This document shows positions 1 to 64,000 of a stretch of DNA of 64,000 nucleotides, in pieces. The first letter of the stretch is position 1. The number at the start of each line of letters is the position of its first letter. Origin of the DNA: Clavibacter sp. A6099 (GTDB lineage: Bacteria; Actinomycetota; Actinomycetes; Actinomycetales; Microbacteriaceae); the NCBI RefSeq assembly GCF_021919125.1, contig NZ_CP083439.1, positions 806,001-870,000 on the forward strand. Direction: 5' to 3'. Below the pieces are notes generated by a model. The model saw nothing but the letters and a program-made list of their open reading frames with translations. It was not told the DNA's origin and did not search any database. The translations under genes were made by a program, and so were the position numbers.

Positions 1-230
1 ATCATGAGCATCGCGACGGCGACCGCCATGATCCCGAATGTCGAGGCCGACTCGAGCCACACTCCCGCGCCGGCGAGGGTGAGGAACTGCGGCGTGTAGA
101 GGGAGAAGAACACCAGCACGGCGAGGGCGGCCACGAGGGCGCCGATCTCCGGCCGGGCGAGGATCTTGCGGATCGGCCTGTTCTCGAGGCGCGGCCTCGT
201 GGCGATCGTCACGATGTCCGTCGTGGTCAA
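1..230 (-). CDS. Sugar ABC transporter permease, N-terminal part (cut by window edge)
   Basis: The first 76 codons of an inner-membrane permease run off the left edge of the window. A TTG start at 230 is preceded by a GAAGGAG ribosome site. The translation has a basic cytoplasmic start, then a hydrophobic helix (about residues 35-50), a short exposed loop and the beginning of a second helix rich in Ala, Val and Met. This matches the amino end of RbsC/XylH-type permeases of the ribose/inositol ABC family. It lies 100 bp downstream of the sugar-binding lipoprotein gene on the same strand, so the two probably form one importer, with the ATPase outside the window. The family call rests on context plus a short fragment. 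Confidence 0.7.
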   Translation of the reverse strand, partial: MTTTDIVTIATRPRLENRPIRKILARPEIGALVAALAVLVFFSLYTPQFLTLAGAGVWLESASTFGIMAVAVAMLM

Positions 231-330
231 CGCGGGCTCCTTCGGTGGGCGTCGGGCGGTGCGATGGGGTGCGGATGGGGGAGAGGGGAGGCGGCGGGCC
301 GGGCGCTTCGGGCGCGCCCGGCCCGACCGC

Positions 331-1311
331 CTAGCGGGTGCCGTTCTTCGCGAACTCGGCGACCTGCGCCGCGTTGTCCTTCGTCACGAACGCGGGTCCG
401 GAGTAGACGGGCTGGCCGCCGCCGATGACGTTGCCGTTGGTGGCGTAGAGGTCGAGCGCGGTGATCCCGAGGAAGCCCTGCACGTAGGGCTGCTGGTCGA
501 CCGCGAACAGGATCTTGTCGGCCTCGACCGCGCTCACGACGTCCTCCGAGAGGTCGAACGTGCCGATCTGGGCCTTGCTGCCCGACTCCTCGACGGCGCC
601 GACCGCGTCGATCGCGTACTGGCCGCCGAGCGTGAGCACACCGTCGATGGACGGATCCGCCTGCAGCTTCGACTTGATCGTCGCCTTCACGTCGGCGTCG
701 TTCGTGCCGTCCACCTGGAGGTTCGCCATCTGGCCGGAGAACGCGCTCGCCGCGGAGGAGCAGCGCTCCTCGAGGCCGACGTTCCCGGCCTCCTGGATCA
801 CGCAGAGCGCGTTCTTCAGGCCCGCCTCGCCGAGGCGCTTGCCGACGGCCTCGCCCGCGACGGTCTCGCTCTGGCCGATGTGGGTGAGGGCGCCGAACTC
901 GGCCGAGCGCTCGATCCCGGAGTTGATGGTGACCACGGGGATGCCCGCGGCCACGGCCTTCTCCACGCTGTCCTTCACGCCGTCCGGGTTCGCCATCGAG
1001 ACGACGATCCCGTCCACCTTCTGCGCGACGGCGTTGTCGATGAGCTGGGACTGCTTGGCGGGATCCGGGTCCGCGTTGTACGTGACGGTGGCGCCGTACT
1101 GGCCGCCGGCGGTCTCGGCGCCCGACTTCACGCGATCCCAGAATGCGTCGCCCGGGCCGGAGTGCGTGACCACCGCGAAGGTGAGGTCGCCGCCGCCGCC
1201 GTTCGCTCCGCCCGCGGTGGGCGGGGCCTCCTGGCCGGTGCCCGCGCACGAGGTGAGGAGGAACCCGGCCGCGATCGCGAGGCCGAGGGGGGCGAGGAAT
1301 CTGTTCTTCAT
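331..1311 (-). CDS. Sugar-binding lipoprotein of an ABC importer (Peripla_BP_4 type)
   Basis: A 326-residue exported lipoprotein. The start MKNRFLAPLGLAI leads into a lipobox LTSC (Cys about residue 22), followed by a Gly-rich linker and a two-lobed ribose-binding-protein fold. Typical family pieces are visible: FWDRVKSGAE near the start of the mature protein, the IDNAVAQKVDGIVVSMAN strand, GIPVVTINSG, HIGQSE, and VDQQPYVQGFLG near the C-terminus. It should capture a sugar or cyclitol outside the membrane and hand it to the permease encoded immediately downstream. The neighbours (Gfo/Idh dehydrogenase and TIM-barrel isomerase) point to an inositol-like substrate, which is an inference. The gene has its own 250-bp upstream region carrying a strong inverted repeat. 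Confidence 0.85.
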   Translation of the reverse strand: MKNRFLAPLGLAIAAGFLLTSCAGTGQEAPPTAGGANGGGGDLTFAVVTHSGPGDAFWDRVKSGAETAGGQYGATVTYNADPDPAKQSQLIDNAVAQKVDGIVVSMANPDGVKDSVEKAVAAGIPVVTINSGIERSAEFGALTHIGQSETVAGEAVGKRLGEAGLKNALCVIQEAGNVGLEERCSSAASAFSGQMANLQVDGTNDADVKATIKSKLQADPSIDGVLTLGGQYAIDAVGAVEESGSKAQIGTFDLSEDVVSAVEADKILFAVDQQPYVQGFLGITALDLYATNGNVIGGGQPVYSGPAFVTKDNAAQVAEFAKNGTR

Positions 1312-1394
1312 CGAATGCTCCTTGTCGGGCGGACGCCCGCGCGCGGGGTCCTGGACGTCGTCGTCGGGGCGATCTTCGTCCCGGCCGACGTGCT

Positions 1395-1414
1395 TTGTCA
1401 ACACATGCTGACAA
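1395..1414 (-). promoter_or_regulatory. Inverted repeat operator over the -35 of the sugar-binding gene
   Basis: TTGTCA-N8-TGACAA is a perfect inverted repeat with 6-bp arms, about 85 bp upstream of the sugar-binding gene start. On the minus strand it contains a consensus -35 TTGACA (1401-1396), with a weak -10-like GAAGAT about 18 bp further on. A repressor bound here would block the promoter. The regulator gene is not in the window. LacI, ROK or GntR/IolR types are all possible. Confidence 0.55.
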
Positions 1415-1562
1415 GACGGATCCCAGTCGTGACCCGTCGTCGTCCGGCGGGCTCCCCGACCGGTCCGACCCTCCAGTGTGCCGCCTCCTCGGGGCATCCT
1501 GCGCGCGCGACGACGCCGGCCGCGGCGCGCGCGGTCGGGCGGGTCGTGCGGGGAGCCCTCGG

Positions 1563-2570
1563 TCAGAGCGAGACGGGCACCGCCACGCGCTCCTCGGCCG
1601 AGCGCTGGGCCGCATCCGCGAGCACGAGCGCCGCGCGGCCGTCGGCGAAGGTCGGGCTGTCCGAGGCCTCGCCGCGGGCCAGGCGGATGAAGGCGCGCAG
1701 CTCCGCGACGTACGCGGCGGCGTAGCGCTCGAGGAAGAAGTCCTGGTACGGCGGCTTGCCCTCGACGCTCGTGGCGGTCGAGACGCTGACGAGGCTCGTG
1801 AGGGCGTTCGAGACCTGCAGGGATCCGCGCGAGCCGAAGGCCTCGATCCGCTGGTCGTAGCCGACGGCGCTGTGCCGCGAGTTCGTGATGACCACCAGCG
1901 CGCCCGTCGAGGCCCGGAGCGTCACGACCGCGGTGTCGAAGTCGCCGTGCTCGCGGGCGCCGGGGTCGAAGGTCGTGGACCCGGTCGCCTGCACCTCGAC
2001 GATGTCCGGCAGGAACGCGCGCGCCATGTCGAGGTCGTGGATGGTCATGTCGCGGAAGATCCCGCCGGAGACCGCGACGTAGGCGGCGGGCGGCGCAGCG
2101 GGGTCGCGGCTGATGATCGACAGCTGCTCGAGCTCGCCGATCTCGCCCGCGGCCACGCGGGCCCGCGCCTCCGCGAAGGCCGGGTCGAAGCGGCGGTTGA
2201 AGCCGAGCGCCACGGGCACGCCGGACGACAGCACGCGGGGGAGGAGCGCATCCACCCGCGCGATGTCGAGGTCGATGGGCTTCTCGCAGAGCACCGGCAG
2301 GCCGGCGTCGATGGCGGCCGCGATGAGGTCGACGTGCGTGGGCGTGGGCGAGGCGATGAGGACCGCGTCGACGCCGCCCGACGCCATCATCTCGGCCGCG
2401 TCCTCGGTGACGCGGCCGCCGAGGCGGGCGGAGAGGGCGCGGGCGCCGTCGACGAAGGGGTCGCAGATCCACGCGAGCTCGGCGTCCGGATCCGCGGCGA
2501 TGTTCGCGGCGTGGACCTGGCCGATGCGGCCGGTGCCGATCAGGCCGAAGCGCAGGGGGGTCGTGGTCAT
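1563..2570 (-). CDS. Gfo/Idh/MocA family oxidoreductase (inositol 2-dehydrogenase-like)
   Basis: A 335-residue NAD(P)-dependent sugar/cyclitol dehydrogenase. The Rossmann start is FGLIGTGRIGQVHAANI, and the catalytic Lys motif CEKPIDLD sits near residue 97. A FNRRFDP segment and GGIFRDMTIHDLDMAR follow, the latter carrying the Asp and His expected in the active site of inositol 2-dehydrogenase (IolG) relatives. The gene follows the TIM-barrel isomerase by 59 bp on the same strand. Together with the ABC importer downstream this suggests oxidation of an imported inositol or sugar followed by isomerisation or dehydration. ATG at 2570 starts the protein right at the Rossmann fold. The exact substrate cannot be read from sequence. 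Confidence 0.85.
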   Translation of the reverse strand: MTTTPLRFGLIGTGRIGQVHAANIAADPDAELAWICDPFVDGARALSARLGGRVTEDAAEMMASGGVDAVLIASPTPTHVDLIAAAIDAGLPVLCEKPIDLDIARVDALLPRVLSSGVPVALGFNRRFDPAFAEARARVAAGEIGELEQLSIISRDPAAPPAAYVAVSGGIFRDMTIHDLDMARAFLPDIVEVQATGSTTFDPGAREHGDFDTAVVTLRASTGALVVITNSRHSAVGYDQRIEAFGSRGSLQVSNALTSLVSVSTATSVEGKPPYQDFFLERYAAAYVAELRAFIRLARGEASDSPTFADGRAALVLADAAQRSAEERVAVPVSL

Positions 2571-2629
2571 GTCGTGGGTCCTCGTGTGTCGTGGTGGTGG
2601 TGCCGGTGCGCTCGGGGTGGCGCGCCGGA

Positions 2630-3547
2630 TCAGGCCCAGGTGCGGAGGGCCTCGCGGTTGACGCGCTGGTCCTCCGTGCGCTCGGCGCGGAAGCGGCGGA
2701 TGTCGGCGTCGGGCGCGTTCAGCACGTCCTGCTCCACCACGATCCAGCCGTCGTAGCCCTGCGCCTCGATCGCGGCCATCACGCTCGTGAGGTCGACGTC
2801 GCCCCGGCCGAACGCCACGAAGGCGCCGGACGACCAGACCTCGCGCATGCCGCCGCGCGCGGCCAGCACGCGGCGGAGCTCGGCGCCGTCGACGTCCTTG
2901 AGGTGCAGGTGGGTGATTCGCCCGCCCCAGCGGGAGATCGCCGCGAGCGGGTCGCCGCCCGCGATCACGAGGTGGCCGGTGTCGAGCGTGAGGCCCACGT
3001 CGACCTGGTCGAGGAAGCGGTCGATCTCCTCGGGCGACTCCACGAACGTGCCCGCGTGGTGGTGGAAGGTCGGCTCGAAGCCCGCGGCGCGCGTGATGTC
3101 CGCGGCCCGCGCCGTGTTGCGGACGAGGCGCGACCACGCGGCGTCGTCGAGCGGGTCGGCCTCGGCGCCGCGGCCGGGGGCGGCGGCGCGGGTCGCGGAT
3201 CCGGCGTCGGCGAGCGTCGGCAGCGGCAGGCGCGCGGGCCCCGCCTCGGCGGCCTCCTGGAACACGCGCAGCGAGGCGTCGAGCTCGGGGAGGGCGGCCT
3301 CGAAGGCGTCGTCGTCGGAGAGGGGGAGCTGGATCCAGCCGCCCGCGAGCTCGAGGCCCGCGCCCGCGAGCCGGTCGCGCAGCTCGCGCCCGCGGCCGAG
3401 GTAGCCGACCGGGCCGAGGTCGATGCCCGCGTACCCCGTCTCGGCGAGCGCCTCGACCATGTCGTCGGGCGTGACGACCTCGGCGCCCTCGGGCGTCAGC
3501 TCGAACACGCCGAAGCTCACGGGTGCGCCGGCGACGGTCGCCCTCAC
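2630..3547 (-). CDS. Sugar phosphate isomerase/epimerase TIM barrel (IolE/IolI-like)
   Basis: A 305-residue xylose-isomerase-like TIM barrel. The N-terminal PVSFGVFELTPEG and GYAGIDLGPVGYLG resemble inosose dehydratase and isomerase proteins of the inositol pathway. Likely metal ligands are the Glu in FVESPEE, the Asp and His of TLDTGH, the His of HLHLKD and the Glu of WIVVEQD. A GTG start at 3547 is chosen because it is preceded by GGGAG at good spacing and begins just before the first barrel strand. First gene of the minus-strand set, it is followed by the Gfo/Idh dehydrogenase. Its role as 2-keto-inositol dehydratase or isomerase is inferred from the pair. Confidence 0.8.
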   Translation of the reverse strand: MRATVAGAPVSFGVFELTPEGAEVVTPDDMVEALAETGYAGIDLGPVGYLGRGRELRDRLAGAGLELAGGWIQLPLSDDDAFEAALPELDASLRVFQEAAEAGPARLPLPTLADAGSATRAAAPGRGAEADPLDDAAWSRLVRNTARAADITRAAGFEPTFHHHAGTFVESPEEIDRFLDQVDVGLTLDTGHLVIAGGDPLAAISRWGGRITHLHLKDVDGAELRRVLAARGGMREVWSSGAFVAFGRGDVDLTSVMAAIEAQGYDGWIVVEQDVLNAPDADIRRFRAERTEDQRVNREALRTWA

Positions 3548-3853
3548 GCGGCGGCTCCCGCGGGTCGGCTCGCGCGGTCCGTCGCGGCGGCGCGGGATGC
3601 GGGGGTGGTGCGGGTCTGGACCATGCGGCGTCGCACTGCTCCTCGGGCCGTCGGGCGGATGTTTGTCCTGACGATAGTACGTGGCGGCGGTCCTCCGCCA
3701 TCGTGGCCGACGCCTCCTCCGGGCGCGCCGCGACGATCGCATGACGAGCCGGTGACGAATCGGTGGCGGCCCTCCACCGGGGGTCGTGCCCGGCCTACGC
3801 TCGACGGGTGATCCCCCATGCGGGGGAACCGCGACGCCGAGGGGGACGACGCC
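3548..3853. other. Divergent regulatory region between isomerase and secreted nuclease
   Basis: This 306-bp non-coding stretch separates two divergent genes. It contains an AT-richer patch at 3661-3680. TGTCCTGACG (3665-3674) there resembles half of the TTGTCA/TGACAA operator upstream of the sugar-binding gene, and a minus-strand -10-like TACTAT lies beside it. The nuclease side ends in a GAGGGGGA ribosome site. No small gene is supported. Confidence 0.4.
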
Positions 3854-5989
3854 ATGACCGAGACCGACACCGCACCCGCGACCCGGGACCGCCGATCCGG
3901 CCCGGCCCGCCGCATCGCCCGCCCGCTCGCCGTCGCGACCGCCCTGGCCCTCGGCCTGTCCGCGCTCGTCGCGTCGCCCGCCGAGGCCGCGACCGTCGCC
4001 ATCGCCGACGTGCAGGGCAGCGGCAGCGCGACCCCGTTCGCCGGCCGCGTCGTCACGGTCGAGGGCGTCGTCACCGCCGACTACCGCGGGGCGAGCGGGT
4101 ACGCCGGCATCGTGATCCAGACCCCGGGCTCGGGCGGCACGACCGACCAGACGCCCGGCGCCTCCGACGGGATCTTCGTCTACCTCGCGAGCGCCGACCC
4201 GGCCGTCGCGATCGGCGACCTCGTCCGCGTCACGGGCACCGCCTCCGAGCGCCAGGGCCAGACCCAGCTCGCCGCGACCGCGACCGACCTCGTGCAGGGC
4301 GGCGTCGGAGTCCCCGCCGCCACCCCGCTGCCCGACACGCTCCGCGGCGCCGACCGCGAGTCGCTCGAGAGCATGCTCGTGACGCCGACGGGCGACTACC
4401 GCGTCGGATCCGCGCACCAGCTCGACACCTTCGGCACGCTCTGGCTGAGCGCCGGCGCCGACCTGCCCGTCAAGGCCACCGACGTCGTGCGGCCGGGCGC
4501 CGAGGCCGACCGGATCGCCGCCGACAACCGCGCGCGTCGGCTCCTCCTCGACGACGGCTACAACATCCAGCTCACGAACGCGGCCTACCCCGCGGGCGCG
4601 ACGCAGCCCTACTACTCGGCCGACCGCGTGGTCCGCAACGGCGACGTCCCGGTCTTCCCGACCACCCCGTACGTGCTGGCCTACGGCTTCGACGACTGGC
4701 GCCTGCAGCCCACGACGCCCGTCACGTCGCTCGACGCGGCCGGCCGTGTGCCGACCTTCACGAGCGGGAACCCGCGTCCGGCCTCGTCGCCCGAGGTGGG
4801 CGGCGACGTCCGCATCGCCGGGTTCAACGTCCTCAACTACTTCACGACGCTCGGCGAGCGCGGCGCCGCCACCGCGGAGGAGTTCGCAAAGCAGCGCGCG
4901 AAGATCGTCACCGCGATCACCGGCCTCGACGCGCAGGTCGTGACGCTGATGGAGATCGAGAACTCGACGCGCTTCGGCGAGCCGGCCGACACCGCGACGG
5001 CCGACCTCGTGCGCGGCCTGAACGACGCCGCGGGCAAGCCGGTCTGGGAGTACGTGCGCACCCCCACCGCGCTGCAGTCGACGCCCACCGACGAGATCCA
5101 GAACGCGATCATCTACCGCACGGACGCCGTCACGCCCGTCGGGCAGGCGGCCACGCAGATCGACGAGACCGTGTGGAGCAACGCGCGCGAGCCGATCGCG
5201 CAGTCCTTCCGCGGCGGCGACCGCACGTTCACGGTGGTCGCGAACCACCTCAAGTCGAAGTCCGGGTCCGGCACGCAGCCCGCCGACGGCCAGGGCTTCT
5301 TCAACGCCGACCGGGTCGCGCAGGCGGAGGCCGTGGCGCGCTTCGCGGGCGAGCTGCAGGCGTCGAGCGGATCCGACCTCGTCTACCTCCTCGGCGACTT
5401 CAACGCCTACTCGGAGGAGGACCCGATCCAGGTCCTCCGCGACGCCGGCTTCGTCGACCTCGTGGCCGCGAAGGCCCCCGGCGAGCGCACGTACTCGTTC
5501 GACGGCGAGGTCGGATCCCTCGACCACGTGCTCGCCACCCGAGCGGGCGCGGCTGCGGTCACGGGCGTCGGGGTCTGGGACATCAACGCGCCGGAGTGGG
5601 CGGCGCGCGAGTACGGCGGGGCCGCCACCGACGGATCCAGCGCCTTCCGCTCGAGCGACCACGATCCCGTGAAGGTCGGCCTCGACACGATCCGCGACGC
5701 GTCGACCCTCGTCGGGTACGCCGACCGCCTGCTCGTCCGCAGCGGCCAGGCCGTGAGGTACTCCGTGAAGCTCGCCGCCGGCGCGACGGCTCCGACCGGC
5801 CGCGTGCAGATCCTCGACCGGGGCCGCGCGATCGCCACCGTCGACGTCACGGCGGCCGATGCGGGCCGCGCGACGGTCACGCTGCCGAAGCTCTCCCGCG
5901 GGATCCACCTGATCACCGCGAGCTACGCGGGCGACGGCCAGGCGAAGGGGTCGAGCACCGTCTGGCCGTCGATCGTCCTCGTCTGGTAG
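3854..5989 (+). CDS. Secreted endonuclease/exonuclease/phosphatase-family nuclease (ExeM/NucH-like)
   Basis: A 711-residue exported protein. The start ATG at 3854 follows GAGGGGGA. A basic N-terminus and hydrophobic stretch end in SPAEAAT, a probable signal-peptidase site near residue 45. Next comes an OB-fold-like domain (VADVQGSG..., residues about 47-160). The catalytic endonuclease/exonuclease/phosphatase domain (about 315-610) shows IAGFNVLNYF, LMEIEN, VVANHLKSK, LLGDFNAYSEEDP, SLDHVLAT and SSDHDPVKV, which carry the Asn, Glu, His, Asp and final Asp-His residues of the family. The C-terminus is an Ig-like fold. It probably degrades extracellular DNA for phosphate or nutrients. It is monocistronic, 85 bp ahead of thioredoxin. 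Confidence 0.9.
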   Translation: MTETDTAPATRDRRSGPARRIARPLAVATALALGLSALVASPAEAATVAIADVQGSGSATPFAGRVVTVEGVVTADYRGASGYAGIVIQTPGSGGTTDQTPGASDGIFVYLASADPAVAIGDLVRVTGTASERQGQTQLAATATDLVQGGVGVPAATPLPDTLRGADRESLESMLVTPTGDYRVGSAHQLDTFGTLWLSAGADLPVKATDVVRPGAEADRIAADNRARRLLLDDGYNIQLTNAAYPAGATQPYYSADRVVRNGDVPVFPTTPYVLAYGFDDWRLQPTTPVTSLDAAGRVPTFTSGNPRPASSPEVGGDVRIAGFNVLNYFTTLGERGAATAEEFAKQRAKIVTAITGLDAQVVTLMEIENSTRFGEPADTATADLVRGLNDAAGKPVWEYVRTPTALQSTPTDEIQNAIIYRTDAVTPVGQAATQIDETVWSNAREPIAQSFRGGDRTFTVVANHLKSKSGSGTQPADGQGFFNADRVAQAEAVARFAGELQASSGSDLVYLLGDFNAYSEEDPIQVLRDAGFVDLVAAKAPGERTYSFDGEVGSLDHVLATRAGAAAVTGVGVWDINAPEWAAREYGGAATDGSSAFRSSDHDPVKVGLDTIRDASTLVGYADRLLVRSGQAVRYSVKLAAGATAPTGRVQILDRGRAIATVDVTAADAGRATVTLPKLSRGIHLITASYAGDGQAKGSSTVWPSIVLVW

Positions 5990-6074
5990 CCGCCCGCCGC
6001 ACGCGGAATGCGCGGGCCGCGCGCCCGGTTGCACCCCGAGACCGCACGAACCGAGCACGAGAAGAGGACGCACC

Positions 6075-6476
6075 ATGGCCACCACCGAGCTGACCGCCGA
6101 GAACTTCGAGAGCATCGTCGACTCCAACGGCATCGTCGTCGTCGACTTCTGGGCCGACTGGTGCGGTCCCTGCAAGCAGTTCGCGCCCGTCTTCGACAAG
6201 TCGAGCGAGAAGCACGCCGACATCGTCCACGGCAAGGTCGACACCGAGGCGCAGCAGTTCCTCGCGCAGCAGGCGAACATCTCCGCCATCCCGACGCTGA
6301 TGATCTTCAAGGACCAGACGCTCATCTTCAGCCAGGCGGGCGCGCTGCCCGCCCCGGCGCTCGAGTCGCTCATCGAGGAGGTGCGCGCCGTCGACGTGGC
6401 CGCCCTGAAGGAGCAGGCCGCCGCCGAGGCGGCGCAGGCCACGCCCGGCGCGAGCGCCGACCCCACCGCGATCTGA
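6075..6476 (+). CDS. Thioredoxin
   Basis: A 133-residue cytoplasmic thioredoxin with the classic redox site WCGPC (Cys30 and Cys33) after FWAD, and a cis-Pro loop at SAIPTLMIFKD. The fold spans residues 1-105, and the remaining ~25 residues are an Ala/Glu-rich tail that is longer than in most thioredoxins. It has a good GAAGAGGA ribosome site and is followed by a strong terminator hairpin, so it is likely a single-gene transcript. It supplies reducing power to ribonucleotide reductase and to protein disulfide exchange in the family generally. Nothing here shows a special partner. Confidence 0.92.
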   Translation: MATTELTAENFESIVDSNGIVVVDFWADWCGPCKQFAPVFDKSSEKHADIVHGKVDTEAQQFLAQQANISAIPTLMIFKDQTLIFSQAGALPAPALESLIEEVRAVDVAALKEQAAAEAAQATPGASADPTAI

Positions 6477-6505
6477 CCCGCGCCTGATCCGCGCCTGATC
6501 CGCGA

Positions 6506-6538
6506 CGACGGCCCCTCCCCAGCCGGGAGGGGCCGTCG
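6506..6538 (+). terminator. GC-rich terminator hairpin after thioredoxin
   Basis: A 14-bp perfect stem (CGACGGCCCCTCCC with its complement) closes a 5-nt loop. No U-tract follows, as is common in high-GC actinobacteria. It lies 30 bp past the thioredoxin stop and before the recQ promoter. Confidence 0.85.
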
Positions 6539-6585
6539 GCATTCCCGCCACCGCCCTCCCCGCCGTCAGCCGACCGGCCCCCGGA

Positions 6586-6591
6586 TACGAT
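6586..6591 (+). promoter_or_regulatory. -10 element of a leaderless recQ transcript
   Basis: TACGAT fits the actinobacterial TANNNT -10 and is only 7 bp from the recQ ATG at 6599. No ribosome-binding site lies between. Transcription should therefore start at the A of the start codon. Confidence 0.6.
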
Positions 6592-6598
6592 TGCCCCG

Positions 6599-8482
6599 AT
6601 GACCTCCACCCCTCCCGCTCCTGCCGGATCCGCCGCGTCCGGCACCGCCCTGGCCCCCGCCCTCGAGCGCCTCGGCACGGTCTTCGGGTACGACGCCTTC
6701 CGCGGCGACCAGCAGGAGATCGTCGAGCACGTCATCGGCGGCGGCGACGCGCTCGTGCTCATGCCCACGGGTGGCGGCAAGTCGCTCTGCTACCAGATCC
6801 CGAGCCTCGTCCGCGAGGGCACGGGCGTCGTCATCTCCCCGCTCATCGCGCTCATGCAGGACCAGGTCGACGCGCTGCGCGCCGTGGGCGTGCGCGCCGC
6901 GTTCCTCAACTCCACCCAGGACCTCGAGACCAGCCGCGAGGTCGAGCGCGCCCTGCTCGACGGCGACCTCGACCTGCTCTACCTCGCGCCCGAGCGCCTC
7001 ATCCTCGACCGGATGGGCCGGCTGCTCGACGAGGCGCGCGTCGCCCTGTTCGCCATCGACGAGGCGCACTGCGTCTCCCAGTGGGGCCATGACTTCCGCA
7101 AGGACTACCTCGCGCTGTCGATGCTGCAGGAGCGCTGGCCCGAGGTGCCGCGCATCGCGCTCACCGCCACCGCCAACGAGGCCACGCACGCCGACATCAC
7201 GGCGCGCCTGGGCCTCCAGGACGCGCGCCACTTCGTCTCGTCGTTCGACCGGCCGAACATCCGCTACCGCATCGTGCCCAAGGCGGAGCCGCGCAAGCAG
7301 CTGGTCGACCTCATCAAGAACGAGCACGCGGGCGACGCCGGCATCGTCTACTGCCTGAGCCGCAAGACCGTCGAGCAGACGGCCGAGGCGCTGAACAAGC
7401 AGGGGATCACCGCGCTGCCGTACCACGCGGGCCTCGACGCCGCGGTGCGCCAGCGCAACCAGGCGCGCTTCCTCCGCGAGGACGGCATCGTGATGTGCGC
7501 CACCATCGCGTTCGGCATGGGCATCGACAAGCCCGACGTGCGCTTCGTCGCCCACATCGACCTGCCCAAGTCCATCGAGGGCTACTACCAGGAGACGGGT
7601 CGCGCGGGCCGCGACGGCCTGCCCTCCACCGCATGGCTCGCCTACGGCCTGCAGGACGTCGTGCAGCAGCGCCGCATGATCGACCAGTCCGAGGGCGACG
7701 CGCAGCACCGACGCCGGCTGTCGCAGCACCTCGACGCCATGCTCGCGCTGTGCGAGACGGTCGGCTGCCGCCGTGTGCAGCTCCTCCGCTACTTCGGCGA
7801 GGAGACGGGTCCATGCGGCAACTGCGACACGTGCCTCGAGCCCGTCGAGACGTGGGACGCGACGGTGCCGTCGCAGAAGCTGCTGTCCACCATCGTCCGG
7901 CTGCAGCGCGAACGGAACCAGCGCTTCGGGGCGGCGCACCTCATCGACATCCTGCTCGGCAACGAGACCGACCGCGTCCGCCAGCAGGGTCACGACCAGC
8001 TGGCCACGTTCGGCATCGGCGGCGAGCTCACCGACGTGCAGTGGCGCGGCGTCGTCCGCCAGCTCCTCGCCCAGGGACTGCTCGGCGTGAGCGACGACGG
8101 ATACGGCACGCTCGTCATCACCGCGGGCAGCGGCGACGTGCTCAGCGGATCCCGGCAGGTGCCCATGCGGCAGGAGCCGGAGCGCATCGTGCGCGGCCGC
8201 GGCACCCGCACCACCCGGGCGAAGGGCGGCCAGGTGGTCGACCTCCCCGAGGAGGCGCAGGGCCTGTTCGAGGCGCTCCGGGCATGGCGCTCGGAGCAGG
8301 CGAAGGAGCAGGGCGTGCCCGCGTACGTCGTGTTCGCCGACGTCACCCTGCGCGAGGTCGCGACCGTGCGCCCGGCTGATCTGGGGCAGCTCGCCGGCAT
8401 CACGGGCGTCGGGCAGAAGAAGCTCGACACCTACGGCGAGGGACTGCTCGCGGTCGTCGCCGGATCCGCCGCGGCCGACTAG
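6599..8482 (+). CDS. recQ: ATP-dependent DNA helicase RecQ
   Basis: A 627-residue superfamily 2 helicase of normal RecQ length. Seen in order: motif 0 ([11 protein letters not shown]), Walker [13 protein letters not shown], motif Ia [19 protein letters not shown] box with aromatic loop [20 protein letters not shown], and motif [12 protein letters not shown]. The RecQ zinc site follows with Cys in [10 protein letters not shown] and the GPCGNCDTC cluster, then a winged helix. The last ~75 residues look like an HRDC domain. It unwinds DNA 3' to 5' in recombination and repair. It appears to be transcribed alone from a leaderless promoter. Confidence 0.95.
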
Positions 8483-8883
8483 AGCGCCCGCCCAGCAGGG
8501 CCTCCGCGATCGGGAACGCCGGCCGGCCGGAGCGGTGGAGGGGGAGAGGGACCCGGTCCCGAGCCTCGAGGGCTGCGGGACCGAGCCGCGCACACGGCCG
8601 ACTTTTACCCGAAGACCGGCCCGGCGCTGGCGGGACAGCTCACCCGAAGAGCTGTCGCCGTTGCCCACGATCGTACTGGTCCGGCCGTGCGCCCTCTGCG
8701 GGCTGTGGGGAGCGGGCGGGGCGTGGTCTCGGTCGGGCCCGGCGACGGCCGCGCCATCGGGGCCGCATGTAAACAGCGTGTAACGGGAGGCCGCAAACGC
8801 TTCATCGGGATTGCCAACACCGTATGGCGTATTTGTAATATGTCACCTACCACCGGCTGCCCGAGGCCGGACGAGGGAGCGCC
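8483..8883. other. Intergenic region with the promoter of the arabinofuranosidase/peptide operon
   Basis: No gene is supported in these 401 bp. The first 250 bp are GC-rich without clear signals. From 8765 it becomes AT-richer. TTGCCA (8811-8816) and TAATAT (8836-8841) form a promoter with a 19-bp spacer. A shared 12-bp operator-like motif covers the -10, and GAGGGAG just before 8884 is the ribosome site. TGTAA repeats near 8769 and 8780 may be a further protein site. Confidence 0.55.
8835..8846 (-). promoter_or_regulatory. Shared operator motif GTGACATATTAC (reverse orientation)
   Basis: GTAATATGTCAC on the plus strand is the exact reverse complement of the 12-mer at 20028-20039, upstream of the D-hydroxyproline dehydrogenase operon. 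It overlaps the -10 of the gene at 8884. The motif is itself a pseudo-palindrome (8 of 12 positions symmetric), as expected of a GntR-type site. The FCD-type GntR gene at 19275 is the natural candidate binder; that link is inferred. Confidence 0.65.
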
Positions 8884-10890
8884 ATGGCAGTGACCGGAGC
8901 AGATGCGGATGCTATCCGCGTGGGCGCACGTCGCGCCGCCGTCCTCCCCACCACCGGATCCCGGCGCCCGCTGGGCACCGACGCCGTCGCCCTCGAGGGC
9001 GGCCTGCTCGCCGCCTGGCAGGAGCGCAACCGGGCCCGCACCATCCCCCACGCCATCGCCTCCATGGCCACGGCGGGCAACCTCGACGACCTCCGCGCGG
9101 CGGTCGACGGGCCGGGGGAGCGGCCCGTCCCGCGTTACCCGTTCCTCGACACCGACGTCTACAAGACCCTCGAGGGCGTGGCCTACGAGATCGGCCGGGG
9201 CACCGCGACAGCGGAGATGCGGGCCTTCGTCGACGAGGCGACGGATGTGCTCGAGCGCGTGCAGGCGGCCGACGGCTACATCGGCTCGTACGCGCAGCGG
9301 CTCGGATCCGACCGCGAGCCCTGGTCCGACCTCGCGTGGGGCCACGAGCTCTACAACCTCGGGCACCTGATCCAGGCCGCGGTCGCCGACTCCCGCCAGG
9401 GCGGCGACGGACGCCTCCTGGCCGTGGCCCGCCGCTTCGCCGACGCCGCGGTCCGCGAGTTCGGCCCGGGCGGACGCGAGGAGGTCTGCGGGCATCCCGA
9501 GGTCGAGATGGCGCTCGTCGAGCTGCACCGCGAGACGGGGGAGCGCGCCTACCTCGACCTCGCCTCCGCGTTCGTCGAGCGGCGTGGCCACGGCACCGTG
9601 GCGACGCGGATCTTCCCGGCCGAGTACTTCCAGGACGCGCACCCCTTCCGCGAGATGCCGGCCGTCACGGGCCACGCCGTCCGCATGGCGTACCTCGCCG
9701 CGGGTGCCACGGACGTGGCGACGGAGACGGGCGACGCGGATCTGCTCGCCGCCTCCGTCCGCCTGTTCGACGACGCCGTGCGCACCCGCCTCTACGTGAC
9801 CGGCGGGCTCGGCAGCCGCCACTCCGACGAGGCCATCGGCGACGCGTACGAGCTGCCGAGCGAGCGCTCCTACAGCGAGACCTGCGCGGCCATCGCCGTG
9901 ATGCAGTGGGCCTGGCGCCTCTTCCTCGCCACCGGCGAGCCCCGATTCCTCGACACGCACGAGACCGTGCTCTTCAACGCCTACGCCGTGGGGCTCTCCG
10001 CCGACGGCACGGGCTTCTTCTACGACAACCCGCTGCAGCGCCGGCCCGACCACCACGCGCAGTCGGGCGCCGAGACCGAGGGCGAGCTGATGCGCCGCCC
10101 GTGGTTCACCTGCCCGTGCTGCCCGCCGAACATCGTCCGCTGGATGAGCGAGCTGCAGGACCACGTGTCCGTCCAGGACGGCGACGACCTCGTGATCGCC
10201 CACCCGGCCGGGTGCGTCATCCGCACCGACGCGATCGACGTCCGCGTGACGACCGACTACCCGTGGGACGGCGCCGTGCGTGTCGAGGTGCTGCGCGCAT
10301 CGGGCGCCGAGAGCGGCATCGTGATCCGCCGTCCGGGCTGGTGCCACTCCGCGACCGCGGTCCTGCAGGGTGCCGACGGGTCGAGCGCCGAGGTGGGCGC
10401 CGAAGCCGACGACCGGTGGATCCGCGCCACCCGCGCCTGGGCCGCCGGCGACGCGCTCGTGGTCGAGCTGGACATGCCGGTGCGCGCCCTCGGATCCCAC
10501 CCGCACCTCGACGCCACCCGCGGAGCCCTCGCGGTGGTGCGCGGACCGGTCGTGTTCGCCCTCGAGCAGGAGGACGCCGGCGCACCCGTCGACGACCTGC
10601 TCCTCGACCCGCGCGACCTGGCGGAGGCACGGACCGTGCCGCTCCCGCTCGCCGCGCCGTGGGGCCCGGCGTCTGGCGCCGCCGATCCCGCGTCGGGCGT
10701 CGCGCTCGCCGTGCGGCTCCGCCGCGCGCTCCCCGCTCCGGACGAGCTCTACCCCGAGGTCGTCCCCGGCACCACCGCACCCGCCGCGTCGGCCGACCCC
10801 GTCGACGCCGTGCTCGTGCCGTACGCCCTCTGGGGCAACCGGTCGCCCGCCGCCATGCGGGTCTGGATCCGCGCCGCCGACACCGGCTGA
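8884..10890 (+). CDS. Glycoside hydrolase family 127, beta-L-arabinofuranosidase-like, cytosolic
   Basis: A 668-residue GH127 (DUF1680) enzyme. The residues known from the Bifidobacterium enzyme HypBA1 are all in place. Glu316 lies in HSDEAIGD (acid/base). Glu332 and Cys334 lie in YSETCA and Cys412-Cys413 in CPCCPPN (zinc ligands, one being the cysteine nucleophile). The 16-residue spacing between the two Glu matches HypBA1. HypBA1 removes arabinofuranose beta-linked to hydroxyproline in plant extensins. There is no signal peptide, so the substrate must be imported. The next genes encode an oligopeptide importer and prolyl peptidases. The free arabinose is not handled by any gene here. The family call is firm; the exact linkage is inferred. 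Confidence 0.9.
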   Translation: MAVTGADADAIRVGARRAAVLPTTGSRRPLGTDAVALEGGLLAAWQERNRARTIPHAIASMATAGNLDDLRAAVDGPGERPVPRYPFLDTDVYKTLEGVAYEIGRGTATAEMRAFVDEATDVLERVQAADGYIGSYAQRLGSDREPWSDLAWGHELYNLGHLIQAAVADSRQGGDGRLLAVARRFADAAVREFGPGGREEVCGHPEVEMALVELHRETGERAYLDLASAFVERRGHGTVATRIFPAEYFQDAHPFREMPAVTGHAVRMAYLAAGATDVATETGDADLLAASVRLFDDAVRTRLYVTGGLGSRHSDEAIGDAYELPSERSYSETCAAIAVMQWAWRLFLATGEPRFLDTHETVLFNAYAVGLSADGTGFFYDNPLQRRPDHHAQSGAETEGELMRRPWFTCPCCPPNIVRWMSELQDHVSVQDGDDLVIAHPAGCVIRTDAIDVRVTTDYPWDGAVRVEVLRASGAESGIVIRRPGWCHSATAVLQGADGSSAEVGAEADDRWIRATRAWAAGDALVVELDMPVRALGSHPHLDATRGALAVVRGPVVFALEQEDAGAPVDDLLLDPRDLAEARTVPLPLAAPWGPASGAADPASGVALAVRLRRALPAPDELYPEVVPGTTAPAASADPVDAVLVPYALWGNRSPAAMRVWIRAADTG

Positions 10891-11039
10891 GCCGTCCCGC
10901 GCGCGCACGCCACTCGGATCCACCCGATCCGGGGCGGTCGCGCGCACCTCCACTTCCTCCCCATCCCTCCCATCGCACGACCCCGTCCGTCACTCCCCAC
11001 CCGGCGCGCCCCGGCCGCCATCCACGAAACGAGAGTCCG

Positions 11040-12719
11040 ATGAACAGACGAATCACCGCAGTCGGGCTGGCTGTCGCCGCCAGCCTCGCCCTCACGTCCT
11101 GCGCCGGCGCAGGCGGCAAGGCCGCCGCCGACATCACCGGCCCCGCCGACACGGGCGGCACCATGCACGTCCTGCAGGTGTCGGACTTCCCGCACCTGGA
11201 TCCCGCGATGGGCTACGAGACCGACCTCGCGGACGTCTACCGGCTCATCTACCGCACGCTCACCACGACCACGGGCAAGGACGGCGCCACGATCGCGCCC
11301 GACCTCGCCACCGACACCGGCACCCCCAACGACGACGACACCGTCTGGACGTTCACGCTCAAGGACGGCCTGAAGTTCGAGGACGGCTCCCCGATCACGA
11401 GCCAGTCGATGAAGTTCGGCGTGGAGCGCTCGTTCGACAAGGCGCTCGCGATCGGCTCGCCGTACGCCCGCATGTACCTCCAGGGCGGCGACAGCTACCA
11501 GGGCCCGTACGTGTCGGGCGACCTGTCCTCCATCGAGACCCCCGACGAGAAGACCATCGTCTTCCACCTCAACCGCTCCGTGCCCGAGTTCGCGAGCGTC
11601 ACCGCGCAGAGCACGTTCGTGCCGTTCCCCGTGGACAAGGACCGCGTCACCGTCACGAGCGTGGACCAGCAGCCCATCTCCTCCGGCCCGTACAAGGTGA
11701 GCGCCCGGACGCCCGGCCAGTCGCTCACGCTCGTGCGCAACCCCGAGTGGGACGCGTCCACCGACGAGGTCCGGACCGCGAAGCCCGACGAGTGGGACTT
11801 CACGATGGGGCTCGACCAGGCCACCATCGACGAGCGCATGATCGCCGGCCAGGGCGACGACGCGAACGCGATCGCCTACGGGATCACCGCGGCGTCGGTG
11901 TCCCGCATCCAGACGCCGCAGATCAAGGCGCGCACCGTCTCGGGCGACAGCGGCTGCACCACGTACCTCGCGCTCAACACGACGAAGCCGCACCTCGGCG
12001 ACGTGCGCGTGCGCCAGGCCATCGCCTACGCCGTGGACAAGAAGTCGCTCGCCGACGTGGCGGGCGGCCCCATGATCGCCGAGCCCGCGTCGACGATCCT
12101 CACCCGCAGCGTCCCCGGTCACAAGGACTTCGACCTCTACCCCAGCACCGACAGCTCGGGTGACGTCGACAAGGCGAAGGCGCTCCTCGCCGAGGCGGGC
12201 CTGCAGGACGGCTTCTCGATCACCCTCGACGTGGCCAGCGTTCCGACGTCGCAGAAGGCCGCGGAGGCGCTCCAGCAGTCCCTCGCCCGCGTCGGCATCA
12301 CCGTGGTGATCAACCTCCTCGACACGGCGACCTACAACGAGACCATCGCCACCACCTCGCAGCAGCACGACGCGGCCGAGGCCGGCTGGTGCCCGGACTG
12401 GAACTCCGCCAGCACGGTGCTGCCGATCCTCTTCGACGGACGCCAGATCCCCGAGAAGGGCAACAGCAACCTGTCGCAGATCAACGACCCCGCCATCAAC
12501 GCGAAGATCGACGAGGTCTCGGCCATGACCGACCTCCAGGCCGCGGACACCGCCTGGGGCGACCTCGACGAGCAGGTCCAGCAGCTCGCACCCGTGGTGC
12601 CGCTCCTCTACGGCCAGGCCGTGCTCGTGCTGGGGCAGAACGTGCGCAACGCGTACTCGAGCCCGATCTTCAACGGGGCCCCCGACTTCGCCACCATCGG
12701 CCTCCACACGGGGAAGTAG
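11040..12719 (+). CDS. Peptide-binding lipoprotein of an ABC importer (SBP family 5)
   Basis: A 559-residue extracytoplasmic binding lipoprotein. Lipobox LTSC lies near residue 21. The SBP_bac_5 signatures follow: FPHLDPAMGYETDLADVYR, LKDGLKFEDGSPIT, GPYKVS, LALNTTKPHLGDVRVRQAI with AYAVDKKSL, and the late segment DLDEQVQQLAPVVPLLYG. The family binds di- and oligopeptides, or sometimes sugars. It starts the importer operon 149 bp after the GH127 gene and 3 bp ahead of the first permease. Given the peptidases that follow, I infer capture of hydroxyproline-containing, possibly arabinosylated, peptides. Start ATG 11040 follows GAGAG. Confidence 0.9.
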   Translation: MNRRITAVGLAVAASLALTSCAGAGGKAAADITGPADTGGTMHVLQVSDFPHLDPAMGYETDLADVYRLIYRTLTTTTGKDGATIAPDLATDTGTPNDDDTVWTFTLKDGLKFEDGSPITSQSMKFGVERSFDKALAIGSPYARMYLQGGDSYQGPYVSGDLSSIETPDEKTIVFHLNRSVPEFASVTAQSTFVPFPVDKDRVTVTSVDQQPISSGPYKVSARTPGQSLTLVRNPEWDASTDEVRTAKPDEWDFTMGLDQATIDERMIAGQGDDANAIAYGITAASVSRIQTPQIKARTVSGDSGCTTYLALNTTKPHLGDVRVRQAIAYAVDKKSLADVAGGPMIAEPASTILTRSVPGHKDFDLYPSTDSSGDVDKAKALLAEAGLQDGFSITLDVASVPTSQKAAEALQQSLARVGITVVINLLDTATYNETIATTSQQHDAAEAGWCPDWNSASTVLPILFDGRQIPEKGNSNLSQINDPAINAKIDEVSAMTDLQAADTAWGDLDEQVQQLAPVVPLLYGQAVLVLGQNVRNAYSSPIFNGAPDFATIGLHTGK

Positions 12720-12722
12720 GCG

Positions 12723-13685
12723 GTGACCGCCACCCTGCAGGGCGCCTCAGCGCCCGACTCCGCCTCTCCGTACCCGACGGGCCGGCCGCCCGCCGTCACG
12801 CCGGCCAAGCGCGTGGTCGCGGCCCTCCGGTCGAAGCCGTCCGTCATCGCCAGCGTCGTGTTCGTGGTGCTGGTCACCGTGCTCGCGGTCTTCGCGCCGC
12901 TCCTGTCCGGGATCACCGGATGGGGTCCCACGACCTTCGACGCGACGGCCGTGGATCCCGTCCTCGGCGGTCTCCCCATCGGCCCGTTCGGCGGCGTCAG
13001 CGCCTCGCACTGGTTCGGCGTGGAGCCGCAGAACGGGCGCGACATCTTCGCCCGCATCGCGTACGGCGCGCGGGTGTCGATGCTCATCGCGGTCTCCGCC
13101 ACGGTCGTCACCACGACGATCGGCGTGGTCGCGGGCATGGTCGCGGGGTACTTCGGGGGGATCGTCGATCAGATCGTCTCCCGGGTCATGGACTTCCTCA
13201 TGGCCTTCCCGGCGTTGATCTTCATGATCGCCATCCTCTCGGCGCTGCCCGCCGGCAACCGGCCGGAGCTGCTCGTCCTCACGCTCGGCATCTTCGGCTG
13301 GCCGTACACGGCGCGCATCGTGCGCGGCCAGACCATGACGATCCGCACGCGTGACTTCGTGGAGGCGGCCCGGGCATCCGGCGCCTCGTCGATGGGCGTG
13401 ATCTTCCGGGAGGTGCTGCCGAACCTGCGCGGCACCGTGATCGTGCTCGCGACGCTCGCGGTGCCGGGCTACATCGGCACCGAGGCGGCCCTGTCCTTCC
13501 TCGGCGTGGGAGTGCTGCCGCCGACGCCGTCGTGGGGCCAGATGATCGCCGACTCGGTGAACTGGTACACGGTCGACCCGGCGTACTTCGTCGTCCCGGG
13601 TTCGTTCCTCTTCCTCACGGTGCTGGCGTTCACGGTCTTCGGCGACCACCTCCGCACCGCGCTCGAGCAGGGGGAGGCGGCATGA
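12723..13685 (+). CDS. Peptide ABC transporter permease (DppC-type)
   Basis: A 320-residue membrane protein with about six helices. The EAA coupling loop reads DFVEAARASGASSMGVIFRE, and the periplasmic part contains HWFGVEPQNGRDIFARIAYG, typical of DppC/OppC. A GTG start lies 3 bp after the binding-protein stop, and the end overlaps the next permease by ATGA, so translation is coupled. The DppC-like gene precedes the DppB-like one, the reverse of the classical dpp/opp order. It should form the inner-membrane channel with the next gene product. Confidence 0.9.
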   Translation: MTATLQGASAPDSASPYPTGRPPAVTPAKRVVAALRSKPSVIASVVFVVLVTVLAVFAPLLSGITGWGPTTFDATAVDPVLGGLPIGPFGGVSASHWFGVEPQNGRDIFARIAYGARVSMLIAVSATVVTTTIGVVAGMVAGYFGGIVDQIVSRVMDFLMAFPALIFMIAILSALPAGNRPELLVLTLGIFGWPYTARIVRGQTMTIRTRDFVEAARASGASSMGVIFREVLPNLRGTVIVLATLAVPGYIGTEAALSFLGVGVLPPTPSWGQMIADSVNWYTVDPAYFVVPGSFLFLTVLAFTVFGDHLRTALEQGEAA

Positions 13686-14674
13686 TCGGCTATCTCCTCC
13701 GCCGCGCCGGATCCGCGCTGATCGTGCTCGCGCTCATCAGCCTGTTCACCTACATGATCTTCTTCCTGCTCCAGCCGGACCCCGCCGTCACCATCTGCGG
13801 CAAGACCTGCACGCCGGACAAGATCGACTCCATCCGCCAGCTCCTCGGCCTCGACCGGCCGTTCTGGGCGCAGTACGGCGACTTCGTGACGGGCATCTTC
13901 ACGGGCCGCACCTACGGGGACGGCCCGACCGCGATCCAGTGCTCCGCGCCCTGCCTGGGCTTCAGCTTCCAGACGCAGCAGCCCGTGCTCGACCTGCTGC
14001 TGTCCCGCCTGCCCGTGAGCGTCACCATCGCGGTCGGCGCGGCGGTCCTCTGGGTCGTCTTCGGCGTGGCCGGCGGCCTCGTCAGCGCGATCAAGCAGGG
14101 CAGCGTGTGGGACCGGACCGCCATGGCGGCGGCGCTCGTCGGGATCAGCGTGCCGACGACATTCGCCGCGCTGCTCCTGCAGTACGTGCTCGTCGTGCAG
14201 CTGCAGATCCTGCCGTTCCCGCAGTCCGTGGAGTTCGGCGACGACCCCGTCCTGTGGTTCGATTCGTACCTCATGCCGTGGATCGTGGTCGCGCTCGGCT
14301 ACGCCTCCGTGTACGCGCGGATCGTGCGGGCCAACGTGCTCGACACGCTCCAGGAGGACTACCTGCGGACCGCGCGGGCCAAGGGCCTGTCGGCGGCGCT
14401 CGTGATCCGCCGCCACGCGCTCCGGCCGTCGCTCACGCCCGTCGTCACGCTGTTCGGCATGGACTTCGCGGGCCTGCTCGGCGGCGCCCTGATCGCCGAG
14501 AGCATCTTCGGCCTCAACGGCGCAGGCAAGCTCGCCGCGGACTCCATCGCCAAGAACGACCAGCCCGTCATCATGGGCGTCACGCTCCTCGCCGCGGCAT
14601 TCGTGGTCGTCGGGAACGTGGTCGTCGACGTGCTGTACACCGTGCTCGACCCCCGAGTGAGGATCACCTCGTGA
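13682..14674 (+). CDS. Peptide ABC transporter permease (DppB-type) with two cysteine pairs
   Basis: A 330-residue partner permease. The amphipathic start MIGYLLRRAGSALIVL and the coupling loop DYLRTARAKGLS are diagnostic of DppB/OppB. The first exposed loop (about residues 30-100) is enlarged and carries two close Cys pairs, ICGKTC and QCSAPC, which could form disulfides outside the membrane. The start overlaps the upstream stop and the end overlaps the ATPase gene through GTGA. I recall similar Cys pairs in other actinobacterial permeases, so they are probably a lineage feature rather than unique to this one. Confidence 0.9.
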   Translation: MIGYLLRRAGSALIVLALISLFTYMIFFLLQPDPAVTICGKTCTPDKIDSIRQLLGLDRPFWAQYGDFVTGIFTGRTYGDGPTAIQCSAPCLGFSFQTQQPVLDLLLSRLPVSVTIAVGAAVLWVVFGVAGGLVSAIKQGSVWDRTAMAAALVGISVPTTFAALLLQYVLVVQLQILPFPQSVEFGDDPVLWFDSYLMPWIVVALGYASVYARIVRANVLDTLQEDYLRTARAKGLSAALVIRRHALRPSLTPVVTLFGMDFAGLLGGALIAESIFGLNGAGKLAADSIAKNDQPVIMGVTLLAAAFVVVGNVVVDVLYTVLDPRVRITS

Positions 14675-15537
14675 CCGCCACCGCACCGCACCAGCCGCCC
14701 GCCCGCGCCGTCCCCGGGACGCCGCTCCTCGAGGTCGCGAACCTGACGATCGCGTTCCCCACCTCCCGGGGGCCGGTGGAGGTGGTGAAGGACCTCTCCT
14801 TCCGGGTGGAGCCGGACAGCACCCTCGGCATCGTGGGGGAGTCCGGATCCGGCAAGTCGATGACCTCGCTCGCCGTGATGGGCCTCGTGCCGCGCGGCGG
14901 GAAGGTCACCGGCAGCATCAAGCTGGCGGGCGAGGAGCTCGTCGGCCGGAGCGACAGGGAGCTGCGGGCCATGCGGGGCGACCGCATGGCGATGGTCTTC
15001 CAGGATCCGCTCTCCTCGCTCAACCCCTACTACACGGTGGGGCTGCAGATCGAGGAGGCCTACCGGTCGCATCGCTCGGGATCCCGGAAGGCCGTGCGGT
15101 CCACCGTGGTGGCGGCGCTCGAGCGGGTCGGGATCAAGGAGGCCTCGACGCGCGTCGACCACTACCCGCACCAGTTCTCGGGCGGCATGCGGCAGCGCAT
15201 CATGATCGCGATGGCGCTGTGCCTCGAGCCCGAGCTGCTCATCGCCGACGAGCCCACCACCGCGCTCGACGTGACGGTGCAGGCGCAGATCCTCGACCTC
15301 ATGCGCTCCATCCGCGCGGAGACGGGGATGGGGATGCTCGTCATCACCCACGACCTCGCCGTCGTGTCCTCCCTCGCCGACGAGGTGCTCGTCATGCAGG
15401 GCGGGCACCGCGTCGAGAGCGGCACCACCGAGCGCGTGTTCACCGCGCCGGAGGATCCGTACACGCACGCCCTGCTCGAGGCGATCCCCCGCATCGACGC
15501 CGCCTACGACCGCCAGACGACGGGACCCGCATCATGA
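14671..15537 (+). CDS. Peptide ABC transporter ATP-binding protein (DppD-type)
   Basis: A 288-residue cytoplasmic ATPase. Walker A GESGSGKS, Q-loop MVFQDPLSSLNP, signature FSGGMRQRI, Walker B LLIADEPTTALD and the switch His in VITHDLAVV are all intact. The DppD/OppD C-terminal oligopeptide extension (DPYTHALLEAIP) is present though short. It energises import together with the following ATPase. GTG start overlapping the permease stop; its own stop overlaps the next start (ATGA). Confidence 0.93.
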   Translation: MTATAPHQPPARAVPGTPLLEVANLTIAFPTSRGPVEVVKDLSFRVEPDSTLGIVGESGSGKSMTSLAVMGLVPRGGKVTGSIKLAGEELVGRSDRELRAMRGDRMAMVFQDPLSSLNPYYTVGLQIEEAYRSHRSGSRKAVRSTVVAALERVGIKEASTRVDHYPHQFSGGMRQRIMIAMALCLEPELLIADEPTTALDVTVQAQILDLMRSIRAETGMGMLVITHDLAVVSSLADEVLVMQGGHRVESGTTERVFTAPEDPYTHALLEAIPRIDAAYDRQTTGPAS

Positions 15538-16472
15538 GCCGCCACGACGCCTCCGCGCCCGCACCCACCTCGCCCGCGCCCGCCGCGGCGACGCCCGAGC
15601 CCTTCCTCTCCGCACGCGACCTCACGAAGGAGTACGTGACGCGCGGCGGCCGGGGGCTCCGACCGCCCGTTCGCCGCTTCCTCGCGGTCGACGGCGTGAG
15701 CCTCGACGTGCCGACCGGGCAGACGCTCTCGATCGTGGGGGAGTCCGGATCCGGCAAGTCGACGACCGCGCGCATCATCGCGCACCTGCTCGACCCGACC
15801 TCCGGCACGTTCGCGCTCAAGGGCGAGGACATGACGCACGCGAAGGGCGCCGCCCTCCGCGAGTTCCGGCGGCAGGTGCAGGTGGTGTTCCAGGATCCGG
15901 CGTCGTCGCTCAATCCGCGGCACACGGTGGAGCAGATCATCAGCGCGCCGCTGCGGTACCAGGGCATCACGACGCCGGGCGGGCAAGCGCAGCTCGTGCG
16001 CGACCTGCTCGACCGGGTGGGGCTGAACCCCGACCACGCGCAGCGCTACCCCGCGCAGTTCTCGGGCGGGCAGTGCCAGCGCATCGGGATCGCGCGGGCG
16101 CTCGCCGTGAGCCCGGGCCTCATCGTGTGCGACGAGGCGGTCTCCGCGCTCGACGTGACGGTGCAGGCGCGCGTCATCGCGCTGCTCCGCGACCTCCAGC
16201 GGGAGCGCGGGCTCAGCTACGTCTTCATCGCGCACGACCTCGCCGTCGTGCGCCAGCTCTCCGACCGCGTCGCCGTCATGAGCGCGGGCAAGGTCGTGGA
16301 GGAGGGGACGCGCGACGACGTGTTCGAGCGCCCGCAGCACCCGTACACGCGCGCGCTGCTCGACGCCGTGCCGCGCATCGACCCCGAGTGGGACCGCAAG
16401 CGGCAGGCCGCGCGCGTCGCGGCCGGGCTCGACACCACCGCCATCGAGACGGCGGGCGGGTCGGCCGCGTGA
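15534..16472 (+). CDS. Peptide ABC transporter ATP-binding protein (DppF-type)
   Basis: A 312-residue second ATPase. The N-terminal ~25 residues are Ala/Pro-rich, then the nucleotide-binding domain shows Walker A GESGSGKSTT, Q-loop VVFQDPASSLNPRHT, signature FSGGQCQRIGIARAL, Walker B LIVCDEAVSALD and FIAHDLAVV. HPYTRALLDAVPRIDPEWD is the OppF/DppF tail. In this pair of ATPases the Walker B Pro-Thr of DppD is replaced by Ala-Val, a common DppF variant. It closes the importer set and is coupled by a 4-bp overlap to the aminopeptidase gene. Confidence 0.93.
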   Translation: MSRHDASAPAPTSPAPAAATPEPFLSARDLTKEYVTRGGRGLRPPVRRFLAVDGVSLDVPTGQTLSIVGESGSGKSTTARIIAHLLDPTSGTFALKGEDMTHAKGAALREFRRQVQVVFQDPASSLNPRHTVEQIISAPLRYQGITTPGGQAQLVRDLLDRVGLNPDHAQRYPAQFSGGQCQRIGIARALAVSPGLIVCDEAVSALDVTVQARVIALLRDLQRERGLSYVFIAHDLAVVRQLSDRVAVMSAGKVVEEGTRDDVFERPQHPYTRALLDAVPRIDPEWDRKRQAARVAAGLDTTAIETAGGSAA

Positions 16473-17776
16473 TCGTCGGATCCGCGACCGTCCCCGGCGT
16501 CCACGTCACCGACCACGAGATCGAGGTCCCGCTCGACTGGGCCGCGGCGCGCGCCGGCGAGCCCACCGCGACGATCACGGTGTTCGCCCGCGAGCTCGTC
16601 GCGCCCGACCGCCGCGGCGACGACCTGCCCGCGCTCCTCTACCTCCAGGGCGGCCCGGGCGGGAAGTCGCCGCGCGTGCTCGACGACGGCGGGTGGATCG
16701 GCCACGCCCTCCGCACGCACCGCGTCGTGCTCCTCGACCAGCGCGGCACCGGGCGGAGCACGCCCGTGACCGCGCGCACGATGATCCGGTTCGGCGACGA
16801 CCACGCGTCCGCCGCCCGGTACCTCGCGCTCTTCCGCGCCGACGCGATCGTGCAGGACGCCGAGGCGCTGCGGCAGCACCTCGAGGGCGGGCGCCGCTGG
16901 TCGACGCTCGGCCAGAGCTACGGCGGGTTCCTCACGCTCACCTACCTGTCGCTCGCGCCCGAGGCCCTGTCGGCCTGCTACGTGACGGGCGGTCTCGCGT
17001 CGCTCGATCCCGACGCCGAGGAGGTCTACCGCCGGACCTACCCGCGCACGGTCCGGAAGAACGCCGGGTACCACGCGCGCTACCCGGGCGACGTGGGGAT
17101 CCTGTCCCGCCTCGCGGACCGTCTCCAGGTCGGCGACGTCACGCTGCCCGACGGCGACGTGCTCACCGTGAAGCGCCTGCAGACCATCGGCATCGACCTC
17201 GGCATGGCGCCCGGGCGCGAGCGGATCCACGCCCTCCTCGACGAGGCGCTCGACGAGCGCGGCGAGCCCACCGACGTGCTGCTCGCCGAGGCGCTGCGCC
17301 TCACCTCGTACGCGGCGAACCCGCTGTTCGCGGCGATGCAGGAGAGCATCTACGCGTCCGGCACCCGGCCCGCGACCGCGTGGGCCGCCGAGCGGGAGCG
17401 CGGTCGGCACCCGGCGTTCGCGCCGACCGCCCGGCCGCTGCTGCTCACCGGCGAGATGATGTACCCCTGGATGTTCGAGGAGATCCGGCTGCTGCGCCCG
17501 TTCCGCGGCGCGGTCGAGGAGATGGCCCGCCGCGACGACTGGCCGGAGCTCTACGACCCGGCCCGCCTCGCGGCCAACGAGGTGCCGCTGGCCGCCGCGA
17601 TCTACCACGACGACATGTACGTGGACGCGGGCCTGCAGCAGGACACGGTCGCGCGCGTGGGGAACGCCCGCGCGTGGATCACGAACGAGCACGAGCACGA
17701 CGGCCTCGGAGCGCCTGGCGTGCTCGGGCGGCTTATGGACACGATCGCCCGCGACGGAGGAGCCCTGCCCCGATGA
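16469..17776 (+). CDS. Prolyl aminopeptidase, long (S33) type
   Basis: A 435-residue alpha/beta hydrolase. The oxyanion region is LYLQGGPGGKSPR, then DQRGTGRSTP follows, the nucleophile elbow is GQSYGGF (Ser150) and the C-terminal His is at TNEHEHDG. These are the marks of proline iminopeptidases, and the length fits the larger subgroup (about 420-440 residues, for example the Aeromonas enzyme) rather than the ~320-residue form at 30906. It would release N-terminal Pro or hydroxyproline from imported peptides. The GTG start overlaps the ATPase stop and the stop overlaps the next peptidase start, so it is made with the importer. No signal peptide, hence cytosolic. Confidence 0.82.
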   Translation: MIVGSATVPGVHVTDHEIEVPLDWAAARAGEPTATITVFARELVAPDRRGDDLPALLYLQGGPGGKSPRVLDDGGWIGHALRTHRVVLLDQRGTGRSTPVTARTMIRFGDDHASAARYLALFRADAIVQDAEALRQHLEGGRRWSTLGQSYGGFLTLTYLSLAPEALSACYVTGGLASLDPDAEEVYRRTYPRTVRKNAGYHARYPGDVGILSRLADRLQVGDVTLPDGDVLTVKRLQTIGIDLGMAPGRERIHALLDEALDERGEPTDVLLAEALRLTSYAANPLFAAMQESIYASGTRPATAWAAERERGRHPAFAPTARPLLLTGEMMYPWMFEEIRLLRPFRGAVEEMARRDDWPELYDPARLAANEVPLAAAIYHDDMYVDAGLQQDTVARVGNARAWITNEHEHDGLGAPGVLGRLMDTIARDGGALPR

Positions 17777-19257
17777 CCGACACGACCCACGACACGACCC
17801 ACGACACGACGCCCGCCACGGACCCCGGCGCGCCGCGCGCCCCCTTCACCTCCGAGGAGCGCCGCCCGCCGCGCCTCGCGGAGCTGCCCGCCTTCCAGGA
17901 CCTGATGGCCGGCGGCTGGATCACGCCCGACCGCACGCCGACCACCGTGCCCGGCGCGGTCGAGGCCGCTGCCGCGCACCGCGAACGGCTGAGCGCCGCG
18001 ATGCCCGGCGTCACCCTCGCGGTGGCGAGCGGGTACGCGCCCACGCGCAACGACGACTGCCGCTACGCGTTCCGCGCCGACAGCGACTTCGTGTGGCTCA
18101 CCGGCGTGCAGATCGAGGGCGCGGTGCTCGTGATGCACGCGGTGCCGGGCGGCCACGACGCCGTCCTGCACGTGCCGGCGCCCGCGCACCCCGGGGATCC
18201 GCGCTTCTACTCCGACGCCGACCACGGCGAGCTGTGGGTCGGCCCCGCGCCCGCGCACGCCGACTGGCAGCGGGTGCTCGGGATCCCCGTGCGCGACCCC
18301 GACCGCATCGCGCCGGACCTCGTGGGCGTCCGCGACGTCCGCCGCGCGGGCGCCGTCACCGGCGTGCCGTCCGCCCTCGCCGACGTCCGGCGCGACCCGG
18401 CGCTCGTGGCGACGCTCGGCGAGCTGCGCGTCATCAAGGACGCGTGGGAGATCGAGGAGCTGCGGCGCGCGGTCGACGACACCGTCGAGGGCTTCGCCGA
18501 GGTCGTGCGCGCCATCCCGCGGGCGCGCGCGCACGGCGGGGAGCGCTGGCTGCAGGGCACATTCGACCGGCACGCGCGGACGGTCGGCAACGGCCCCGGC
18601 TACGCCACCATCGTGGGCGGCGGCGGGCACGCGACGACGCTGCACTGGGTGCGCTGCGACGGCCCGCTCCGCGACGGCGAGCTCGTGCTGCTCGACATGG
18701 GCGTGGAGGCACGCAGCCTCTACACCGCCGACGTCACCCGCACGATCCCCGTCGACGGCACGTTCACGCCCGAGCAGCGGCTCGTGCACGACATCGTGGA
18801 GCGCAGCCACCGCGCGGGCCTCGAGGCCGTGGCACCCGGTCGGCCGCTCGTCGACTTCCACCACGCGTCCATGGAGGTCATCGCCCAGGGGCTGCACGAC
18901 CTGGGGATCCTGCCGGTCTCGGTCGACGAGGCGCTCTCGCCCGCAGGCCAGCACCACCGGCGCTGGCTGGTGTGCGGCATCGGCCACCACCTCGGGCTCG
19001 ACGTGCACGACTGCTCGGGCGCCGGGGTCGCGGGCTACGACCGCGCGGTCGAGGCGGGCATGGTGCTGACGGTCGAGCCCGGTCTCTACTTCGCGCCGGA
19101 CGACGGGATGGTACCGCCCGAGCTCCGGGGCATCGGCGTGCGGATCGAAGACGATATCGTGGTGACGCAGACGGGGTCCGACGTGCTGTCGGATGCGCTG
19201 CCGATCGACGCACGGGGCCTGGAGTCCTGGATGCGGGAGCAGCGGTCCCCGTCCTGA
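17773..19257 (+). CDS. Xaa-Pro aminopeptidase (M24B, PepP-like)
   Basis: A 494-residue metallopeptidase with a PepP-like N-terminal domain (FRADSDFVWLTG) and a pita-bread catalytic domain. All five metal ligands are visible: Asp308 in LLDMGVEA, Asp320 in YTADVTR, His405 in GIGHHLGLD, Glu435 in TVEPGLY and Glu459 in VRIEDD. It cleaves the residue preceding proline, which together with the prolyl aminopeptidase upstream allows complete breakdown of Pro/Hyp-rich peptides. The N-terminus has repeats of Asp-Thr-Thr-His that are not part of the fold. It overlaps the upstream gene by ATGA and is followed 17 bp later by the regulator. Confidence 0.92.
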   Translation: MTDTTHDTTHDTTPATDPGAPRAPFTSEERRPPRLAELPAFQDLMAGGWITPDRTPTTVPGAVEAAAAHRERLSAAMPGVTLAVASGYAPTRNDDCRYAFRADSDFVWLTGVQIEGAVLVMHAVPGGHDAVLHVPAPAHPGDPRFYSDADHGELWVGPAPAHADWQRVLGIPVRDPDRIAPDLVGVRDVRRAGAVTGVPSALADVRRDPALVATLGELRVIKDAWEIEELRRAVDDTVEGFAEVVRAIPRARAHGGERWLQGTFDRHARTVGNGPGYATIVGGGGHATTLHWVRCDGPLRDGELVLLDMGVEARSLYTADVTRTIPVDGTFTPEQRLVHDIVERSHRAGLEAVAPGRPLVDFHHASMEVIAQGLHDLGILPVSVDEALSPAGQHHRRWLVCGIGHHLGLDVHDCSGAGVAGYDRAVEAGMVLTVEPGLYFAPDDGMVPPELRGIGVRIEDDIVVTQTGSDVLSDALPIDARGLESWMREQRSPS

Positions 19258-19274
19258 CACAGAGGAGGACCCGC

Positions 19275-19988
19275 GTGAGCCTCTCCGCACTGCGTCCCGC
19301 ACCCCCGCGCGAGAGCCTGCGCGAGCACGTGCACCAGGCCCTGTCCGCGGCCATCGTCTCGGGCGAGCTGGAGCCGGGCACGCTCATCACCGTGCCCACG
19401 CTCGCGGTGCGCTTCGACGTCTCGGCCACGCCCGTCCGCGAGGCGGTGCTCGAGCTCGAGAAGCGCGGCTTCGTGGAGACCGTCCGCAACAAGGGCTTCC
19501 GCGTCACCGCCGTGAGCGACGAGGAGCTCGGCCACCTGGTGCAGGTGCGCCAGCTCCTCGAGGCGCCGGCCATGGAGCGGCTCGCCGGGCACCTGCCCGA
19601 GGGCGCGCTGCCCGGCCTCGAGGCGCTCGCCGACCGCATCGAGCAGGGCGCGCGCGAGGGCGACCTCCGCGCGTACCTCGAGGCCGACCAGGAGTTCCAC
19701 CTCTCGCTGACGCGCATCCTCGGCAACCCCGTGCTCACGGAGGCCATCGCGGACCTCCGCTCGCGCACGCGCCTCGTCGGACTCGCGTCGATGAAGGAGA
19801 GCTCCATGCTCGACGCGTCGGCGGCCGAGCACCACGAGCTGCTGCGCGCGCTGGTCGCCGGCGACGGACCCGGGTCGCACGAGGTGATGGTGCGTCACAT
19901 CCGGCACGCCACCGGCTGGTGGGCGGGGCACGGTGAGGACGAGGCCGCGGGGGATGCGGACGCCTCCCGGGCCGATCAGGACGCCTGA
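19275..19988 (+). CDS. GntR-family transcriptional regulator, FCD subfamily
   Basis: A 237-residue regulator. The winged-helix N-domain (about residues 10-75) contains ALSAAIVSGELEPG and the recognition helix VSATPVREAVLELEKRGFVE. The helical FCD effector domain has VRQLLEAPAMERLA, the metal-binding DQEFHLSL and the late His in EHHELLRALV and RHIRHATG. GTG start with a strong GAGGAGGA site. It is the last gene of the importer/peptidase operon and sits directly ahead of the hydroxyproline operon, so it likely controls both through the shared 12-bp motif, with hydroxyproline or an intermediate as a plausible inducer (inferred). Confidence 0.9.
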   Translation: MSLSALRPAPPRESLREHVHQALSAAIVSGELEPGTLITVPTLAVRFDVSATPVREAVLELEKRGFVETVRNKGFRVTAVSDEELGHLVQVRQLLEAPAMERLAGHLPEGALPGLEALADRIEQGAREGDLRAYLEADQEFHLSLTRILGNPVLTEAIADLRSRTRLVGLASMKESSMLDASAAEHHELLRALVAGDGPGSHEVMVRHIRHATGWWAGHGEDEAAGDADASRADQDA

Positions 19989-20027
19989 TCCGCTCGGCGC
20001 CGCCTCGCTTCCCCTGCGCCACGATGT

Positions 20028-20045
20028 GTGACATATTACTGTCAC
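20028..20045 (+). promoter_or_regulatory. Operator of the hydroxyproline operon (GTGACA-N6-TGTCAC)
   Basis: A perfect inverted repeat with 6-bp arms. Its first 12 bases repeat, in reverse, the motif at 8835-8846. The TATTAC centre is strikingly AT-rich for this genome and may double as the -10. It lies 57 bp before the first catabolic gene and 39 bp after the GntR gene. Confidence 0.7.
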
Positions 20046-20101
20046 CGCCGTTCGCCACCCCGCCTCCCCGAGGCGCATCCACCCGTGAGAGCAGGGACAC
20101 C

Positions 20102-21331
20102 ATGACGCGTCACGTGGTCGTCGTGGGCGGGGGCATCGTCGGGGCCGCGTGCGCCCGGTCGCTCGCCCGCGCGGGGATCCGCGTCACGGTCGTCGAGCGC
20201 GCCGCGGTCGCCTCCGGCACGAGCGCGCAGGGCGAGGGCAACATCCTCGTGTCCGACAAGGGCCCGGGCGCCGAGCTCGAGCTCGCCCAGCTGGCCGCCC
20301 GCCGCTGGCCCGAGGTGGCCGCCGAGCTCGCGGACGAGCTGGGCTACGCGCTGCCCTCCATCGAGTACGAGCCCAAGGGCGGGCTCGTCGTCACGACCAC
20401 CGACGAGGGCGCGGATCCGCTCCTCGCCTTCGCCGCCACCCAGCGCTCCGCGGGCGTCGACGCCGTGCCCGTCGACCGGCGCCGGGCGCTCGAGCTCGAG
20501 CCGTGGCTGAACCCGGCGATCACCGCGGCCGTGCACTACCCCGAGGACGCGCAGGTGCAGCCCGCCATCGCGACCGAGGCGCTCGCCGCGTCGGCCAGGC
20601 GGGCGGGCGCGGTCGTGCGCACCGGGGTCGAGGTCATCGGGCCGCTGCTCGACGCGGACGGCGCGCTCCGCGGGGTGCGGACGAGCGCGGGCGACATCCC
20701 CGCGGACGACGTGCTGATCGCCGCAGGGCCGTGGTCGGGCGAGGTGGCGCGGACCCTCGGCGTCGAGCTGCCCGTGCTGCCGCGCCGAGGCGTCGTCCTC
20801 GTGACCACGCGCATGCCGCACCGCATCCGGCACAAGGTCTACGACGGCGACTACGTGGGCGCGGTCGGATCCGGCGACGGCGCGCTGCAGACCTCGGGCG
20901 TCGTGGAGTCGACGCCGTCGGGGACGGTGCTCATCGGATCCAGCCGCGAGCGCGTCGGCTTCGACGCGTCGCTGCGCGTGGCCGTGCTCGAGGAGCTCGC
21001 CGCGAAGGCCGTGCGCCTCTTCCCCTTCCTCGTCGAGGCGAACGCGATGCGCTCCTACGGCGGGTTCCGGCCCTACCTGCCCGACCACCTGCCCGTCGTC
21101 GGACCCGACCCGCGGCTGCCCGGCCTCTGGCATGCGAGCGGCCACGAGGGCGCCGGGATCGGCCTGTCGGTCGCGACCGCGGACCTCATCGTGGCGCAGA
21201 TGATGGGTGTCGCGACGCCGCTCGACGTGCGGCCCTTCTCGGTCGCGCGCGCCTCGCTCGGGCTGCTGATGCCCGGGGCCGCCGCGCCCGGCGTCGCGCT
21301 GCCGACCGACGCGGCCGGAGCGCGCGCATGA
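20102..21331 (+). CDS. D-hydroxyproline dehydrogenase, FAD oxidoreductase (HcnC/DAO-like) subunit
   Basis: A 409-residue D-amino-acid-oxidase-type flavoprotein. The FAD site is VVVVGGGIVGAACARSLARA, followed by GTSAQGEGNI. The C-terminal GLWHASGHEGAGIGLSVATA is the usual closing dinucleotide motif. The family includes the catalytic subunit of bacterial heterotrimeric D-hydroxyproline dehydrogenases (LhpB/HcnC type). The gene overlaps a small [2Fe-2S] gene, which overlaps a second flavoprotein, giving the expected three-subunit set. It would oxidise cis-4-hydroxy-D-proline to 1-pyrroline-4-hydroxy-2-carboxylate. The substrate follows from the complete pathway around it. Confidence 0.85.
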   Translation: MTRHVVVVGGGIVGAACARSLARAGIRVTVVERAAVASGTSAQGEGNILVSDKGPGAELELAQLAARRWPEVAAELADELGYALPSIEYEPKGGLVVTTTDEGADPLLAFAATQRSAGVDAVPVDRRRALELEPWLNPAITAAVHYPEDAQVQPAIATEALAASARRAGAVVRTGVEVIGPLLDADGALRGVRTSAGDIPADDVLIAAGPWSGEVARTLGVELPVLPRRGVVLVTTRMPHRIRHKVYDGDYVGAVGSGDGALQTSGVVESTPSGTVLIGSSRERVGFDASLRVAVLEELAAKAVRLFPFLVEANAMRSYGGFRPYLPDHLPVVGPDPRLPGLWHASGHEGAGIGLSVATADLIVAQMMGVATPLDVRPFSVARASLGLLMPGAAAPGVALPTDAAGARA

Positions 21332-21666
21332 CGCCGCGGCGCGTGGATCCGGCGCGCGACCCGATCCGCCCGGAGCCGGCCGCTGCCGTCCGCTTCACCG
21401 TGGACGGGGATCCCGTCGAGGGCGTCAGCGGCCAGACCATCGCGGGCGCGCTGCTCGCCTCCGGCACGCTCGCCTGGCGGACGACCGCGAGCGCGGGCCG
21501 TCCCCGCGGGGTCTTCTGCGGGATCGGCGTGTGCTTCGACTGCACCGTGACCGTGAACGGGCTGCCCGACGTGCGCGCCTGCCAGCGGCGCGCGGTCGAG
21601 GGCGACGTGGTCGAGACCGGGCCGGGCGCGACCGTGCCCGACGCGCGCGCGGGGGAGGCGTCGTGA
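21328..21666 (+). CDS. D-hydroxyproline dehydrogenase, small [2Fe-2S] subunit
   Basis: A 112-residue ferredoxin-like protein. The cluster motif CGIGVCFDCTVTVNG, followed by the fourth Cys in VRACQ, matches the Fer2_4 domain of the HcnA/LhpF-type gamma subunit. The rest is a short beta-grasp (VRFTVDGDPVEGVSGQTIAGAL). It overlaps both neighbours by 4 bp, so all three dehydrogenase subunits are co-translated. It should carry electrons between the two flavoproteins. Confidence 0.88.
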   Translation: MTPRRVDPARDPIRPEPAAAVRFTVDGDPVEGVSGQTIAGALLASGTLAWRTTASAGRPRGVFCGIGVCFDCTVTVNGLPDVRACQRRAVEGDVVETGPGATVPDARAGEAS

Positions 21667-23315
21667 GCGGCGCGGACGACCGGCGGCACGTCGTCGTGAT
21701 CGGCGCGGGACCGGCCGGGCTGGCCGCCGCGGTCGCCGCGCGAGGTCGCGGGGCGCGCGTCACGCTGCTCGACGCGTCCGACGAGCTCGGCGGCCAGTAC
21801 TGGCGGCACCTCCCGGCGACGCGGCCCGCCGCGCGCGAGCGGATCCTGCACCACGGCTGGGACGCGTTCACGGCGCTCCGCGGGCGGCTCGCGGCCGACG
21901 ACGGCTGCGAGATCGTGACGGGCGCGCAGGTGTGGGCGATCGAGCGGCCGGATCCGGACGCGACCGGGCCCGCTGACGCGCCCGCGCCGCCCGCCGCCGT
22001 CGTGCACGTGCTGGTCGGCCAGGTCGACGGATCCCGCCGCGAGCCCCTGACCCTCCGCCCGGACGCGCTCGTGCTCGCGACCGGCGCGCACGACCGCACG
22101 CTGCCCTTCCCCGGCTGGGACCTGCCGGGCGTCTTCAGCGCGGGCGCCGCGCAGGCCCTCGCGAAGGGCGAGCGCGTGCGCGTAGGCGACCGCGTGATCG
22201 TCGCGGGCGCCGGCCCCTTCCTCCTGCCCGTCGCCGTGTCGCTCGTGCAGGCGGGGGCGCGCGTCGTCGGGATCCACGAGGCCGCGCGCGTGCCCGGTCT
22301 CGCCCGCGGCTGGCTGCGCAGTCCGCTCGGCCTCGCCCGCGCCCCGCACAAGGCCGCCGAGCTCGCCGGGTACGTCTCCGTGCTGGCGCGGGAGCGCGTC
22401 GGCTACTCCACGGGCAGCGCGGTGGTCGCGGCGCACGGCACCGACCGCGTCGAGGCCGTGACCGTGCAGCGGCTCGACGCGTCGTGGGCGCCGATCCCGG
22501 GCACCGAGCGGCGGATCGCCGTGGACGCCGTGTGCGTCGGCCACGGGTTCACGCCCCGGCTCGAGCTGCCGATCGCCGCGGGCTGCCGCATCGGCGCCGA
22601 CCGCTTCGTCGAGGTCGACGCGTCCCAGGGCGCCGGGCCCGCCGGCGTGCACGCGGCGGGCGAGATCACGGGCATCGGGGGAGTGGATCAGGCACTCGCG
22701 GAGGGCGAGGTCGCGGGGCACTGCGCCGCGGGCGGATCCCCGTCGGACGCCGCCGTCGCTGCCGCCGTCCGCCGCCGCGCCGTCGCGCACGACGTGGCCG
22801 TCCGCATCGAGGCCGCGCACGGGATCCGCCCCGGCTGGACCGGCTGGCTCCGCGACGACACGCTCGCGTGCCGCTGCGAGGAGGTGCCCGTCGGCCGGAT
22901 CCGCGCGACCGCCCGCGCCGCGCGCTCCACCGACCTGCGATCCATGAAGCTCGCCACGCGCGCCGGCCTCGGCATCTGCCAGGGCCGCGTCTGCGGGCGC
23001 ACCGTCGAGCAGCTGCTCGAGGCCGAGGCGCCGAGTTGCGGGGGTTCCGCCGCGACCGCTCCCGCGACCGTCGCCCCTGCCGGCCCCGGATCCGACCGCC
23101 GCCCCATCGCCTCGCCCGTGCGCCTCGGCGAGCTCGCCGCCGCGTACGAGCGCCGCGACGCCGGACCCCCCTCCCTCGCCGCGGCCGCGCCCGGCGTCGA
23201 CGACCCGCCCGCCGGCGTCGCGGATCCGCCGCCCGCCGCCGATCCGCCGCGCGACACCGCGCCCCCGACCACCCCCGCACCTCCCCGCACCACCGACCGG
23301 AAGGACACCCCTTGA
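21663..23315 (+). CDS. D-hydroxyproline dehydrogenase, NAD/FAD (HcnB-like) subunit with Pro-rich tail
   Basis: A 550-residue flavoprotein. Its first site is VVVIGAGPAGLAAAVAARGRG, its second nucleotide site RVIVAGAGPFLLPVAVSLVQ, and its closing segment GVHAAGEITGIGGVDQALAE. A BFD-type [2Fe-2S] domain follows, with Cys in LACRCEEV and GICQGRVCG. This is the HcnB/LhpE architecture. The last ~60 residues are Pro/Ala/Asp-rich, look disordered and have no counterpart in the family core. GTG start overlapping the ferredoxin stop; the stop overlaps the TTG start of the deaminase gene. Confidence 0.86.
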   Translation: MSGADDRRHVVVIGAGPAGLAAAVAARGRGARVTLLDASDELGGQYWRHLPATRPAARERILHHGWDAFTALRGRLAADDGCEIVTGAQVWAIERPDPDATGPADAPAPPAAVVHVLVGQVDGSRREPLTLRPDALVLATGAHDRTLPFPGWDLPGVFSAGAAQALAKGERVRVGDRVIVAGAGPFLLPVAVSLVQAGARVVGIHEAARVPGLARGWLRSPLGLARAPHKAAELAGYVSVLARERVGYSTGSAVVAAHGTDRVEAVTVQRLDASWAPIPGTERRIAVDAVCVGHGFTPRLELPIAAGCRIGADRFVEVDASQGAGPAGVHAAGEITGIGGVDQALAEGEVAGHCAAGGSPSDAAVAAAVRRRAVAHDVAVRIEAAHGIRPGWTGWLRDDTLACRCEEVPVGRIRATARAARSTDLRSMKLATRAGLGICQGRVCGRTVEQLLEAEAPSCGGSAATAPATVAPAGPGSDRRPIASPVRLGELAAAYERRDAGPPSLAAAAPGVDDPPAGVADPPPAADPPRDTAPPTTPAPPRTTDRKDTP

Positions 23316-24229
23316 CCGCACCCGCCCTGGACCTCGGAGGCGTCGTCGTCGCCACCACGCTGCCGTTCCGCGAGGACGCGTCGGCCCCCGCCGGCCTGGC
23401 CGTCGACTACGACGCGTACGCCCGGCACTGCGACTGGCTCATGTCGAACGGCTGCCGCGGCGTCGGCCCGAACGGATCGCTGGGCGAGTACTCCTCGCTC
23501 ACGGACGAGGAGCGCCGCAAGGTCGTGCAGGTCGCGGTCGAGACCGTCGGCGACCGCGGGATCGTCGTGGCCGGCGTGCACGGCGTCGGCTGGCACCAGG
23601 CCAAGAAGTGGGCCGAGATCGCGGCCGAGGACGGCGCGGACGGCGTGCTGCTCCTGCCGCCCACCATCTACCGGGCGAGCGACGACGAGGTCGTCGAGCA
23701 CTACGCGCGCGTCGACGAGGTGGGCCTGCCGATCATGGCGTACAACAACCCGTTCGACACCAAGGTCGACCTCACGCCGCAGCTCCTGCAGCGCCTCGAC
23801 GCCCTCGAGAACGTCGTGGCGATCAAGGAGTTCTCGGGCGACATCCGGCGGGTGACGGAGATCCAGGACCTCACGGGCCTCGACGTCATCGCGGGCGCCG
23901 ACGACCTGCTGCTCGAGTCGCTCATCATGGGCGCCGTCGGCTGGTTCGCGGGCTACCCGAACGCGTTCCCGCGCGAGGCCGTCGAGCTGTACGGGCTCGC
24001 GACCAGCGGCCGCATCGAGGAGGCCAAGGAGCTGTACCGCCACCTCGTGCCGGTGTTCCGCTGGGACTCGCGCACCGAGTTCGTGCAGGCCATCAAGCTG
24101 TCGATCGACGTGGCAGGCGAGAGCACGGGCGGCCCGACGCGTCCGCCGCGCGCGCCCCTGCCCGCCGCGGTCGCCGCCGAGGTCACGCGCGACACGCGCC
24201 GCGCGCTCGACCACCTCGCCGGGCGATGA
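23312..24229 (+). CDS. DHDPS-family enzyme, probable 1-pyrroline-4-hydroxy-2-carboxylate deaminase
   Basis: A 305-residue class I aldolase-fold lyase. The Schiff-base Lys172 sits in VAIKEFSGD, the Tyr in MAYNNPFDT, and the pyruvate-binding loop is GPNGSLGEYSSLTDEE. The carboxyl end is a helical region with the EFVQAIKLS motif. Relatives include dihydrodipicolinate synthase and the hydroxyproline-pathway deaminase (LhpC), which yields alpha-ketoglutarate semialdehyde. Its place between the D-Hyp dehydrogenase and the epimerase/semialdehyde dehydrogenase supports the latter. TTG start chosen because GGAAGGAC precedes it and it overlaps the upstream stop. Confidence 0.85.
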   Translation: MTAPALDLGGVVVATTLPFREDASAPAGLAVDYDAYARHCDWLMSNGCRGVGPNGSLGEYSSLTDEERRKVVQVAVETVGDRGIVVAGVHGVGWHQAKKWAEIAAEDGADGVLLLPPTIYRASDDEVVEHYARVDEVGLPIMAYNNPFDTKVDLTPQLLQRLDALENVVAIKEFSGDIRRVTEIQDLTGLDVIAGADDLLLESLIMGAVGWFAGYPNAFPREAVELYGLATSGRIEEAKELYRHLVPVFRWDSRTEFVQAIKLSIDVAGESTGGPTRPPRAPLPAAVAAEVTRDTRRALDHLAGR

Positions 24230-24236
24230 TCGAGGG

Positions 24237-25238
24237 ATGAGGTCCTCCCGCGTCTTCCACGCCGTCGACTCGCACACGGAGGGCATGCCGACCCGCGTCG
24301 TCACGAGCGGGTTCGGCGTGATCCCCGGCTCCACCATGAACGAGCGCCGACTGCACCTGATCGAGCACCTCGACCACCTGCGGCTCCTGCTCATGACGGA
24401 GCCGCGCGGCCACGCGGCCATGAGCGGCGCGATCCTGCAGCCGCCCACGCGCGACGACTGCGACTGGGGCGTCCTCTACATAGAGGTGTCCGGCTGCCTG
24501 CCGATGTGCGGCCACGGCACCATCGGCGTCGCGACCGTGCTCGTGGAGACCGGGCTCGTGGAGGTGCAGGAGCCGGTCACCACGATCCGGCTCGACACCC
24601 CCGCCGGCCTCGTGATCGCGCGCGTCGACGTCGAGGACGGGCGTGCCGCGTCCGTCACGATCGAGAACGTGCCCTCCTACGTGGAGCGGCTCGACGCGGT
24701 CGTCGATGTGCCGGGCTACGGCGCCGTCCCGTACAGCCTCGCGTTCGGCGGCAACTTCTACGCGGTCGTCGAGCTCGACGCGCTGGGGCTGCCGTTCGAC
24801 CGCGAGCGGCAGCAGGAGATCCTCGCCGCCGGGCTCGCGATCATGGGCGCCATCAACGAGCAGGACGCGCCGTCGCACCCGGAGATCTCCGGCGTCGACC
24901 ACTGCCACCACGTGGAGTTCCTCGCGCCCGGATCGGACGCCAGGCTCTCGCGGCACGCCATGGCGATCCATCCCGGCTGGTTCGACCGGTCGCCGTGCGG
25001 CACCGGCACGTCCGCGCGCATGGCCGAGCTGTGGGCGCGCGGCGAGCTGGCGGTCGGCGACGAGTTCGTCAACGAGTCGTTCATCGGCAGCCGCTTCACC
25101 GGGCGGATCCTGCGGGAGACGACCGTCGCCGGCCGGCCCGCCATCGTCCCCGCCATCACCGGGCGCGCGTGGATCACCGGCATGGGACAGTACCTGCTGG
25201 ACCCCACCGACCCGTTCCCGAGCGGCTTCCGGTTCTGA
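24237..25238 (+). CDS. Proline racemase family, probable 4-hydroxyproline 2-epimerase
   Basis: A 333-residue cofactor-free epimerase. Both catalytic cysteines are present: Cys91 in MCGHGTIG and Cys254 in SPCGTGTSARMA. This fits a two-base racemase/epimerase and argues against the Cys/Thr hydroxyproline dehydratases of the same family. HAVDSHTEGMPTRVV at the start and GGNFYAVVE in the middle are typical. It converts trans-4-hydroxy-L-proline to cis-4-hydroxy-D-proline, the substrate of the dehydrogenase. It starts 7 bp after the deaminase stop with a poor ribosome site, suggesting translational coupling. Confidence 0.88.
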   Translation: MRSSRVFHAVDSHTEGMPTRVVTSGFGVIPGSTMNERRLHLIEHLDHLRLLLMTEPRGHAAMSGAILQPPTRDDCDWGVLYIEVSGCLPMCGHGTIGVATVLVETGLVEVQEPVTTIRLDTPAGLVIARVDVEDGRAASVTIENVPSYVERLDAVVDVPGYGAVPYSLAFGGNFYAVVELDALGLPFDRERQQEILAAGLAIMGAINEQDAPSHPEISGVDHCHHVEFLAPGSDARLSRHAMAIHPGWFDRSPCGTGTSARMAELWARGELAVGDEFVNESFIGSRFTGRILRETTVAGRPAIVPAITGRAWITGMGQYLLDPTDPFPSGFRF

Positions 25239-25263
25239 ACCGGCGCCCCCACCGAGGAGAGAC

Positions 25264-26775
25264 ATGACCCCGCACGAGACCGACACGACCATCGACCCGA
25301 CCGTGGATCCCGCAGTCGCCGCGACCGTCGACGCCGTCGCCGCGCGCGCCGCCCTGGCCGCCGCGCCGCTCGCCGCCCTGGCGCCCGCCGCCCGTGCCCG
25401 CGCGCTCGACGCCGTCGCCGACGCGCTCGAGGCGATCCGCCCCGAGCTGCTGCCGGTGGCCGAGCGGGAGACCGCGCTCGCGCCCGGCCGCCTCGCCGGC
25501 GAGCTGACGCGCACGACCGTGCAGCTGCGGATCCTCGCGGCCGCCGTGCGCGACGGCCGCTACCTCGACGCCCGCATCGACCACGCGGACGCCGATGCGG
25601 CGCCCGCCCCGCGCCCCGACATCCGCCGGTACCTCGTGCCGGTGGGTCCGGTGCTCAACTTCGCGGCGTCGAACTTCCCGTTCGCGTTCTCCGTCGCGGG
25701 CGGAGACACGGCGTCGGCGCTCGCTGTCGGCTGCCCGGTGGTCGTGAAGGCGCACCCGGGTCACCCCGAGCTGTCGCGCCGGGTCGCCGAGGCCGCGTCC
25801 GCCGCGCTCGTGGCGGCGGGCCTCCCCGAGGGCACGCTCCAGCTCGTCGAGGGCGAGGAGGCGGGGCTCGCCGTGCTGCGCGACCCGCGCATCCGCGCCG
25901 CCACCTTCACGGGATCGCTCCGCGCCGGCCGCTTCCTCGCCGACGTCGCCGCCGCCCGCCCCGACCCGATCCCGTTCTTCGGCGAGCTCGGCAGCGTCAA
26001 CCCCGTCGTCATCACCGAGCGCGCCGCCGCCGAGCGCGGCGAGGACATCGCGTCGGCACTCGTGGCGAGCGCCGCCGGATCCGCCGGGCAGCTCTGCACC
26101 GCGCCCGGCATCGTGCTGATCCCCGCGGGCCACGGCCTCGACCCCGTCCTCGCGGAGGAGGCCGGCGCCGTCGCGCCGCACGGGATGCTCAACCCGAGGA
26201 TCGCCGAGGGCTACGCGGGCGGCCGTGCCGCCGCGATCGCGGTCGACGGCGTGCGCCTCGTCGCGGAGGGCCGCGCGCCCGCGGGCGACGACGGATCCGT
26301 GACCCCCACCGTGGCCGCCGTCTCGCTCGCCGACTTCGAGGCCGCGGCCGACGTGCTGCGCCACGAGGTCTTCGGGCCGTTCGCGCTCCTCGTCGAGTAC
26401 CCCGCGGGCACCGACCTCGCCGCGCTCGCCGCCTGCACGTTCCAGGGCGAGCTGACCGCGAGCGTCCACCTCGGCGCCGAGGAGGCCGATCCGGCCGCGG
26501 CCGAGCTGATCCGCGTGCTCGCCGCCCGCGCCGGCCGCGTGCTCGTCGACGCCTGGCCCACGGGCGTCTCCGTCACCGACGCGCAGCAGCACGGCGGACC
26601 CTGGCCCGCCACCACGCTCGACCGCGGCACGAGCGTCGGCACCGCGTCGCTCGACCGGCTGCTCCGCGGCGTCGCGTTCCAGGGCGTGCCCGACGCCCTG
26701 CTGCCGGAGCCGCTGCGCACCGCGAACCCGTGGGGCGTGCCCCAGCGGGTGAGCGCGCGCGGCGCCCGCGCCTGA
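25264..26775 (+). CDS. Alpha-ketoglutarate semialdehyde dehydrogenase (ALDH family)
   Basis: A 503-residue aldehyde dehydrogenase. Cys278 in GQLCTAPG is the nucleophile and Glu241 in FFGELGSVNP the general base. NFAASNFPFAFSVAGGDTAS and KAHPGHPE line the cofactor site. The ELGSVNP and GQLCTAPG forms are those of alpha-ketoglutarate semialdehyde dehydrogenases in the hydroxyproline and sugar-acid pathways. It completes the route, feeding 2-oxoglutarate into the TCA cycle. It has a strong GAGGAGAG site 25 bp after the epimerase stop. It is the last gene of the block; a 180-bp gap follows. Confidence 0.88.
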   Translation: MTPHETDTTIDPTVDPAVAATVDAVAARAALAAAPLAALAPAARARALDAVADALEAIRPELLPVAERETALAPGRLAGELTRTTVQLRILAAAVRDGRYLDARIDHADADAAPAPRPDIRRYLVPVGPVLNFAASNFPFAFSVAGGDTASALAVGCPVVVKAHPGHPELSRRVAEAASAALVAAGLPEGTLQLVEGEEAGLAVLRDPRIRAATFTGSLRAGRFLADVAAARPDPIPFFGELGSVNPVVITERAAAERGEDIASALVASAAGSAGQLCTAPGIVLIPAGHGLDPVLAEEAGAVAPHGMLNPRIAEGYAGGRAAAIAVDGVRLVAEGRAPAGDDGSVTPTVAAVSLADFEAAADVLRHEVFGPFALLVEYPAGTDLAALAACTFQGELTASVHLGAEEADPAAAELIRVLAARAGRVLVDAWPTGVSVTDAQQHGGPWPATTLDRGTSVGTASLDRLLRGVAFQGVPDALLPEPLRTANPWGVPQRVSARGARA

Positions 26776-26957
26776 CCCGCGCCGTCGCCGATCGGGTCGC
26801 CGGGTCGGCCCGTCGCTGAGGGTTCCCACAACCCGCGACCGCCTGCCGCGGGAGCGCGTTGGAGGCCCGCGACGTGTTTTTCGGCAGGTGGAGGATCCGT
26901 GCATAGCGTGGCGAGTGCCGGCAGGGATGCCGGCGCAGGCGACGGCACGGAGGATCC

Positions 26958-29189
26958 ATGGTCGACACGGCGGCACGAGGACGCACCACCCGCGGCACGA
27001 GGGGACGAGGCCCCGCCGCGGGTGCGCAGGACGGGGCTCGTGAGGCGGTGCTCCCCGAGGGCGCGCTCCGCGAGGCGGGCGTCCCGGTCGCGGGGGATGT
27101 CGACGCCGAGGTCGCGCTCGAGCTCGACCGCGCAGACGGCGATGCGGGGACCGACTCCGGCCCCCGCGTCGACGTCGAGGGCCTCGGTCGCGTGCTCCTC
27201 GGGCGCTGGGCGGACGTCCGCCGCTCGTCGCGCGAGCTGACCAGCCGCCCCGAGCTGCACCGCATCGAGGGCCTCGACATGCACCAGCACCGGGCGCGCG
27301 TGAGCGAGCAGCTGAAGATCCTCGTCGAGCACGGCGGCGTGCACCGCGCCTACCCGATGTCCGTCGGCGGGCTCGAGGACCACGGCGGCAACATCGCGGG
27401 CTTCGAGGAGCTCGTGGCGGCGGATCCGTCGCTCCAGATCAAGGCCGGCGTGCAGTGGGGCCTGTTCGGCTCCGCGGTGATGCACCTCGGCACGGAGCGC
27501 CACCACCGCGAGCTGCTGCCGGGGATCATGACGCTCGCGACGCCCGGCGCGTTCGCGATGACCGAGACCGGCCACGGTTCCGACGTCGCGAGCATCGGCA
27601 CGACCGCGACCTACGACCCCGAGACGGGCGAGTTCGACCTGCACACCCCGTTCCGCGCCGCGTGGAAGGACTACCTCGGCAACGCGGCCGTCGACGGCCG
27701 CGCGGCGACCGTGTTCGCGCAGCTCGTGACCCAGGGCGTCAACCACGGCGTGCACTGCTTCTTCGTGCCGCTGCGCGACGAGACGGGCGCGTTCCTGCCC
27801 GGCGTCGGCGGCGAGGACGACGGCCTCAAGGGCGGGCTCAACGGGATCGACAACGGCCGCCTCCACTTCGACCACGTGCGCGTGCCGCGCGCGAACCTCC
27901 TCAACCGCTACGGCGACGTGGCCGAGGACGGCGCCTACACGTCGGAGATCGCGAGCCCCGGCCGCCGCTTCTTCACGATGCTCGGCACGCTCGTGCAGGG
28001 CCGCGTCTCGCTCGACGGCGCGGCGACCAGCGCCGCGAAGATCGCGCTGCAGATCGCGATCACCTACGGCAACCAGCGTCGCCAGTTCGTCGCGGGCGGC
28101 ACCGACGAGGAGGTGCTGCTCGACTACCAGCGCCACCAGCGCCGGCTGATACCGCGCATCGCCACCACCTACGCCGCGTCCTTCGCGCACGAGAAGCTGC
28201 TCGTGCAGTTCGACTCGGTGTTCAGCGGGAAGACCGACACCGACCAGGACCGGCAGGACCTCGAGACCCTCGCCGCCGCGTTCAAGCCCCTCAGCACGTG
28301 GCACGCGCTCGACACGATCCAGGAGGCGCGCGAGGCGTGCGGCGGCCAGGGCTTCCTCGCCGAGAACCGGCTCGTCGGGCTCCGCGCCGACCTCGACGTC
28401 TACGCGACCTTCGAGGGCGACAACACCGTGCTCCTGCAGCTCGTCGCGAAGCGCCTGCTCACCGACGTCAACCGCCGGTTCGCGAAGGCCGACTTCGGGG
28501 TGCTCGCGCGGTACGCCGTGGAGCAGGCCGCGGATCGGACGCTCCGGTCGACGGGCCTCCGGACGCTCGGGCAGGCGCTCGCGGACCGCGGATCCACCGC
28601 CCGCTCCGTCGGGCAGCTCCGCGAGCCGGACACCCAGCGCGCGCTCCTGACGGGCCGGGTCGAGACCATGGTCGGCGAGATCGCGACCGCGCTCCGGGCC
28701 ACCCGCAAGATGCCGCCGGCCGAGGCCGCGGCGCTGTTCAACCGGCACCAGGACGCGCTCATCGACGCCGCCCGCGCGCACGCGCAGCTGCTGCAGTGGG
28801 AGGCCTTCACCGAGGCGCTGGATCCCGCGTCGGAGACCGGCCGGGCGATGGACGACGGCACGCGCCGCATCCTCACCTGGACCCGCGACCTGTTCGGCCT
28901 CCGCCTCATCGAGGACGACCTGGCCTGGTACCTGATCCACGGCCGCATCAGCTCTGCGCGCGCCCGCGCCGTCAGGGCGTACGTCGACCGGCTCGTCGCG
29001 CGCCTCCGCCCGCACGCGCAGGACCTCGTCGACTCCTTCGGCTACTCGGCGGCGCACGTCCGGGCTCCCGTCGCCTCCGGGGAGGAGCGCGACCGCCAGG
29101 ACGAGGCCCGCGCCTACCGCGACGCCCGTATCGCCGACGGCACGGCGCCGCGCATGGAGAAGAGCGAGAGGAAGGCGGCGAAGGGGTAG
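26958..29189 (+). CDS. Acyl-CoA oxidase/dehydrogenase family protein
   Basis: A 743-residue flavoprotein. The first ~90 residues are low-complexity, Gly/Arg then acidic. The acyl-CoA oxidase core follows: AMTETGHGSDVASI (FAD/substrate loop), the YGNQRRQF motif, EACGGQGFLAENRL, and TFEGDNTVLLQLVAKRLL, which carries the usual catalytic Glu region. Length and the final helical domain fit acyl-CoA oxidases rather than the ~390-residue dehydrogenases. It probably introduces the first double bond in fatty-acyl-CoA breakdown. GGAGG precedes ATG 26958. It stands alone, with no beta-oxidation genes beside it. Confidence 0.85.
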   Translation: MVDTAARGRTTRGTRGRGPAAGAQDGAREAVLPEGALREAGVPVAGDVDAEVALELDRADGDAGTDSGPRVDVEGLGRVLLGRWADVRRSSRELTSRPELHRIEGLDMHQHRARVSEQLKILVEHGGVHRAYPMSVGGLEDHGGNIAGFEELVAADPSLQIKAGVQWGLFGSAVMHLGTERHHRELLPGIMTLATPGAFAMTETGHGSDVASIGTTATYDPETGEFDLHTPFRAAWKDYLGNAAVDGRAATVFAQLVTQGVNHGVHCFFVPLRDETGAFLPGVGGEDDGLKGGLNGIDNGRLHFDHVRVPRANLLNRYGDVAEDGAYTSEIASPGRRFFTMLGTLVQGRVSLDGAATSAAKIALQIAITYGNQRRQFVAGGTDEEVLLDYQRHQRRLIPRIATTYAASFAHEKLLVQFDSVFSGKTDTDQDRQDLETLAAAFKPLSTWHALDTIQEAREACGGQGFLAENRLVGLRADLDVYATFEGDNTVLLQLVAKRLLTDVNRRFAKADFGVLARYAVEQAADRTLRSTGLRTLGQALADRGSTARSVGQLREPDTQRALLTGRVETMVGEIATALRATRKMPPAEAAALFNRHQDALIDAARAHAQLLQWEAFTEALDPASETGRAMDDGTRRILTWTRDLFGLRLIEDDLAWYLIHGRISSARARAVRAYVDRLVARLRPHAQDLVDSFGYSAAHVRAPVASGEERDRQDEARAYRDARIADGTAPRMEKSERKAAKG

Positions 29190-29259
29190 CCCGGGGCGCG
29201 CCGGCGCGTGCGGCGCCGCCTCCGCTTCGCCCACGACGACCGTGCGCGACAGGCAGGCA

Positions 29260-29607
29260 TCACACGGCGAGGAGGAGCCGCACCGCGGCCGACACCTCCG
29301 CCATGAGGTAGCCGGGGAGGTGGCCCACGGGGTGGGGCTCGATGGACTCGCGACTGACCGGCCCGATCTGAGGGACTACCGCCACCGAGTCCTTGTCCAG
29401 GCCTGACGCGGCCGCCGGGATGAACACGTTCCCCGGGAAGGCCTGGAGTCGCACCTGCGAGGTGAACGGGATCAGCACGATCGTGGCGACGCCGCTCTCG
29501 TTGAGCCAGTCGTCCTGGATGACGAGGGACGGCCGGATCTTCGCCGGCTCCGACCCTCTCGGAGCTCCGAAGTCGACCCACACGACGTCCCCGCGGGAGA
29601 TCACCAC
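29260..29607 (-). CDS. MazF/PemK-family toxin
   Basis: A 115-residue endoribonuclease-type toxin. ISRGDVVWVDFG, the KIRPSLVIQDD loop, VLIPFTSQV and the mid-protein GLDKDSVAVVPQI are the standard MazF fold pieces. The family cleaves mRNA at short sequences when the antitoxin is lost. It overlaps the antitoxin gene: GTG at 29607 gives a 7-bp overlap, while GTG at 29604 gives the common GTGA arrangement, so either start is possible. The ribosome site is weak, fitting translational coupling that keeps toxin below antitoxin. Confidence 0.85.
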   Translation of the reverse strand: MVISRGDVVWVDFGAPRGSEPAKIRPSLVIQDDWLNESGVATIVLIPFTSQVRLQAFPGNVFIPAAASGLDKDSVAVVPQIGPVSRESIEPHPVGHLPGYLMAEVSAAVRLLLAV

Positions 29608-29852
29608 TCCGAACCGGTCCGCGCGATGCGCTCCGACTCGCGCAGGAATTCCCCGCCCGCAGTGGGTTGTCCGACCTCGGCGATGGCAGCGTCCGCGAGG
29701 CGCGTCAGCTCCGCCTTGCCGGCTCCCTCCAGCTCATCGGCGAGCTTCTGTCCGGCGACGCGGTAGAACTCGGAGCGGGTCATCCCGAAGCGCTTGGCGA
29801 CGCGATCGAATCTCTCGAAGTCGACGTCCGGGACGGAGATGGCGGTCTTCAT
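29601..29852 (-). CDS. MazE-like ribbon-helix-helix antitoxin
   Basis: An 83-residue protein. MKTAISVPDVDFERFDRVAK forms the beta strand and first helix, and GMTRSEFYRVAGQKLADEL the second helix of a ribbon-helix-helix DNA-binding fold. The C-terminal third is charged and should wrap the toxin. It lies directly upstream of the MazF-like gene, overlapping it. The gene starts exactly where transcription is predicted to start, so it is probably leaderless and autoregulated through the palindrome over its promoter. Confidence 0.85.
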   Translation of the reverse strand: MKTAISVPDVDFERFDRVAKRFGMTRSEFYRVAGQKLADELEGAGKAELTRLADAAIAEVGQPTAGGEFLRESERIARTGSEW

Positions 29853-29859
29853 GGCCGCG

Positions 29860-29876
29860 AGTATAACCGGTCATAC
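29860..29876 (-). promoter_or_regulatory. Toxin-antitoxin promoter with overlapping palindromic operator
   Basis: On the minus strand TATACT (29865-29860) is a near-perfect -10, 7 bp from the antitoxin ATG. GTATAACCGGTCATAC (29861-29876) is a 16-bp palindrome with one mismatched pair covering this -10. Antitoxin or complex binding would shut the promoter off. Confidence 0.65.
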
Positions 29877-29936
29877 CCCGCTCGTCGGATCCTCCATCGG
29901 CCGTGGCCGTGGCCGTGGCCGGAGCCCGGGTCCCCG

Positions 29937-30728
29937 TCAGCGGGAGACGGGACGCGCGTCGCCCAGGAACGGCATGACCGCCTCGGCCCAGTGCGCGTGC
30001 ATCACGCGGTAGGAGAAGCGGTCGCGGACGTGCAGGCGCGTGCCGGAGATGTCGGGATAGGGCGCGTGGATGACGCCGCGCTCGGGGTCGTCGAGGAGCG
30101 CCGTCGCCCCGTTCAGCCGGGAGACCTGGGCCTGGAGGAGCTTCCGGGCGACCATCGGGATCGGCTGGAAGCGATCCATGGGCGGGATGCCCGTGAGGAC
30201 GATCCGGCACGCGTCGCCCGCCTGCGCGCGGATGCAGCCGACGATGACGGTCAGCCGGTCGAGCCACTCCTCGACCGACGTGGCGACGAGCACGTCGGGG
30301 ATGCCGAGGGCCACCACCGCGAGATCCAGGGGCGCCGCGGTGCGGCCGGCGACGGCTGTGGCGGCCTTGCGCGCCGTCATGTCGTACGCCGCGATGCTCT
30401 CCCACTCCACGCCACGGCCCGTCTGCGCCGCGCGCCGGGCGGCGATCTGCGCGGGCATGGCCATCCCGGCGAGGAGCACGCCGTACCCGGCGACGCCGAT
30501 GTCGCCGATGAACAGGACGCGCTCGGGATCCGGGCCCGGGGCCGTGGAGACGGCGTCGTGCTGCGGGAAGATCCCGGCCTCCATCTCGCGCATGTAGAGG
30601 AGGAGGTGCAGGCGCAGGGTGGGCCGCGCCACAGCGGCCACGGCGCCGTGGGCCAGCGGCGTCAGCGGCCGTAGCGCGGCGCGGGCGACGGTCCGTGGAG
30701 AGGGACGCCTCACGGGCAGGGCGGGCAA
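29937..30728 (-). CDS. SGNH-hydrolase-like protein lacking the usual catalytic serine
   Basis: A 263-residue protein that resembles GDSL/SGNH esterases. Block I reads RVLFIGDIGVAGYG where active enzymes have Gly-Asp-Ser, so the nucleophile position holds Ile. Block III is ALGIPDVL in place of Gly-x-Asn-Asp, and the C-terminal His occurs in YRVMHAHWAEAV. The N-terminus is basic with RPLTPLAHGAVAAVA, possibly membrane-associating. TTG at 30728 is preceded by GAGGA. It may be a non-catalytic binding protein or use another residue. The gene stands alone, divergent from the iminopeptidase with ~180 bp between. Confidence 0.65.
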   Translation of the reverse strand: MPALPVRRPSPRTVARAALRPLTPLAHGAVAAVARPTLRLHLLLYMREMEAGIFPQHDAVSTAPGPDPERVLFIGDIGVAGYGVLLAGMAMPAQIAARRAAQTGRGVEWESIAAYDMTARKAATAVAGRTAAPLDLAVVALGIPDVLVATSVEEWLDRLTVIVGCIRAQAGDACRIVLTGIPPMDRFQPIPMVARKLLQAQVSRLNGATALLDDPERGVIHAPYPDISGTRLHVRDRFSYRVMHAHWAEAVMPFLGDARPVSR

Positions 30729-30893
30729 TGGGTCCTCGTCTCAGGGCGGGGATGCGGTGGGTTCCCTCGCAGGGTACGCGGAGCGGGCCGCAGCGCCCAC
30801 CCGACCCGCGGATCGACGGGGCGGTCGGGGGTGCGCGGACACCGCCGCCCGGTGGGTGCGGCGTCGCTCGGCGGGCCCCGCGTCGCCCGCCCG

Positions 30894-30899
30894 TAGGCT
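30894..30899 (+). promoter_or_regulatory. -10 element of a leaderless iminopeptidase transcript
   Basis: TAGGCT matches TANNNT and is 6 bp from the ATG at 30906. No ribosome site is present in between. The -35 region is GC-rich without a consensus. Confidence 0.5.
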
Positions 30900-30905
30900 C
30901 GTCGC

Positions 30906-31874
30906 ATGCAGAGCCTCTTCCCCGAGATCGACCCGCACGACACCGGCATGCTCGACGTTGGGGACGGCCAGCTCCTCCACTGGGAGGTCTCGGGGAACCC
31001 GGACGGGATCCCCGTCGTCTTCCTGCACGGCGGTCCCGGTGGCGGCACGAGCCCGACCCACCGGCGCCTCTTCGACCCGGCCCGCTACCGCATCGTCCTC
31101 GTCGACCAGCGGGGCTGCGGCCGGAGCACGCCGCACGTGTCGACCCCGGAGGCGGACCTCTCCGTCAACACCACGTGGCACCTCGTGGCCGACCTCGAGC
31201 GGCTGCGCGAGCACCTGGGTGTGGAGCGCTGGCTGGTGTTCGGCGGATCCTGGGGCTCGACCCTGGCTCTCGCCTACGCCGAGACGCACCCGGCCCGCGT
31301 GACCGGCCTCATCCTCCGCGGCATCTTCACCCTCCGCGCGACCGAGCTCGACTGGTTCTACGAGGGGCCGGCCGGCATGGTCTACCCCGACGGCTGGGAG
31401 GCGTTCACGGCGCCCGTCCCCGGGGTGGAGCGCGGCGGGATCATCGCGGCGTACTCGCGGCTGCTCGCGGATCCCGACCCCGAGGTCCACGGGCCGGCGG
31501 CCGTCGCGTGGAGCACGTGGGAGGCGTCGGGCATCACGCTGCTGCCGAAGCCCGAGGTGGTCGCGCGGTTCGCCGAGCCGACGTACGCGCTGGCGTTCGC
31601 GCGCATCGAGAACCACTACTTCATGCACGGCGGCTGGATGGAGGACGGGCAGCTGATCCGCGACGCGCACCGCATCGCCGGCATCCCGACCGAGATCGTG
31701 CAGGGCCGCTACGACATGTGCACGCCGGCCGTCACCGCGTGGGACCTCCACCGGGCGCTGCCGGACGCGCGCTTCACGATGGTGCCCGACGCCGGGCACG
31801 CGTTCGACGAGCCGGGCATCCTCGACGCGCTCATCGCGGCGACCGAGCGCGCGGCGGACCGGCTGGCGGGCTAG
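30906..31874 (+). CDS. pip: Proline iminopeptidase, classical type
   Basis: A 322-residue serine peptidase (S33) of standard length. HGGPGGG forms the oxyanion loop, DQRGCGRSTPH follows, and the nucleophile elbow is GGSWGSTLAL. The Asp lies in GRYDMCTP and the catalytic His in PDAGHAFDEPG. It removes N-terminal proline from peptides in the cytosol. It is a second prolyl aminopeptidase in the window, of the short type, and is not part of the hydroxyproline cluster; it appears to be transcribed singly and without a leader. Confidence 0.93.
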   Translation: MQSLFPEIDPHDTGMLDVGDGQLLHWEVSGNPDGIPVVFLHGGPGGGTSPTHRRLFDPARYRIVLVDQRGCGRSTPHVSTPEADLSVNTTWHLVADLERLREHLGVERWLVFGGSWGSTLALAYAETHPARVTGLILRGIFTLRATELDWFYEGPAGMVYPDGWEAFTAPVPGVERGGIIAAYSRLLADPDPEVHGPAAVAWSTWEASGITLLPKPEVVARFAEPTYALAFARIENHYFMHGGWMEDGQLIRDAHRIAGIPTEIVQGRYDMCTPAVTAWDLHRALPDARFTMVPDAGHAFDEPGILDALIAATERAADRLAG

Positions 31875-31887
31875 CCGCGCATCCGCC

Positions 31888-31903
31888 CGGCCGCTAGCGG
31901 CCG
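31888..31903. terminator. Palindromic hairpin between convergent genes
   Basis: CGGCCG-CTAG-CGGCCG is a perfect 16-bp palindrome able to fold into a 6-bp stem with a CTAG loop. It spans the TagD-like stop codon (31894-31896) and lies 13 bp past the iminopeptidase stop. It could end both transcripts. Confidence 0.45.
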
Positions 31904-32391
31904 ACGAGCGCGGGGGAGCCGTGCGCGGCGGGCTGGGCCAGCGTCGCCGCGGGAGCCGCCGCGGGCGCGCCCACGCCGCTCAGGATGTCGAGCGCGCGCC
32001 GCAGCCGGGTGCTCGAGGTGTGCATCGTGTACGGGAAGTACACGACCTCCACGCCGACGGCCGCGAACTCGGCCTCGAGGCGCTCGCCCTTCGGGGTGCC
32101 GCGCCAGTCGTCGCCCTTGAAGAAGACGTCGAAGCCGACCTCGCGCCAGGTGTCGACCTTGTCCGGCAGCGTCTCCGCGCGGGCCTGGTCGACGTAGCTG
32201 ATGTGGCTCACGATCTCGAGGCGCTCGGCGAGCGGCACCACGGGCGTGATGCCCTTGTTGAGCTCGAGCATCTCGTCGGAGACGACGCCCGCGATGAGGA
32301 AGTCGCAGCGGCTCTTGGCGTGCTTGAGGATGTTGAGGTGTCCGACGTGGAAGAGGTCGAAGGCACCGGCGGCGTAGCCGATTCGGGTCAT
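31894..32391 (-). CDS. TagD-like cytidylyltransferase (glycerol-3-phosphate type)
   Basis: A 165-residue nucleotidyltransferase. GYAAGAFDLFHVGHLNIL holds the HxGH active site. The acceptor region FFKGDDWRGTPKG and the second nucleotide motif HTSSTRLRRAL are typical of glycerol-3-phosphate or related cytidylyltransferases. The last ~25 residues are an Ala/Pro tail not needed for the fold. CDP-glycerol or a related CDP-alcohol would be the product. A CDP-alcohol phosphotransferase gene lies 9 kb away inside the surface-polysaccharide cluster, so both may serve one polymer (inference). The ribosome site is poor. Confidence 0.8.
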   Translation of the reverse strand: MTRIGYAAGAFDLFHVGHLNILKHAKSRCDFLIAGVVSDEMLELNKGITPVVPLAERLEIVSHISYVDQARAETLPDKVDTWREVGFDVFFKGDDWRGTPKGERLEAEFAAVGVEVVYFPYTMHTSSTRLRRALDILSGVGAPAAAPAATLAQPAAHGSPALVGR

Positions 32392-32767
32392 GGCACACGT
32401 GTCTCGGGTCGTCCGCCGTCCGGGCGCGGGTACGCGCGGATGCGGGATCGGGTGCAGCCCGGTGCGGGTACGCCGGGCGGGGGCCTCCTGCTCCTCACGA
32501 CGCGGGTACGTCGGCCGCCCTGGGTGGGGGTGACGGGAGCGGGTGGACCTCCGGCGATCTTACGGGCGACCCGGCCGACCGCGGAAGCGGGATACCCGAA
32601 CGGGGGGCATCCCGGTGATCCCGGGGGCGCGCCCCCGTCGCGGCGGCCATGACCTCCATTCGGGGGACACAACAGGCTGTTTCTGGGTTACATTCAACGA
32701 ACCCCACCCGTCTGGTGGGTTTTCATCAGCCCGTCTGACGGACCGATCCGAGCGAGGACCCGCCCGC
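32392..32767. other. Intergenic region with promoter of the first beta-helix gene
   Basis: No gene is supported in these 376 bp between divergent genes. TACATT (32689-32694) is a plausible -10 for the beta-helix gene, within the most AT-rich part. A CCCACC/GGTGGG hairpin followed by four T (32703-32723) lies between it and the GAGGA ribosome site and might attenuate transcription. The support is weak. Confidence 0.35.
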
Positions 32768-35398
32768 ATGCGCCACCGCACCCCACCCACCCGATCGATC
32801 CCCACCCGAACCGCCCGGCACGCCGCACCCGCATCCCGCCCCCGCCCCGCCCGCCACCTGATCGCGCTCGCCGTCGCCGTCGGCCTCGCCGTCCCGGCCG
32901 CGCTCGTCGCCCCGCAGACCGCGGGCGCCGCGACCGGGCAGGACCTCACCGCGGGCACCCCCGTCTTCTCCGACTCCTTCACCCGCAGCGCGACCGGGGG
33001 ATGGGGCGCCGCCTCGGGCACCGGGGCGTACTCCTACGACGGCGTCTCCGCGTTCCGCGCGAACGGCGCCCAGGGCGTCATCGACCTCACCCGGGCGGGC
33101 ACCGCCGCGTCGGCCGCCGTGCCGGTGGCGGCCCCCTTCGACAGCGAGACCACCGTGCGCGTGCTGATCCCGCGCGTCCCCGCGCAGGGCAACGGCGTCT
33201 ACGCGGGCGTCCAGCAGCGCGTGACGGGCTCCTCCTACTACCAGTCGAGCGTGCGGGTCGACAGCGCCGGCGACGCGCGGCTCTCGGTCGTGCGCGTCAC
33301 CGGATCCACCGCGGCGCAGTCCACCGTGGTCGGCGACACCGTCGTCGCCCGCGGCGTGGTGCCCGGCCGGGTGGTGACCATCCAGTCGCGCGTCTCCGGA
33401 TCCACCGCGGTCGCGATCGACGCCCGCGCGTGGGTGGACGGCCAGGCCGTCCCCGGCTGGCAGGCCGCGGCCGTAGACACGAGCGCCTCACGCCTCGCCG
33501 CGGGGACGGGCACGCGCCTGTGGTCGTACCTCTCGAAGTCGTCCGGGCCGCAGCCGATCGCGTTCGACGACGTGGCGATCCGGCCGCTGACGGCGCCGGT
33601 CGCGGCACCCGCGCCGACGCCGACCCCGACGCCCGCTCCGACGACGCCCGCCCCCGCGCCCGGCACCGGATCCGGCTCGGGCACCGGATCCTCCGACGCC
33701 GAGCAGAGCGTCTCGCTCGGCGACGCGCGCACCGGCTCCGGCTCCGCGCCCGTCGGGTCCACGTCCTACGCGGTCCCCTCCGATGCGGTGTTCGTCGCGC
33801 CGAACGGCTCGAACAGCGGATCCGGATCGAAGTCCTCGCCGTACGCCACCATCCAGAAGGCCGTCGACGCCGCCCCCGCCGGGCGCACCGTCGTCGTCCG
33901 CGCGGGCAGCTACCACGAGTCGGTCGTGATGCCGCAGGGCAAGGCCCTCACGCTCCAGTCGTACCCGGGCGAGAAGGTGTGGCTCGACGGCAGCCGCCAG
34001 GTCTCCTCGTGGACCGCATCCGGATCCACCCGCTACGCCAGCGGCTGGACCGTCGCGTTCGACGCCAGCCCCACATACACGCGCGGCAAGCCCGACGGCA
34101 CGGCGGTCGGCTGGCAGTTCGTCAACCCGGCGTACCCGATGGCCGCGCACCCCGACCAGGTGTGGATCGGGCAGACCGCCCAGAAGCAGGTCGCGTCGCG
34201 CGACAGGCTCGCCGCCGGCACGTTCTTCGTCGACACCGCGGCGGACCGCCTGTACCTCGGGTCGGATCCGGGCGGCCAGACGGTGCGCTCGAGCGACCTC
34301 GTGCAGGCGCTGAGCGTCCGCGGCGACGGCAGCACGGTGCGCGGCATCGGGATCCGCCGCTTCGCGCCCTCGGTGCCGGACCTCGGCGCGGTCGTCGTGC
34401 AGGCCCGGAACGTCACGGTCGAGAACCTCGTGATCACCGACAACGCCACCACGGGCCTCTCCATCACGGCGACCGGTGCGAAGGCGACGGCGCTCACCGT
34501 GGCCCGCAACGGCATGCTCGGGATGCACGCGAACTACGCCGACGGGCTGCGCGCCACGCGCCTCCTGGTGGCCGACAACAACACGGAGCGCTTCAACCGG
34601 GCGCCCGTGTCCGGCGGGTTCAAGATCACCCGCAGCCGCGACGTGGACGTCAAGGACAGCGCGATCCTCCGCAACGCCGGCAACGGCCTGTGGTTCGACG
34701 AGTCGGTCTACGACGCGAACGTCACCGGGAACGACGTGATGGACAACACCGGATCCGGCGTCGCGTTCGAGCTCTCCGCCACCATCGCGATCGTCGACAA
34801 CGTCGTGGCCCGCAACGGCGAGGAGGGCGTCTGGATCGACGACACCGGCCACGTGGACATCTGGAACAACACGTTCGTCGCGAACGACCGCAACATCGAC
34901 ATCTCGCAGGGCACCCGTCGCGCGTCGAACCTCGCGACGCCCGGCCACGACCCCCGCCAGAAGCTGCCGGACCCCACCGTGACGTGGGTGGTGACCGACA
35001 TCGACATCGCGAACAACGTGATGCAGGGATCCACCGGCAACGCCGTGCTGGCCGTCGAGGACCACTCGCATCAGCGCTCGGCCGGCCAGATGGGCATCAC
35101 GACCTCCGGCAACGTGTACCAGCGCGACGCGGGGAACCGCCCGGGCTGGGCCGTGATCTGGTCGCGGGGCGCCGGCGATCCGGCCGTGTACGGATCCGTG
35201 CAGGCGTTCAGCGCCGCGACCGGCAACGACCGCACCGCGCTCGCGATCGACGGCCGCCCGGTCGTCGGCTCCGGCTTCCGGCTGACCGACGAGGTGCGCC
35301 GCGTCGAGACGCAGGTGGCGGTGCCGCTCATCGGCGCCGTCGCGGGCCTCATCGGCTGGCTGACCGGCGCGCGCGAGCTCGGGGCCGACGTGGGCTGA
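32768..35398 (+). CDS. Exported right-handed beta-helix protein with N-terminal jelly-roll-like domain
   Basis: An 876-residue secreted protein. A long basic N-terminus and hydrophobic stretch end at TAGAAT, a likely signal-peptidase site near residue 55. Residues ~60-275 form a domain beginning FSDSFTRSATGGWG, also found twice in the giant protein at 43529. A Pro/Thr/Ser linker (APTPTPTPAPTTPAP) leads to a parallel beta-helix (about 340-850) that opens with PYATIQKAVDAAPAGRTVVV and has repeated short turns around Asn-Asn and Asn-Gly. The C-terminus is hydrophobic. Beta-helices of this kind bind or cleave polysaccharides. A lyase or hydrolase role on the nearby exopolysaccharide is an inference. 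It is close kin to the next gene. Confidence 0.8.
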   Translation: MRHRTPPTRSIPTRTARHAAPASRPRPARHLIALAVAVGLAVPAALVAPQTAGAATGQDLTAGTPVFSDSFTRSATGGWGAASGTGAYSYDGVSAFRANGAQGVIDLTRAGTAASAAVPVAAPFDSETTVRVLIPRVPAQGNGVYAGVQQRVTGSSYYQSSVRVDSAGDARLSVVRVTGSTAAQSTVVGDTVVARGVVPGRVVTIQSRVSGSTAVAIDARAWVDGQAVPGWQAAAVDTSASRLAAGTGTRLWSYLSKSSGPQPIAFDDVAIRPLTAPVAAPAPTPTPTPAPTTPAPAPGTGSGSGTGSSDAEQSVSLGDARTGSGSAPVGSTSYAVPSDAVFVAPNGSNSGSGSKSSPYATIQKAVDAAPAGRTVVVRAGSYHESVVMPQGKALTLQSYPGEKVWLDGSRQVSSWTASGSTRYASGWTVAFDASPTYTRGKPDGTAVGWQFVNPAYPMAAHPDQVWIGQTAQKQVASRDRLAAGTFFVDTAADRLYLGSDPGGQTVRSSDLVQALSVRGDGSTVRGIGIRRFAPSVPDLGAVVVQARNVTVENLVITDNATTGLSITATGAKATALTVARNGMLGMHANYADGLRATRLLVADNNTERFNRAPVSGGFKITRSRDVDVKDSAILRNAGNGLWFDESVYDANVTGNDVMDNTGSGVAFELSATIAIVDNVVARNGEEGVWIDDTGHVDIWNNTFVANDRNIDISQGTRRASNLATPGHDPRQKLPDPTVTWVVTDIDIANNVMQGSTGNAVLAVEDHSHQRSAGQMGITTSGNVYQRDAGNRPGWAVIWSRGAGDPAVYGSVQAFSAATGNDRTALAIDGRPVVGSGFRLTDEVRRVETQVAVPLIGAVAGLIGWLTGARELGADVG

Positions 35399-35410
35399 TC
35401 CCGCGCGCAC

Positions 35411-35460
35411 GCACGACAGGACGGGCCGATCCCAGTGGGGGTCGGCCGGTCCTGTCGTGC
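35411..35460 (+). terminator. Long terminator hairpin after the first beta-helix gene
   Basis: A 12-bp outer stem (GCACGACAGGAC with its exact complement) and an inner GGCCGA/TCGGCC stem enclose a 12-nt loop. It starts 12 bp past the stop codon. No U-tract follows. The remaining 230 bp before the next gene show no other signal and no gene. Confidence 0.8.
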
Positions 35461-35693
35461 TCGGGCGTCCCCGCGCGGGGGCGCCGGTACTGCCGCCGGT
35501 AGGGGCGCCGGTAGGCCGGGAGGCGGAGCCAGGGCGGCGACCAGTGCGGCATCCGGCGGGATGAGTACGACTACTGGCCCCTGCGCCGCGACCGGCGAGC
35601 GGCCGCGACGGAACCTGGGACGAGCACCCACGAGCCCGTCCCCGGACGGGCATCCACCGCCATCCATCGTCTTGCCGACGCAAGGACCGTCCC

Positions 35694-38315
35694 ATGAACG
35701 GCACGCCCCGCTCCCTCCGCCCCACCGCCCGCCCCCGGCACGCGATCGCGCTCGCGGTCGCCGCCGGGCTCGTCCTGCCCGCCGCGCTCGTCGCCGCCGG
35801 TCCCGCCGCCGCGGCGGGCGGCCAGGACCTGGTCGCGGGCGCCCCGGTCTTCTCCGATGCGTTCACGCGCAGCACGAGCGGCGGCTGGGGCACGGCCCCC
35901 GGCGCCGCGGCCTACGCCTACGACCTGCCGTCGGCGTTCCGCGTCAACGGGACGCAGGGCGTCGTCGACCTGCCGCGGTCCGGCGCCTCCGTCTCCGCGA
36001 CGCTGCCGGCCGCGGTCTCCGCGGACGCGGAGGCGACGATGAAGGTGATGCTGCCGCGGATCCCGGCCGCGGGCGGCGGCGTCTACGCAGGGCTGCAGCA
36101 GCGGGTGACGGGCTCGTCGTACTACCAGACGAGCGTCCGCGTGGACCCGGCGGGGGACGCGCGGCTGTCCGTCGTGCGGGTGAACGGATCCACGGCCGCG
36201 CAGACCACCGTCGTGGGCGACGTCGTGGTGGCCCGCGGCGTGCTGCCGGGGAAGGTGCTCACCGTGCAGTCGCGCGTCTCGGGCTCGTCCGCGGTCGCCG
36301 TGGACGCCCGGGTCTGGGCGCAGGGCGCCGCCGTGCCCGCCTGGCAGGCGGCCGCGGTCGACTCGAGCGCCGCCCGTCTCGTCTCGGGATCCGCCACCCG
36401 CGTCTGGTCGTACCTCTCCTCGTCGTCGCCCACGCAGGCCGTCGCGTTCGACGACGTCACGGTCCGGCCGCTGACGAAGGCGGCATCGCCGACTCCGACG
36501 CCGACTCCGACGCCGACGCCCACCCCGACGCCCACCCCGACGCCCACGCCGACGCCGACGCCGACGCCGACCCCCACCCCGACCGCCCCCGCCCCGACCT
36601 CGTCCGACCCGGAGCAGGCGGTGCCCCACGGGGACGCGCGCCCCGGGACGGGATCCGGCGCCGCCGCGATCGGCACCACGACCTACCCGGCGCCCGCCGA
36701 CGGCGTCTACGTGTCGCCCTCCGGCTCGGACGCGGGCGCGGGCACGAAGGCGTCCCCGTACGCGAGCATCCAGAAGGCCGTCGATGCCGCTCCGTCGGGA
36801 CGCACGATCGTCGTCCGCGCCGGCACCTACCGCGAGACCGTCGTGATGCCCGCGGGCAAGGCGCTCACGCTGCAGTCGTACCCGGGCGAGGCGGTGTGGC
36901 TCGACGGGAGCCGCACGCTGACCTCGTGGACCGCATCCGGATCCACCCGCCACGCCGCCGGCTGGGACGTCACCTTCGACGCGAGCCCCACCTACACGCG
37001 CGGCGCGCCCGACGGCACGCGGGAGGGCTGGGCGTTCGTGGACCCGACGCGCCCGATGGCCGCGCACCCCGACCAGGTCTGGATCGGCCAGGCCGCCCAG
37101 CGCCAGGTCGCGTCGCTCGCGCAGGTGACCGCCGGCACGTTCTTCGTGGACACCGCCGCCGACCGCCTCTACCTCGGGTCGGATCCGGGGAGCCAGGCCG
37201 TGCGCGCCAGCGACCGCGTCAGCGCCCTGGCCGTCCGCGGCGACGGCAGCACCGTGCGGGGCCTCGGCATCCGACGCTACGCGCCGTCCGTCCCCGACAT
37301 GGGCGCGGTCGTCGTCACCGGCAGGAACGTGACCCTCGCGGACGTCGCGATCACCGACAACGCGACCACGGGCCTCTCGGTCCAGGCGACCGACACGACC
37401 CTGCGGGCGGTGACCTCGGCGCGCAACGGCATGCTCGGGATCCACGCGAACCACGCCGACCGGCTCCGCGCCTCGCAGCTGCTGGTCGCGGACGACAACA
37501 CCGAGGGCTTCAACCGGGCGCCCGTCTCGGGCGGGTTCAAGATCACCCGCAGCCGCGACGTGGACGTGACCGACAGCGTGTTCCTGCGGAGCGCCGGCAA
37601 CGGCCTCTGGTTCGACGAGTCGGTCCACGACGCGACGGTGGCGGGGAACGACGTGCTGGCGAACACGGGCAACGGCGTCGTGTTCGAGCTCTCCGCGCAG
37701 CTCGCGTTCGTCGACAACGTCGCGGCCGGCAACGGAGCCGCGGGCCTCTGGATCGACGACTCCGGCCACGCGCAGGTCTGGGCCAACACCTTCTCGGGCA
37801 ACAGGCGCGACGTCGACATCGCGCAGGGCACCCGGCGCGCGGCGAACCTGGGGGAGGCGGGCCACGACCCGCGGCAGCAGCTGCCGGATCCCACGGTCAC
37901 GTGGATCGTGACCGACATCACCGTCGCGGACAACGTGATGCAGGGCAGCACCGGCAACGCGCTGCTCGCCGTGGAGGACCACTCGCACGAGCGCTCCGCC
38001 ACGCAGATGGGGATCACGACGGCGGGCAACGTCTACCAGCGCGACGTCGCCTCGAGCCCCAGGTGGGCGATCGTGTGGGCCCGCGGTCCCGGCGACCCGG
38101 CCGTCCACGACACGGTCGGGGCGTTCACCGCGGCCACGGGGAACGACCGCACGAGCCTCGACGTCGTGGGGCGGAAGGCGCTCGGATCCGGCTGGCGGCT
38201 CACGAGCGAGATCCAGGCGCAGCAGGCGACGGTCGCCGTCGCGGTGCCCGCCGCCGTCGCGGCCCTGCGCGGCGTCGCGACCGGCGCCCGCGTGATCGGC
38301 GCGGCGGCCGGCTGA
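35694..38315 (+). CDS. Exported beta-helix protein, tandem paralogue with Pro-Thr linker
   Basis: An 873-residue paralogue of the preceding gene with the same layout: signal peptide ending near AAAAGG, jelly-roll-like domain starting FSDAFTRSTSGGWG (residues ~45-265), linker, and beta-helix opening with PYASIQKAVDAAPSGRTIVV. Long stretches are identical or nearly so in the two proteins, for example the MAAHPDQVWIGQ and GGFKITRSRDVDV regions. The main difference is the linker: 16 uninterrupted Pro-Thr units here, encoded by an imperfect 6-bp repeat. A tandem duplication followed by divergence is the simplest history. Surface or secreted location; the polysaccharide role is inferred. Confidence 0.8.
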   Translation: MNGTPRSLRPTARPRHAIALAVAAGLVLPAALVAAGPAAAAGGQDLVAGAPVFSDAFTRSTSGGWGTAPGAAAYAYDLPSAFRVNGTQGVVDLPRSGASVSATLPAAVSADAEATMKVMLPRIPAAGGGVYAGLQQRVTGSSYYQTSVRVDPAGDARLSVVRVNGSTAAQTTVVGDVVVARGVLPGKVLTVQSRVSGSSAVAVDARVWAQGAAVPAWQAAAVDSSAARLVSGSATRVWSYLSSSSPTQAVAFDDVTVRPLTKAASPTPTPTPTPTPTPTPTPTPTPTPTPTPTPTPTAPAPTSSDPEQAVPHGDARPGTGSGAAAIGTTTYPAPADGVYVSPSGSDAGAGTKASPYASIQKAVDAAPSGRTIVVRAGTYRETVVMPAGKALTLQSYPGEAVWLDGSRTLTSWTASGSTRHAAGWDVTFDASPTYTRGAPDGTREGWAFVDPTRPMAAHPDQVWIGQAAQRQVASLAQVTAGTFFVDTAADRLYLGSDPGSQAVRASDRVSALAVRGDGSTVRGLGIRRYAPSVPDMGAVVVTGRNVTLADVAITDNATTGLSVQATDTTLRAVTSARNGMLGIHANHADRLRASQLLVADDNTEGFNRAPVSGGFKITRSRDVDVTDSVFLRSAGNGLWFDESVHDATVAGNDVLANTGNGVVFELSAQLAFVDNVAAGNGAAGLWIDDSGHAQVWANTFSGNRRDVDIAQGTRRAANLGEAGHDPRQQLPDPTVTWIVTDITVADNVMQGSTGNALLAVEDHSHERSATQMGITTAGNVYQRDVASSPRWAIVWARGPGDPAVHDTVGAFTAATGNDRTSLDVVGRKALGSGWRLTSEIQAQQATVAVAVPAAVAALRGVATGARVIGAAAG
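36489..36584 (+). repeat. Sixteen-unit CCNACN hexanucleotide repeat encoding Pro-Thr
   Basis: Tandem 6-bp units, mostly CCGACG with CCCACC and CCGACT variants, encode (Pro-Thr)16 in the linker of the beta-helix protein. Unit changes keep the reading frame, so the array can vary linker length between strains without breaking the gene. Confidence 0.9.
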
Positions 38316-38662
38316 GGACGGCCGGACCGCGGTCGGGGGACATCCGTCCCCCGAAGGGGGACGGGCGACGGGGCTCGGGGTGCGTTTAGCATTGCCACCG
38401 TCACCACCCGCTGTTCACCCGTCGTACCCGCGATGGACGCTCTCGGACGAGGCCCACCCAGCCTGTCCATCCCGGAGCCGTGGACATGACGAGGTCTTCC
38501 CGGACCTCGACGCACCCCGCATCACCCACCTGTAACCCGAAACGCAGGCACACACCCGATGAACCCGTCATCGGCGCTGGACCGAGCCCGTCGGCCGCGC
38601 CTCCCCGCATCCACCCGACCCCACGACGCCCTCCGACCGCTCGACGCGCTGCCCGGCACGCG
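38316..38662. other. Intergenic/leader region before the sugar transferase
   Basis: This 347-bp stretch holds the terminator of the previous gene (38344-38364) and a -10-like TAGCAT (38387-38392). The reading frame from 38480 is open into the sugar transferase, but third positions in 38486-38662 are far less GC-rich than in the gene itself (roughly 17 A/T-ending codons in 59). I therefore treat it as untranslated leader. Confidence 0.55.
38344..38364 (+). terminator. Terminator hairpin after the second beta-helix gene
   Basis: CCGTCCCCC and GGGGGACGG form a 9-bp perfect stem around a GAA loop, 28 bp past the stop codon. There is no U-tract. Confidence 0.75.
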
Positions 38663-40207
38663 ATGAGCACCACGAGGAACCGCCCCGCGACCCGGGGCGA
38701 GCGCACCCGCCTGCGCACCGAGCGCCGCTCGGCGCACCGCCCGATCATCGGATCCGGCGTCGCGCCCGCCGCACCCCCCGTCCCCTCGGGCCGCCGCTGG
38801 GCCCGCGACTACCGCACCCGCCTCATCGCGAGCGACTACGCGATCATCGTCGCCACCGTCCTCGTCGCCCAGCTCACGCGCTTCGGCACGGGGGACGCGG
38901 CGGTCGACGCGGGCTCGATGCAGCTCGACTACGGCATCGTCTCGGTGATCGTCGTGGCCGCGTGGATCGCCGTGCTCGGCGCGTTCCGCACCCGCGACGC
39001 CCGCATCGTGGGCGTGGGCGTCTCCGAGTACAAGCGGGTCGTCAACGCGTCGGCGATCACGTTCGGCTCGCTCGCGGTGGGCTTCCTGCTCCTCAAGGTC
39101 GACATCGCCCGCGGCTACGTCGTGCTGGCGTTCCCGCTGGGCGTCGTCGCGCTGCTCGTGAGCCGATGGACCTGGCGCCAGTGGCTCATCCGCCGCCGCG
39201 ACCAGGGCGCGCACCTCTCCCGCGTGGTGGTCGTGGGCGCCCGGGCCGACGTGGAGGACGTGGCCGCGCAGATCCTGCTGCGCCCCGCATCGGGCTACAC
39301 GGTCGTGGGCGTCGCGATCGACGACCACCTCGACGGCCTCGAGGTCGCCGGGCGCACGATCCCCGTCGTCTCCGACCTCGGATCCGTCGCCGCGGCCGCC
39401 GCCCGCACCGCCGCCGACGCCGTCATCGTCGCCAGCCAGCCGCGCGCCGGCAGCAACGCCGTCCGCACGCTCGGCTGGGAGCTCGAGGGCTCGTCGATCG
39501 AGCTCGTGCTCGCGTCGCGCCTCACGGACGTGGCGGGCCCGCGGATCCACTTCCGCCCGGTCGAGGGCCTCCCGCTCATCCACGTGGAGATCCCGCAGTT
39601 CGAGGGCGGGAAGCACGTGATGAAGCGCGCCCTCGACATCGCGGTGGCCGGCCTCGCGCTCGTGGTGCTCGCGCCGGTGATGCTCCTCATCGCCGTCGTC
39701 GTCCGCGTCGACAGCCCCGGCGGCGCCATCTTCCGCCAGGAGCGGGTGGGGAAGTCCGGCCAGGAGTTCCACATGCTCAAGTTCCGCTCGATGCGGGTCA
39801 CCGCCGAGGCGGAGCTCGAGGCGCTGGCGGAGGCGAACGAGGGATCCGGGCCGCTGTTCAAGATGCGCAGCGACCCGCGCGTGACCCGCGTCGGCACCGT
39901 GCTCCGCCGCTACTCGCTCGACGAGCTGCCGCAGCTGTGGAACATCCTCGTCGGCGACATGAGCCTGGTGGGCCCGCGCCCGCCGCTGCGCCGCGAGGTG
40001 CAGGGCTACGAGAGCCACGTGCACCGCCGTCTGTTCATCAAGCCCGGCCTCACGGGCATGTGGCAGGTGAACGGCCGGAGCGACCTGAGCTGGGACGAGA
40101 GCGTCCGGCTCGACCTGTACTACGTCGAGAACTGGTCCCTGACCGGCGACGTGATGATCATGTGGCGCACCTTCCGTGTGCTCACCCGACCCGTAGGGGC
40201 TTACTGA
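38663..40207 (+). CDS. Polyprenyl-phosphate sugar-1-phosphate transferase (exopolysaccharide initiation)
   Basis: A 514-residue WcaJ/WbaP-type enzyme that would load the first sugar phosphate onto undecaprenyl phosphate. The N-terminal half has about four membrane helices and a Rossmann-like CoA-binding region (VVVVGARADVEDVAAQI). The catalytic bacterial-transferase domain starts at VMKRALDIAVAGLALVVLA, with FRQERVGKSGQEFHMLKFRS, YSLDELPQLWNILVGDMSLV and KPGLTGMWQVNGRS. ATG 38663 is preferred over in-frame starts at 38480/38486 because the extra codons have non-coding base usage. It opens the polysaccharide operon and ends 1 bp before the next ATG. Confidence 0.88.
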   Translation: MSTTRNRPATRGERTRLRTERRSAHRPIIGSGVAPAAPPVPSGRRWARDYRTRLIASDYAIIVATVLVAQLTRFGTGDAAVDAGSMQLDYGIVSVIVVAAWIAVLGAFRTRDARIVGVGVSEYKRVVNASAITFGSLAVGFLLLKVDIARGYVVLAFPLGVVALLVSRWTWRQWLIRRRDQGAHLSRVVVVGARADVEDVAAQILLRPASGYTVVGVAIDDHLDGLEVAGRTIPVVSDLGSVAAAAARTAADAVIVASQPRAGSNAVRTLGWELEGSSIELVLASRLTDVAGPRIHFRPVEGLPLIHVEIPQFEGGKHVMKRALDIAVAGLALVVLAPVMLLIAVVVRVDSPGGAIFRQERVGKSGQEFHMLKFRSMRVTAEAELEALAEANEGSGPLFKMRSDPRVTRVGTVLRRYSLDELPQLWNILVGDMSLVGPRPPLRREVQGYESHVHRRLFIKPGLTGMWQVNGRSDLSWDESVRLDLYYVENWSLTGDVMIMWRTFRVLTRPVGAY

Positions 40208-40208
40208 A

Positions 40209-41441
40209 ATGTCTGTGATCGAACCGCGTCGACTCCGCATCGCCATGGTCGGGACCCGGGGGGTCCCCGCCGCGTACGGCGGATTCGAGACCGCCATCGA
40301 GGAGATCGGGCAGCGCCTCGCCGCCCGCGGCCACGACGTCACCGTGTACTGCCGCTCCGCGAACCGCGCGCGCCCGCGCACCCACCTCGGCATGACGCTC
40401 GTGCACCTGCCCGCGCTCAAGACCAAGTCGATCGAGACGCTCAGCCACACCGCGCTGTCCGCGATCCACCTGGCCTTCGGCAAGGCCCAGGACGCGGCCT
40501 TCGTGTTCAACGCCGCCAATGCGCCGTTCGTCCCCCTCATCCGCTCGCGCGGCACGGCCACGGCCGTGCACGTGGACGGCCTCGAGTGGAAGCGCGGCAA
40601 GTGGGGCCGCATGGGCAAGAGGTACTACCGCATCGCCGAGCAGATGGCCGTGAAGAACGCCGACGCGCTCATCTCGGACGCGCAGGGCATCGCCGACTAC
40701 TACGACCACGAGTTCGGGATCCCCACGGAGCTGCTCACCTACGGCGCCAACATCCTGCGCGACCCCGCGAGCGACCGCCTCGCCGAGCTCGGCCTCGAGC
40801 CCGGCCAGTACCACCTCGTCGTCGCGCGCTTCGAGCCGGAGAACCACGTCGACGTGATCGTCGACGGGTACACCGCGTCGGACGCGACCCTGCCGCTCGT
40901 CGTCGTCGGATCCGCGCCGTACTCCGCCGCGTACACCGACCGCATCGAGCAGGTCGCCACCGCCGACCCCCGCATCCAGCGCCTCGGCGGGGTGTGGGAC
41001 CAGGAGCAGCTCGACCAGCTCTACGCCCACGCGCTCACCTACATCCACGGCCACTCGGTCGGCGGCACCAACCCGTCGCTGCTGCGCGCCATGGGCGCCG
41101 CGACCGCGACGCTCGCCAACGACAACGTCTTCAACCGCGACGTGCTCGGCGAGGACGGCCGCTTCTGGTCGGACGCCGCCGGCGTCGCCGCGCTCGTCGA
41201 GGGCGCGGAGGCCGCGGCCGACGAGGCCGTCGCGATCGGCCGCCGCCTGCAGGAGCGCGCCGAGGAGACCTACGACTGGGACGCCATCGCCGACGGCTAC
41301 GAGGAGCTCGCGGCGCGCATGACGCGCGGCTACTCCACGCACGGGATGAGCCGCGGGATCCGCTCGGCCACCCGCTGGGAGCCGGAGCTGCGCGCGAGCG
41401 ACGCCGGCCGCACGTCCTTCCTCCTCGAGGAGAGCCGATGA
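40209..41441 (+). CDS. Glycosyltransferase, DUF1972/GT4 (rhamnosyltransferase-like)
   Basis: A 410-residue cytoplasmic or membrane-bound glycosyltransferase. The DUF1972 start IAMVGTRGVPAAYGGFETAI is the hallmark of the beta-1,4-rhamnosyltransferase group. HVDGLEWKRGKWG in the middle and HGHSVGGTNPSLLRAMGA in the GT4 donor domain support this. It likely adds the second sugar to the lipid carrier. ATG 40209 lies one base after the preceding stop, and the gene overlaps the CDP-alcohol phosphotransferase by ATGA. The donor sugar is not provable from sequence. Confidence 0.87.
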   Translation: MSVIEPRRLRIAMVGTRGVPAAYGGFETAIEEIGQRLAARGHDVTVYCRSANRARPRTHLGMTLVHLPALKTKSIETLSHTALSAIHLAFGKAQDAAFVFNAANAPFVPLIRSRGTATAVHVDGLEWKRGKWGRMGKRYYRIAEQMAVKNADALISDAQGIADYYDHEFGIPTELLTYGANILRDPASDRLAELGLEPGQYHLVVARFEPENHVDVIVDGYTASDATLPLVVVGSAPYSAAYTDRIEQVATADPRIQRLGGVWDQEQLDQLYAHALTYIHGHSVGGTNPSLLRAMGAATATLANDNVFNRDVLGEDGRFWSDAAGVAALVEGAEAAADEAVAIGRRLQERAEETYDWDAIADGYEELAARMTRGYSTHGMSRGIRSATRWEPELRASDAGRTSFLLEESR

Positions 41442-42241
41442 CCGCCGCCGCCGATCCGCGCGCCGAGTCCTACCTCGACGTCGTCCGCCGCCTGGCGTCC
41501 GCCCAGAAGAAGGCGGCGCGCGGCGCGCCCGCGTACTCGATCCGCGTCAACCGCCCGGCCGGCCGTCTGCTCGCCGCGTGGGCGTTCCGTGCCGGGCTGA
41601 CCCCGAACCAGGTGACCGCGATCAGCGCGGCTTTCACGTTCACGGGGATCGCGCTCGTCGCGCTCGTGGAGCCCGCCGCCTGGCTCGGCATCGCCGTGTG
41701 GCTGCTGCTCGCCGTGGGCTACGCGTTCGACTCGGCCGACGGCCAGGTCGCGCGCCTCCGCGGCGGCGGCTCGCTCTCCGGCGAGTGGCTCGACCACGTC
41801 GTCGACTGCATCAAGATCTCGTCGCTGCACCTCGCGGTGCTCGTGTCGATGTTCCGCTGGCCCGCCACGGACTCCGACGCGTGGCTGCTCGTGCCGATCG
41901 TCTACGCGATCGTGGCCGCCGCGAGCTTCTTCGCGATGATCCTCAACGACCAGCTCAAGCGCGTGCACCAGGTCTCGGGCGCCACGGCCCCCGACGCCGG
42001 CCGCTCGACGCTCCTGCGCTCGCTGCTCGTGATCCCCACCGACTACGGCTTCCTCTGCATCGTGTTCGCGCTGCTCGGCGCCCCGGTCGTCTTCCTCGCG
42101 GTCTACGCGCTGATGATGCTGGCCAACGCCGGGCACCTCGCCCTCGCGTCGGTGAAGTGGTTCCGCGACATGGGAGCGCTCGACGCGCGCCGTGCCGAGT
42201 CCGCCGCGTCGTCCGCCGCATCCGCGCGGGTGCCCGCGTGA
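41438..42241 (+). CDS. CDP-alcohol phosphotransferase family membrane protein
   Basis: A 267-residue integral membrane enzyme with about five helices. The CDP-alcohol signature is complete: DSADGQVARLRGGG then GEWLDHVVD supplies the Asp-Gly, Ala-Arg, Gly and paired Asp residues that bind CDP and metal. Most relatives make phospholipids. In the middle of a glycosyltransferase operon (4-bp overlaps on both sides) it more likely transfers a phospho-alcohol onto the nascent polysaccharide or builds a modified lipid for it. The TagD-like enzyme upstream could supply the CDP-alcohol. Confidence 0.85.
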   Translation: MTAAADPRAESYLDVVRRLASAQKKAARGAPAYSIRVNRPAGRLLAAWAFRAGLTPNQVTAISAAFTFTGIALVALVEPAAWLGIAVWLLLAVGYAFDSADGQVARLRGGGSLSGEWLDHVVDCIKISSLHLAVLVSMFRWPATDSDAWLLVPIVYAIVAAASFFAMILNDQLKRVHQVSGATAPDAGRSTLLRSLLVIPTDYGFLCIVFALLGAPVVFLAVYALMMLANAGHLALASVKWFRDMGALDARRAESAASSAASARVPA

Positions 42242-43479
42242 CCGCATTCGCCGGCGTCGAGCACGCGCTCGCGCAGGGCGACGCGGACGGGGCCGACCTC
42301 CGGGGCCGCACGATCCTCGTCGCGCACCCGAGCGCCGAGCTGTACGGATCCGACCGCGTGCTGCTCGAGAGCGTCGCGGGCCTCGTGTCCGCGGGCGCCC
42401 GCACCGTCGTGACCCTGCCGTCGGACGGCCCGCTCGTCGCCGCGCTCACGAGCGTCGGCGCGACCGTGCACCGCGCCCCGACGCCCGTGCTCCGCAAGAG
42501 CATGCTGCGCCCGCGCGGCTTCGCGGCCCTCGTCGGCCAGTCCGTCCGCGGCCTGTCCGCGGGCCTCGGCCTCGTGCGGCGCGAGCGCCCCGACGCCGTG
42601 TACGTCAACACCGTCACGATCCCGCTCTGGATCCTCGTCGGCCGCCTCGCCGGCCGCCCCGTCCTCGCGCACGTGCACGAGGCGGAGGGATCCGCGTCGC
42701 GCGCCGTCGGGACCGCGCTCGCCCTGCCGCTCGCGCTCGCCACGAGCGTGGTCGCGAACAGCCGCTACAGCGTCGACGTGCTCGCCCGCGCCCTCCCGCG
42801 GGTCGCCCGCCGCGCCCAGGTCGTCTACAACGGGGTGCCCGGCCCCGCCGCGGTCCAGCCCGCGCGCGCCGCGCTCGACGGGGGCCTCCGGGTCCTCTAC
42901 GTCGGCCGGCTCTCCGACCGCAAGGGCGTGGACGTCGCCGTCGACGCGATCGTCGAGCTCCGCGACCGCGGTGCCGACGCGTCCCTCGACATCGTGGGTG
43001 CCGTCTTCCCCGGCTACGAGGCCTACGAGGAGCAGCTGCGCACGACGATCCGCGTGCTCGACCTCGAGGACCGCATCACGCTGCACGGCTTCCACGCCGA
43101 CGTCACCCCGTTCGTGGCCGCCGCCGACGCGTGCGTCGTGCCCTCCCGCGTGGACGAGCCGTTCGGCAACACCGCCGTCGAGGCGCTGCTGGCCGCGCGG
43201 CCCGTGGTCGTCAGCGACACCTCCGGCCTCCGCGAGGCCGCCGGCGGATACGAGTCGGCGCAGCTGGTGCCGCCCGCGGATCCGGCCGCCCTCGCCGACG
43301 CCCTCCAGTCCATCGCGGCGGACTGGGACGCGTACCGCGCCCGGGCCGCGCGCGACCGCTTCCGCGCCGAGCACCGGCACGGACCCGAGCTCTACCGGCA
43401 GCGCATCGCGCGGTCGGTGGGCACGATGCTCAGCGCCACGACGCGCGTCGGCAGCCCCCGACCGGCCAGCGACCGCTGA
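42238..43479 (+). CDS. Glycosyltransferase family 4
   Basis: A 413-residue GT-B enzyme. The acceptor half begins TILVAHPSAELYGSDRVLLE, and the donor half has LRVLYVGRLSDRKGVDV, LHGFHADVTPFVAAAD and the retaining GT4 signature PSRVDEPFGNTAVEALLA with the conserved Glu residues. A GTG start overlaps the upstream stop. It likely extends the repeat unit of the exopolysaccharide. It ends 49 bp before the giant exported protein, with only a ribosome site in the gap, so co-transcription is likely. Confidence 0.9.
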   Translation: MTAFAGVEHALAQGDADGADLRGRTILVAHPSAELYGSDRVLLESVAGLVSAGARTVVTLPSDGPLVAALTSVGATVHRAPTPVLRKSMLRPRGFAALVGQSVRGLSAGLGLVRRERPDAVYVNTVTIPLWILVGRLAGRPVLAHVHEAEGSASRAVGTALALPLALATSVVANSRYSVDVLARALPRVARRAQVVYNGVPGPAAVQPARAALDGGLRVLYVGRLSDRKGVDVAVDAIVELRDRGADASLDIVGAVFPGYEAYEEQLRTTIRVLDLEDRITLHGFHADVTPFVAAADACVVPSRVDEPFGNTAVEALLAARPVVVSDTSGLREAAGGYESAQLVPPADPAALADALQSIAADWDAYRARAARDRFRAEHRHGPELYRQRIARSVGTMLSATTRVGSPRPASDR

Positions 43480-43528
43480 CCACCGGCACCCTCCCTCACC
43501 CGCTCCACCCACCCGAAGCAAGGACGAA

Positions 43529-46500
43529 ATGAGCATCCTCTCCTCCGCGGGACGTCGCCTGGCCGCGATGACCGCGGCCGCCGCGGTCATCCTGTCCGCG
43601 GTCGTCGTCGCGCAGCCCGCGATGGCGGACTCCGCGCCGGTCGACCCGACCGACCCGAAGACGCCCGTCACGGTCACCGCCGACCCGCTGCCCACGACCC
43701 AGATCGACGGCGTCGCCTGGTCGCAGGTCGTCGTCGGCAACACGGTCTACGTGGCCGGCAAGTTCCAGAACGCGCGCCCCGCGGGCGCCGCGGCCGGCAC
43801 GAACCTCACGCCCCGCAGCAACCTGCTCGCGTACGACATCCGCACCGGCGCGCTCATCACGTCCTTCGCGCCGAAGCTCAACGCGCAGGCGCTCTCCGTC
43901 ACCGCGTCGCCCGACGGATCCCGGATCTACGTGGTCGGCGACTTCACCGACATCGACGGCCAGGGCTACTACCGCGCCGCGGCGTTCAGCACCGCGACCG
44001 GCAAGATCATCCCGACGTTCCGCCCCATCATGGGCAGCCAGACCCGCACGGTGAGCGCCTCGAACGACACCGTGTACCTCGGCGGCACCTTCCAGAGCGT
44101 CAACGGCGCCGCTCGGAAGTACCTCGCCGCGGTGTCCGCGACGAACGGCCAGAACACGGCCTTCGTCGCGGATGCGGACACCGTCGTGGACGCGCTCACC
44201 CTCACGAAGGACGCGTCCAAGCTCATCGTCGGCGGCCGCTTCACGCAGCTCAGCGGCACCCCGACCTACGGGCTCGGCGCGGTGGATCCCGCCTCGGGCG
44301 CGTCGCTCCCGTGGGCCGCGAACCAGCAGGTCAAGAACGCCGGCGCGGAGTCCTCCATCACGAGCCTGTACGCGACCGACGACCGGGTCTACGGATCCGG
44401 CTACACGTTCGGCGCCGGCGGCAACCTCGAGGGCGCCTTCTCGGCCGACCCGAACACGGGCGTCGTCACCTGGGTCGAGGACTGCCACGGCGACACCTAC
44501 TCGGTCTTCGCCACGAGCAAGGTCGCGTACGTCGCGGGCCACCCGCACTACTGCGGCAACATCGGCGGCTTCCCGCAGACCGAGCCGTGGACCTTCCAGC
44601 ACAGCCTCGCCTTCTCGAAGACCGCGACCGGCACGGCCACGGCCGACCCGTACGGCTACGCGAACTGGGCGGGCACGCCCTCCCCGTCGCTGCTCAACTG
44701 GTTCCCGAAGTACGTCACGGGATCCTTCACCGGCCAGGGCCAGGCGGCCTGGAGCGTCAACGGCAACGAGGACTACATCGTCGTCGGCGGCGAGTTCCCG
44801 TTCGTGAACACCACCGCGCAGCAGGGCCTCGTCCGCTACGCGATGGCGAAGGACGCCCCCAACAAGGTCGGCCCGAACGGCAACGACCAGCTCGTCCCGA
44901 AGGCGATCTCGTACACGAAGGGCGAGGCCCGCGTCTCGTGGCAGGCCACCTTCGACCGCGACAGCTCCCGCCTCACCTACAAGGTGATCCGCGACGGCAA
45001 GACCGCGACGCCCGTCTACCAGGTCACGCAGGACTCGACCTTCTGGCAGCGTCCGTCGATGGGCTTCATCGACAAGGGCCTCGCGCCCGGCAGCTCGCAC
45101 ACCTACAAGGTCGTGGTGACCGACGCGGCCGGGAACTCCACCGACCGCAACGGCGCCTCTCCCGTCACCATCACCGACCAGTCGGGCAGCGACGCCTACG
45201 CGACGAGCGTGAAGGACGACGGCGCGACCGCGTACTACCCGCTCGACGAGAAGGACGGCACCGCCGGCCTCGACCACGTCGCGTTCGAGGACCTCCGCGT
45301 CGACAACGCCGCACGCGGCGCCGCGGGCCCGATCGACGGATCCACCGCCACCACCTTCTCCGGCCAGGACGGGTCCTTCGCGGTCACGCCCCAGGCGTTG
45401 CAGGCGCCGAACACCTTCAGCGTGGAGTCGTGGGTCAGGACGACCTCGACCTCGGGCGGCAAGGTCGTCGGCTTCGGCGGCAGCAGCACGGGCACGTCGA
45501 ACAACTACGACCGCATGGTCTACCTCGACAACGACGGCCGCGTCCTCTTCGGCGTGTACACCGGCGCCACCCAGACCCTCGCCTCGGCCCCCGGGTTCAA
45601 CGACGGCAAGTGGCACCAGATCGTCGCCACCATGGGCGCCGAGGGCATGAAGCTGTTCGTCGACGGCAAGCTCGCCGGCCAGCGCGCGGACACGACCCAG
45701 GGCCAGGACTACAAGGGCTTCTGGCGCGTCGGAGGCGACAACCTCGGCGGCTGGCCCAACCAGCCCCGGAGCTACTACCTCGCCGGCGACATCGCGCAGG
45801 TCGCGGTCTACCCGACCGCCCTCACGCGCGCCGACGTGGTCGACCACCTGGTCGCCTCCGGCCGCACCTCGCCCATCCCCGCGGCCCCGACGGACACGTA
45901 CGGCAAGGCCGTCTACGCGGCCGACCCGTCCTCCTACTGGCGCCTCGACGACGCCGACGGCTCGTCGACGCTCAAGGACGCGGGCCAGAACGACGTCGGC
46001 GCGAACGTCGGACGCAACGTGCGCTTCGGCCAGGCGGGCGCCCTCACGGGTCCCGTCGGCCAGGCGGCCGCGTTCTCGGACAGCATCGCGGTGAGCCAGC
46101 AGCGGGTCTCCAATCCCACGACGTACTCGCTCGAGATGTGGTTCCAGACGACCACCACGCGCGGCGGCAAGCTGATCGGCTTCGGCGACAACGCCGATCC
46201 GTTCAACTTCTCCGGCAACTACGACCGTCACGTCTACATGCAGGACGACGGACGCCTGCAGTTCGGCGTCTGGACCGGCCAGAGCAACCTCGCCACCTCC
46301 GACCGCGCGTACAACGACGGCCAGTGGCACCACATGGTCGCGTCGCAGGGATCCGACGGCCTGAAGCTCTACGTGGACGGCGACCTCGTCGGCCAGAACG
46401 GCCAGACGCAGGCTCAGGGCTACGACGGCTACTGGCGCATCGGCGGCGACAACACGTGGGGCTCCTCCAGCGGCACCTTCGAGGGCCGCATGGACGAGGT

Positions 46501-49426
46501 CGCGGTGTACCCGACCGTGCTCACGCCCACCGCGGTCGCGACGCACTACTCGCTCGGGACCAGCGGCCGCGTGCCGAACCAGGCCCCGAAGGCCGCGTTC
46601 GCGCAGACCGCCGACTTCCTGACGGCGTCGTTCGACGCGGCCGGATCCACCGACGCCGACGGCACGATCACGGGCTACGCCTGGGACTTCGGCGACGGCG
46701 TCCAGGCGTCCGGCGCGCAGCAGTCGCACACGTTCGCCGAGGCCGGCACCTACGCGGTGTCGCTCACGGTGACGGACGACCGCGGCGCGACGAATCGCAC
46801 GCAGCAGGACGTCACGGTGAAGGCGGCCCCCGCCAACATCGCGCCGACCGCCGTCGTGACGGCCACCGCGACCGACCTCACGGCGAAGCTCGACGGATCC
46901 GCGTCCACGGACGCCGACGGCACCGTGGCCTCCTACGCGTGGGACTTCGGCGACGGCCGCACGGGCACCGGCCCGACCCCGACGCACGCCTACTCCGCGG
47001 CCGGCACCTACACGGTGGCGCTGACGGTCACGGACGACAAGGGCCTCACGGGCACCGCGTCCACGCAGGTGACGGTGGCGGCGCCCCCGGTCAACCGGGA
47101 GCCCACCGCGGTCATCGCGTCGACCACCGCGGATCTCGTCGCGAACCTCGACGGCCGCGCATCCAGCGACCCGGACGGCACCATCGCGTCCTGGGCGTGG
47201 GAGTTCGGCGACGGCACGACCGGCACCGGGGCGTCCATCGCCCACCCGTACGCGACGGCCGGGACCTACCAGGTCGCGCTCACGGTGACGGACGACAAGG
47301 GGGCCACCGGTCGCACGACCGCGACCGTCACGGTCACCGCCCCGCCCGTGAACCAGGCGCCCGTCGCCCGGTTCACGAGCACGGCGGCGAACCTCGTCGC
47401 CTCGCTCGACGCCTCCGCGTCGAGCGACTCCGACGGCACCGTGGCGTCCTACGCCTGGGCCTTCGGCGACGGGACCACCGGCACGGGCCGCACCACGACC
47501 CACGCCTACGCGGCCGCCGGCACCTTCGCGGTGTCGCTCACGGTCACGGACGACAAGGGCCTCGCCACGACGACCACCTCGCCGGTGACCGTCCAGGCGC
47601 CCGCGTCGAACGTGCTCGCGCAGGACTCGTTCGGCCGCGCGGTCGCGACGGGCTGGGGCACGGCCGACCTCGGCGGCGCCTGGCGCGTCACCGGCGGCAC
47701 CAACATCGTCAAGGTGCAGGACGGCACGGGCCAGGTCGTCTCCCCGAAGGGCGAGACCCGCACGATGACCCTCGACGCGGTCTCCACCACGTCGTCGGAC
47801 GTCAGCGCGACCTTCTCGCTCGACGCGGTCCCGACCGGCGGCGGCTCCTACACGCGGGTCAACTCGCGCCAGGTCGGGTCGGCGTTCTACCAGACGCAGG
47901 TCTGGATCAAGGCGACCGGGCAGATCCAGCTGGTGCAGTCGGAGGGGGCGACGACCATCGGGTCGTACATCCTCCCCGGCACGACCTACCGGGCCGGCCA
48001 GCAGCTCCGCGTCCGCGTCCTGACGACCGGCACCTCGCCGACCACCGTCAAGGCCAAGGTGTGGGTCGCCGGCCAGGCCGAGCCCGCCGCGTGGCAGACG
48101 AGCGTCACCAGCTCGACCGCCGCGCTGCAGGCCGCCGGGTCCGTCGGGATCCAGACCTACCTCTCGGGGTCGGCGACGGCTCCCGTCACGACGCGGTTCG
48201 ACGACCTGGTCGTCAGCCGCGACGGCCAGGCGCCCGCACCGGTTCCGGCCAACCAGGCCCCGACGGCGGCGTTCACGTCGACCGCCAAGGACCTGACCGC
48301 CTCGTTCGACGGATCCACCTCGACCGACGCCGACGGCACGGTCGCCTCGTACGCCTGGGCGTTCGGGGACGGCACGACGGGCACCGGCAAGACGGTCGAC
48401 CACGCCTACGCCAAGGCCGGCACGTACACGGTGTCGCTCACGGTGACGGACGACAAGGGCCTGGCCTCGGCGAAGAAGGACGGCACGGTCACGGTGACCG
48501 CGCCGGTCGTCGCCCCGCCGGTGAACCAGGCCCCGACCGCGGCGTTCACGTCGACGGCCAAGGACCTGACGGCCTCGTTCGACGGATCCACGTCGACGGA
48601 CGCCGACGGCACCGTCGCCTCGTACGCCTGGGCGTTCGGGGACGGCACGACGGGCACCGGGAAGACCGTCGACCACGCCTACGCCAAGGCCGGCACCTAC
48701 ACGGTGTCGCTCACGGTGACGGACGACAAGGGCCTCGCGTCGGCGAAGAAGGACGGCACGGTCACGGTGACCGCGCCGGTCGTCGCTCCGCCCGCCGCCG
48801 GGATCCTCGCGCAGGACACCTTCACCCGCACCGCCTCGAACGGCTGGGGCACGGCGGAGACCGGGGGCGCCTGGCGCATCACCGGCAACGCGTCGATCCT
48901 CAAGGTGGCGGACGGGAAGGCGCAGGTCACGAGCCCCGCCGGCGAGACCCGCACCGCGAGCCTCGACGCCGTGAGCACCACCGCATCGGACGCGCAGGTG
49001 AGCTTCGCGCTCGACAGAGTGCCCACGGGCGGCGGCGCGTACGTGCGGATCAACTCGCGCCAGGTCGGCACGTCGTACTACCAGACGCAGGTCTGGGTGC
49101 GGTCGACCGGCCAGGTCATGATCGTGCAGTCCGAGAACGGCACCAACCTGAAGTCGGTGGTCGTCCCGAACGTCACGTACACGGCCGGGCAGCAGCTGCG
49201 GGTCCGCGTGCAGGTCACGGGCACGTCGCCCACCACGATGAACGCGAAGGTCTGGCCCGTCGGCCAGGCCGAGCCGACCGCGTGGCAGTCGACGACGACC
49301 GGGACCCTGGCCGCCCTGCAGACCGCGGGCACGTTCGGGATCCAGACGTACCTGTCGAGCTCGGCCGCCGGGCCCGTCGCGTTCACGCTCGACGACCTCG
49401 TGGTCACGGACGGCACGGCTCGATGA
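43529..49426 (+). CDS. Giant exported multidomain protein: propeller-like, FnIII, LamG, PKD and jelly-roll-like domains
   Basis: A 1965-residue secreted protein. A signal peptide ends near AMADSA (residue ~34). Residues ~45-430 hold delta-60/propeller-like repeats (VVGDFTDIDGQGYY, LGGTFQSVNGAARK, VGGRFTQLSGTP). An FnIII-like domain (~455-550) and two LamG-like domains (~563-770 and ~799-1010) follow, then four PKD domains with the DFGDG or AFGDG signature. A first DSFGRAVATGWG jelly-roll-like domain (~1361), two almost identical PKD domains and a second such domain (~1759-1965) complete the protein. There is no sorting signal or C-terminal membrane helix. It probably binds carbohydrate or mediates adhesion, made together with the exopolysaccharide. 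No catalytic site was recognised. AAGGA precedes ATG 43529. Confidence 0.85.
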   Translation: MSILSSAGRRLAAMTAAAAVILSAVVVAQPAMADSAPVDPTDPKTPVTVTADPLPTTQIDGVAWSQVVVGNTVYVAGKFQNARPAGAAAGTNLTPRSNLLAYDIRTGALITSFAPKLNAQALSVTASPDGSRIYVVGDFTDIDGQGYYRAAAFSTATGKIIPTFRPIMGSQTRTVSASNDTVYLGGTFQSVNGAARKYLAAVSATNGQNTAFVADADTVVDALTLTKDASKLIVGGRFTQLSGTPTYGLGAVDPASGASLPWAANQQVKNAGAESSITSLYATDDRVYGSGYTFGAGGNLEGAFSADPNTGVVTWVEDCHGDTYSVFATSKVAYVAGHPHYCGNIGGFPQTEPWTFQHSLAFSKTATGTATADPYGYANWAGTPSPSLLNWFPKYVTGSFTGQGQAAWSVNGNEDYIVVGGEFPFVNTTAQQGLVRYAMAKDAPNKVGPNGNDQLVPKAISYTKGEARVSWQATFDRDSSRLTYKVIRDGKTATPVYQVTQDSTFWQRPSMGFIDKGLAPGSSHTYKVVVTDAAGNSTDRNGASPVTITDQSGSDAYATSVKDDGATAYYPLDEKDGTAGLDHVAFEDLRVDNAARGAAGPIDGSTATTFSGQDGSFAVTPQALQAPNTFSVESWVRTTSTSGGKVVGFGGSSTGTSNNYDRMVYLDNDGRVLFGVYTGATQTLASAPGFNDGKWHQIVATMGAEGMKLFVDGKLAGQRADTTQGQDYKGFWRVGGDNLGGWPNQPRSYYLAGDIAQVAVYPTALTRADVVDHLVASGRTSPIPAAPTDTYGKAVYAADPSSYWRLDDADGSSTLKDAGQNDVGANVGRNVRFGQAGALTGPVGQAAAFSDSIAVSQQRVSNPTTYSLEMWFQTTTTRGGKLIGFGDNADPFNFSGNYDRHVYMQDDGRLQFGVWTGQSNLATSDRAYNDGQWHHMVASQGSDGLKLYVDGDLVGQNGQTQAQGYDGYWRIGGDNTWGSSSGTFEGRMDEVAVYPTVLTPTAVATHYSLGTSGRVPNQAPKAAFAQTADFLTASFDAAGSTDADGTITGYAWDFGDGVQASGAQQSHTFAEAGTYAVSLTVTDDRGATNRTQQDVTVKAAPANIAPTAVVTATATDLTAKLDGSASTDADGTVASYAWDFGDGRTGTGPTPTHAYSAAGTYTVALTVTDDKGLTGTASTQVTVAAPPVNREPTAVIASTTADLVANLDGRASSDPDGTIASWAWEFGDGTTGTGASIAHPYATAGTYQVALTVTDDKGATGRTTATVTVTAPPVNQAPVARFTSTAANLVASLDASASSDSDGTVASYAWAFGDGTTGTGRTTTHAYAAAGTFAVSLTVTDDKGLATTTTSPVTVQAPASNVLAQDSFGRAVATGWGTADLGGAWRVTGGTNIVKVQDGTGQVVSPKGETRTMTLDAVSTTSSDVSATFSLDAVPTGGGSYTRVNSRQVGSAFYQTQVWIKATGQIQLVQSEGATTIGSYILPGTTYRAGQQLRVRVLTTGTSPTTVKAKVWVAGQAEPAAWQTSVTSSTAALQAAGSVGIQTYLSGSATAPVTTRFDDLVVSRDGQAPAPVPANQAPTAAFTSTAKDLTASFDGSTSTDADGTVASYAWAFGDGTTGTGKTVDHAYAKAGTYTVSLTVTDDKGLASAKKDGTVTVTAPVVAPPVNQAPTAAFTSTAKDLTASFDGSTSTDADGTVASYAWAFGDGTTGTGKTVDHAYAKAGTYTVSLTVTDDKGLASAKKDGTVTVTAPVVAPPAAGILAQDTFTRTASNGWGTAETGGAWRITGNASILKVADGKAQVTSPAGETRTASLDAVSTTASDAQVSFALDRVPTGGGAYVRINSRQVGTSYYQTQVWVRSTGQVMIVQSENGTNLKSVVVPNVTYTAGQQLRVRVQVTGTSPTTMNAKVWPVGQAEPTAWQSTTTGTLAALQTAGTFGIQTYLSSSAAGPVAFTLDDLVVTDGTAR
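48251..48796 (+). repeat. Near-identical 273-bp tandem repeat (fifth and sixth PKD domains)
   Basis: Two copies start at the AACCAGGCCCCGAC motif (48251 and 48524), giving a 91-codon period. The encoded domains are virtually identical and the DNA differs only at scattered silent positions. The other four PKD domains of the protein are far more diverged, so this is a young duplication. Confidence 0.85.
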
Positions 49427-49444
49427 CCTGAGTCCGGAACCACG

Positions 49445-49486
49445 CGCCCCGACGGGCGGGTCCCCGCGGACCCGCCCGCCGGGGCG
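49445..49486 (+). terminator. Terminator hairpin after the giant exported protein
   Basis: A long GC stem (CGCCCCG and GGGCGGGTCC on the left, with complementary GGACCCGCCC and CGGGGCG on the right, one mismatch) closes a 4-nt loop, 18 bp past the stop. It probably separates the following polymerase/kinase genes from the upstream operon. Confidence 0.8.
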
Positions 49487-49543
49487 TCGCACTGAGATGA
49501 TCGACAGGGCCGTTCGGCGGCCGGGGGAATGAGAGGGGGAGCC

Positions 49544-49591
49544 ATGCGTCGTCCATGCCTGCGCGCGCTCCCCGGGGCGGCCGCGCGATGA
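49544..49591 (+). CDS. 15-codon leader ORF coupled to the polymerase-like gene
   Basis: ATG 49544 follows the best ribosome site of the region (GAGAGGGGGAGCC). The frame encodes MRRPCLRALPGAAAR and stops with TGA at 49589-49591, overlapping the ATG at 49588 as ATGA. Its product is probably unimportant; its translation would deliver ribosomes to the polymerase start, which lacks its own site. Translation is not proven. Confidence 0.5.
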   Translation: MRRPCLRALPGAAAR

Positions 49592-50970
49592 GCGCGCTGC
49601 TCGCCGGATCCGGCCTCCAGACCCTGCTCCTCCTCGGCATCGCGCTCGCGGGCGGCGCCCTGCTGCTGCTCGTCCTGCGGCGCCTGCCGCGCACGGCCGT
49701 CGCCCTGTGGCTCGTCGTGCTCTCCTTCGTCCCGGTCTGGTCGGGGGTCCCGCTCGGCGGCTACTACCTGCCGCCGTCGACGGTGGTCGCCGTCCTCGTG
49801 ATCCTCGCGATCGTGCCCGTGCCGGGCTTCCGCGTCTCGCCGCTCGACGTGCTCGTGGTGCTGATGACCGCGGCCGGGTTCGCCGGCGTGGTCGTGGGCG
49901 GCGGCGCGGGCATCGGCATGTCCACGCTCGTCACGTTCCTCACCTACGCCCTGCCGGGATACCTGCTCGGGCGCATGGCGGCGCACCGGATCGGCATGGC
50001 GTCGCTGGAGCGGATCGTGGCCGTGGTCTTCACGGTGGTCGCCGCGCTCGCCATCGTCGAGTTCGTCACCGGCTGGAACCCGTTCGTGCTCCTGCCCGGC
50101 AACGCGGGGCTCCGCGAGACGTGGGCGACGCTGCAGGGGCGCGGTGGCATCGTCCGCGCGGAGGGTGCGTACGGGCACTCGATCGCGCTCGGCTCGGCGC
50201 TCGCCATCGCGATCCCGCTGACGCTCGCCTCCCGCTTCGGCCTCGTGACCCGCCTCGGCATGACGGCCCTGATGATGCTCGCGGCGGTCCTCACCTTCAG
50301 CCGCGTCGGGATGCTGGGCGCCGTGCTCGGCCTGGCGCTGTCCATCGTGTTCCTGCGCGACGCGATCTCGCTCCGTGTGCGCGCGACCGTCACCGCGGGC
50401 GTCGTGGTCGTCGCGGCCGCGGTCGCCCCCTTCGTCCAGTCCGTGTTCGACGACGCCGGCACGGAGGCCAGCGCCAGCTCCGACTACCGCGGCGACCTCT
50501 ACAGCCTCGTGCCCGGCATGGGGATCCTCGGCACGACTCCCGACGCCCACCGCGGCAGCGACGGCCGCGTCTTCTACGGGCCGTTCCGCTCCATCGACAG
50601 CCAGCTCGTGCTCACGGGACTCACCTTCGGCCTGCTGGTCGCGGGCGCCGTGCTCGTCGCCCTCGCGGTCGGCGTCTGGCTCGTGCTGCGCGGGCACGCG
50701 ACCGCGGCGACCATCGCGCTCGTGGCGCAGATCCCCGCGCTCGCGTCGGTGGCGCTCATCACGCAGTACGCGACGCTCGTGTGGTTCCTCGCGGGGGTCG
50801 CGGCGACCAGCCAGATCCTCCGCCGCGACGCCGTGCCCCTGCCCGAGCCGCCGCCCGACCCCGTCGACGCACCGGCCGTCCCCGACGCCGACCGACTCGC
50901 CGCCGATCACCCCGATCCCGCCCGCACCACCGCCCCGCCGCTCCTACCCGGAAGAACCCCCTCACGATGA
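49588..50970 (+). CDS. O-antigen ligase/polymerase-like membrane protein
   Basis: A 460-residue protein with about ten hydrophobic helices and a longer exposed loop (residues ~160-200 and ~290-340). VRAEGAYGHSIALGSALAIAIP and LTFSRVGMLGAVLGLALSIV are typical of Wzy/WaaL-type proteins that polymerise or ligate lipid-linked polysaccharide. The last ~45 residues are Pro/Asp-rich and cytosolic. ATG 49588 is chosen because it overlaps the stop of a well-primed 15-codon ORF. ATG 49555 in the same frame is possible but lies far from the ribosome site. The stop overlaps the Wzz/kinase start. Confidence 0.82.
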   Translation: MSALLAGSGLQTLLLLGIALAGGALLLLVLRRLPRTAVALWLVVLSFVPVWSGVPLGGYYLPPSTVVAVLVILAIVPVPGFRVSPLDVLVVLMTAAGFAGVVVGGGAGIGMSTLVTFLTYALPGYLLGRMAAHRIGMASLERIVAVVFTVVAALAIVEFVTGWNPFVLLPGNAGLRETWATLQGRGGIVRAEGAYGHSIALGSALAIAIPLTLASRFGLVTRLGMTALMMLAAVLTFSRVGMLGAVLGLALSIVFLRDAISLRVRATVTAGVVVVAAAVAPFVQSVFDDAGTEASASSDYRGDLYSLVPGMGILGTTPDAHRGSDGRVFYGPFRSIDSQLVLTGLTFGLLVAGAVLVALAVGVWLVLRGHATAATIALVAQIPALASVALITQYATLVWFLAGVAATSQILRRDAVPLPEPPPDPVDAPAVPDADRLAADHPDPARTTAPPLLPGRTPSR

Positions 50971-52355
50971 CGCTCCACGAGTTCACCGCCCTGCTCCGCC
51001 GACTCTGGTACGTCGTGGTCGCCGCGACGCTCGCGGGCGGCGCGGTCGCGTTCGGCCTGTCGCAGCTCGCGACGCCCGTGTACACCGCGCAGTCGCGCCT
51101 CTACTTCTCGCTGAGCAGCGGTTCCAGCGCGAGCGACCTCAACCAGGGCGCCACCTACACGCAGAGCCAGATGCTGTCGTTCGGCGAGCTCGCGGAGTCG
51201 CCCGCGGTGCTCGAGCCCGTGATCACGCGCCTCGGCCTCGACGCCACGCCGCAGGAGCTCGCGCGCGCCGTCACCGTCACGACGCCGCAGAACACCGTGA
51301 TCATGGAGATCAGCGTCACCGAGCCGTCGCCGTCCGACGCCGCCGACATCGCCAACGCGGTCGCGACCAGCCTCCGCGACACCGCCGAGGCGTACGCGCC
51401 GACGGGCGCCGAGGGCTCGCCGACCGTCTCCGTGCGCGTGATCCAGGAGGCCCCCGAGCCGGAGAACCAGTCCGCTCCGAACGGCCGCACCAACACGCTC
51501 GCCGGCCTGCTGCTCGGGCTCCTCGCGGGCCTCCTCGGCCTCGCGCTCGTGCGCCTGCTCGACACGCGGGTCCGCTCCGCCGAGACCGTCGCGCACCTCA
51601 CGACCGCGCCGCTGCTCGGGGCGCTCGAGCGCGAGCGCGGCGTCACGGGCCTCGCGATGGCGGTCCGGCCCCTGTCGACCGCGGCCGAGGGCTTCCGCCA
51701 GCTCAAGGCGAACCTGCGCTTCGTGCTCCTCGGCGACCGGTCGTCGAGCATCGTCGTCACCTCCTCGATCCCCGGCGAGGGCAAGTCCACGGTCGCCGCG
51801 AACCTCGCGATGTCGCTCAGCGAGGGCGGGCGCCGCGTGCTGCTCGTCGACGCCGACCTCCGCCGGCCCGTCGTCGCGCAGTACCTCGGGCTCGAGGGCG
51901 ACGCGGGCCTCACCACCGTGCTCGTCGGGCAGGCGCTCCTCGAGGACGTCGTGCAGCCCTGGGGCGACGGCACGCTCCATGTGCTGACCAGCGGCGAGAT
52001 CCCGCCGAACCCGAGCGAGCTGCTCGCGTCATCGCGCATGGAGGACCTGGTCGGCCTGGCCAAGGCGTCCTACGACGTCATCGTGATCGACACCGCGCCG
52101 CTCATCGCCGTGGCCGACGCCGCGTTCGTCGCGCGCATGACCGACGGCGCGATCGTCGTCGCCGACCAGACGCGCGTGCACCGCGCCCAGCTCTCCGAGG
52201 CGCTCGACGCGGTCGAGAAGTCGGGCGGATCCGTCCTCGGCGTCGTGCTCAACAAGGTGCGCCCCACGAAGGACAAGCGCGCGTACTACCGCGCGGAGAC
52301 GGAGCAGACGGGGCGGGCGGGGCGCGCGGCGGGGAAGGCGCCCGTCGCGGGGTGA
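50967..52355 (+). CDS. Wzz-type chain-length protein fused to a bacterial tyrosine kinase
   Basis: A 462-residue fusion. A Wzz domain with two membrane helices (~17-37 and ~177-197) flanks an exposed segment. The cytosolic kinase follows, with the KANLRFVLLGD lead-in, Walker A SSIPGEGKST (near residue 268), Walker A' VLLVDADLRRP and Walker B VIVIDTAPL. The C-terminal tail ends soon after AYYRAE, so the usual tyrosine cluster is reduced to two adjacent Tyr. Such proteins control polysaccharide chain length and export. ATGA overlap with the polymerase-like gene. The end of the polysaccharide set. Confidence 0.9.
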   Translation: MTLHEFTALLRRLWYVVVAATLAGGAVAFGLSQLATPVYTAQSRLYFSLSSGSSASDLNQGATYTQSQMLSFGELAESPAVLEPVITRLGLDATPQELARAVTVTTPQNTVIMEISVTEPSPSDAADIANAVATSLRDTAEAYAPTGAEGSPTVSVRVIQEAPEPENQSAPNGRTNTLAGLLLGLLAGLLGLALVRLLDTRVRSAETVAHLTTAPLLGALERERGVTGLAMAVRPLSTAAEGFRQLKANLRFVLLGDRSSSIVVTSSIPGEGKSTVAANLAMSLSEGGRRVLLVDADLRRPVVAQYLGLEGDAGLTTVLVGQALLEDVVQPWGDGTLHVLTSGEIPPNPSELLASSRMEDLVGLAKASYDVIVIDTAPLIAVADAAFVARMTDGAIVVADQTRVHRAQLSEALDAVEKSGGSVLGVVLNKVRPTKDKRAYYRAETEQTGRAGRAAGKAPVAG

Positions 52356-53014
52356 GGCGCGGGACGGACGACGAGGGGCGCGGCTGGATCGGCCCCGATC
52401 GGGACGCGGTGCTCCGACGAGAGCAGGCGAGCGACCCCGTCGTGATCCGCAGCCATGACGGCGCCGGGTGCCCAGGCATCTAGGCGCCCGATCCGTGAGG
52501 TGGTGGGCAGACGCCGGTCGGACAGGCGCCGCTGGTTCTCGGGTCCTGTGCGACGACGAGTGTCGGCGAGGCGTCGCCTCGGAACTCGACGGGCACATGC
52601 TCGATGTCTCTGGGGGAGGCTGTCGAGGGCTTCCCGGGCCGGCGCTGACGCACACGTCCCCGTCCAGCGGCCCTGGGGCGAACGTCGCCGGACATGCGAA
52701 CCGTCACGAGCGTCGTGGTCCCGGGGGAGTGGTCGCCCGCATGGGTTCGAGCCACACGGCCGCGGTTCGTCCCGTTGAGGCCGGAAGGACACGGAGGGTG
52801 TCTCACGTAGCGTCCCTCCACCGGAATCGTCACCGGACCAGTCTGTTGAGACAGGGGCTTCTGACCACCGCATCTCCGCGTCCGTGGGCTTGTGAGCATG
52901 GGCGCCTGTCCACGTGATGCTCCACGCGGCGTGCGCGAGCGGGTGTCCGGGTAGCCATCCCTCACCGGACAGGCTCAAGCCACCCTCGAGCACTCCTTAC
53001 GCGCCGAGGTGGAG
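52356..53014. other. 659-bp gene-poor region at the junction to the accessory segment
   Basis: No open frame here has coding-type base use. A 43-codon frame (52352-52483, GTGA overlap with the kinase stop) exists but matches nothing recognised. Base composition becomes less GC-rich and more mixed than the upstream operon. It contains a GGAGGG/CCCTCC inverted repeat (52793-52819) and one copy of the palindromic repeat (52945-52970). It may hold decayed gene remains. Confidence 0.4.
52945..52970. repeat. Dispersed palindromic repeat, copy A
   Basis: A 26-bp element beginning GTCCGGGTAGCCATCCC and ending ACCGGAC. It is 24/26 identical to the copy at 61315-61340. Ends GTCCGG/CCGGAC are inverted repeats. 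It lies 45 bp past the end of a minus-strand membrane-protein gene. Confidence 0.7.
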
Positions 53015-53368
53015 TCAGTTGGAGTTGGTACCTAGGAGCTCCAGCGGCACGTTGCCGCCCAGCATGAAGTACGGAGCGAGAATGGCGACCGATGCCAGCC
53101 ATGGGACCCACCGTGGGGCCACGTAGCCCGCAGGGGTCGTGGCCCAGCGGATGATGCCTGCGATCCCGAGACCCAGGCAGATGAAACTGATGGGGACGTA
53201 GAAGGGGAAGAAAAGCAGCATGCCGTCGAAGCCGGTCACGTACTTCGGTATCCACACGACGCTGAAGCAGAAGACCAGGATCCAGAACCCGGTTGCGGTG
53301 GTCGCGACGCCGCGACTCGAGCGGACCCGTCTTTCAGCGCGCGGTGGGTTGGTGGTGTCGATACCCAT
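53015..53368 (-). CDS. Small hypothetical membrane protein
   Basis: A 117-residue protein of unknown function. The first ~20 residues are polar and basic, followed by three hydrophobic helices: FWILVFCFSVVWI (about 28-43), MLLFFPFYVPISFICLGLGI (~50-72) and WVPWLASVAILAPYFMLGG (~87-106). ATG 53368 follows weak purines. Codon third positions are less GC-rich than in the left part of the window. A copy of the palindromic repeat follows its stop, and a diverged copy lies upstream of its start. No family was recognised. Confidence 0.6.
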   Translation of the reverse strand: MGIDTTNPPRAERRVRSSRGVATTATGFWILVFCFSVVWIPKYVTGFDGMLLFFPFYVPISFICLGLGIAGIIRWATTPAGYVAPRWVPWLASVAILAPYFMLGGNVPLELLGTNSN

Positions 53369-53400
53369 GCCGGAACTATCGCAGATGCGGACACGGAACC

Positions 53401-53426
53401 GTCCCGATGGAGAATCCCTTCCGCAC
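53401..53426. repeat. Dispersed palindromic repeat, diverged copy F
   Basis: GTCCCGATGGAGAATCCC followed by TTCCGCAC aligns to the symmetric consensus (GTCCGGTAGGGGAT and its complement) at about 18 of 26 positions by eye. It lies between the small membrane protein and the TetR gene. Confidence 0.4.
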
Positions 53427-53502
53427 GCAGAGTCCGGAAGGCACGCTGCGCGACTCTGTGTCCGCTGGGACGTAACAGCAAGACGCGGTCGCGCAGTCCT
53501 AG

Positions 53503-54072
53503 CTACGCGTGCGGTGAGTACTCCCGGCGGAGACCGGCGAGGTATGCCGCCAGGATCCGGGAAGGATCGACCGGGCCAGCTCCCGCGGTGCGGTAGAGCA
53601 GCAACGCGTCGATAAGCCCGACCATGTCGACGGCCGCCTCCTCGAGATCAGCGACAGCGATCGCCTCGAGGATGGCGCGCGCGGTGTCAATGAGGGCGGC
53701 CCGCACCGGATCGGCAGCCGTGAGCGGTGCACGGAGGTCGTCGTCGCCCCGCAGCTCAAACAGGAGCGCGAAGCGCGCGGCCTGCGCCTCCTCCCGCTGC
53801 GCGAGTCCGTCGAGGAAGGCTCCGGCGATCTGTGCGGCCGCCGCGTCGTCCATCGAGGCTGGAAGGGTGAGGCCTTGCAGGTCCGATGCCAGCTGTTCGG
53901 TGATGCGGGTGACGACGAGACCGGTCAGCTCACGCCGCGTCCGGGCGTAGTAGGTGGTCGAGCCCGCAGGGAGTCCCGCCTCGGTATCGACGGCGCGGTG
54001 AGTCAGAGCACGGACGCCGCCGCGCGCGATCAGCCGGACCCCGGCGTCAGCCAGGTCGTCCCGTCGCTTCAT
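53503..54072 (-). CDS. TetR-family transcriptional regulator
   Basis: A 189-residue repressor. The helix-turn-helix is at the N-terminus: LADAGVRLIARGGVRALTHR then GLPAGSTTYYARTRREL, with the Tyr-Tyr at the recognition helix end typical of TetR. The remainder is helical with a ligand domain. GGGAGG precedes ATG 54072. It is divergent from an NAD(P)-binding protein gene with two inverted repeats between them, so it probably represses both itself and that gene. The ligand is unknown. Confidence 0.87.
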   Translation of the reverse strand: MKRRDDLADAGVRLIARGGVRALTHRAVDTEAGLPAGSTTYYARTRRELTGLVVTRITEQLASDLQGLTLPASMDDAAAAQIAGAFLDGLAQREEAQAARFALLFELRGDDDLRAPLTAADPVRAALIDTARAILEAIAVADLEEAAVDMVGLIDALLLYRTAGAGPVDPSRILAAYLAGLRREYSPHA

Positions 54073-54089
54073 GCCGCCCTCCCAGTGGT

Positions 54090-54123
54090 CTCTACCATCG
54101 TAGTAATCTCTACAAAAGTAGAG
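54090..54123. promoter_or_regulatory. Twin TetR operators CTCTAC-N4-GTAGAG
   Basis: CTCTACAAAAGTAGAG (54108-54123) is a 16-bp inverted repeat with perfect 6-bp arms. A second site, CTCTAC-CATC-GTAGTA (54090-54105), is imperfect and 18 bp away. Both lie in the short AT-rich gap between divergent tetR and reductase genes. Confidence 0.75.
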
Positions 54124-54136
54124 AAACGAGGGTGGC

Positions 54137-54871
54137 ATGCAGGTAGCAGTAGTGGGCGGCGGGATGTCCGGGGACGCGATCGTCCGGGCAGTGGAAGCAC
54201 GGGGGTGCTCGGTGACGCGGCTGTCGCGCTCGACCGGGTTCGACGTGCTCCGAGACGACGCGCGGCCCGCGCTGATGGGCGCGGACGTGATCATCGAGGC
54301 GACCGGGCAGTTCACGACGAACCGGAAGCAGGCAACCGACTTCTTCACCGCGTCGACCCGTGCCCTCAGCGCCGCTGCCGCGGACCTGGGGGCACGTCAC
54401 GTGCTGCTATCGATCCTGAACTGCACCCTCCCCGAGGTGCAGGGGTACGGGTACTTCGCCGGCAAGACCGCTCAGGAGCAGGCCGCGTTGACCGCGAGCC
54501 CTCGTCTCACCCTCGTGCGGTCCACGCAGTGGGATGAGTTCGCGAGTCAGAACCTCCAGCGGATGAAGTTCGGCCCATTCGCGCTCGTTCCCGGGATGAC
54601 GATCGCACCCGTCGCGCTCGACACCGTGGCGGCCATCATCGCCGACGTCACCGTCGGCGACCGCCCGGAACCCTTGATCGAGGTTGCGGGGCCCGAGACC
54701 ACCACACTGTGGGGCATGACGAAGGCGACCCCAAGCCCCGGGGTCACCCCGGTGCCGTTGCGCATACCGGGAAGCATGGGACGAGCGTTCCGGGAAGGCG
54801 CCCTCCTCCCCGGAACGGACGTCGAGGTCATGGGCCCTCGATTCAACGACTGGCTCAGTGCACGCCGTTGA
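54137..54871 (+). CDS. NAD(P)-binding oxidoreductase (atypical SDR / NmrA-like)
   Basis: A 244-residue Rossmann protein. The N-terminal MQVAVVGGGMSGDAIVRAVE provides the glycine motif, and GADVIIEATGQF and LLSILNCTLPEVQGYGYFAGK correspond to the second and fourth strands. TLVRSTQWDEFASQ sits where the substrate loop is expected. The C-terminal part fits NmrA/atypical SDR proteins that act as quinone or redox-sensing reductases. It is probably induced when the divergent TetR protein releases the operators at 54090-54123. ATG 54137 is close to the second operator; the ribosome site GAGGGTGG is modest. Confidence 0.75.
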   Translation: MQVAVVGGGMSGDAIVRAVEARGCSVTRLSRSTGFDVLRDDARPALMGADVIIEATGQFTTNRKQATDFFTASTRALSAAAADLGARHVLLSILNCTLPEVQGYGYFAGKTAQEQAALTASPRLTLVRSTQWDEFASQNLQRMKFGPFALVPGMTIAPVALDTVAAIIADVTVGDRPEPLIEVAGPETTTLWGMTKATPSPGVTPVPLRIPGSMGRAFREGALLPGTDVEVMGPRFNDWLSARR

Positions 54872-54926
54872 CGCAGCGACCCTGCACATAGGGCATCGGA
54901 GCGCACCTGCCAGCGGCCCTACGCCA

Positions 54927-54950
54927 ACTACTCCTGAAGTTGGGGGTAGT
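54927..54950. repeat. Inverted repeat between reductase and LuxR gene
   Basis: ACTACTCC and GGGGTAGT are 8-bp arms with one mismatch around an 8-nt loop. It could terminate the upstream transcript or be an operator for the LuxR-type gene 84 bp downstream. Sequence alone does not decide. Confidence 0.4.
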
Positions 54951-55033
54951 CCTTTGGTCGGAGTTCTCGGGGACAAACGCGCATGTCTGTCTGGTCGCTC
55001 AGCCCGAAGCTCACACGGCCATACGGTGATCGC

Positions 55034-55879
55034 ATGAAGCAGTTCCTGAAGCACGCATTGGCGCCCGCCGTTGCGGTAGTTGCCGGTTCCCTCTGGTGGC
55101 TGTCCGAGGGTCGCGCAGTCCTGATGGACACTGTGCCGACGCGAGACGACACGATGACCACCAGCCCCTACGCCGCTCTCGTCCTCCTTGGATTCGTGAT
55201 CGCCATCGCCATCGCCAAGATGCGGCCGACGTGGGCTCTGGCACTGGTCGGGGCGCTGCTCGTGACGCAACTGCTCTTCTGGCCCGCCCGCTTCGGTCAA
55301 CTGAGCTGGGTCGGATACTTCGTCCTGGTCCCCCTCCCCGTGCTCCTCAGCCAACGAATCGGCTCGGAGAAGCGCTGCCGGTTCTTGACGACCGTCCTGG
55401 GCGCAGCAGTCTCCATCGCAGCACTCCTCACCCTGCCGTCGCTGTCGATGTCCGGCGAGTGGGGAACACTTACCGGTGCGCCCTGGGCCAACCCGATGCC
55501 GGTTCTACAGAGCATCGGCATCTCCCTCGTCATCAGCATCGGCCTCGCGCTGGCTGGCTGGAAGCTCGGCCGGCCGCCAGCTGAAGTGCCGACTGTGCCT
55601 CAGGCGGCGATCACCACGGGCGTCGGCGCGGATCCCGCCGCTGATGAGTACCGCTCCCTCACCCAACGGGAGCGAGAGATCTTCCTACTCATTGCCCGAG
55701 GCCGATCCAATGCAGAGATCGCGGACGAGCTCTTCATCTCCGAGGCGACCGTGAAGACCCATGTCGGCAACGTGCTCACCAAGTTCGGTCTCGCTTCGCG
55801 TAACAGCCTGATCGTCTACGCGTACGACCACGGCATCGTCACGCCAGCCCACACTGGAACTAGGGCGCAGCTGTCGTGA
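55034..55879 (+). CDS. Membrane-anchored LuxR-type regulator
   Basis: A 281-residue protein with an N-terminal membrane domain of about five to six helices (KQFLKHALAPAVAVVAGSL, YAALVLLGFVIAIAIA, LALVGALLVTQLLFW, GYFVLVPLPVLLS and others). A C-terminal LuxR helix-turn-helix follows: LTQREREIFLLIARGRSNAE then LFISEATVKTHVGNVLTKFG. There is no receiver domain. Such proteins sense a membrane or envelope signal and regulate a nearby gene. ATG 55034 is preferred because TACGGT at 55022-55027 gives a leaderless start. An upstream in-frame ATG at 54983 has no ribosome site. GC is clearly lower than in the left half of the window. Confidence 0.8.
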   Translation: MKQFLKHALAPAVAVVAGSLWWLSEGRAVLMDTVPTRDDTMTTSPYAALVLLGFVIAIAIAKMRPTWALALVGALLVTQLLFWPARFGQLSWVGYFVLVPLPVLLSQRIGSEKRCRFLTTVLGAAVSIAALLTLPSLSMSGEWGTLTGAPWANPMPVLQSIGISLVISIGLALAGWKLGRPPAEVPTVPQAAITTGVGADPAADEYRSLTQREREIFLLIARGRSNAEIADELFISEATVKTHVGNVLTKFGLASRNSLIVYAYDHGIVTPAHTGTRAQLS

Positions 55880-56207
55880 AGCAGCAGATTCACGCGCAAA
55901 ACCAGCACCGTTGCTGCCCCTGCGCAAACGGAGGCTCCTGCCGTGGCTAGACGACTTCTGACCATCGCGTCGCTAGGACTGCCGCCTGGCTCTCGGCGAG
56001 CACGCCGGCAGGCTGAGCTCGAGCTGTCGCCTTCCTTTGAGCGGCCAGTTGCGCGTGTCCGGTAGGGAATCCCCAAGCTGACGTCGACGCATCCCGGAGG
56101 GCCGTCCTATGGGATGTGCCCATCACCCTTCGGAGATCTCGGGTGGGTTCTCAGAGCTGGTCTTCGTGCGGGAAAGTACGTGAGAGGGGCGCGGTAGCTT
56201 TCTCGAC
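55880..56207. other. 328-bp intergenic region with one repeat copy
   Basis: No gene is supported. GTCCGGTAGGGAATCCCC at 56057-56074 is a half copy of the dispersed palindromic repeat (its first 11 bases match the reverse complement of copy B exactly). TAGCTT at 56195-56200 is a -10 only 7 bp from the next ATG, implying a leaderless transcript. Confidence 0.5.
56057..56082. repeat. Dispersed palindromic repeat, partial copy C
   Basis: The left arm GTCCGGTAGGG is intact and the right arm has decayed (CCAAGCTGAC). It lies in the gap upstream of the GNAT gene. Confidence 0.5.
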
Positions 56208-57230
56208 ATGAGCGCTCTTCCCCTCTCCCGACGCATCGACCGTCCCGATTCGATGGCTCCCGCACCGCTGGTCGGCATCCGTTGGCGGCCCGTCGTCCTC
56301 GGCGACGTCGACGCCCTCGTGCAGATCGGCGAGAGGATCGCCGAGGCCGACCATCCTGACTGGGTCGACACTCGCGAGGACATCCTCGAAGAGCTCGGCC
56401 ACAGCTACATGGACCTCGCGTCGGATTCGCTCGCCGCCGTGACGGAAGACGGCGAGATCGTCGCGTGGGGTCTCGTGATCCATCCTCCGACCCAGGAGAC
56501 CCTGGTGCGATCCATCCTCACCGGCGGTGTGGATCCGACCCGACGCGGAGAGGGCATCGGCCGTTCCCTCCTCGCCTGGCAGCATTCGAGAGCCCTGCAG
56601 CAGCTCGCGGGGTCCGAGAGCACCCTGCCCGGGTGGGTCGTCGTCGCTGCCGACGAGCGCGCCTCGGGTGCTGCATCCACGCTCCGGCGTGCGGGATTCG
56701 CTCCGAACAGGTGGTTCCAGAACCTCGCACGCACGACGACCGGACCTCTCGCAGACGTCACTGCGCCCGACGGGATCCGCATCGTGGAATACGGTGCCGA
56801 GCACTCCGAGGCGGCGCATGCTGCGCGAGACGCCGCGTTCCGCGGACATGGCAGCAGCCAGCCCATGAGCGACGAGCAATGGGACTCGATGACGTCGCTT
56901 GAGACGTTCGACCACGGACTCTCGTTTCTCGCCCTGGATGACGCGGATCGCGTCGTCGGACTTCTCCTGACGCTCCTCACGGAGCATGGAGCGGATGGGC
57001 CTTCGGCCTCGAGTGGCTACGTGTGGGTCATCGGGGTCGTCCCCGATGCACGTCACCGCGGGGTCGCGCGCGCGCTGCTCGCGCAGCACCTGCGCTCGGC
57101 GAATGATGCGGGCGTGGATCGCAGTGTCCTCGACGTCGCGACCGACGGAGACGGCACGGGCCTCGAACTGTTCGAGGGGCTGGGTTACGTCCCGCAGACG
57201 GTCAGCGTCAACTACGCCGCCACCTACTGA
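56208..57230 (+). CDS. Two-domain GNAT acetyltransferase
   Basis: A 340-residue protein with two GNAT folds. The first acetyl-CoA loop is at GGVDPTRRGEGIGRSLLAWQ and the second at IGVVPDARHRGVARALLAQH, near the C-terminus, followed by LELFEGLGYVP. This tandem layout is that of mycothiol synthase (MshD) and related small-molecule acetyltransferases. Sequence does not fix the substrate, and an antibiotic- or amine-acetylating enzyme is equally possible. ATG 56208 lies 7 bp after a -10-like TAGCTT, so the mRNA is probably leaderless. It converges on the MFS gene. Confidence 0.82.
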   Translation: MSALPLSRRIDRPDSMAPAPLVGIRWRPVVLGDVDALVQIGERIAEADHPDWVDTREDILEELGHSYMDLASDSLAAVTEDGEIVAWGLVIHPPTQETLVRSILTGGVDPTRRGEGIGRSLLAWQHSRALQQLAGSESTLPGWVVVAADERASGAASTLRRAGFAPNRWFQNLARTTTGPLADVTAPDGIRIVEYGAEHSEAAHAARDAAFRGHGSSQPMSDEQWDSMTSLETFDHGLSFLALDDADRVVGLLLTLLTEHGADGPSASSGYVWVIGVVPDARHRGVARALLAQHLRSANDAGVDRSVLDVATDGDGTGLELFEGLGYVPQTVSVNYAATY

Positions 57231-57298
57231 GCTCGACCCTGCCTCACAGGGGACCTGCGATCGCGGCGGCTCAGTAGCAGTTCACGAAACCCCGGAGC

Positions 57299-57327
57299 GT
57301 CCGGAGGGGGATCGGTTGTAAGGCGTC
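57299..57327. repeat. Possible decayed copy G of the palindromic repeat
   Basis: GTCCGGAGGGGGATC resembles the left half of the repeat; the right half is not recognisable. It lies in the gap between convergent GNAT and MFS genes. Confidence 0.3.
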
Positions 57328-57373
57328 CCGTCCGGCAAACGAGGCGTCCCGCCATCGAAGGTTGAAGAGGGCC

Positions 57374-58873
57374 CTAGCTGCTGTGCGCTTCGAGCGGCTC
57401 GTAGTCGTCGACTCCGGCTGCGATGGCTTCGCGTCGGCGCGCACGCAGTGACGGCGCGGCCAGCGCGGCGATGATCGCGAGGGCTCCGACGCCGACGGAG
57501 GCCCAGAATCCGATTGTGAACGCGTCGTCGGTCGGAGCGCCCTGTGCCGTCATGTTCGAGGAGATCAGCGCCGCTATGACAGCCGTGCCGACGCTGCTTC
57601 CCACGGTCCGGATCACCGTATTGGCGCTGATGGTTTCGCCGGTCTGCGCGGCCGGGACACTCTCCACGATGGCGTTGGAGGTGGCGGCGAGGGCCATGCC
57701 GACGCCGATGCCGGTGAGAACGCCAGACAGCAGGATCTGCCACTCCTCCGCGTGCCCGAGCGCGGGGATGAGGAATGCGGCAGTCACCGCGACACCGCCG
57801 ACGACCATGGCGATCTTCGGCCCCATGTGGCGGATCAGGATGCCGGCGACGACACCGGATACGACCATCCCCACCACGGTCGGCAGAAGGTAGAGGCCGG
57901 CCTCGCTCACGGACTTGCCGAACCCGTAGCCGAGGACGGTGGGCAGCTGCAGCAAGGTGGGCACCAGGATGAAGGTGGCGAACATGGCGAAACCGAACGC
58001 AAGCGCCACGATGTGTGCGGTCCAGACCCCACGATGTCGGAACAGGCGGACGTCGATCAGCGGGTTCGCCGCCCGGAGCTCCACGAACACGAATACGACG
58101 AGCGCGACGGCACCGAGCCCGAGCAGCCCGACGGTCTTGCCGTCACCCCATCCCCACTTCTCTCCCTCGCTGATGGCCAGGAGCAGGGCGACGAGGCCGA
58201 TGGAGAGGATGCCTGTACCGAGCATGTCGAGGCGACCCGGCGTGCGCACGGGGGACTCCGGGATGCCGAAGATCGCGCCCAGCAGGGCGATCAGCACGAG
58301 CACCGCGGGAAGCCAGAACAGCCAGTGCCAGGACAACGTCTCGACGATCGGTCCCGCCGCGACGATGCCGACGCCCGCGCCGATCCCGAAGATGGCCGAG
58401 AGGAGCCCGATGGTCACGCTCACGCGCTCTCTCGGGAGCTCGTCGCGCACGATGCCGATCGACAACGGCATCACGGCACCAGCGGCACCCTGGAGGATGC
58501 GCGCCACGATCAGCACGCCGAGGTCCGGTGCGAGCGCGGCGAGCAGCGTGCCGACCAGCAGCAGCGCGAGCACGACGATGATGACCTTCCGCTTGCCGAC
58601 CATGTCACCCAGGCGCCCGAGGATCGGAGTCAGCACGGCGGCGGAGAGCAGGTATGCCGTGAGCACCCAGCTCGCGTCAGACGTCTCGACGCCGAGGTCC
58701 GCTCCGATGATGCCGAGCGTCGGCGCGACTAACGACTGCAGTACCGAGAACGACAACCCTCCCAGCGAGAGGAACAGGATGATCGGCGCGCCGCGGGGCC
58801 GAGGAGCCTCCGCATCTTGACCGGTCTGAGCTGGATCCGAGCCTGTGGCAGAGCCGTGGGTGATGGTGGACAT
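57374..58873 (-). CDS. MFS multidrug exporter, DHA2 (14-helix) family
   Basis: A 499-residue transporter. About 14 hydrophobic helices are visible. The MFS motif A region LGRLGDMVGKRKVIIVV follows helix 2, and motif C-like GIGAGVGIVAAGPIVE lies in helix 5, marking a drug/proton antiporter. ATG 58873 has a GAGGAGATT ribosome site. It is divergent from a TetR gene whose operator covers both promoters, the usual arrangement of an inducible efflux pump. The substrate is unknown. Confidence 0.9.
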   Translation of the reverse strand: MSTITHGSATGSDPAQTGQDAEAPRPRGAPIILFLSLGGLSFSVLQSLVAPTLGIIGADLGVETSDASWVLTAYLLSAAVLTPILGRLGDMVGKRKVIIVVLALLLVGTLLAALAPDLGVLIVARILQGAAGAVMPLSIGIVRDELPRERVSVTIGLLSAIFGIGAGVGIVAAGPIVETLSWHWLFWLPAVLVLIALLGAIFGIPESPVRTPGRLDMLGTGILSIGLVALLLAISEGEKWGWGDGKTVGLLGLGAVALVVFVFVELRAANPLIDVRLFRHRGVWTAHIVALAFGFAMFATFILVPTLLQLPTVLGYGFGKSVSEAGLYLLPTVVGMVVSGVVAGILIRHMGPKIAMVVGGVAVTAAFLIPALGHAEEWQILLSGVLTGIGVGMALAATSNAIVESVPAAQTGETISANTVIRTVGSSVGTAVIAALISSNMTAQGAPTDDAFTIGFWASVGVGALAIIAALAAPSLRARRREAIAAGVDDYEPLEAHSS

Positions 58874-58932
58874 GAATCTCCTCAGAATGTAAACGTCTGC
58901 TGACCCAGTGAGTCTTCTCATTCCCGGGGCAT

Positions 58933-58952
58933 GTGTCAACACGCGTTTACAC
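58933..58952. promoter_or_regulatory. TetR operator between efflux pump and regulator
   Basis: GTGTCAAC-ACGC-GTTTACAC is a 20-bp inverted repeat with one mismatched pair. It contains the MFS -35 (TTGACA on the minus strand) and the tetR -35 (TTTACA 58946-58951, with -10 TACGGT at 58969-58974, 17-bp spacer). A further half-site TGTAAACG lies at 58888-58895. Confidence 0.7.
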
Positions 58953-58993
58953 TGGTCGCAGGACGCGCTACGGTTGCGTCGAGGATGTGAGAC

Positions 58994-59653
58994 ATGAGCT
59001 ACGAAACCCAGACAAGGAGTAGGGCACTCCCCAAGCTCCCGCTCTCCGACGAGGACGAACTGCAGCGCCCGGAACGGGGCGGGGCAGCAACTCGCCGCGC
59101 ATTGGTGGGGGCAGCTCGGCGCAGGTTCGCGACCGACGGTTACCGAGCCACGACGGTCAGGCAGATCGCCGGCGACGCCGGGGTCAACGTGGCACTGATC
59201 AATCGGTACTTCGAGTCCAAGGAAGGCCTGTTCGAGGCCTGCATGCTGTGCACCTTCGATGAGCTCGAGATATATGCATCGCCACGTGCAGCCGACCTGG
59301 ATGGCCTGATCGACCGCCTCATCACTCACGTCGCGAACACCCCGGATGAAGACGATCCGCTTCAACTGCTGTTGCTGCTGCGCTCTTCGGGAGATGAGAA
59401 CGCCGACCGCATCCGTCGCAGGACCCTCGAGCACTTCACTCAGAGCATCGCCAGGGCCGCGGGCTGGCACGACGACGATGCCCGCACCGCCTCGATACTC
59501 CTGCGGGCTCAGCTCACCATCGCGACGATGACGGGAGTGGTGATGCTCCGTACCTCCGCGGCGGTACAGCCCGTCGCGACCGCCACCGCAGAGGAACTGG
59601 CGGGCCCGCTCGCGCAAATATTCCGGACGCTGCTCACGGAGCGCGACGCCTAG
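58994..59653 (+). CDS. TetR-family transcriptional regulator of the efflux pump
   Basis: A 219-residue repressor. After a ~35-residue polar N-terminal extension comes the helix-turn-helix: RRALVGAARRRFATDGYRAT, VRQIAGDAGVNVALINRYFE with SKEGLFEAC. The C-terminal ligand domain is helical. Divergent from the DHA2 exporter, it most likely represses it until a toxic compound binds. GAGGATGTGAGAC precedes ATG 58994. Confidence 0.88.
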   Translation: MSYETQTRSRALPKLPLSDEDELQRPERGGAATRRALVGAARRRFATDGYRATTVRQIAGDAGVNVALINRYFESKEGLFEACMLCTFDELEIYASPRAADLDGLIDRLITHVANTPDEDDPLQLLLLLRSSGDENADRIRRRTLEHFTQSIARAAGWHDDDARTASILLRAQLTIATMTGVVMLRTSAAVQPVATATAEELAGPLAQIFRTLLTERDA

Positions 59654-60119
59654 TCGAGTCGGCCTGACCTTCGTCGTGCAGTGAATGCGGGGCTTAGCGC
59701 AACCAGCTCGTCTCGCAACCCAAGGGGTGCGGGACACCTCGCGTGACGGCCGCGGTGTAGACGCACCGTAGGTACAGCGGCGCCGGCGCCCCCTCCCCAC
59801 AGGGGAGGGGGCGAAATGCAGCGGGTCGTCGTCGCGTTCGTCCGGTGAGGCAGCGGCCCTACCTGCTGCTCTTGGTCTGCGCGAGGGTGCTGGCTGCGAC
59901 GCGCTTAGAGGCTGCGGACGTGCGGCCGTCGCGAAGGATGCTGGCCGGTTGCGAGGGTCGTCTAGACCGTCCGTCCTGGCATGAAGGGCGAGCGCGCAGG
60001 CGGCGAACCGCCGGCCGATGAACCTCCCGGCGATTCGCGCGGCTAGGCGACCGGGAGCGATCGCCTACCGGACAGCGGCGGGGCGCGACCTAGACGGCTG
60101 TCGCTGCCATGATCAGCAG
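59654..60119. other. 466-bp intergenic region with hairpin and repeat copy
   Basis: No gene is supported. A strong hairpin with 12-bp arms (CGCCCCCTCCCC and complement, loop ACA) lies at 59787-59813 and may be a terminator. A palindromic repeat copy lies at 60049-60073. The frame from 60018 to 60119 is open into the next gene but its codons have non-coding third positions. Confidence 0.45.
60049..60073. repeat. Dispersed palindromic repeat, copy E
   Basis: GACCGGGAGCGATCGCCTACCGGAC (arms GACCGG and CCGGAC around GCGATCGC) lies just upstream of the unknown gene at 60120. The right end CCTACCGGAC matches copy B. Confidence 0.5.
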
Positions 60120-61304
60120 ATGGCGCCGACGCTGAGAGACGTGCACATGTGGCCGGACACCGGCTGGCCGGATAGCCGGTGGTGCCCGCCGGAGATGGAC
60201 GATGACCCGCACGCGCCGGTCCTCGAGATGGACGCGCTCCTGCGTGGGTCGAAGAAGGTCACGGAGCTCCTCGGCGAATGCCTCGCGGAAGAGAGCATCA
60301 CGACGCCGTTCGCGAGCATCCGGCTGGTGCCCGGTGAGCCGTCCGCGAGCGGTGACCTCGAGGTCGAGATCTCGGACTACATGGCCGGTGGGGAGGACAT
60401 CGCGCACGTCGGTGTCCCGGCGGGCTTCCACGACCTCAGCGTCCGCGCGAGGGATGCGCTGGTGCTGCTGATGTGGCGGGAGACCTTGAAGCGGCTGGTG
60501 GCGCGTCGCGGCGGCGACCCTGCCGCCGTGGACCGCGCTGCCGACGCCGCCCGTCGCGATGACTACGAGATCCCGCGGTACGGCCCGTGGAAGCAGGACC
60601 GCAGCCGGTCCCGCCGGATGCGGCTGGTCGGTGTCCTCCGCGACGACGGCTTCCTCCGGCTCCGGGTCGAGGTGGAGGAGCTGCGCGGCGAGCGGTCGTC
60701 GCGACTTTCGGACGAGATCATCGGTGGATCCACGTACTGGCACTTCCACCGCGCGGCCCGGAGTCTGCGGTGGACGTCGAGCACGACCATGGAAGGGGTG
60801 TCGGTCCCTGGCATCATCCTGGGCGACCGCGGGAGCTTCGCGCTCGACGCGGAGACAGGGTCCATCGAGGTACGCGGCGGTCAACGAGAGCCCTTACCCA
60901 TCGAGCCGACGGGGCAGGCGAGGGCGATCGGGTTCCGCTTCGTCGAGCAGCCGGACGACCACATCCAGGTCTACTGGGGCGGGGGAGGCCCGACGAACGA
61001 GGTTCCGCAGGAGTACCTCGACGAGATGGACCGCCTGGGCGACGTCGTGGACTCAGCCGAGTGGATCGGGTGGTGGCGGCTCGTCGACGTCGACGAGGTG
61101 TGCGCCTACGTCGACTACTTGCCGTCGAGCTCTGCGTCGATCGTCCGCTTCCGCGGCCGTGCGCTCAGCGTCACCATCAAGCGCCCGGCCGACACGATCC
61201 CGACAGGCCCCGCCGCCGTGCTCCTCGCCCGGCAGGACACGGAGTCCGTGCTCGCCCGTATCGCGGAGCGTCGCAAGATCCAGCCGGCGCCCGCGCTGGG
61301 GTGA
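60120..61304 (+). CDS. Hypothetical protein, no recognised family
   Basis: A 394-residue soluble protein that I do not recognise. It has no signal peptide or membrane helices. Features visible are an acidic N-terminal third, a basic patch WKQDRSRSRRMRL near residue 165, a Trp-rich segment (STYWHFHRAARSLRW), a glycine stretch VYWGGGGPTNEVP and a C-terminal AVLLARQDTESVLARIAERR helix. ATG 60120 is chosen because the upstream in-frame part contains a repeat copy and non-coding codon use. Repeat copies flank the gene on both sides. Single-gene transcription is likely. Confidence 0.55.
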   Translation: MAPTLRDVHMWPDTGWPDSRWCPPEMDDDPHAPVLEMDALLRGSKKVTELLGECLAEESITTPFASIRLVPGEPSASGDLEVEISDYMAGGEDIAHVGVPAGFHDLSVRARDALVLLMWRETLKRLVARRGGDPAAVDRAADAARRDDYEIPRYGPWKQDRSRSRRMRLVGVLRDDGFLRLRVEVEELRGERSSRLSDEIIGGSTYWHFHRAARSLRWTSSTTMEGVSVPGIILGDRGSFALDAETGSIEVRGGQREPLPIEPTGQARAIGFRFVEQPDDHIQVYWGGGGPTNEVPQEYLDEMDRLGDVVDSAEWIGWWRLVDVDEVCAYVDYLPSSSASIVRFRGRALSVTIKRPADTIPTGPAAVLLARQDTESVLARIAERRKIQPAPALG

Positions 61305-61314
61305 ATGGGTGTCC

Positions 61315-61340
61315 GTCCGGGTAGCCATCCCCTACCGGAC
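61315..61340. repeat. Dispersed palindromic repeat, copy B
   Basis: A 26-bp element opening GTCCGGGTAGCCATCCC and closing CTACCGGAC. It starts 10 bp past the stop of the unknown gene and supplies the stop codon of the opposing nucleotidyltransferase gene (TAG at 61334-61332). Confidence 0.75.
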
Positions 61341-61931
61341 CGGCCGGAGCCATCGCGAATCGGGATGGGCTGATGCGATCGAGTCGGCCAGCCACGCCCG
61401 CTCGACGGCGGGAAGCAGAGGGTTGACCATCCGTAGGTCGGCATCGTCCTTCGGCTCGGGGCTCAGGCTCTTCCAGAGGAGCTGCACGGCCGGGGCGACC
61501 ACACGCACCCCGTCGACGTCGATGACCGCCTCCGACCAGGGCCGGTGGATCCCGGGGTCCCGCCGGTACGTCCACCGTTCCGTGTCGCCGGTCTCGAAGT
61601 TCACTTGCAGGCGCCAGGCGCCGCGGAGTTCGTCGAGGCACCAGATATTCTCGATCGGTTCGTCCGTCGTCGCTTCATCCAGCGGCGTCAGCCATCCGGA
61701 CTGGGCGGCATACGGGCGGAGTCCAGCGGGCAGCATGGCGGCGAGTCGGGGCCAGTCGTCGGCGAGGACGCTGATGTCGATGTCACCGTGAGGGCGGGAG
61801 GTGATGCCGAGCCAGAGGTCGAGAGCGACGCCGCCGGAGAGCCACGCCCGGGAGCCCGCAAGGACAGGGCGGACCTCGTCGACGGACAGGGGGCACCAGA
61901 GGTCCGTCGTGGGGTCATAGCGCCTGCGCAT
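61332..61931 (-). CDS. Nucleotidyltransferase-domain protein (aminoglycoside-adenylyltransferase-like)
   Basis: A 199-residue protein. WLSGGVALDLWLG and RPHGDIDISVLADDW carry the Gly-Gly and Asp-x-Asp motif of the antibiotic nucleotidyltransferase fold (ANT(2'')/LinA-like). VNFETGD and IDVDGVRVVAPAVQLLWKS follow as in that group. It could adenylylate an antibiotic, but many relatives have no known substrate. GGAG precedes ATG 61931. The stop codon lies inside the palindromic repeat copy B, so the original C-terminus may have been replaced. It lies 77 bp from a phosphotransferase gene on the same strand. Confidence 0.7.
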   Translation of the reverse strand: MRRRYDPTTDLWCPLSVDEVRPVLAGSRAWLSGGVALDLWLGITSRPHGDIDISVLADDWPRLAAMLPAGLRPYAAQSGWLTPLDEATTDEPIENIWCLDELRGAWRLQVNFETGDTERWTYRRDPGIHRPWSEAVIDVDGVRVVAPAVQLLWKSLSPEPKDDADLRMVNPLLPAVERAWLADSIASAHPDSRWLRPVR

Positions 61932-62008
61932 GCCGCCATTCTCCGAGCATCCGGCAGGGATCTGGCGAGGCTCGGGCGGAGGGGAGGCTGTCTGGAGGAG
62001 GCGTCGAG

Positions 62009-62926
62009 TTAGTAGCCGGCCGCGGCGGCGATGCTCGTGTCGTCGAGGATGCGAGCCAGCGTGGTCCGGCCGAGAGTGCTCATGCCCGGATTGGACTCGC
62101 GGTAGTACCAAGCGGCGCCCATCGCCTGCTCGAAGGCCCACGCCGCACCGCGATGCCATTCGACGTCTCCGCTGTCGAGCTCGCTCCGGAGGAGCGTGCG
62201 AGCGTCCGCGTCGAGCATGTGCCATGCGGCGACGAGATCCAGGGCCGGGTCGGCCGGCCCGAAGCCGCCTCCGTCGAGGACACCCACTAGGCGTTCGTCC
62301 TCGATGAGGACGTTGCCGGGAGTCAGATCGCCGTGGGTCATCACGTCCGGGCCCGCTGGTGGCAGAGTGCGGAACCAGCCCCAGAGAGCACGGAGCCGAT
62401 CGACCGGCAGGAACCCGGCGCTGTTCGTGAGGCAGGTCTCCATCCAGGCGTCGGATGCCGGGAGGTGTCCGCCGCGGCCGGTCCCGGTAAACGCCCGACC
62501 ACGCGTGTCCGTGGCACGTAGCGCTCGGATGAGCGTCACGAGGTCGAGAGCAAAGGCGGTCGAGTCGGCGACTGCCGTCGGAGATGCGACGTCTCCGGGC
62601 AGCCAGGACTGCACCGACCAGGACAGGGGATAGCCGTGTCCGCCACGCCCGACGGCGATCGGGGTCGGCGTCGGGAAGGGGCAGCTGTCGTGCAGCTCTC
62701 GCATCGCGCTCGCCTCCCGGATGAGTTCGGCGCCGATGGCCGCCGGGTCCGCCGTGTGGAGGGGGAATCGTGCGGTGAGCTCGTCGCCGATCCGGTAGAT
62801 GGCGTTGACGGTGCCGTCGGTCGTGAGGGGGCGCACACGGAGGCGGCTCCACTGGGGGAACTGCTCGGCGATAAGGCGGCGTGCTGTCGCTGCGTCGACG
62901 TGGAGCTCGTCTGTGTGCATCGCCAT
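62009..62926 (-). CDS. Aminoglycoside/macrolide phosphotransferase-family protein
   Basis: A 305-residue kinase-like protein. The catalytic loop VMTHGDLTPGNVLIED gives the His-x-Asp-(x4)-Asn pattern, and LVGVLDGGGFGPADPALDL provides the metal-binding Asp. The ATP-binding lobe opens with DGTVNAIYRIGDELTARFP. These are features of antibiotic phosphotransferases (APH/MPH) and relatives. Glycines replace the usual Trp/Tyr after the metal Asp, so activity is uncertain. ATG 62926 is 6 bp from a -10 TACCGT, implying a leaderless mRNA. Confidence 0.8.
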   Translation of the reverse strand: MAMHTDELHVDAATARRLIAEQFPQWSRLRVRPLTTDGTVNAIYRIGDELTARFPLHTADPAAIGAELIREASAMRELHDSCPFPTPTPIAVGRGGHGYPLSWSVQSWLPGDVASPTAVADSTAFALDLVTLIRALRATDTRGRAFTGTGRGGHLPASDAWMETCLTNSAGFLPVDRLRALWGWFRTLPPAGPDVMTHGDLTPGNVLIEDERLVGVLDGGGFGPADPALDLVAAWHMLDADARTLLRSELDSGDVEWHRGAAWAFEQAMGAAWYYRESNPGMSTLGRTTLARILDDTSIAAAAGY

Positions 62927-62932
62927 GCCGCG

Positions 62933-62938
62933 ACGGTA
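62933..62938 (-). promoter_or_regulatory. -10 element of a leaderless phosphotransferase transcript
   Basis: TACCGT on the minus strand fits TANNNT and is 6 bp ahead of the ATG at 62926. No ribosome site occurs between. A repeat copy lies 17 bp further upstream. Confidence 0.5.
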
Positions 62939-62954
62939 CAGGACCGATTTCCGT

Positions 62955-62981
62955 GTCCGGAGAGGGATCCCCTATCGAGAC
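62955..62981. repeat. Dispersed palindromic repeat, copy D
   Basis: GTCCGG, a GGGATCCC core and GAC end the same pattern as copies A and B, with a diverged right arm. It lies between the phosphotransferase promoter and the end of the GntR gene. Confidence 0.5.
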
Positions 62982-62993
62982 GCCACCGGACGG

Positions 62994-63695
62994 TCAGACA
63001 GCGACCAGGGGTGGCGGAGTGGTGGACGACTCGATGATCGCGAATCCGCGACCGCGGAGCCGGCGCCGTTCGTCGGACAAGTAGCCCAGCAGGCGGTCGC
63101 GGGTTCCTCGGCTGTGGGACACGACAAGCGCTGCTGCCTTCTCGGGGTCCCTCGATCGGACTGCGGCGATGATCTCCAGATGTTCCGCGCGAGCGTGTGC
63201 ACGGGACTCGGCGGTCCGCACTTCAAGCCACCGCGTCCGGCTGAGCCGGGTCAACGCACCACTCATCGCGTCGGCCAGGAATTTGTTGCGAGACAACCGG
63301 GCGAGGGCCACGTGGAAGTCACCGCCGTCCCGAAGTCCGGTCTCCTCGTCGTCGTCGCCCACGGGCGTGTCGATGAGAGCGCGAAGCGCAGCCAGTTCCT
63401 CATCACCTGCACGCTCAACAGCAAGAGCAACAGCTGCGGTCTCAACCGCTTCCCGGTACTCCATCACGGCTCGAACCTCGGCTAGATCGATCGGAGTGAC
63501 CTGCCACCCTCGACCCGATCGTTGAGTGAGCCCCTCGTTCTCCAAGCGCATCAGAGCGGCTCGGATCGGGGTGCGTGATGCCCCGAGCAAGGACTCGAGC
63601 CCTCGCTCACTTAACTTCTCTCCCGGCACCAGGTCCAACGACAGGATCGCTGCCCGCAGTCCCGGATAGGCGCCGCTCTCGCTCGTACGGGTCAT
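62994..63695 (-). CDS. GntR-family regulator, FCD subfamily
   Basis: A 233-residue regulator. Helix-turn-helix: LRAAILSLDLVPGEKLSERG and LLGASRTPIRAALMRLENEG. The FCD domain has VMEYREAVETAAVALAVERA, DFHVALARLSRN (metal-binding Asp/His) and ARAEHLEIIAAV. ATG 63695 is chosen because AAGGAGAG precedes it; an upstream GTG at 63716 would start inside the operator. It is divergent from an MFS transporter, which it likely controls. It is unrelated in detail to the FCD regulator at 19275. Confidence 0.87.
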   Translation of the reverse strand: MTRTSESGAYPGLRAAILSLDLVPGEKLSERGLESLLGASRTPIRAALMRLENEGLTQRSGRGWQVTPIDLAEVRAVMEYREAVETAAVALAVERAGDEELAALRALIDTPVGDDDEETGLRDGGDFHVALARLSRNKFLADAMSGALTRLSRTRWLEVRTAESRAHARAEHLEIIAAVRSRDPEKAAALVVSHSRGTRDRLLGYLSDERRRLRGRGFAIIESSTTPPPLVAV

Positions 63696-63706
63696 AACTC
63701 TCCTTC

Positions 63707-63752
63707 GGTATACCATTCGAGGATACCAGTTCGGGTTACCACTAAGGCGAAG
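63707..63752. promoter_or_regulatory. Repeated TGGTA operator between GntR gene and MFS gene
   Basis: GGTATACC (63707-63714) is an 8-bp palindrome. The minus strand reads TGGTAAC, TGGTATC and TGGTATACC at roughly 15-bp steps. Such TGGTATACC-type sites suit FCD GntR proteins. The divergent start codons lie on either side. Confidence 0.55.
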
Positions 63753-63788
63753 GCGCAGCCTGTGGGGCCCCTCACTCTCGGAGCACCC

Positions 63789-64000
63789 ATGACCTCTCTC
63801 AGATCAGCCTCGGACACGTCCCAGATCTGGCGCCGCAATCTTCTCGTGTGCGCGCTCGGATCGTTCACGACCATCATCGGCATGACGTTGATCCTGCCGA
63901 TCCTTCCCCTCTACGTCCGCGACCTCGGCGTCGAGGACCCGGCGGCCGTGACCCTCTGGTCGGGGATCGCGTATGCCGCGACGTTCCTGACCGCGGCACT
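63789..64000 (+). CDS. MFS transporter, N-terminal part (cut by window edge)
   Basis: The first 70 codons of a 12-helix-type transporter. After a polar start, LLVCALGSFTTIIGMTLILP forms helix 1, LYVRDLGVEDPAAVTLWSGI is the loop and AYAATFLTAAL starts helix 2. This resembles DHA1 drug exporters and sugar/acid transporters alike. It is divergent from the GntR regulator, so the two probably form a regulated pair. The substrate cannot be read. Confidence 0.75.
   Translation, partial: MTSLRSASDTSQIWRRNLLVCALGSFTTIIGMTLILPILPLYVRDLGVEDPAAVTLWSGIAYAATFLTAA

What the first reader, a model, noticed from the sequence alone, without database searches (positions are those of the whole stretch)
8884..26775. 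Single-locus system for importing and consuming plant hydroxyproline-rich glycoprotein (extensin) fragments
Seen: one strand carries in order a GH127 enzyme with all HypBA1 catalytic and zinc residues, a complete oligopeptide ABC importer, a long-type prolyl aminopeptidase, an Xaa-Pro aminopeptidase, an FCD GntR regulator, a three-subunit D-hydroxyproline dehydrogenase, a DHDPS-like deaminase, a two-cysteine proline-racemase-type epimerase and an alpha-ketoglutarate semialdehyde dehydrogenase. Known: the last six gene products make up the bacterial trans-4-hydroxyproline to 2-oxoglutarate route, and GH127 HypBA1 splits arabinofuranose from hydroxyproline-linked arabinan of extensins. Inferred: together they take arabinosylated Hyp-peptides from plant wall glycoproteins all the way to the TCA cycle. 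I do not know of a described cluster joining all these steps.
Basis: partly seen in the sequence, partly recalled or inferred. Interest (0 to 1): 0.9.

Follow-up and report, generated by a model that had tools for sequence, protein, structure and literature searches.

The report
Hydroxyproline glycopeptide uptake and catabolism locus
A group of actinobacteria appears to carry one jointly controlled gene set that takes up sugar-decorated peptides from plant walls, strips sugar and peptide bonds inside the cell, and burns the unusual amino acid hydroxyproline; the pieces are known separately, but the papers found do not describe their union.

Summary
The gene block is real. Fifteen genes lie on the + strand of a Clavibacter-genus genome in two tight units: GH127, peptide ABC importer, prolyl-aminopeptidase-like enzyme, aminopeptidase P and GntR; then D-hydroxyproline dehydrogenase (three subunits), deaminase, epimerase and aldehyde dehydrogenase. 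I add three results. (1) The 12-mer GTAATATGTCAC occurs exactly twice in the 3.3-Mb genome, once before each unit; it shares the core ATGTCAC with the operator footprinted for HypR, the hydroxyproline (Hyp) repressor of Streptomyces coelicolor. (2) GH127 enzymes at least 51% identical lie directly before the same importer in 61 of 62 testable loci; distant GH127s in 0 of 12. The Hyp genes are attached in several arrangements. (3) A matrix built only from published HypR sites scores 10 or more upstream of GH127 in 57 of 65 close loci, 0 of 15 distant ones and 77 of 1540 control windows. Best reading: a HypR-controlled route that imports Hyp-peptides, probably still arabinosylated, and takes them to 2-oxoglutarate plus arabinose. 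Substrates are inferred, not shown. The parts are known; the joined, conserved, co-regulated system is a new variant.

The parts
8811..8839 (+). Probable promoter of the GH127 unit: TTGCCA (8811-8816), 17-base spacer, TGTAAT (8834-8839)
   Evidence: Read by eye; lies in a block nearly invariant in 12 aligned Clavibacter upstream rows, 11 genomes; the consensus scanner found no promoter in 8480-27000
8835..8846 (+). HypR-type operator GTAATATGTCAC overlapping the -10 of the GH127 promoter
   Evidence: One of only two exact copies in the genome; the same 11-mer TAATATGTCAC scores 10.8 with the published-site matrix in Clavibacter loci
8884..10890 (+). GH127 beta-L-arabinofuranosidase-type enzyme, 668 aa, no signal-like N-terminus
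   Evidence: PF07944 5.6e-83; alignment with 3wkw/HypBA1; key residues; N-terminal hydropathy
11040..12719 (+). Lipoprotein peptide-binding protein (SBP_bac_5)
   Evidence: PF00496 5.8e-75 (on frame 10911-12719); best solved relative 2wok OppA2, 289 bits; lipobox-like LTSC
12723..13685 (+). OppC-type permease
   Evidence: PF00528
13682..14674 (+). OppB-type permease
   Evidence: PF00528, PF19300 (on frame 13532-14674)
14671..15537 (+). OppD-type ATPase
   Evidence: PF00005, PF08352 (on frame 13939-15537)
15534..16472 (+). OppF-type ATPase
   Evidence: PF00005, PF08352 (on frame 15219-16472)
16469..17776 (+). Long prolyl-aminopeptidase-like alpha/beta hydrolase
   Evidence: PF00561; 8jgn 1.8e-97 and, weakly, proline iminopeptidases
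17773..19257 (+). Aminopeptidase P (Xaa-Pro aminopeptidase)
   Evidence: PF00557, PF05195 (on frame 16693-19257); 4pv4, 2bww
19275..19988 (+). GntR/FCD regulator, HypR-like
   Evidence: PF00392, PF07729
20028..20039 (-). HypR-type operator (GTAATATGTCAC on the - strand) in front of the Hyp unit
   Evidence: Second of two exact genome copies; a site upstream of the DAO-subunit gene in 19 of 25 loci scanned, the window's own L003 included
20102..21331 (+). D-hydroxyproline dehydrogenase, DAO flavoprotein subunit
   Evidence: PF01266 2.7e-65 (on frame 20024-21331); solved relatives are glycine oxidases and the like
21328..21666 (+). D-hydroxyproline dehydrogenase, 2Fe-2S subunit
   Evidence: PF13510 7.2e-23 (on frame 20149-21666)
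21663..23315 (+). D-hydroxyproline dehydrogenase, FAD/BFD subunit
   Evidence: PF07992, PF04324 (on frame 21531-23315)
23312..24229 (+). DHDPS-family pyrroline-4-hydroxy-2-carboxylate deaminase (by context)
   Evidence: PF00701 4.8e-44; 3na8
24237..25238 (+). 4-hydroxyproline 2-epimerase-type proline racemase, two catalytic Cys (C91, C254)
   Evidence: PF05544 1.4e-128; NF010578 348 bits, cut-off 376 not reached; Cys pair
25264..26775 (+). Aldehyde dehydrogenase, alpha-ketoglutarate semialdehyde type by context
   Evidence: PF00171; long matches to 3v4c and 1eyy

Best explanation
The locus is a HypR-type regulon in two units for eating hydroxyproline (Hyp)-rich plant glycoprotein fragments. 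Inferred order of work: (1) short Hyp-peptides, at least some still carrying beta-L-arabinofuranose on Hyp, are bound by the lipoprotein SBP and imported by the Opp-type ABC transporter; (2) in the cytosol GH127 removes arabinose, aminopeptidase P removes the residue in front of Hyp or Pro, and the prolyl-aminopeptidase-like hydrolase removes N-terminal Hyp or Pro, so that the peptide unzips; (3) free trans-4-L-Hyp is epimerised to cis-4-D-Hyp, oxidised by the three-subunit dehydrogenase, deaminated to alpha-ketoglutarate semialdehyde and oxidised to 2-oxoglutarate; (4) arabinose goes to the arabinose pathway (an L-arabinose isomerase gene lies elsewhere in the genome); (5) the GntR/FCD protein represses both promoters and is relieved when Hyp is metabolised. 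Shown here: gene content, two-unit structure, operator-like sites in both promoters, conservation of the union. Inferred: substrates, import of glycosylated peptides, order of cleavage, repressor action and inducer.
For: Gene families. Operator: exactly two exact copies in 3.3 Mb, one per unit; in a degenerate pattern search of the genome they are the only 0-mismatch site and one of two 2-mismatch sites. The core equals that of the footprinted S. coelicolor HypR site TACAATGTCAC (PMC6608401; passages), where HypR covers the -10 of its own promoter, as the site does here by eye. Independent matrix from the 7 published bound sites: score >=10 in 57/65 close GH127 loci, 0/15 distant, 77/1540 control windows. 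Synteny: SBP next to GH127 in 61/62 loci with at least 2 kb downstream, PIP or PepP in 60/62, a Hyp gene within the fetched stretch in 44/62, against 0/12 for distant GH127s; the genomes of the other 18 of 62 all have a HypE 68-80% identical (18/18). Several arrangements of the Hyp genes relative to GH127. No signal-like hydrophobic N-terminus above the cut-off on 63 of 63 close GH127s examined, against 53 of 62 SBPs with one. AraA in the genome and near the cluster in L045.
Against: Nothing shows the ligand of the SBP or the activity of GH127; the catalytic residues are family-wide, and the two nearest solved GH127s are not HypBA1. The only NCBIfam model hit by GH127 is aceric acid hydrolase, far below its cut-off (316 against 950 bits). 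The epimerase misses the 4HypE cut-off (348 against 376). Six Streptomyces loci have no convincing operator directly before GH127 (L036, L051, L060, L062, L065, L073), and 6 of 25 loci lack one before the DAO-subunit gene (L051, L060, L063, L064, L065, L068). In some genomes the Hyp block is far away: in L046 the HypE lies about 230 kb from the locus by coordinates. Two of 18 genus genomes (G007, G014) lack a close GH127. I did not search for the extracellular enzyme that would free the peptides. In S. [quoted passage not shown]
Confidence: 0.72

Rival explanations
1. Same source, separate streams: the importer brings in naked Hyp-peptides, while GH127 acts on free arabinobiose or Ara-Hyp that enters by this or another transporter, as in Bifidobacterium longum; the genes are co-regulated only because both products come from the same wall glycoproteins.
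For: B. longum HypBA1 is intracellular and works on imported beta-arabinobiose (PMC7263609, introduction read); the SBP is of the peptide family.
Against: Here GH127 is the first gene of the peptide-importer unit and stays adjacent to it in 61/62 loci; no sugar importer belongs to the unit.
Confidence: 0.18
2. Collagen- or gelatin-type Hyp-peptide utilisation as proposed for S. coelicolor, with GH127 serving another plant glycan such as a rhamnogalacturonan-II side chain.
For: The S. coelicolor HypR regulon includes a putative M9 collagenase (PMC6608401); the aceric acid hydrolase model hits this GH127 below cut-off.
Against: A sugar enzyme for another glycan would not be expected to stay beside a peptide importer under a Hyp-type operator in so many genera.
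Confidence: 0.07
3. Bystander: GH127 was placed beside the Hyp genes by chance and kept by inheritance.
For: The cluster is patchy: 3 of 197 class genomes carry a GH127 at least 58% identical to ours, own genome included.
Against: Conserved adjacency in distant genera, several arrangements, and an operator-like site retained before GH127.
Confidence: 0.03

Closest known systems
HypR-controlled L-hydroxyproline operon SCO6289-6294 of Streptomyces coelicolor (PMC6608401; abstract, passages and one section read)
   Same: Same order DAO, 2Fe-2S, FAD/BFD oxidoreductase, DHDPS, proline-racemase family; GntR/FCD regulator; operator core ATGTCAC
   Different: The published regulon has a putative M9 collagenase; no word beginning arabin, glycosid, extensin, oligopeptide or peptide occurs in the main text. 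Here GH127, a peptide importer and two peptidases are joined, and the aldehyde dehydrogenase gene follows in the operon
HypAA/HypBA2/HypBA1 system of Bifidobacterium longum (PMC7263609, introduction read)
   Same: Intracellular GH127 beside an ABC importer, aimed at beta-L-arabinofuranose of Hyp-rich glycoproteins
   Different: B. longum cleaves outside and imports arabinobiose by a sugar ABC transporter; here the importer is of the peptide family and Hyp catabolism is joined to it
XeHypBA1/BA2/AA of Xanthomonas euvesicatoria (PMC6085000, abstract read)
   Same: GH127 enzyme shown to release arabinose from Ara-Hyp
   Different: No importer-peptidase-Hyp-pathway union is mentioned in the abstract; the BA2-AA operon there is controlled by HrpX
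4-hydroxyproline 2-epimerase families of the proline racemase superfamily (PMC4113996, passages and one section read)
   Same: Epimerase with DAO, DHDPS and aldehyde dehydrogenase neighbours; S. lividans grows on t4Hyp
   Different: No word beginning glycosid, extensin or plant in the main text; peptidases are mentioned once, for a t3Hyp-dehydratase cluster of Bacilli
Predicted extensin use by Latescibacteria (PMC4454575, passages read)
   Same: GH127 predicted to release arabinose from extensin in genomes that also encode oligopeptide transporters
   Different: Genome-level prediction in another phylum; no linked Hyp operon or HypR operator in the passages read

Membership tests
Actinobacterial HypR-type Hyp operon | Gene order DAO, Fer2, FAD oxidoreductase, DHDPS, proline racemase | tested here: met
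   order of SCO6289-6293 from PMC6608401
Actinobacterial HypR-type Hyp operon | HypR operator before the operon | tested here: met
   GTAATATGTCAC at 20028-20039, core ATGTCAC identical to the footprinted site; binding itself not tested
Actinobacterial HypR-type Hyp operon | GntR/FCD regulator orthologous to SCO6294 | tested here: inconclusive
   Domains met; the SCO6294 sequence itself was not at hand
4-hydroxyproline 2-epimerase | Two catalytic cysteines (not Thr at the second site, as in 3-Hyp dehydratase) | tested here: met
   C91 and C254; 6r76, named proline racemase in the file and a 3-Hyp dehydratase from recall, has RSPTGTG at the second site
4-hydroxyproline 2-epimerase | NCBIfam equivalog cut-off | tested here: not met
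   NF010578 348.4 bits against 376; the other five models hit are also below cut-off
4-hydroxyproline 2-epimerase | Activity on trans-4-Hyp | not testable with these tools
   Needs an assay
GH127 beta-L-arabinofuranosidase | GH127 catalytic domain and the residues E322, E338, C340, C417, C418 of HypBA1 | tested here: met
   residue roles from PMC10728902 passages
GH127 beta-L-arabinofuranosidase | Hydrolysis of beta-L-Araf-Hyp | not testable with these tools
   HypBA1 is not the closest solved relative
Aceric acid hydrolase (GH127) | NF049879 cut-off | tested here: not met
   316 bits against 950
B. longum-type HRGP system | Sugar-type ABC importer beside GH127 | tested here: not met
   Importer is SBP_bac_5 / oligo_HPY peptide type
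B. longum-type HRGP system | GH121 and GH43 partner enzymes in the genome | not tested
   No search for them was made

The most novel reading that the evidence does not exclude
Actinomycetes have an import-first route for plant hydroxyproline-arabinosides: intact arabinosylated Hyp-peptides, possibly including plant peptide hormones that carry the same sugar linkage, are taken up whole and are deglycosylated and unzipped inside the cell under control of the hydroxyproline repressor, unlike the outside-first route described for Bifidobacterium longum.
Probability: 0.5. Interest if true: 0.75.

Novelty: new variant of a known kind. Interest (0 to 1): 0.62.

Why it matters
In the papers seen, bacterial routes into hydroxyproline-rich glycoproteins are described as separate fragments: sugar removal in some species, free-Hyp catabolism in others. 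A single regulon joining uptake, deglycosylation, peptide unzipping and Hyp oxidation gives a complete testable pathway, predicts the substrate of a whole clade of GH127 enzymes and of one peptide-binding protein family, and extends the HypR regulon from collagen to plant walls.

Tried and rejected
A bystander GH127 was rejected on synteny and operator grounds. Reading the epimerase as a trans-3-Hyp dehydratase was rejected because both cysteines are present. The shuffle test inside the window alone is weak (9 of 100 shuffles gave two or more hits at up to 2 mismatches; 7 of 100 for the degenerate form at up to 1 mismatch), so I rely on the whole-genome count and the published-site matrix. My own 23-mer matrix was trained on 15 of the sites it then scores, so its scores on those are circular, and its shuffles keep only single-base composition. 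The published-site matrix is independent of my sites, but its cut-off of 10 was chosen after seeing the table (at >=7: close 62/65, distant 2/15, controls 248/1540); control windows include coding DNA and may include true sites; and the loci are related to one another (many Nonomuraea, several Clavibacter and Streptomyces). The genome-contig scan found 115 relatives and kept the best 80, so 35 weaker ones were never seen. In the class survey six genomes had GH127 at 46-49% identity; none shows the importer beside it within the flank held, which for L108 is only about 0.4 kb. The Pfam sweep of flanking genes (60 of the 127 ORFs listed) shows no recurring extra family that extends the system among the 25 of 70 families displayed, but a second GH127 lies in the flanks of at least five close loci (L019, L038; L023, L028, L036). 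A site before GntR was found in 6 of 30 loci (L019, L049, L054, L055, L064, L068), as expected if GntR mostly lies inside the GH127 unit. No structure prediction was run.
Full report
What is there. The window lies in a 3,325,806-base genome whose genus mates are Clavibacter: the named records L015, L016 and L034 match in position the unnamed same-genus genomes G012, G006 and G013. Fifteen + strand genes from 8884 to 26775 match the finding. Family evidence is, nearest solved relatives. With the starts I chose, neighbouring genes overlap by four bases from OppC to aminopeptidase P and from the DAO subunit to the deaminase, as in operons. There are two units: GH127 to GntR (8884-19988; 149 bases lie between GH127 and the SBP gene), and the D-hydroxyproline dehydrogenase to aldehyde dehydrogenase genes (20102-26775). 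In the genus, 16 of 18 genomes (own included) have a GH127 86% or more identical, one of them in two pieces on one contig and one over two contigs; G007 and G014 have only distant ones.

The link between the units. While reading the raw sequence I saw the same 12-mer before both units: GTAATATGTCAC at 8835-8846 and, reversed, at 20028-20039. In the whole genome there are two exact copies, these two, and one copy with a single mismatch elsewhere, in a stretch without any of the cluster's genes (L004). A longer degenerate pattern drawn up from relatives' sites finds the GH127 site with 0 mismatches, the dehydrogenase site with 2, one unrelated site with 2, and the rest with 3; in total 19 hits against 21 for the reversed control, so the 3-mismatch level is noise. 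Only afterwards did I read that HypR of Streptomyces coelicolor, a GntR/FCD repressor of the Hyp operon, binds TACAATGTCAC and a consensus ending in ATGTCAC, covering the -10 of its own promoter (PMC6608401: abstract and passages; one section); the 12-mer search came before that, the degenerate one after it. Here the operator overlaps a TGTAAT that stands 17 bases after a TTGCCA (8811-8839, read by eye). This block is nearly invariant in 12 aligned Clavibacter rows while the bases further upstream diverge (rows L010 and L034 are the same genome, so 11 genomes). The consensus scanner reports no promoter, and a terminator-like match at 8812-8829 that is at the chance level (2 found, 1.5 expected).

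Conservation of the union. A scan of the species-genome collection with the GH127 protein found 115 relatives, of which the best 80 are held. They fall into 65 at 51-92% identity and 15 at 44% or less. Of the 65, 62 have at least 2 kb downstream: 61 have the SBP gene directly next (the exception, L031, keeps PIP, PepP and Hyp genes), 60 have PIP or PepP, and 44 have a Hyp gene in the fetched stretch. Of the 12 distant ones with enough flank, none has any of these. For the 18 close loci without a Hyp gene in the stretch, the genome still encodes a HypE 68-80% identical to ours, 18 of 18; in L046 it is about 230 kb away. The 44 fall into groups as I read the table: Hyp genes downstream in the same direction (14 loci, such as Plantibacter and Agromyces), divergently on the other side (8, such as Isoptericola, Terrabacter and Krasilnikoviella), DHDPS and in part HypE after the peptidase genes (21, such as Nonomuraea and Streptomyces), or upstream in the same direction (L051). 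Repeated re-arrangement that keeps the parts together points to shared function.

Conservation of the operator. A matrix from the seven bound S. coelicolor sites alone reaches 10 or more upstream of GH127 in 57 of 65 close loci, 0 of 15 distant loci and 77 of 1540 same-length windows drawn elsewhere in these loci. With my own matrix, sites before the DAO-subunit gene beat all 60 shuffles in 19 of 25 loci scanned (Clavibacter, Okibacterium, Leifsonia, Plantibacter, Agromyces, Microbacterium, Planctomonas, Krasilnikoviella, Isoptericola and one Streptomyces); L051, L060, L063, L064, L065 and L068 have none. Loci lacking a good site before GH127 by both matrices are six Streptomyces (L036, L051, L060, L062, L065, L073).

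Where the enzymes work. Of 63 close GH127 N-termini examined (of 65), none has a hydrophobic stretch above the cut-off of 1.6 (the highest, L036, is 1.51), while 53 of 62 SBPs do; in the window the prolyl-aminopeptidase-like enzyme (1.39) and aminopeptidase P (-0.01) are also below it. This is hydropathy only, not a signal-peptide predictor. So GH127 appears cytosolic, and the sugar must enter attached to something. Because GH127 leads the peptide-importer unit, I think the sugar enters on the peptide. This is inference. Beta-L-arabinofuranose is reported on Hyp-rich glycoproteins and on peptide hormones (PMC7263609, introduction). L-arabinose isomerase is present in the genome and lies near the cluster in one relative, L045.

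Limits. The GH127 active-site residues are kept in all 65 close and, except C415 in 2 of 15, in all distant family members held; they show chemistry, not the substrate. Of the ten positions, E322, E338, C340, C415, C417 and C418 are named in PMC10728902 (passages); the three histidines and the tyrosine are from recall. HypBA1 is only the third-best solved relative. The NCBIfam cut-offs for 4-Hyp epimerase and aceric acid hydrolase are both missed. The extracellular step that frees the peptides is unknown and was not searched for. The union is uncommon: 3 of 197 class genomes, own included, have a GH127 at least 58% identical, and in each the SBP gene is beside it.

Comparison with print. Nine searches of an open-access library listed no paper that by title or abstract start, or in the passages I read, joins GH127, a peptide importer, peptidases and Hyp catabolism; two searches showed 25 of 93 and 15 of 71 papers. 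Known separately: the HypR-controlled Hyp operon with a putative collagenase (PMC6608401); HypBA1 in B. longum with a sugar importer (PMC7263609); a Xanthomonas GH127 that releases arabinose from Ara-Hyp (PMC6085000, abstract); 4-Hyp epimerase families (PMC4113996, passages and one section); predicted GH127-based extensin use in Latescibacteria (PMC4454575, passages). Most subscription papers are not in the library, so absence from print is provisional.

Verdict. It is a new variant of known Hyp-catabolic and glycoprotein-degrading systems.

Noticed in passing
window 29263-29607 (-): PemK/MazF-like toxin-type gene (PF02452) just downstream of the acyl-CoA oxidase gene; the 84-codon - strand frame at 29601-29852 overlaps its start and could be an antitoxin.
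   Followed up: no
window 32543-49423 (+): Two successive large right-handed beta-helix proteins (PF13229/NosD), then a sugar transferase, a glycosyltransferase and a 2151-aa PKD/LamG protein at 42971-49423: looks like a surface polysaccharide or adhesin region.
   Followed up: no
window 52000-64000: G+C falls from about 0.70-0.77 to about 0.66-0.70, suggesting a region of different origin.
   Followed up: no
L023:1465-4509 (-), L028:6367-9375 (-), L036:18486-20444 (+): A second GH127-family gene near the cluster; in L023 and L028 it is joined to a LamG domain. The N-terminus of L036 and, less clearly, of L023 looks secreted (1.76 and 1.58; L028 as called does not): candidates for an extracellular partner.
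   Followed up: partly
L019, L045, L067, L075 flanks: Proline-racemase homologues about 36% identical to HypE (two adjacent in L019) lie near the cluster; possibly trans-3-hydroxyproline dehydratases.
   Followed up: no
window 8790-8805: GCCGCAAACGCTTCAT just upstream of the promoter, conserved in Clavibacter but for a few variable bases, resembles a LacI-family operator (recalled consensus); perhaps a second control of the GH127 unit.
   Followed up: no
L006-L017, L034 (SBP gene): Within Clavibacter the SBP is either about 79-82% or about 94-98% identical to the window's while GH127 stays at 87-95%, as if two SBP alleles have been exchanged.
   Followed up: no
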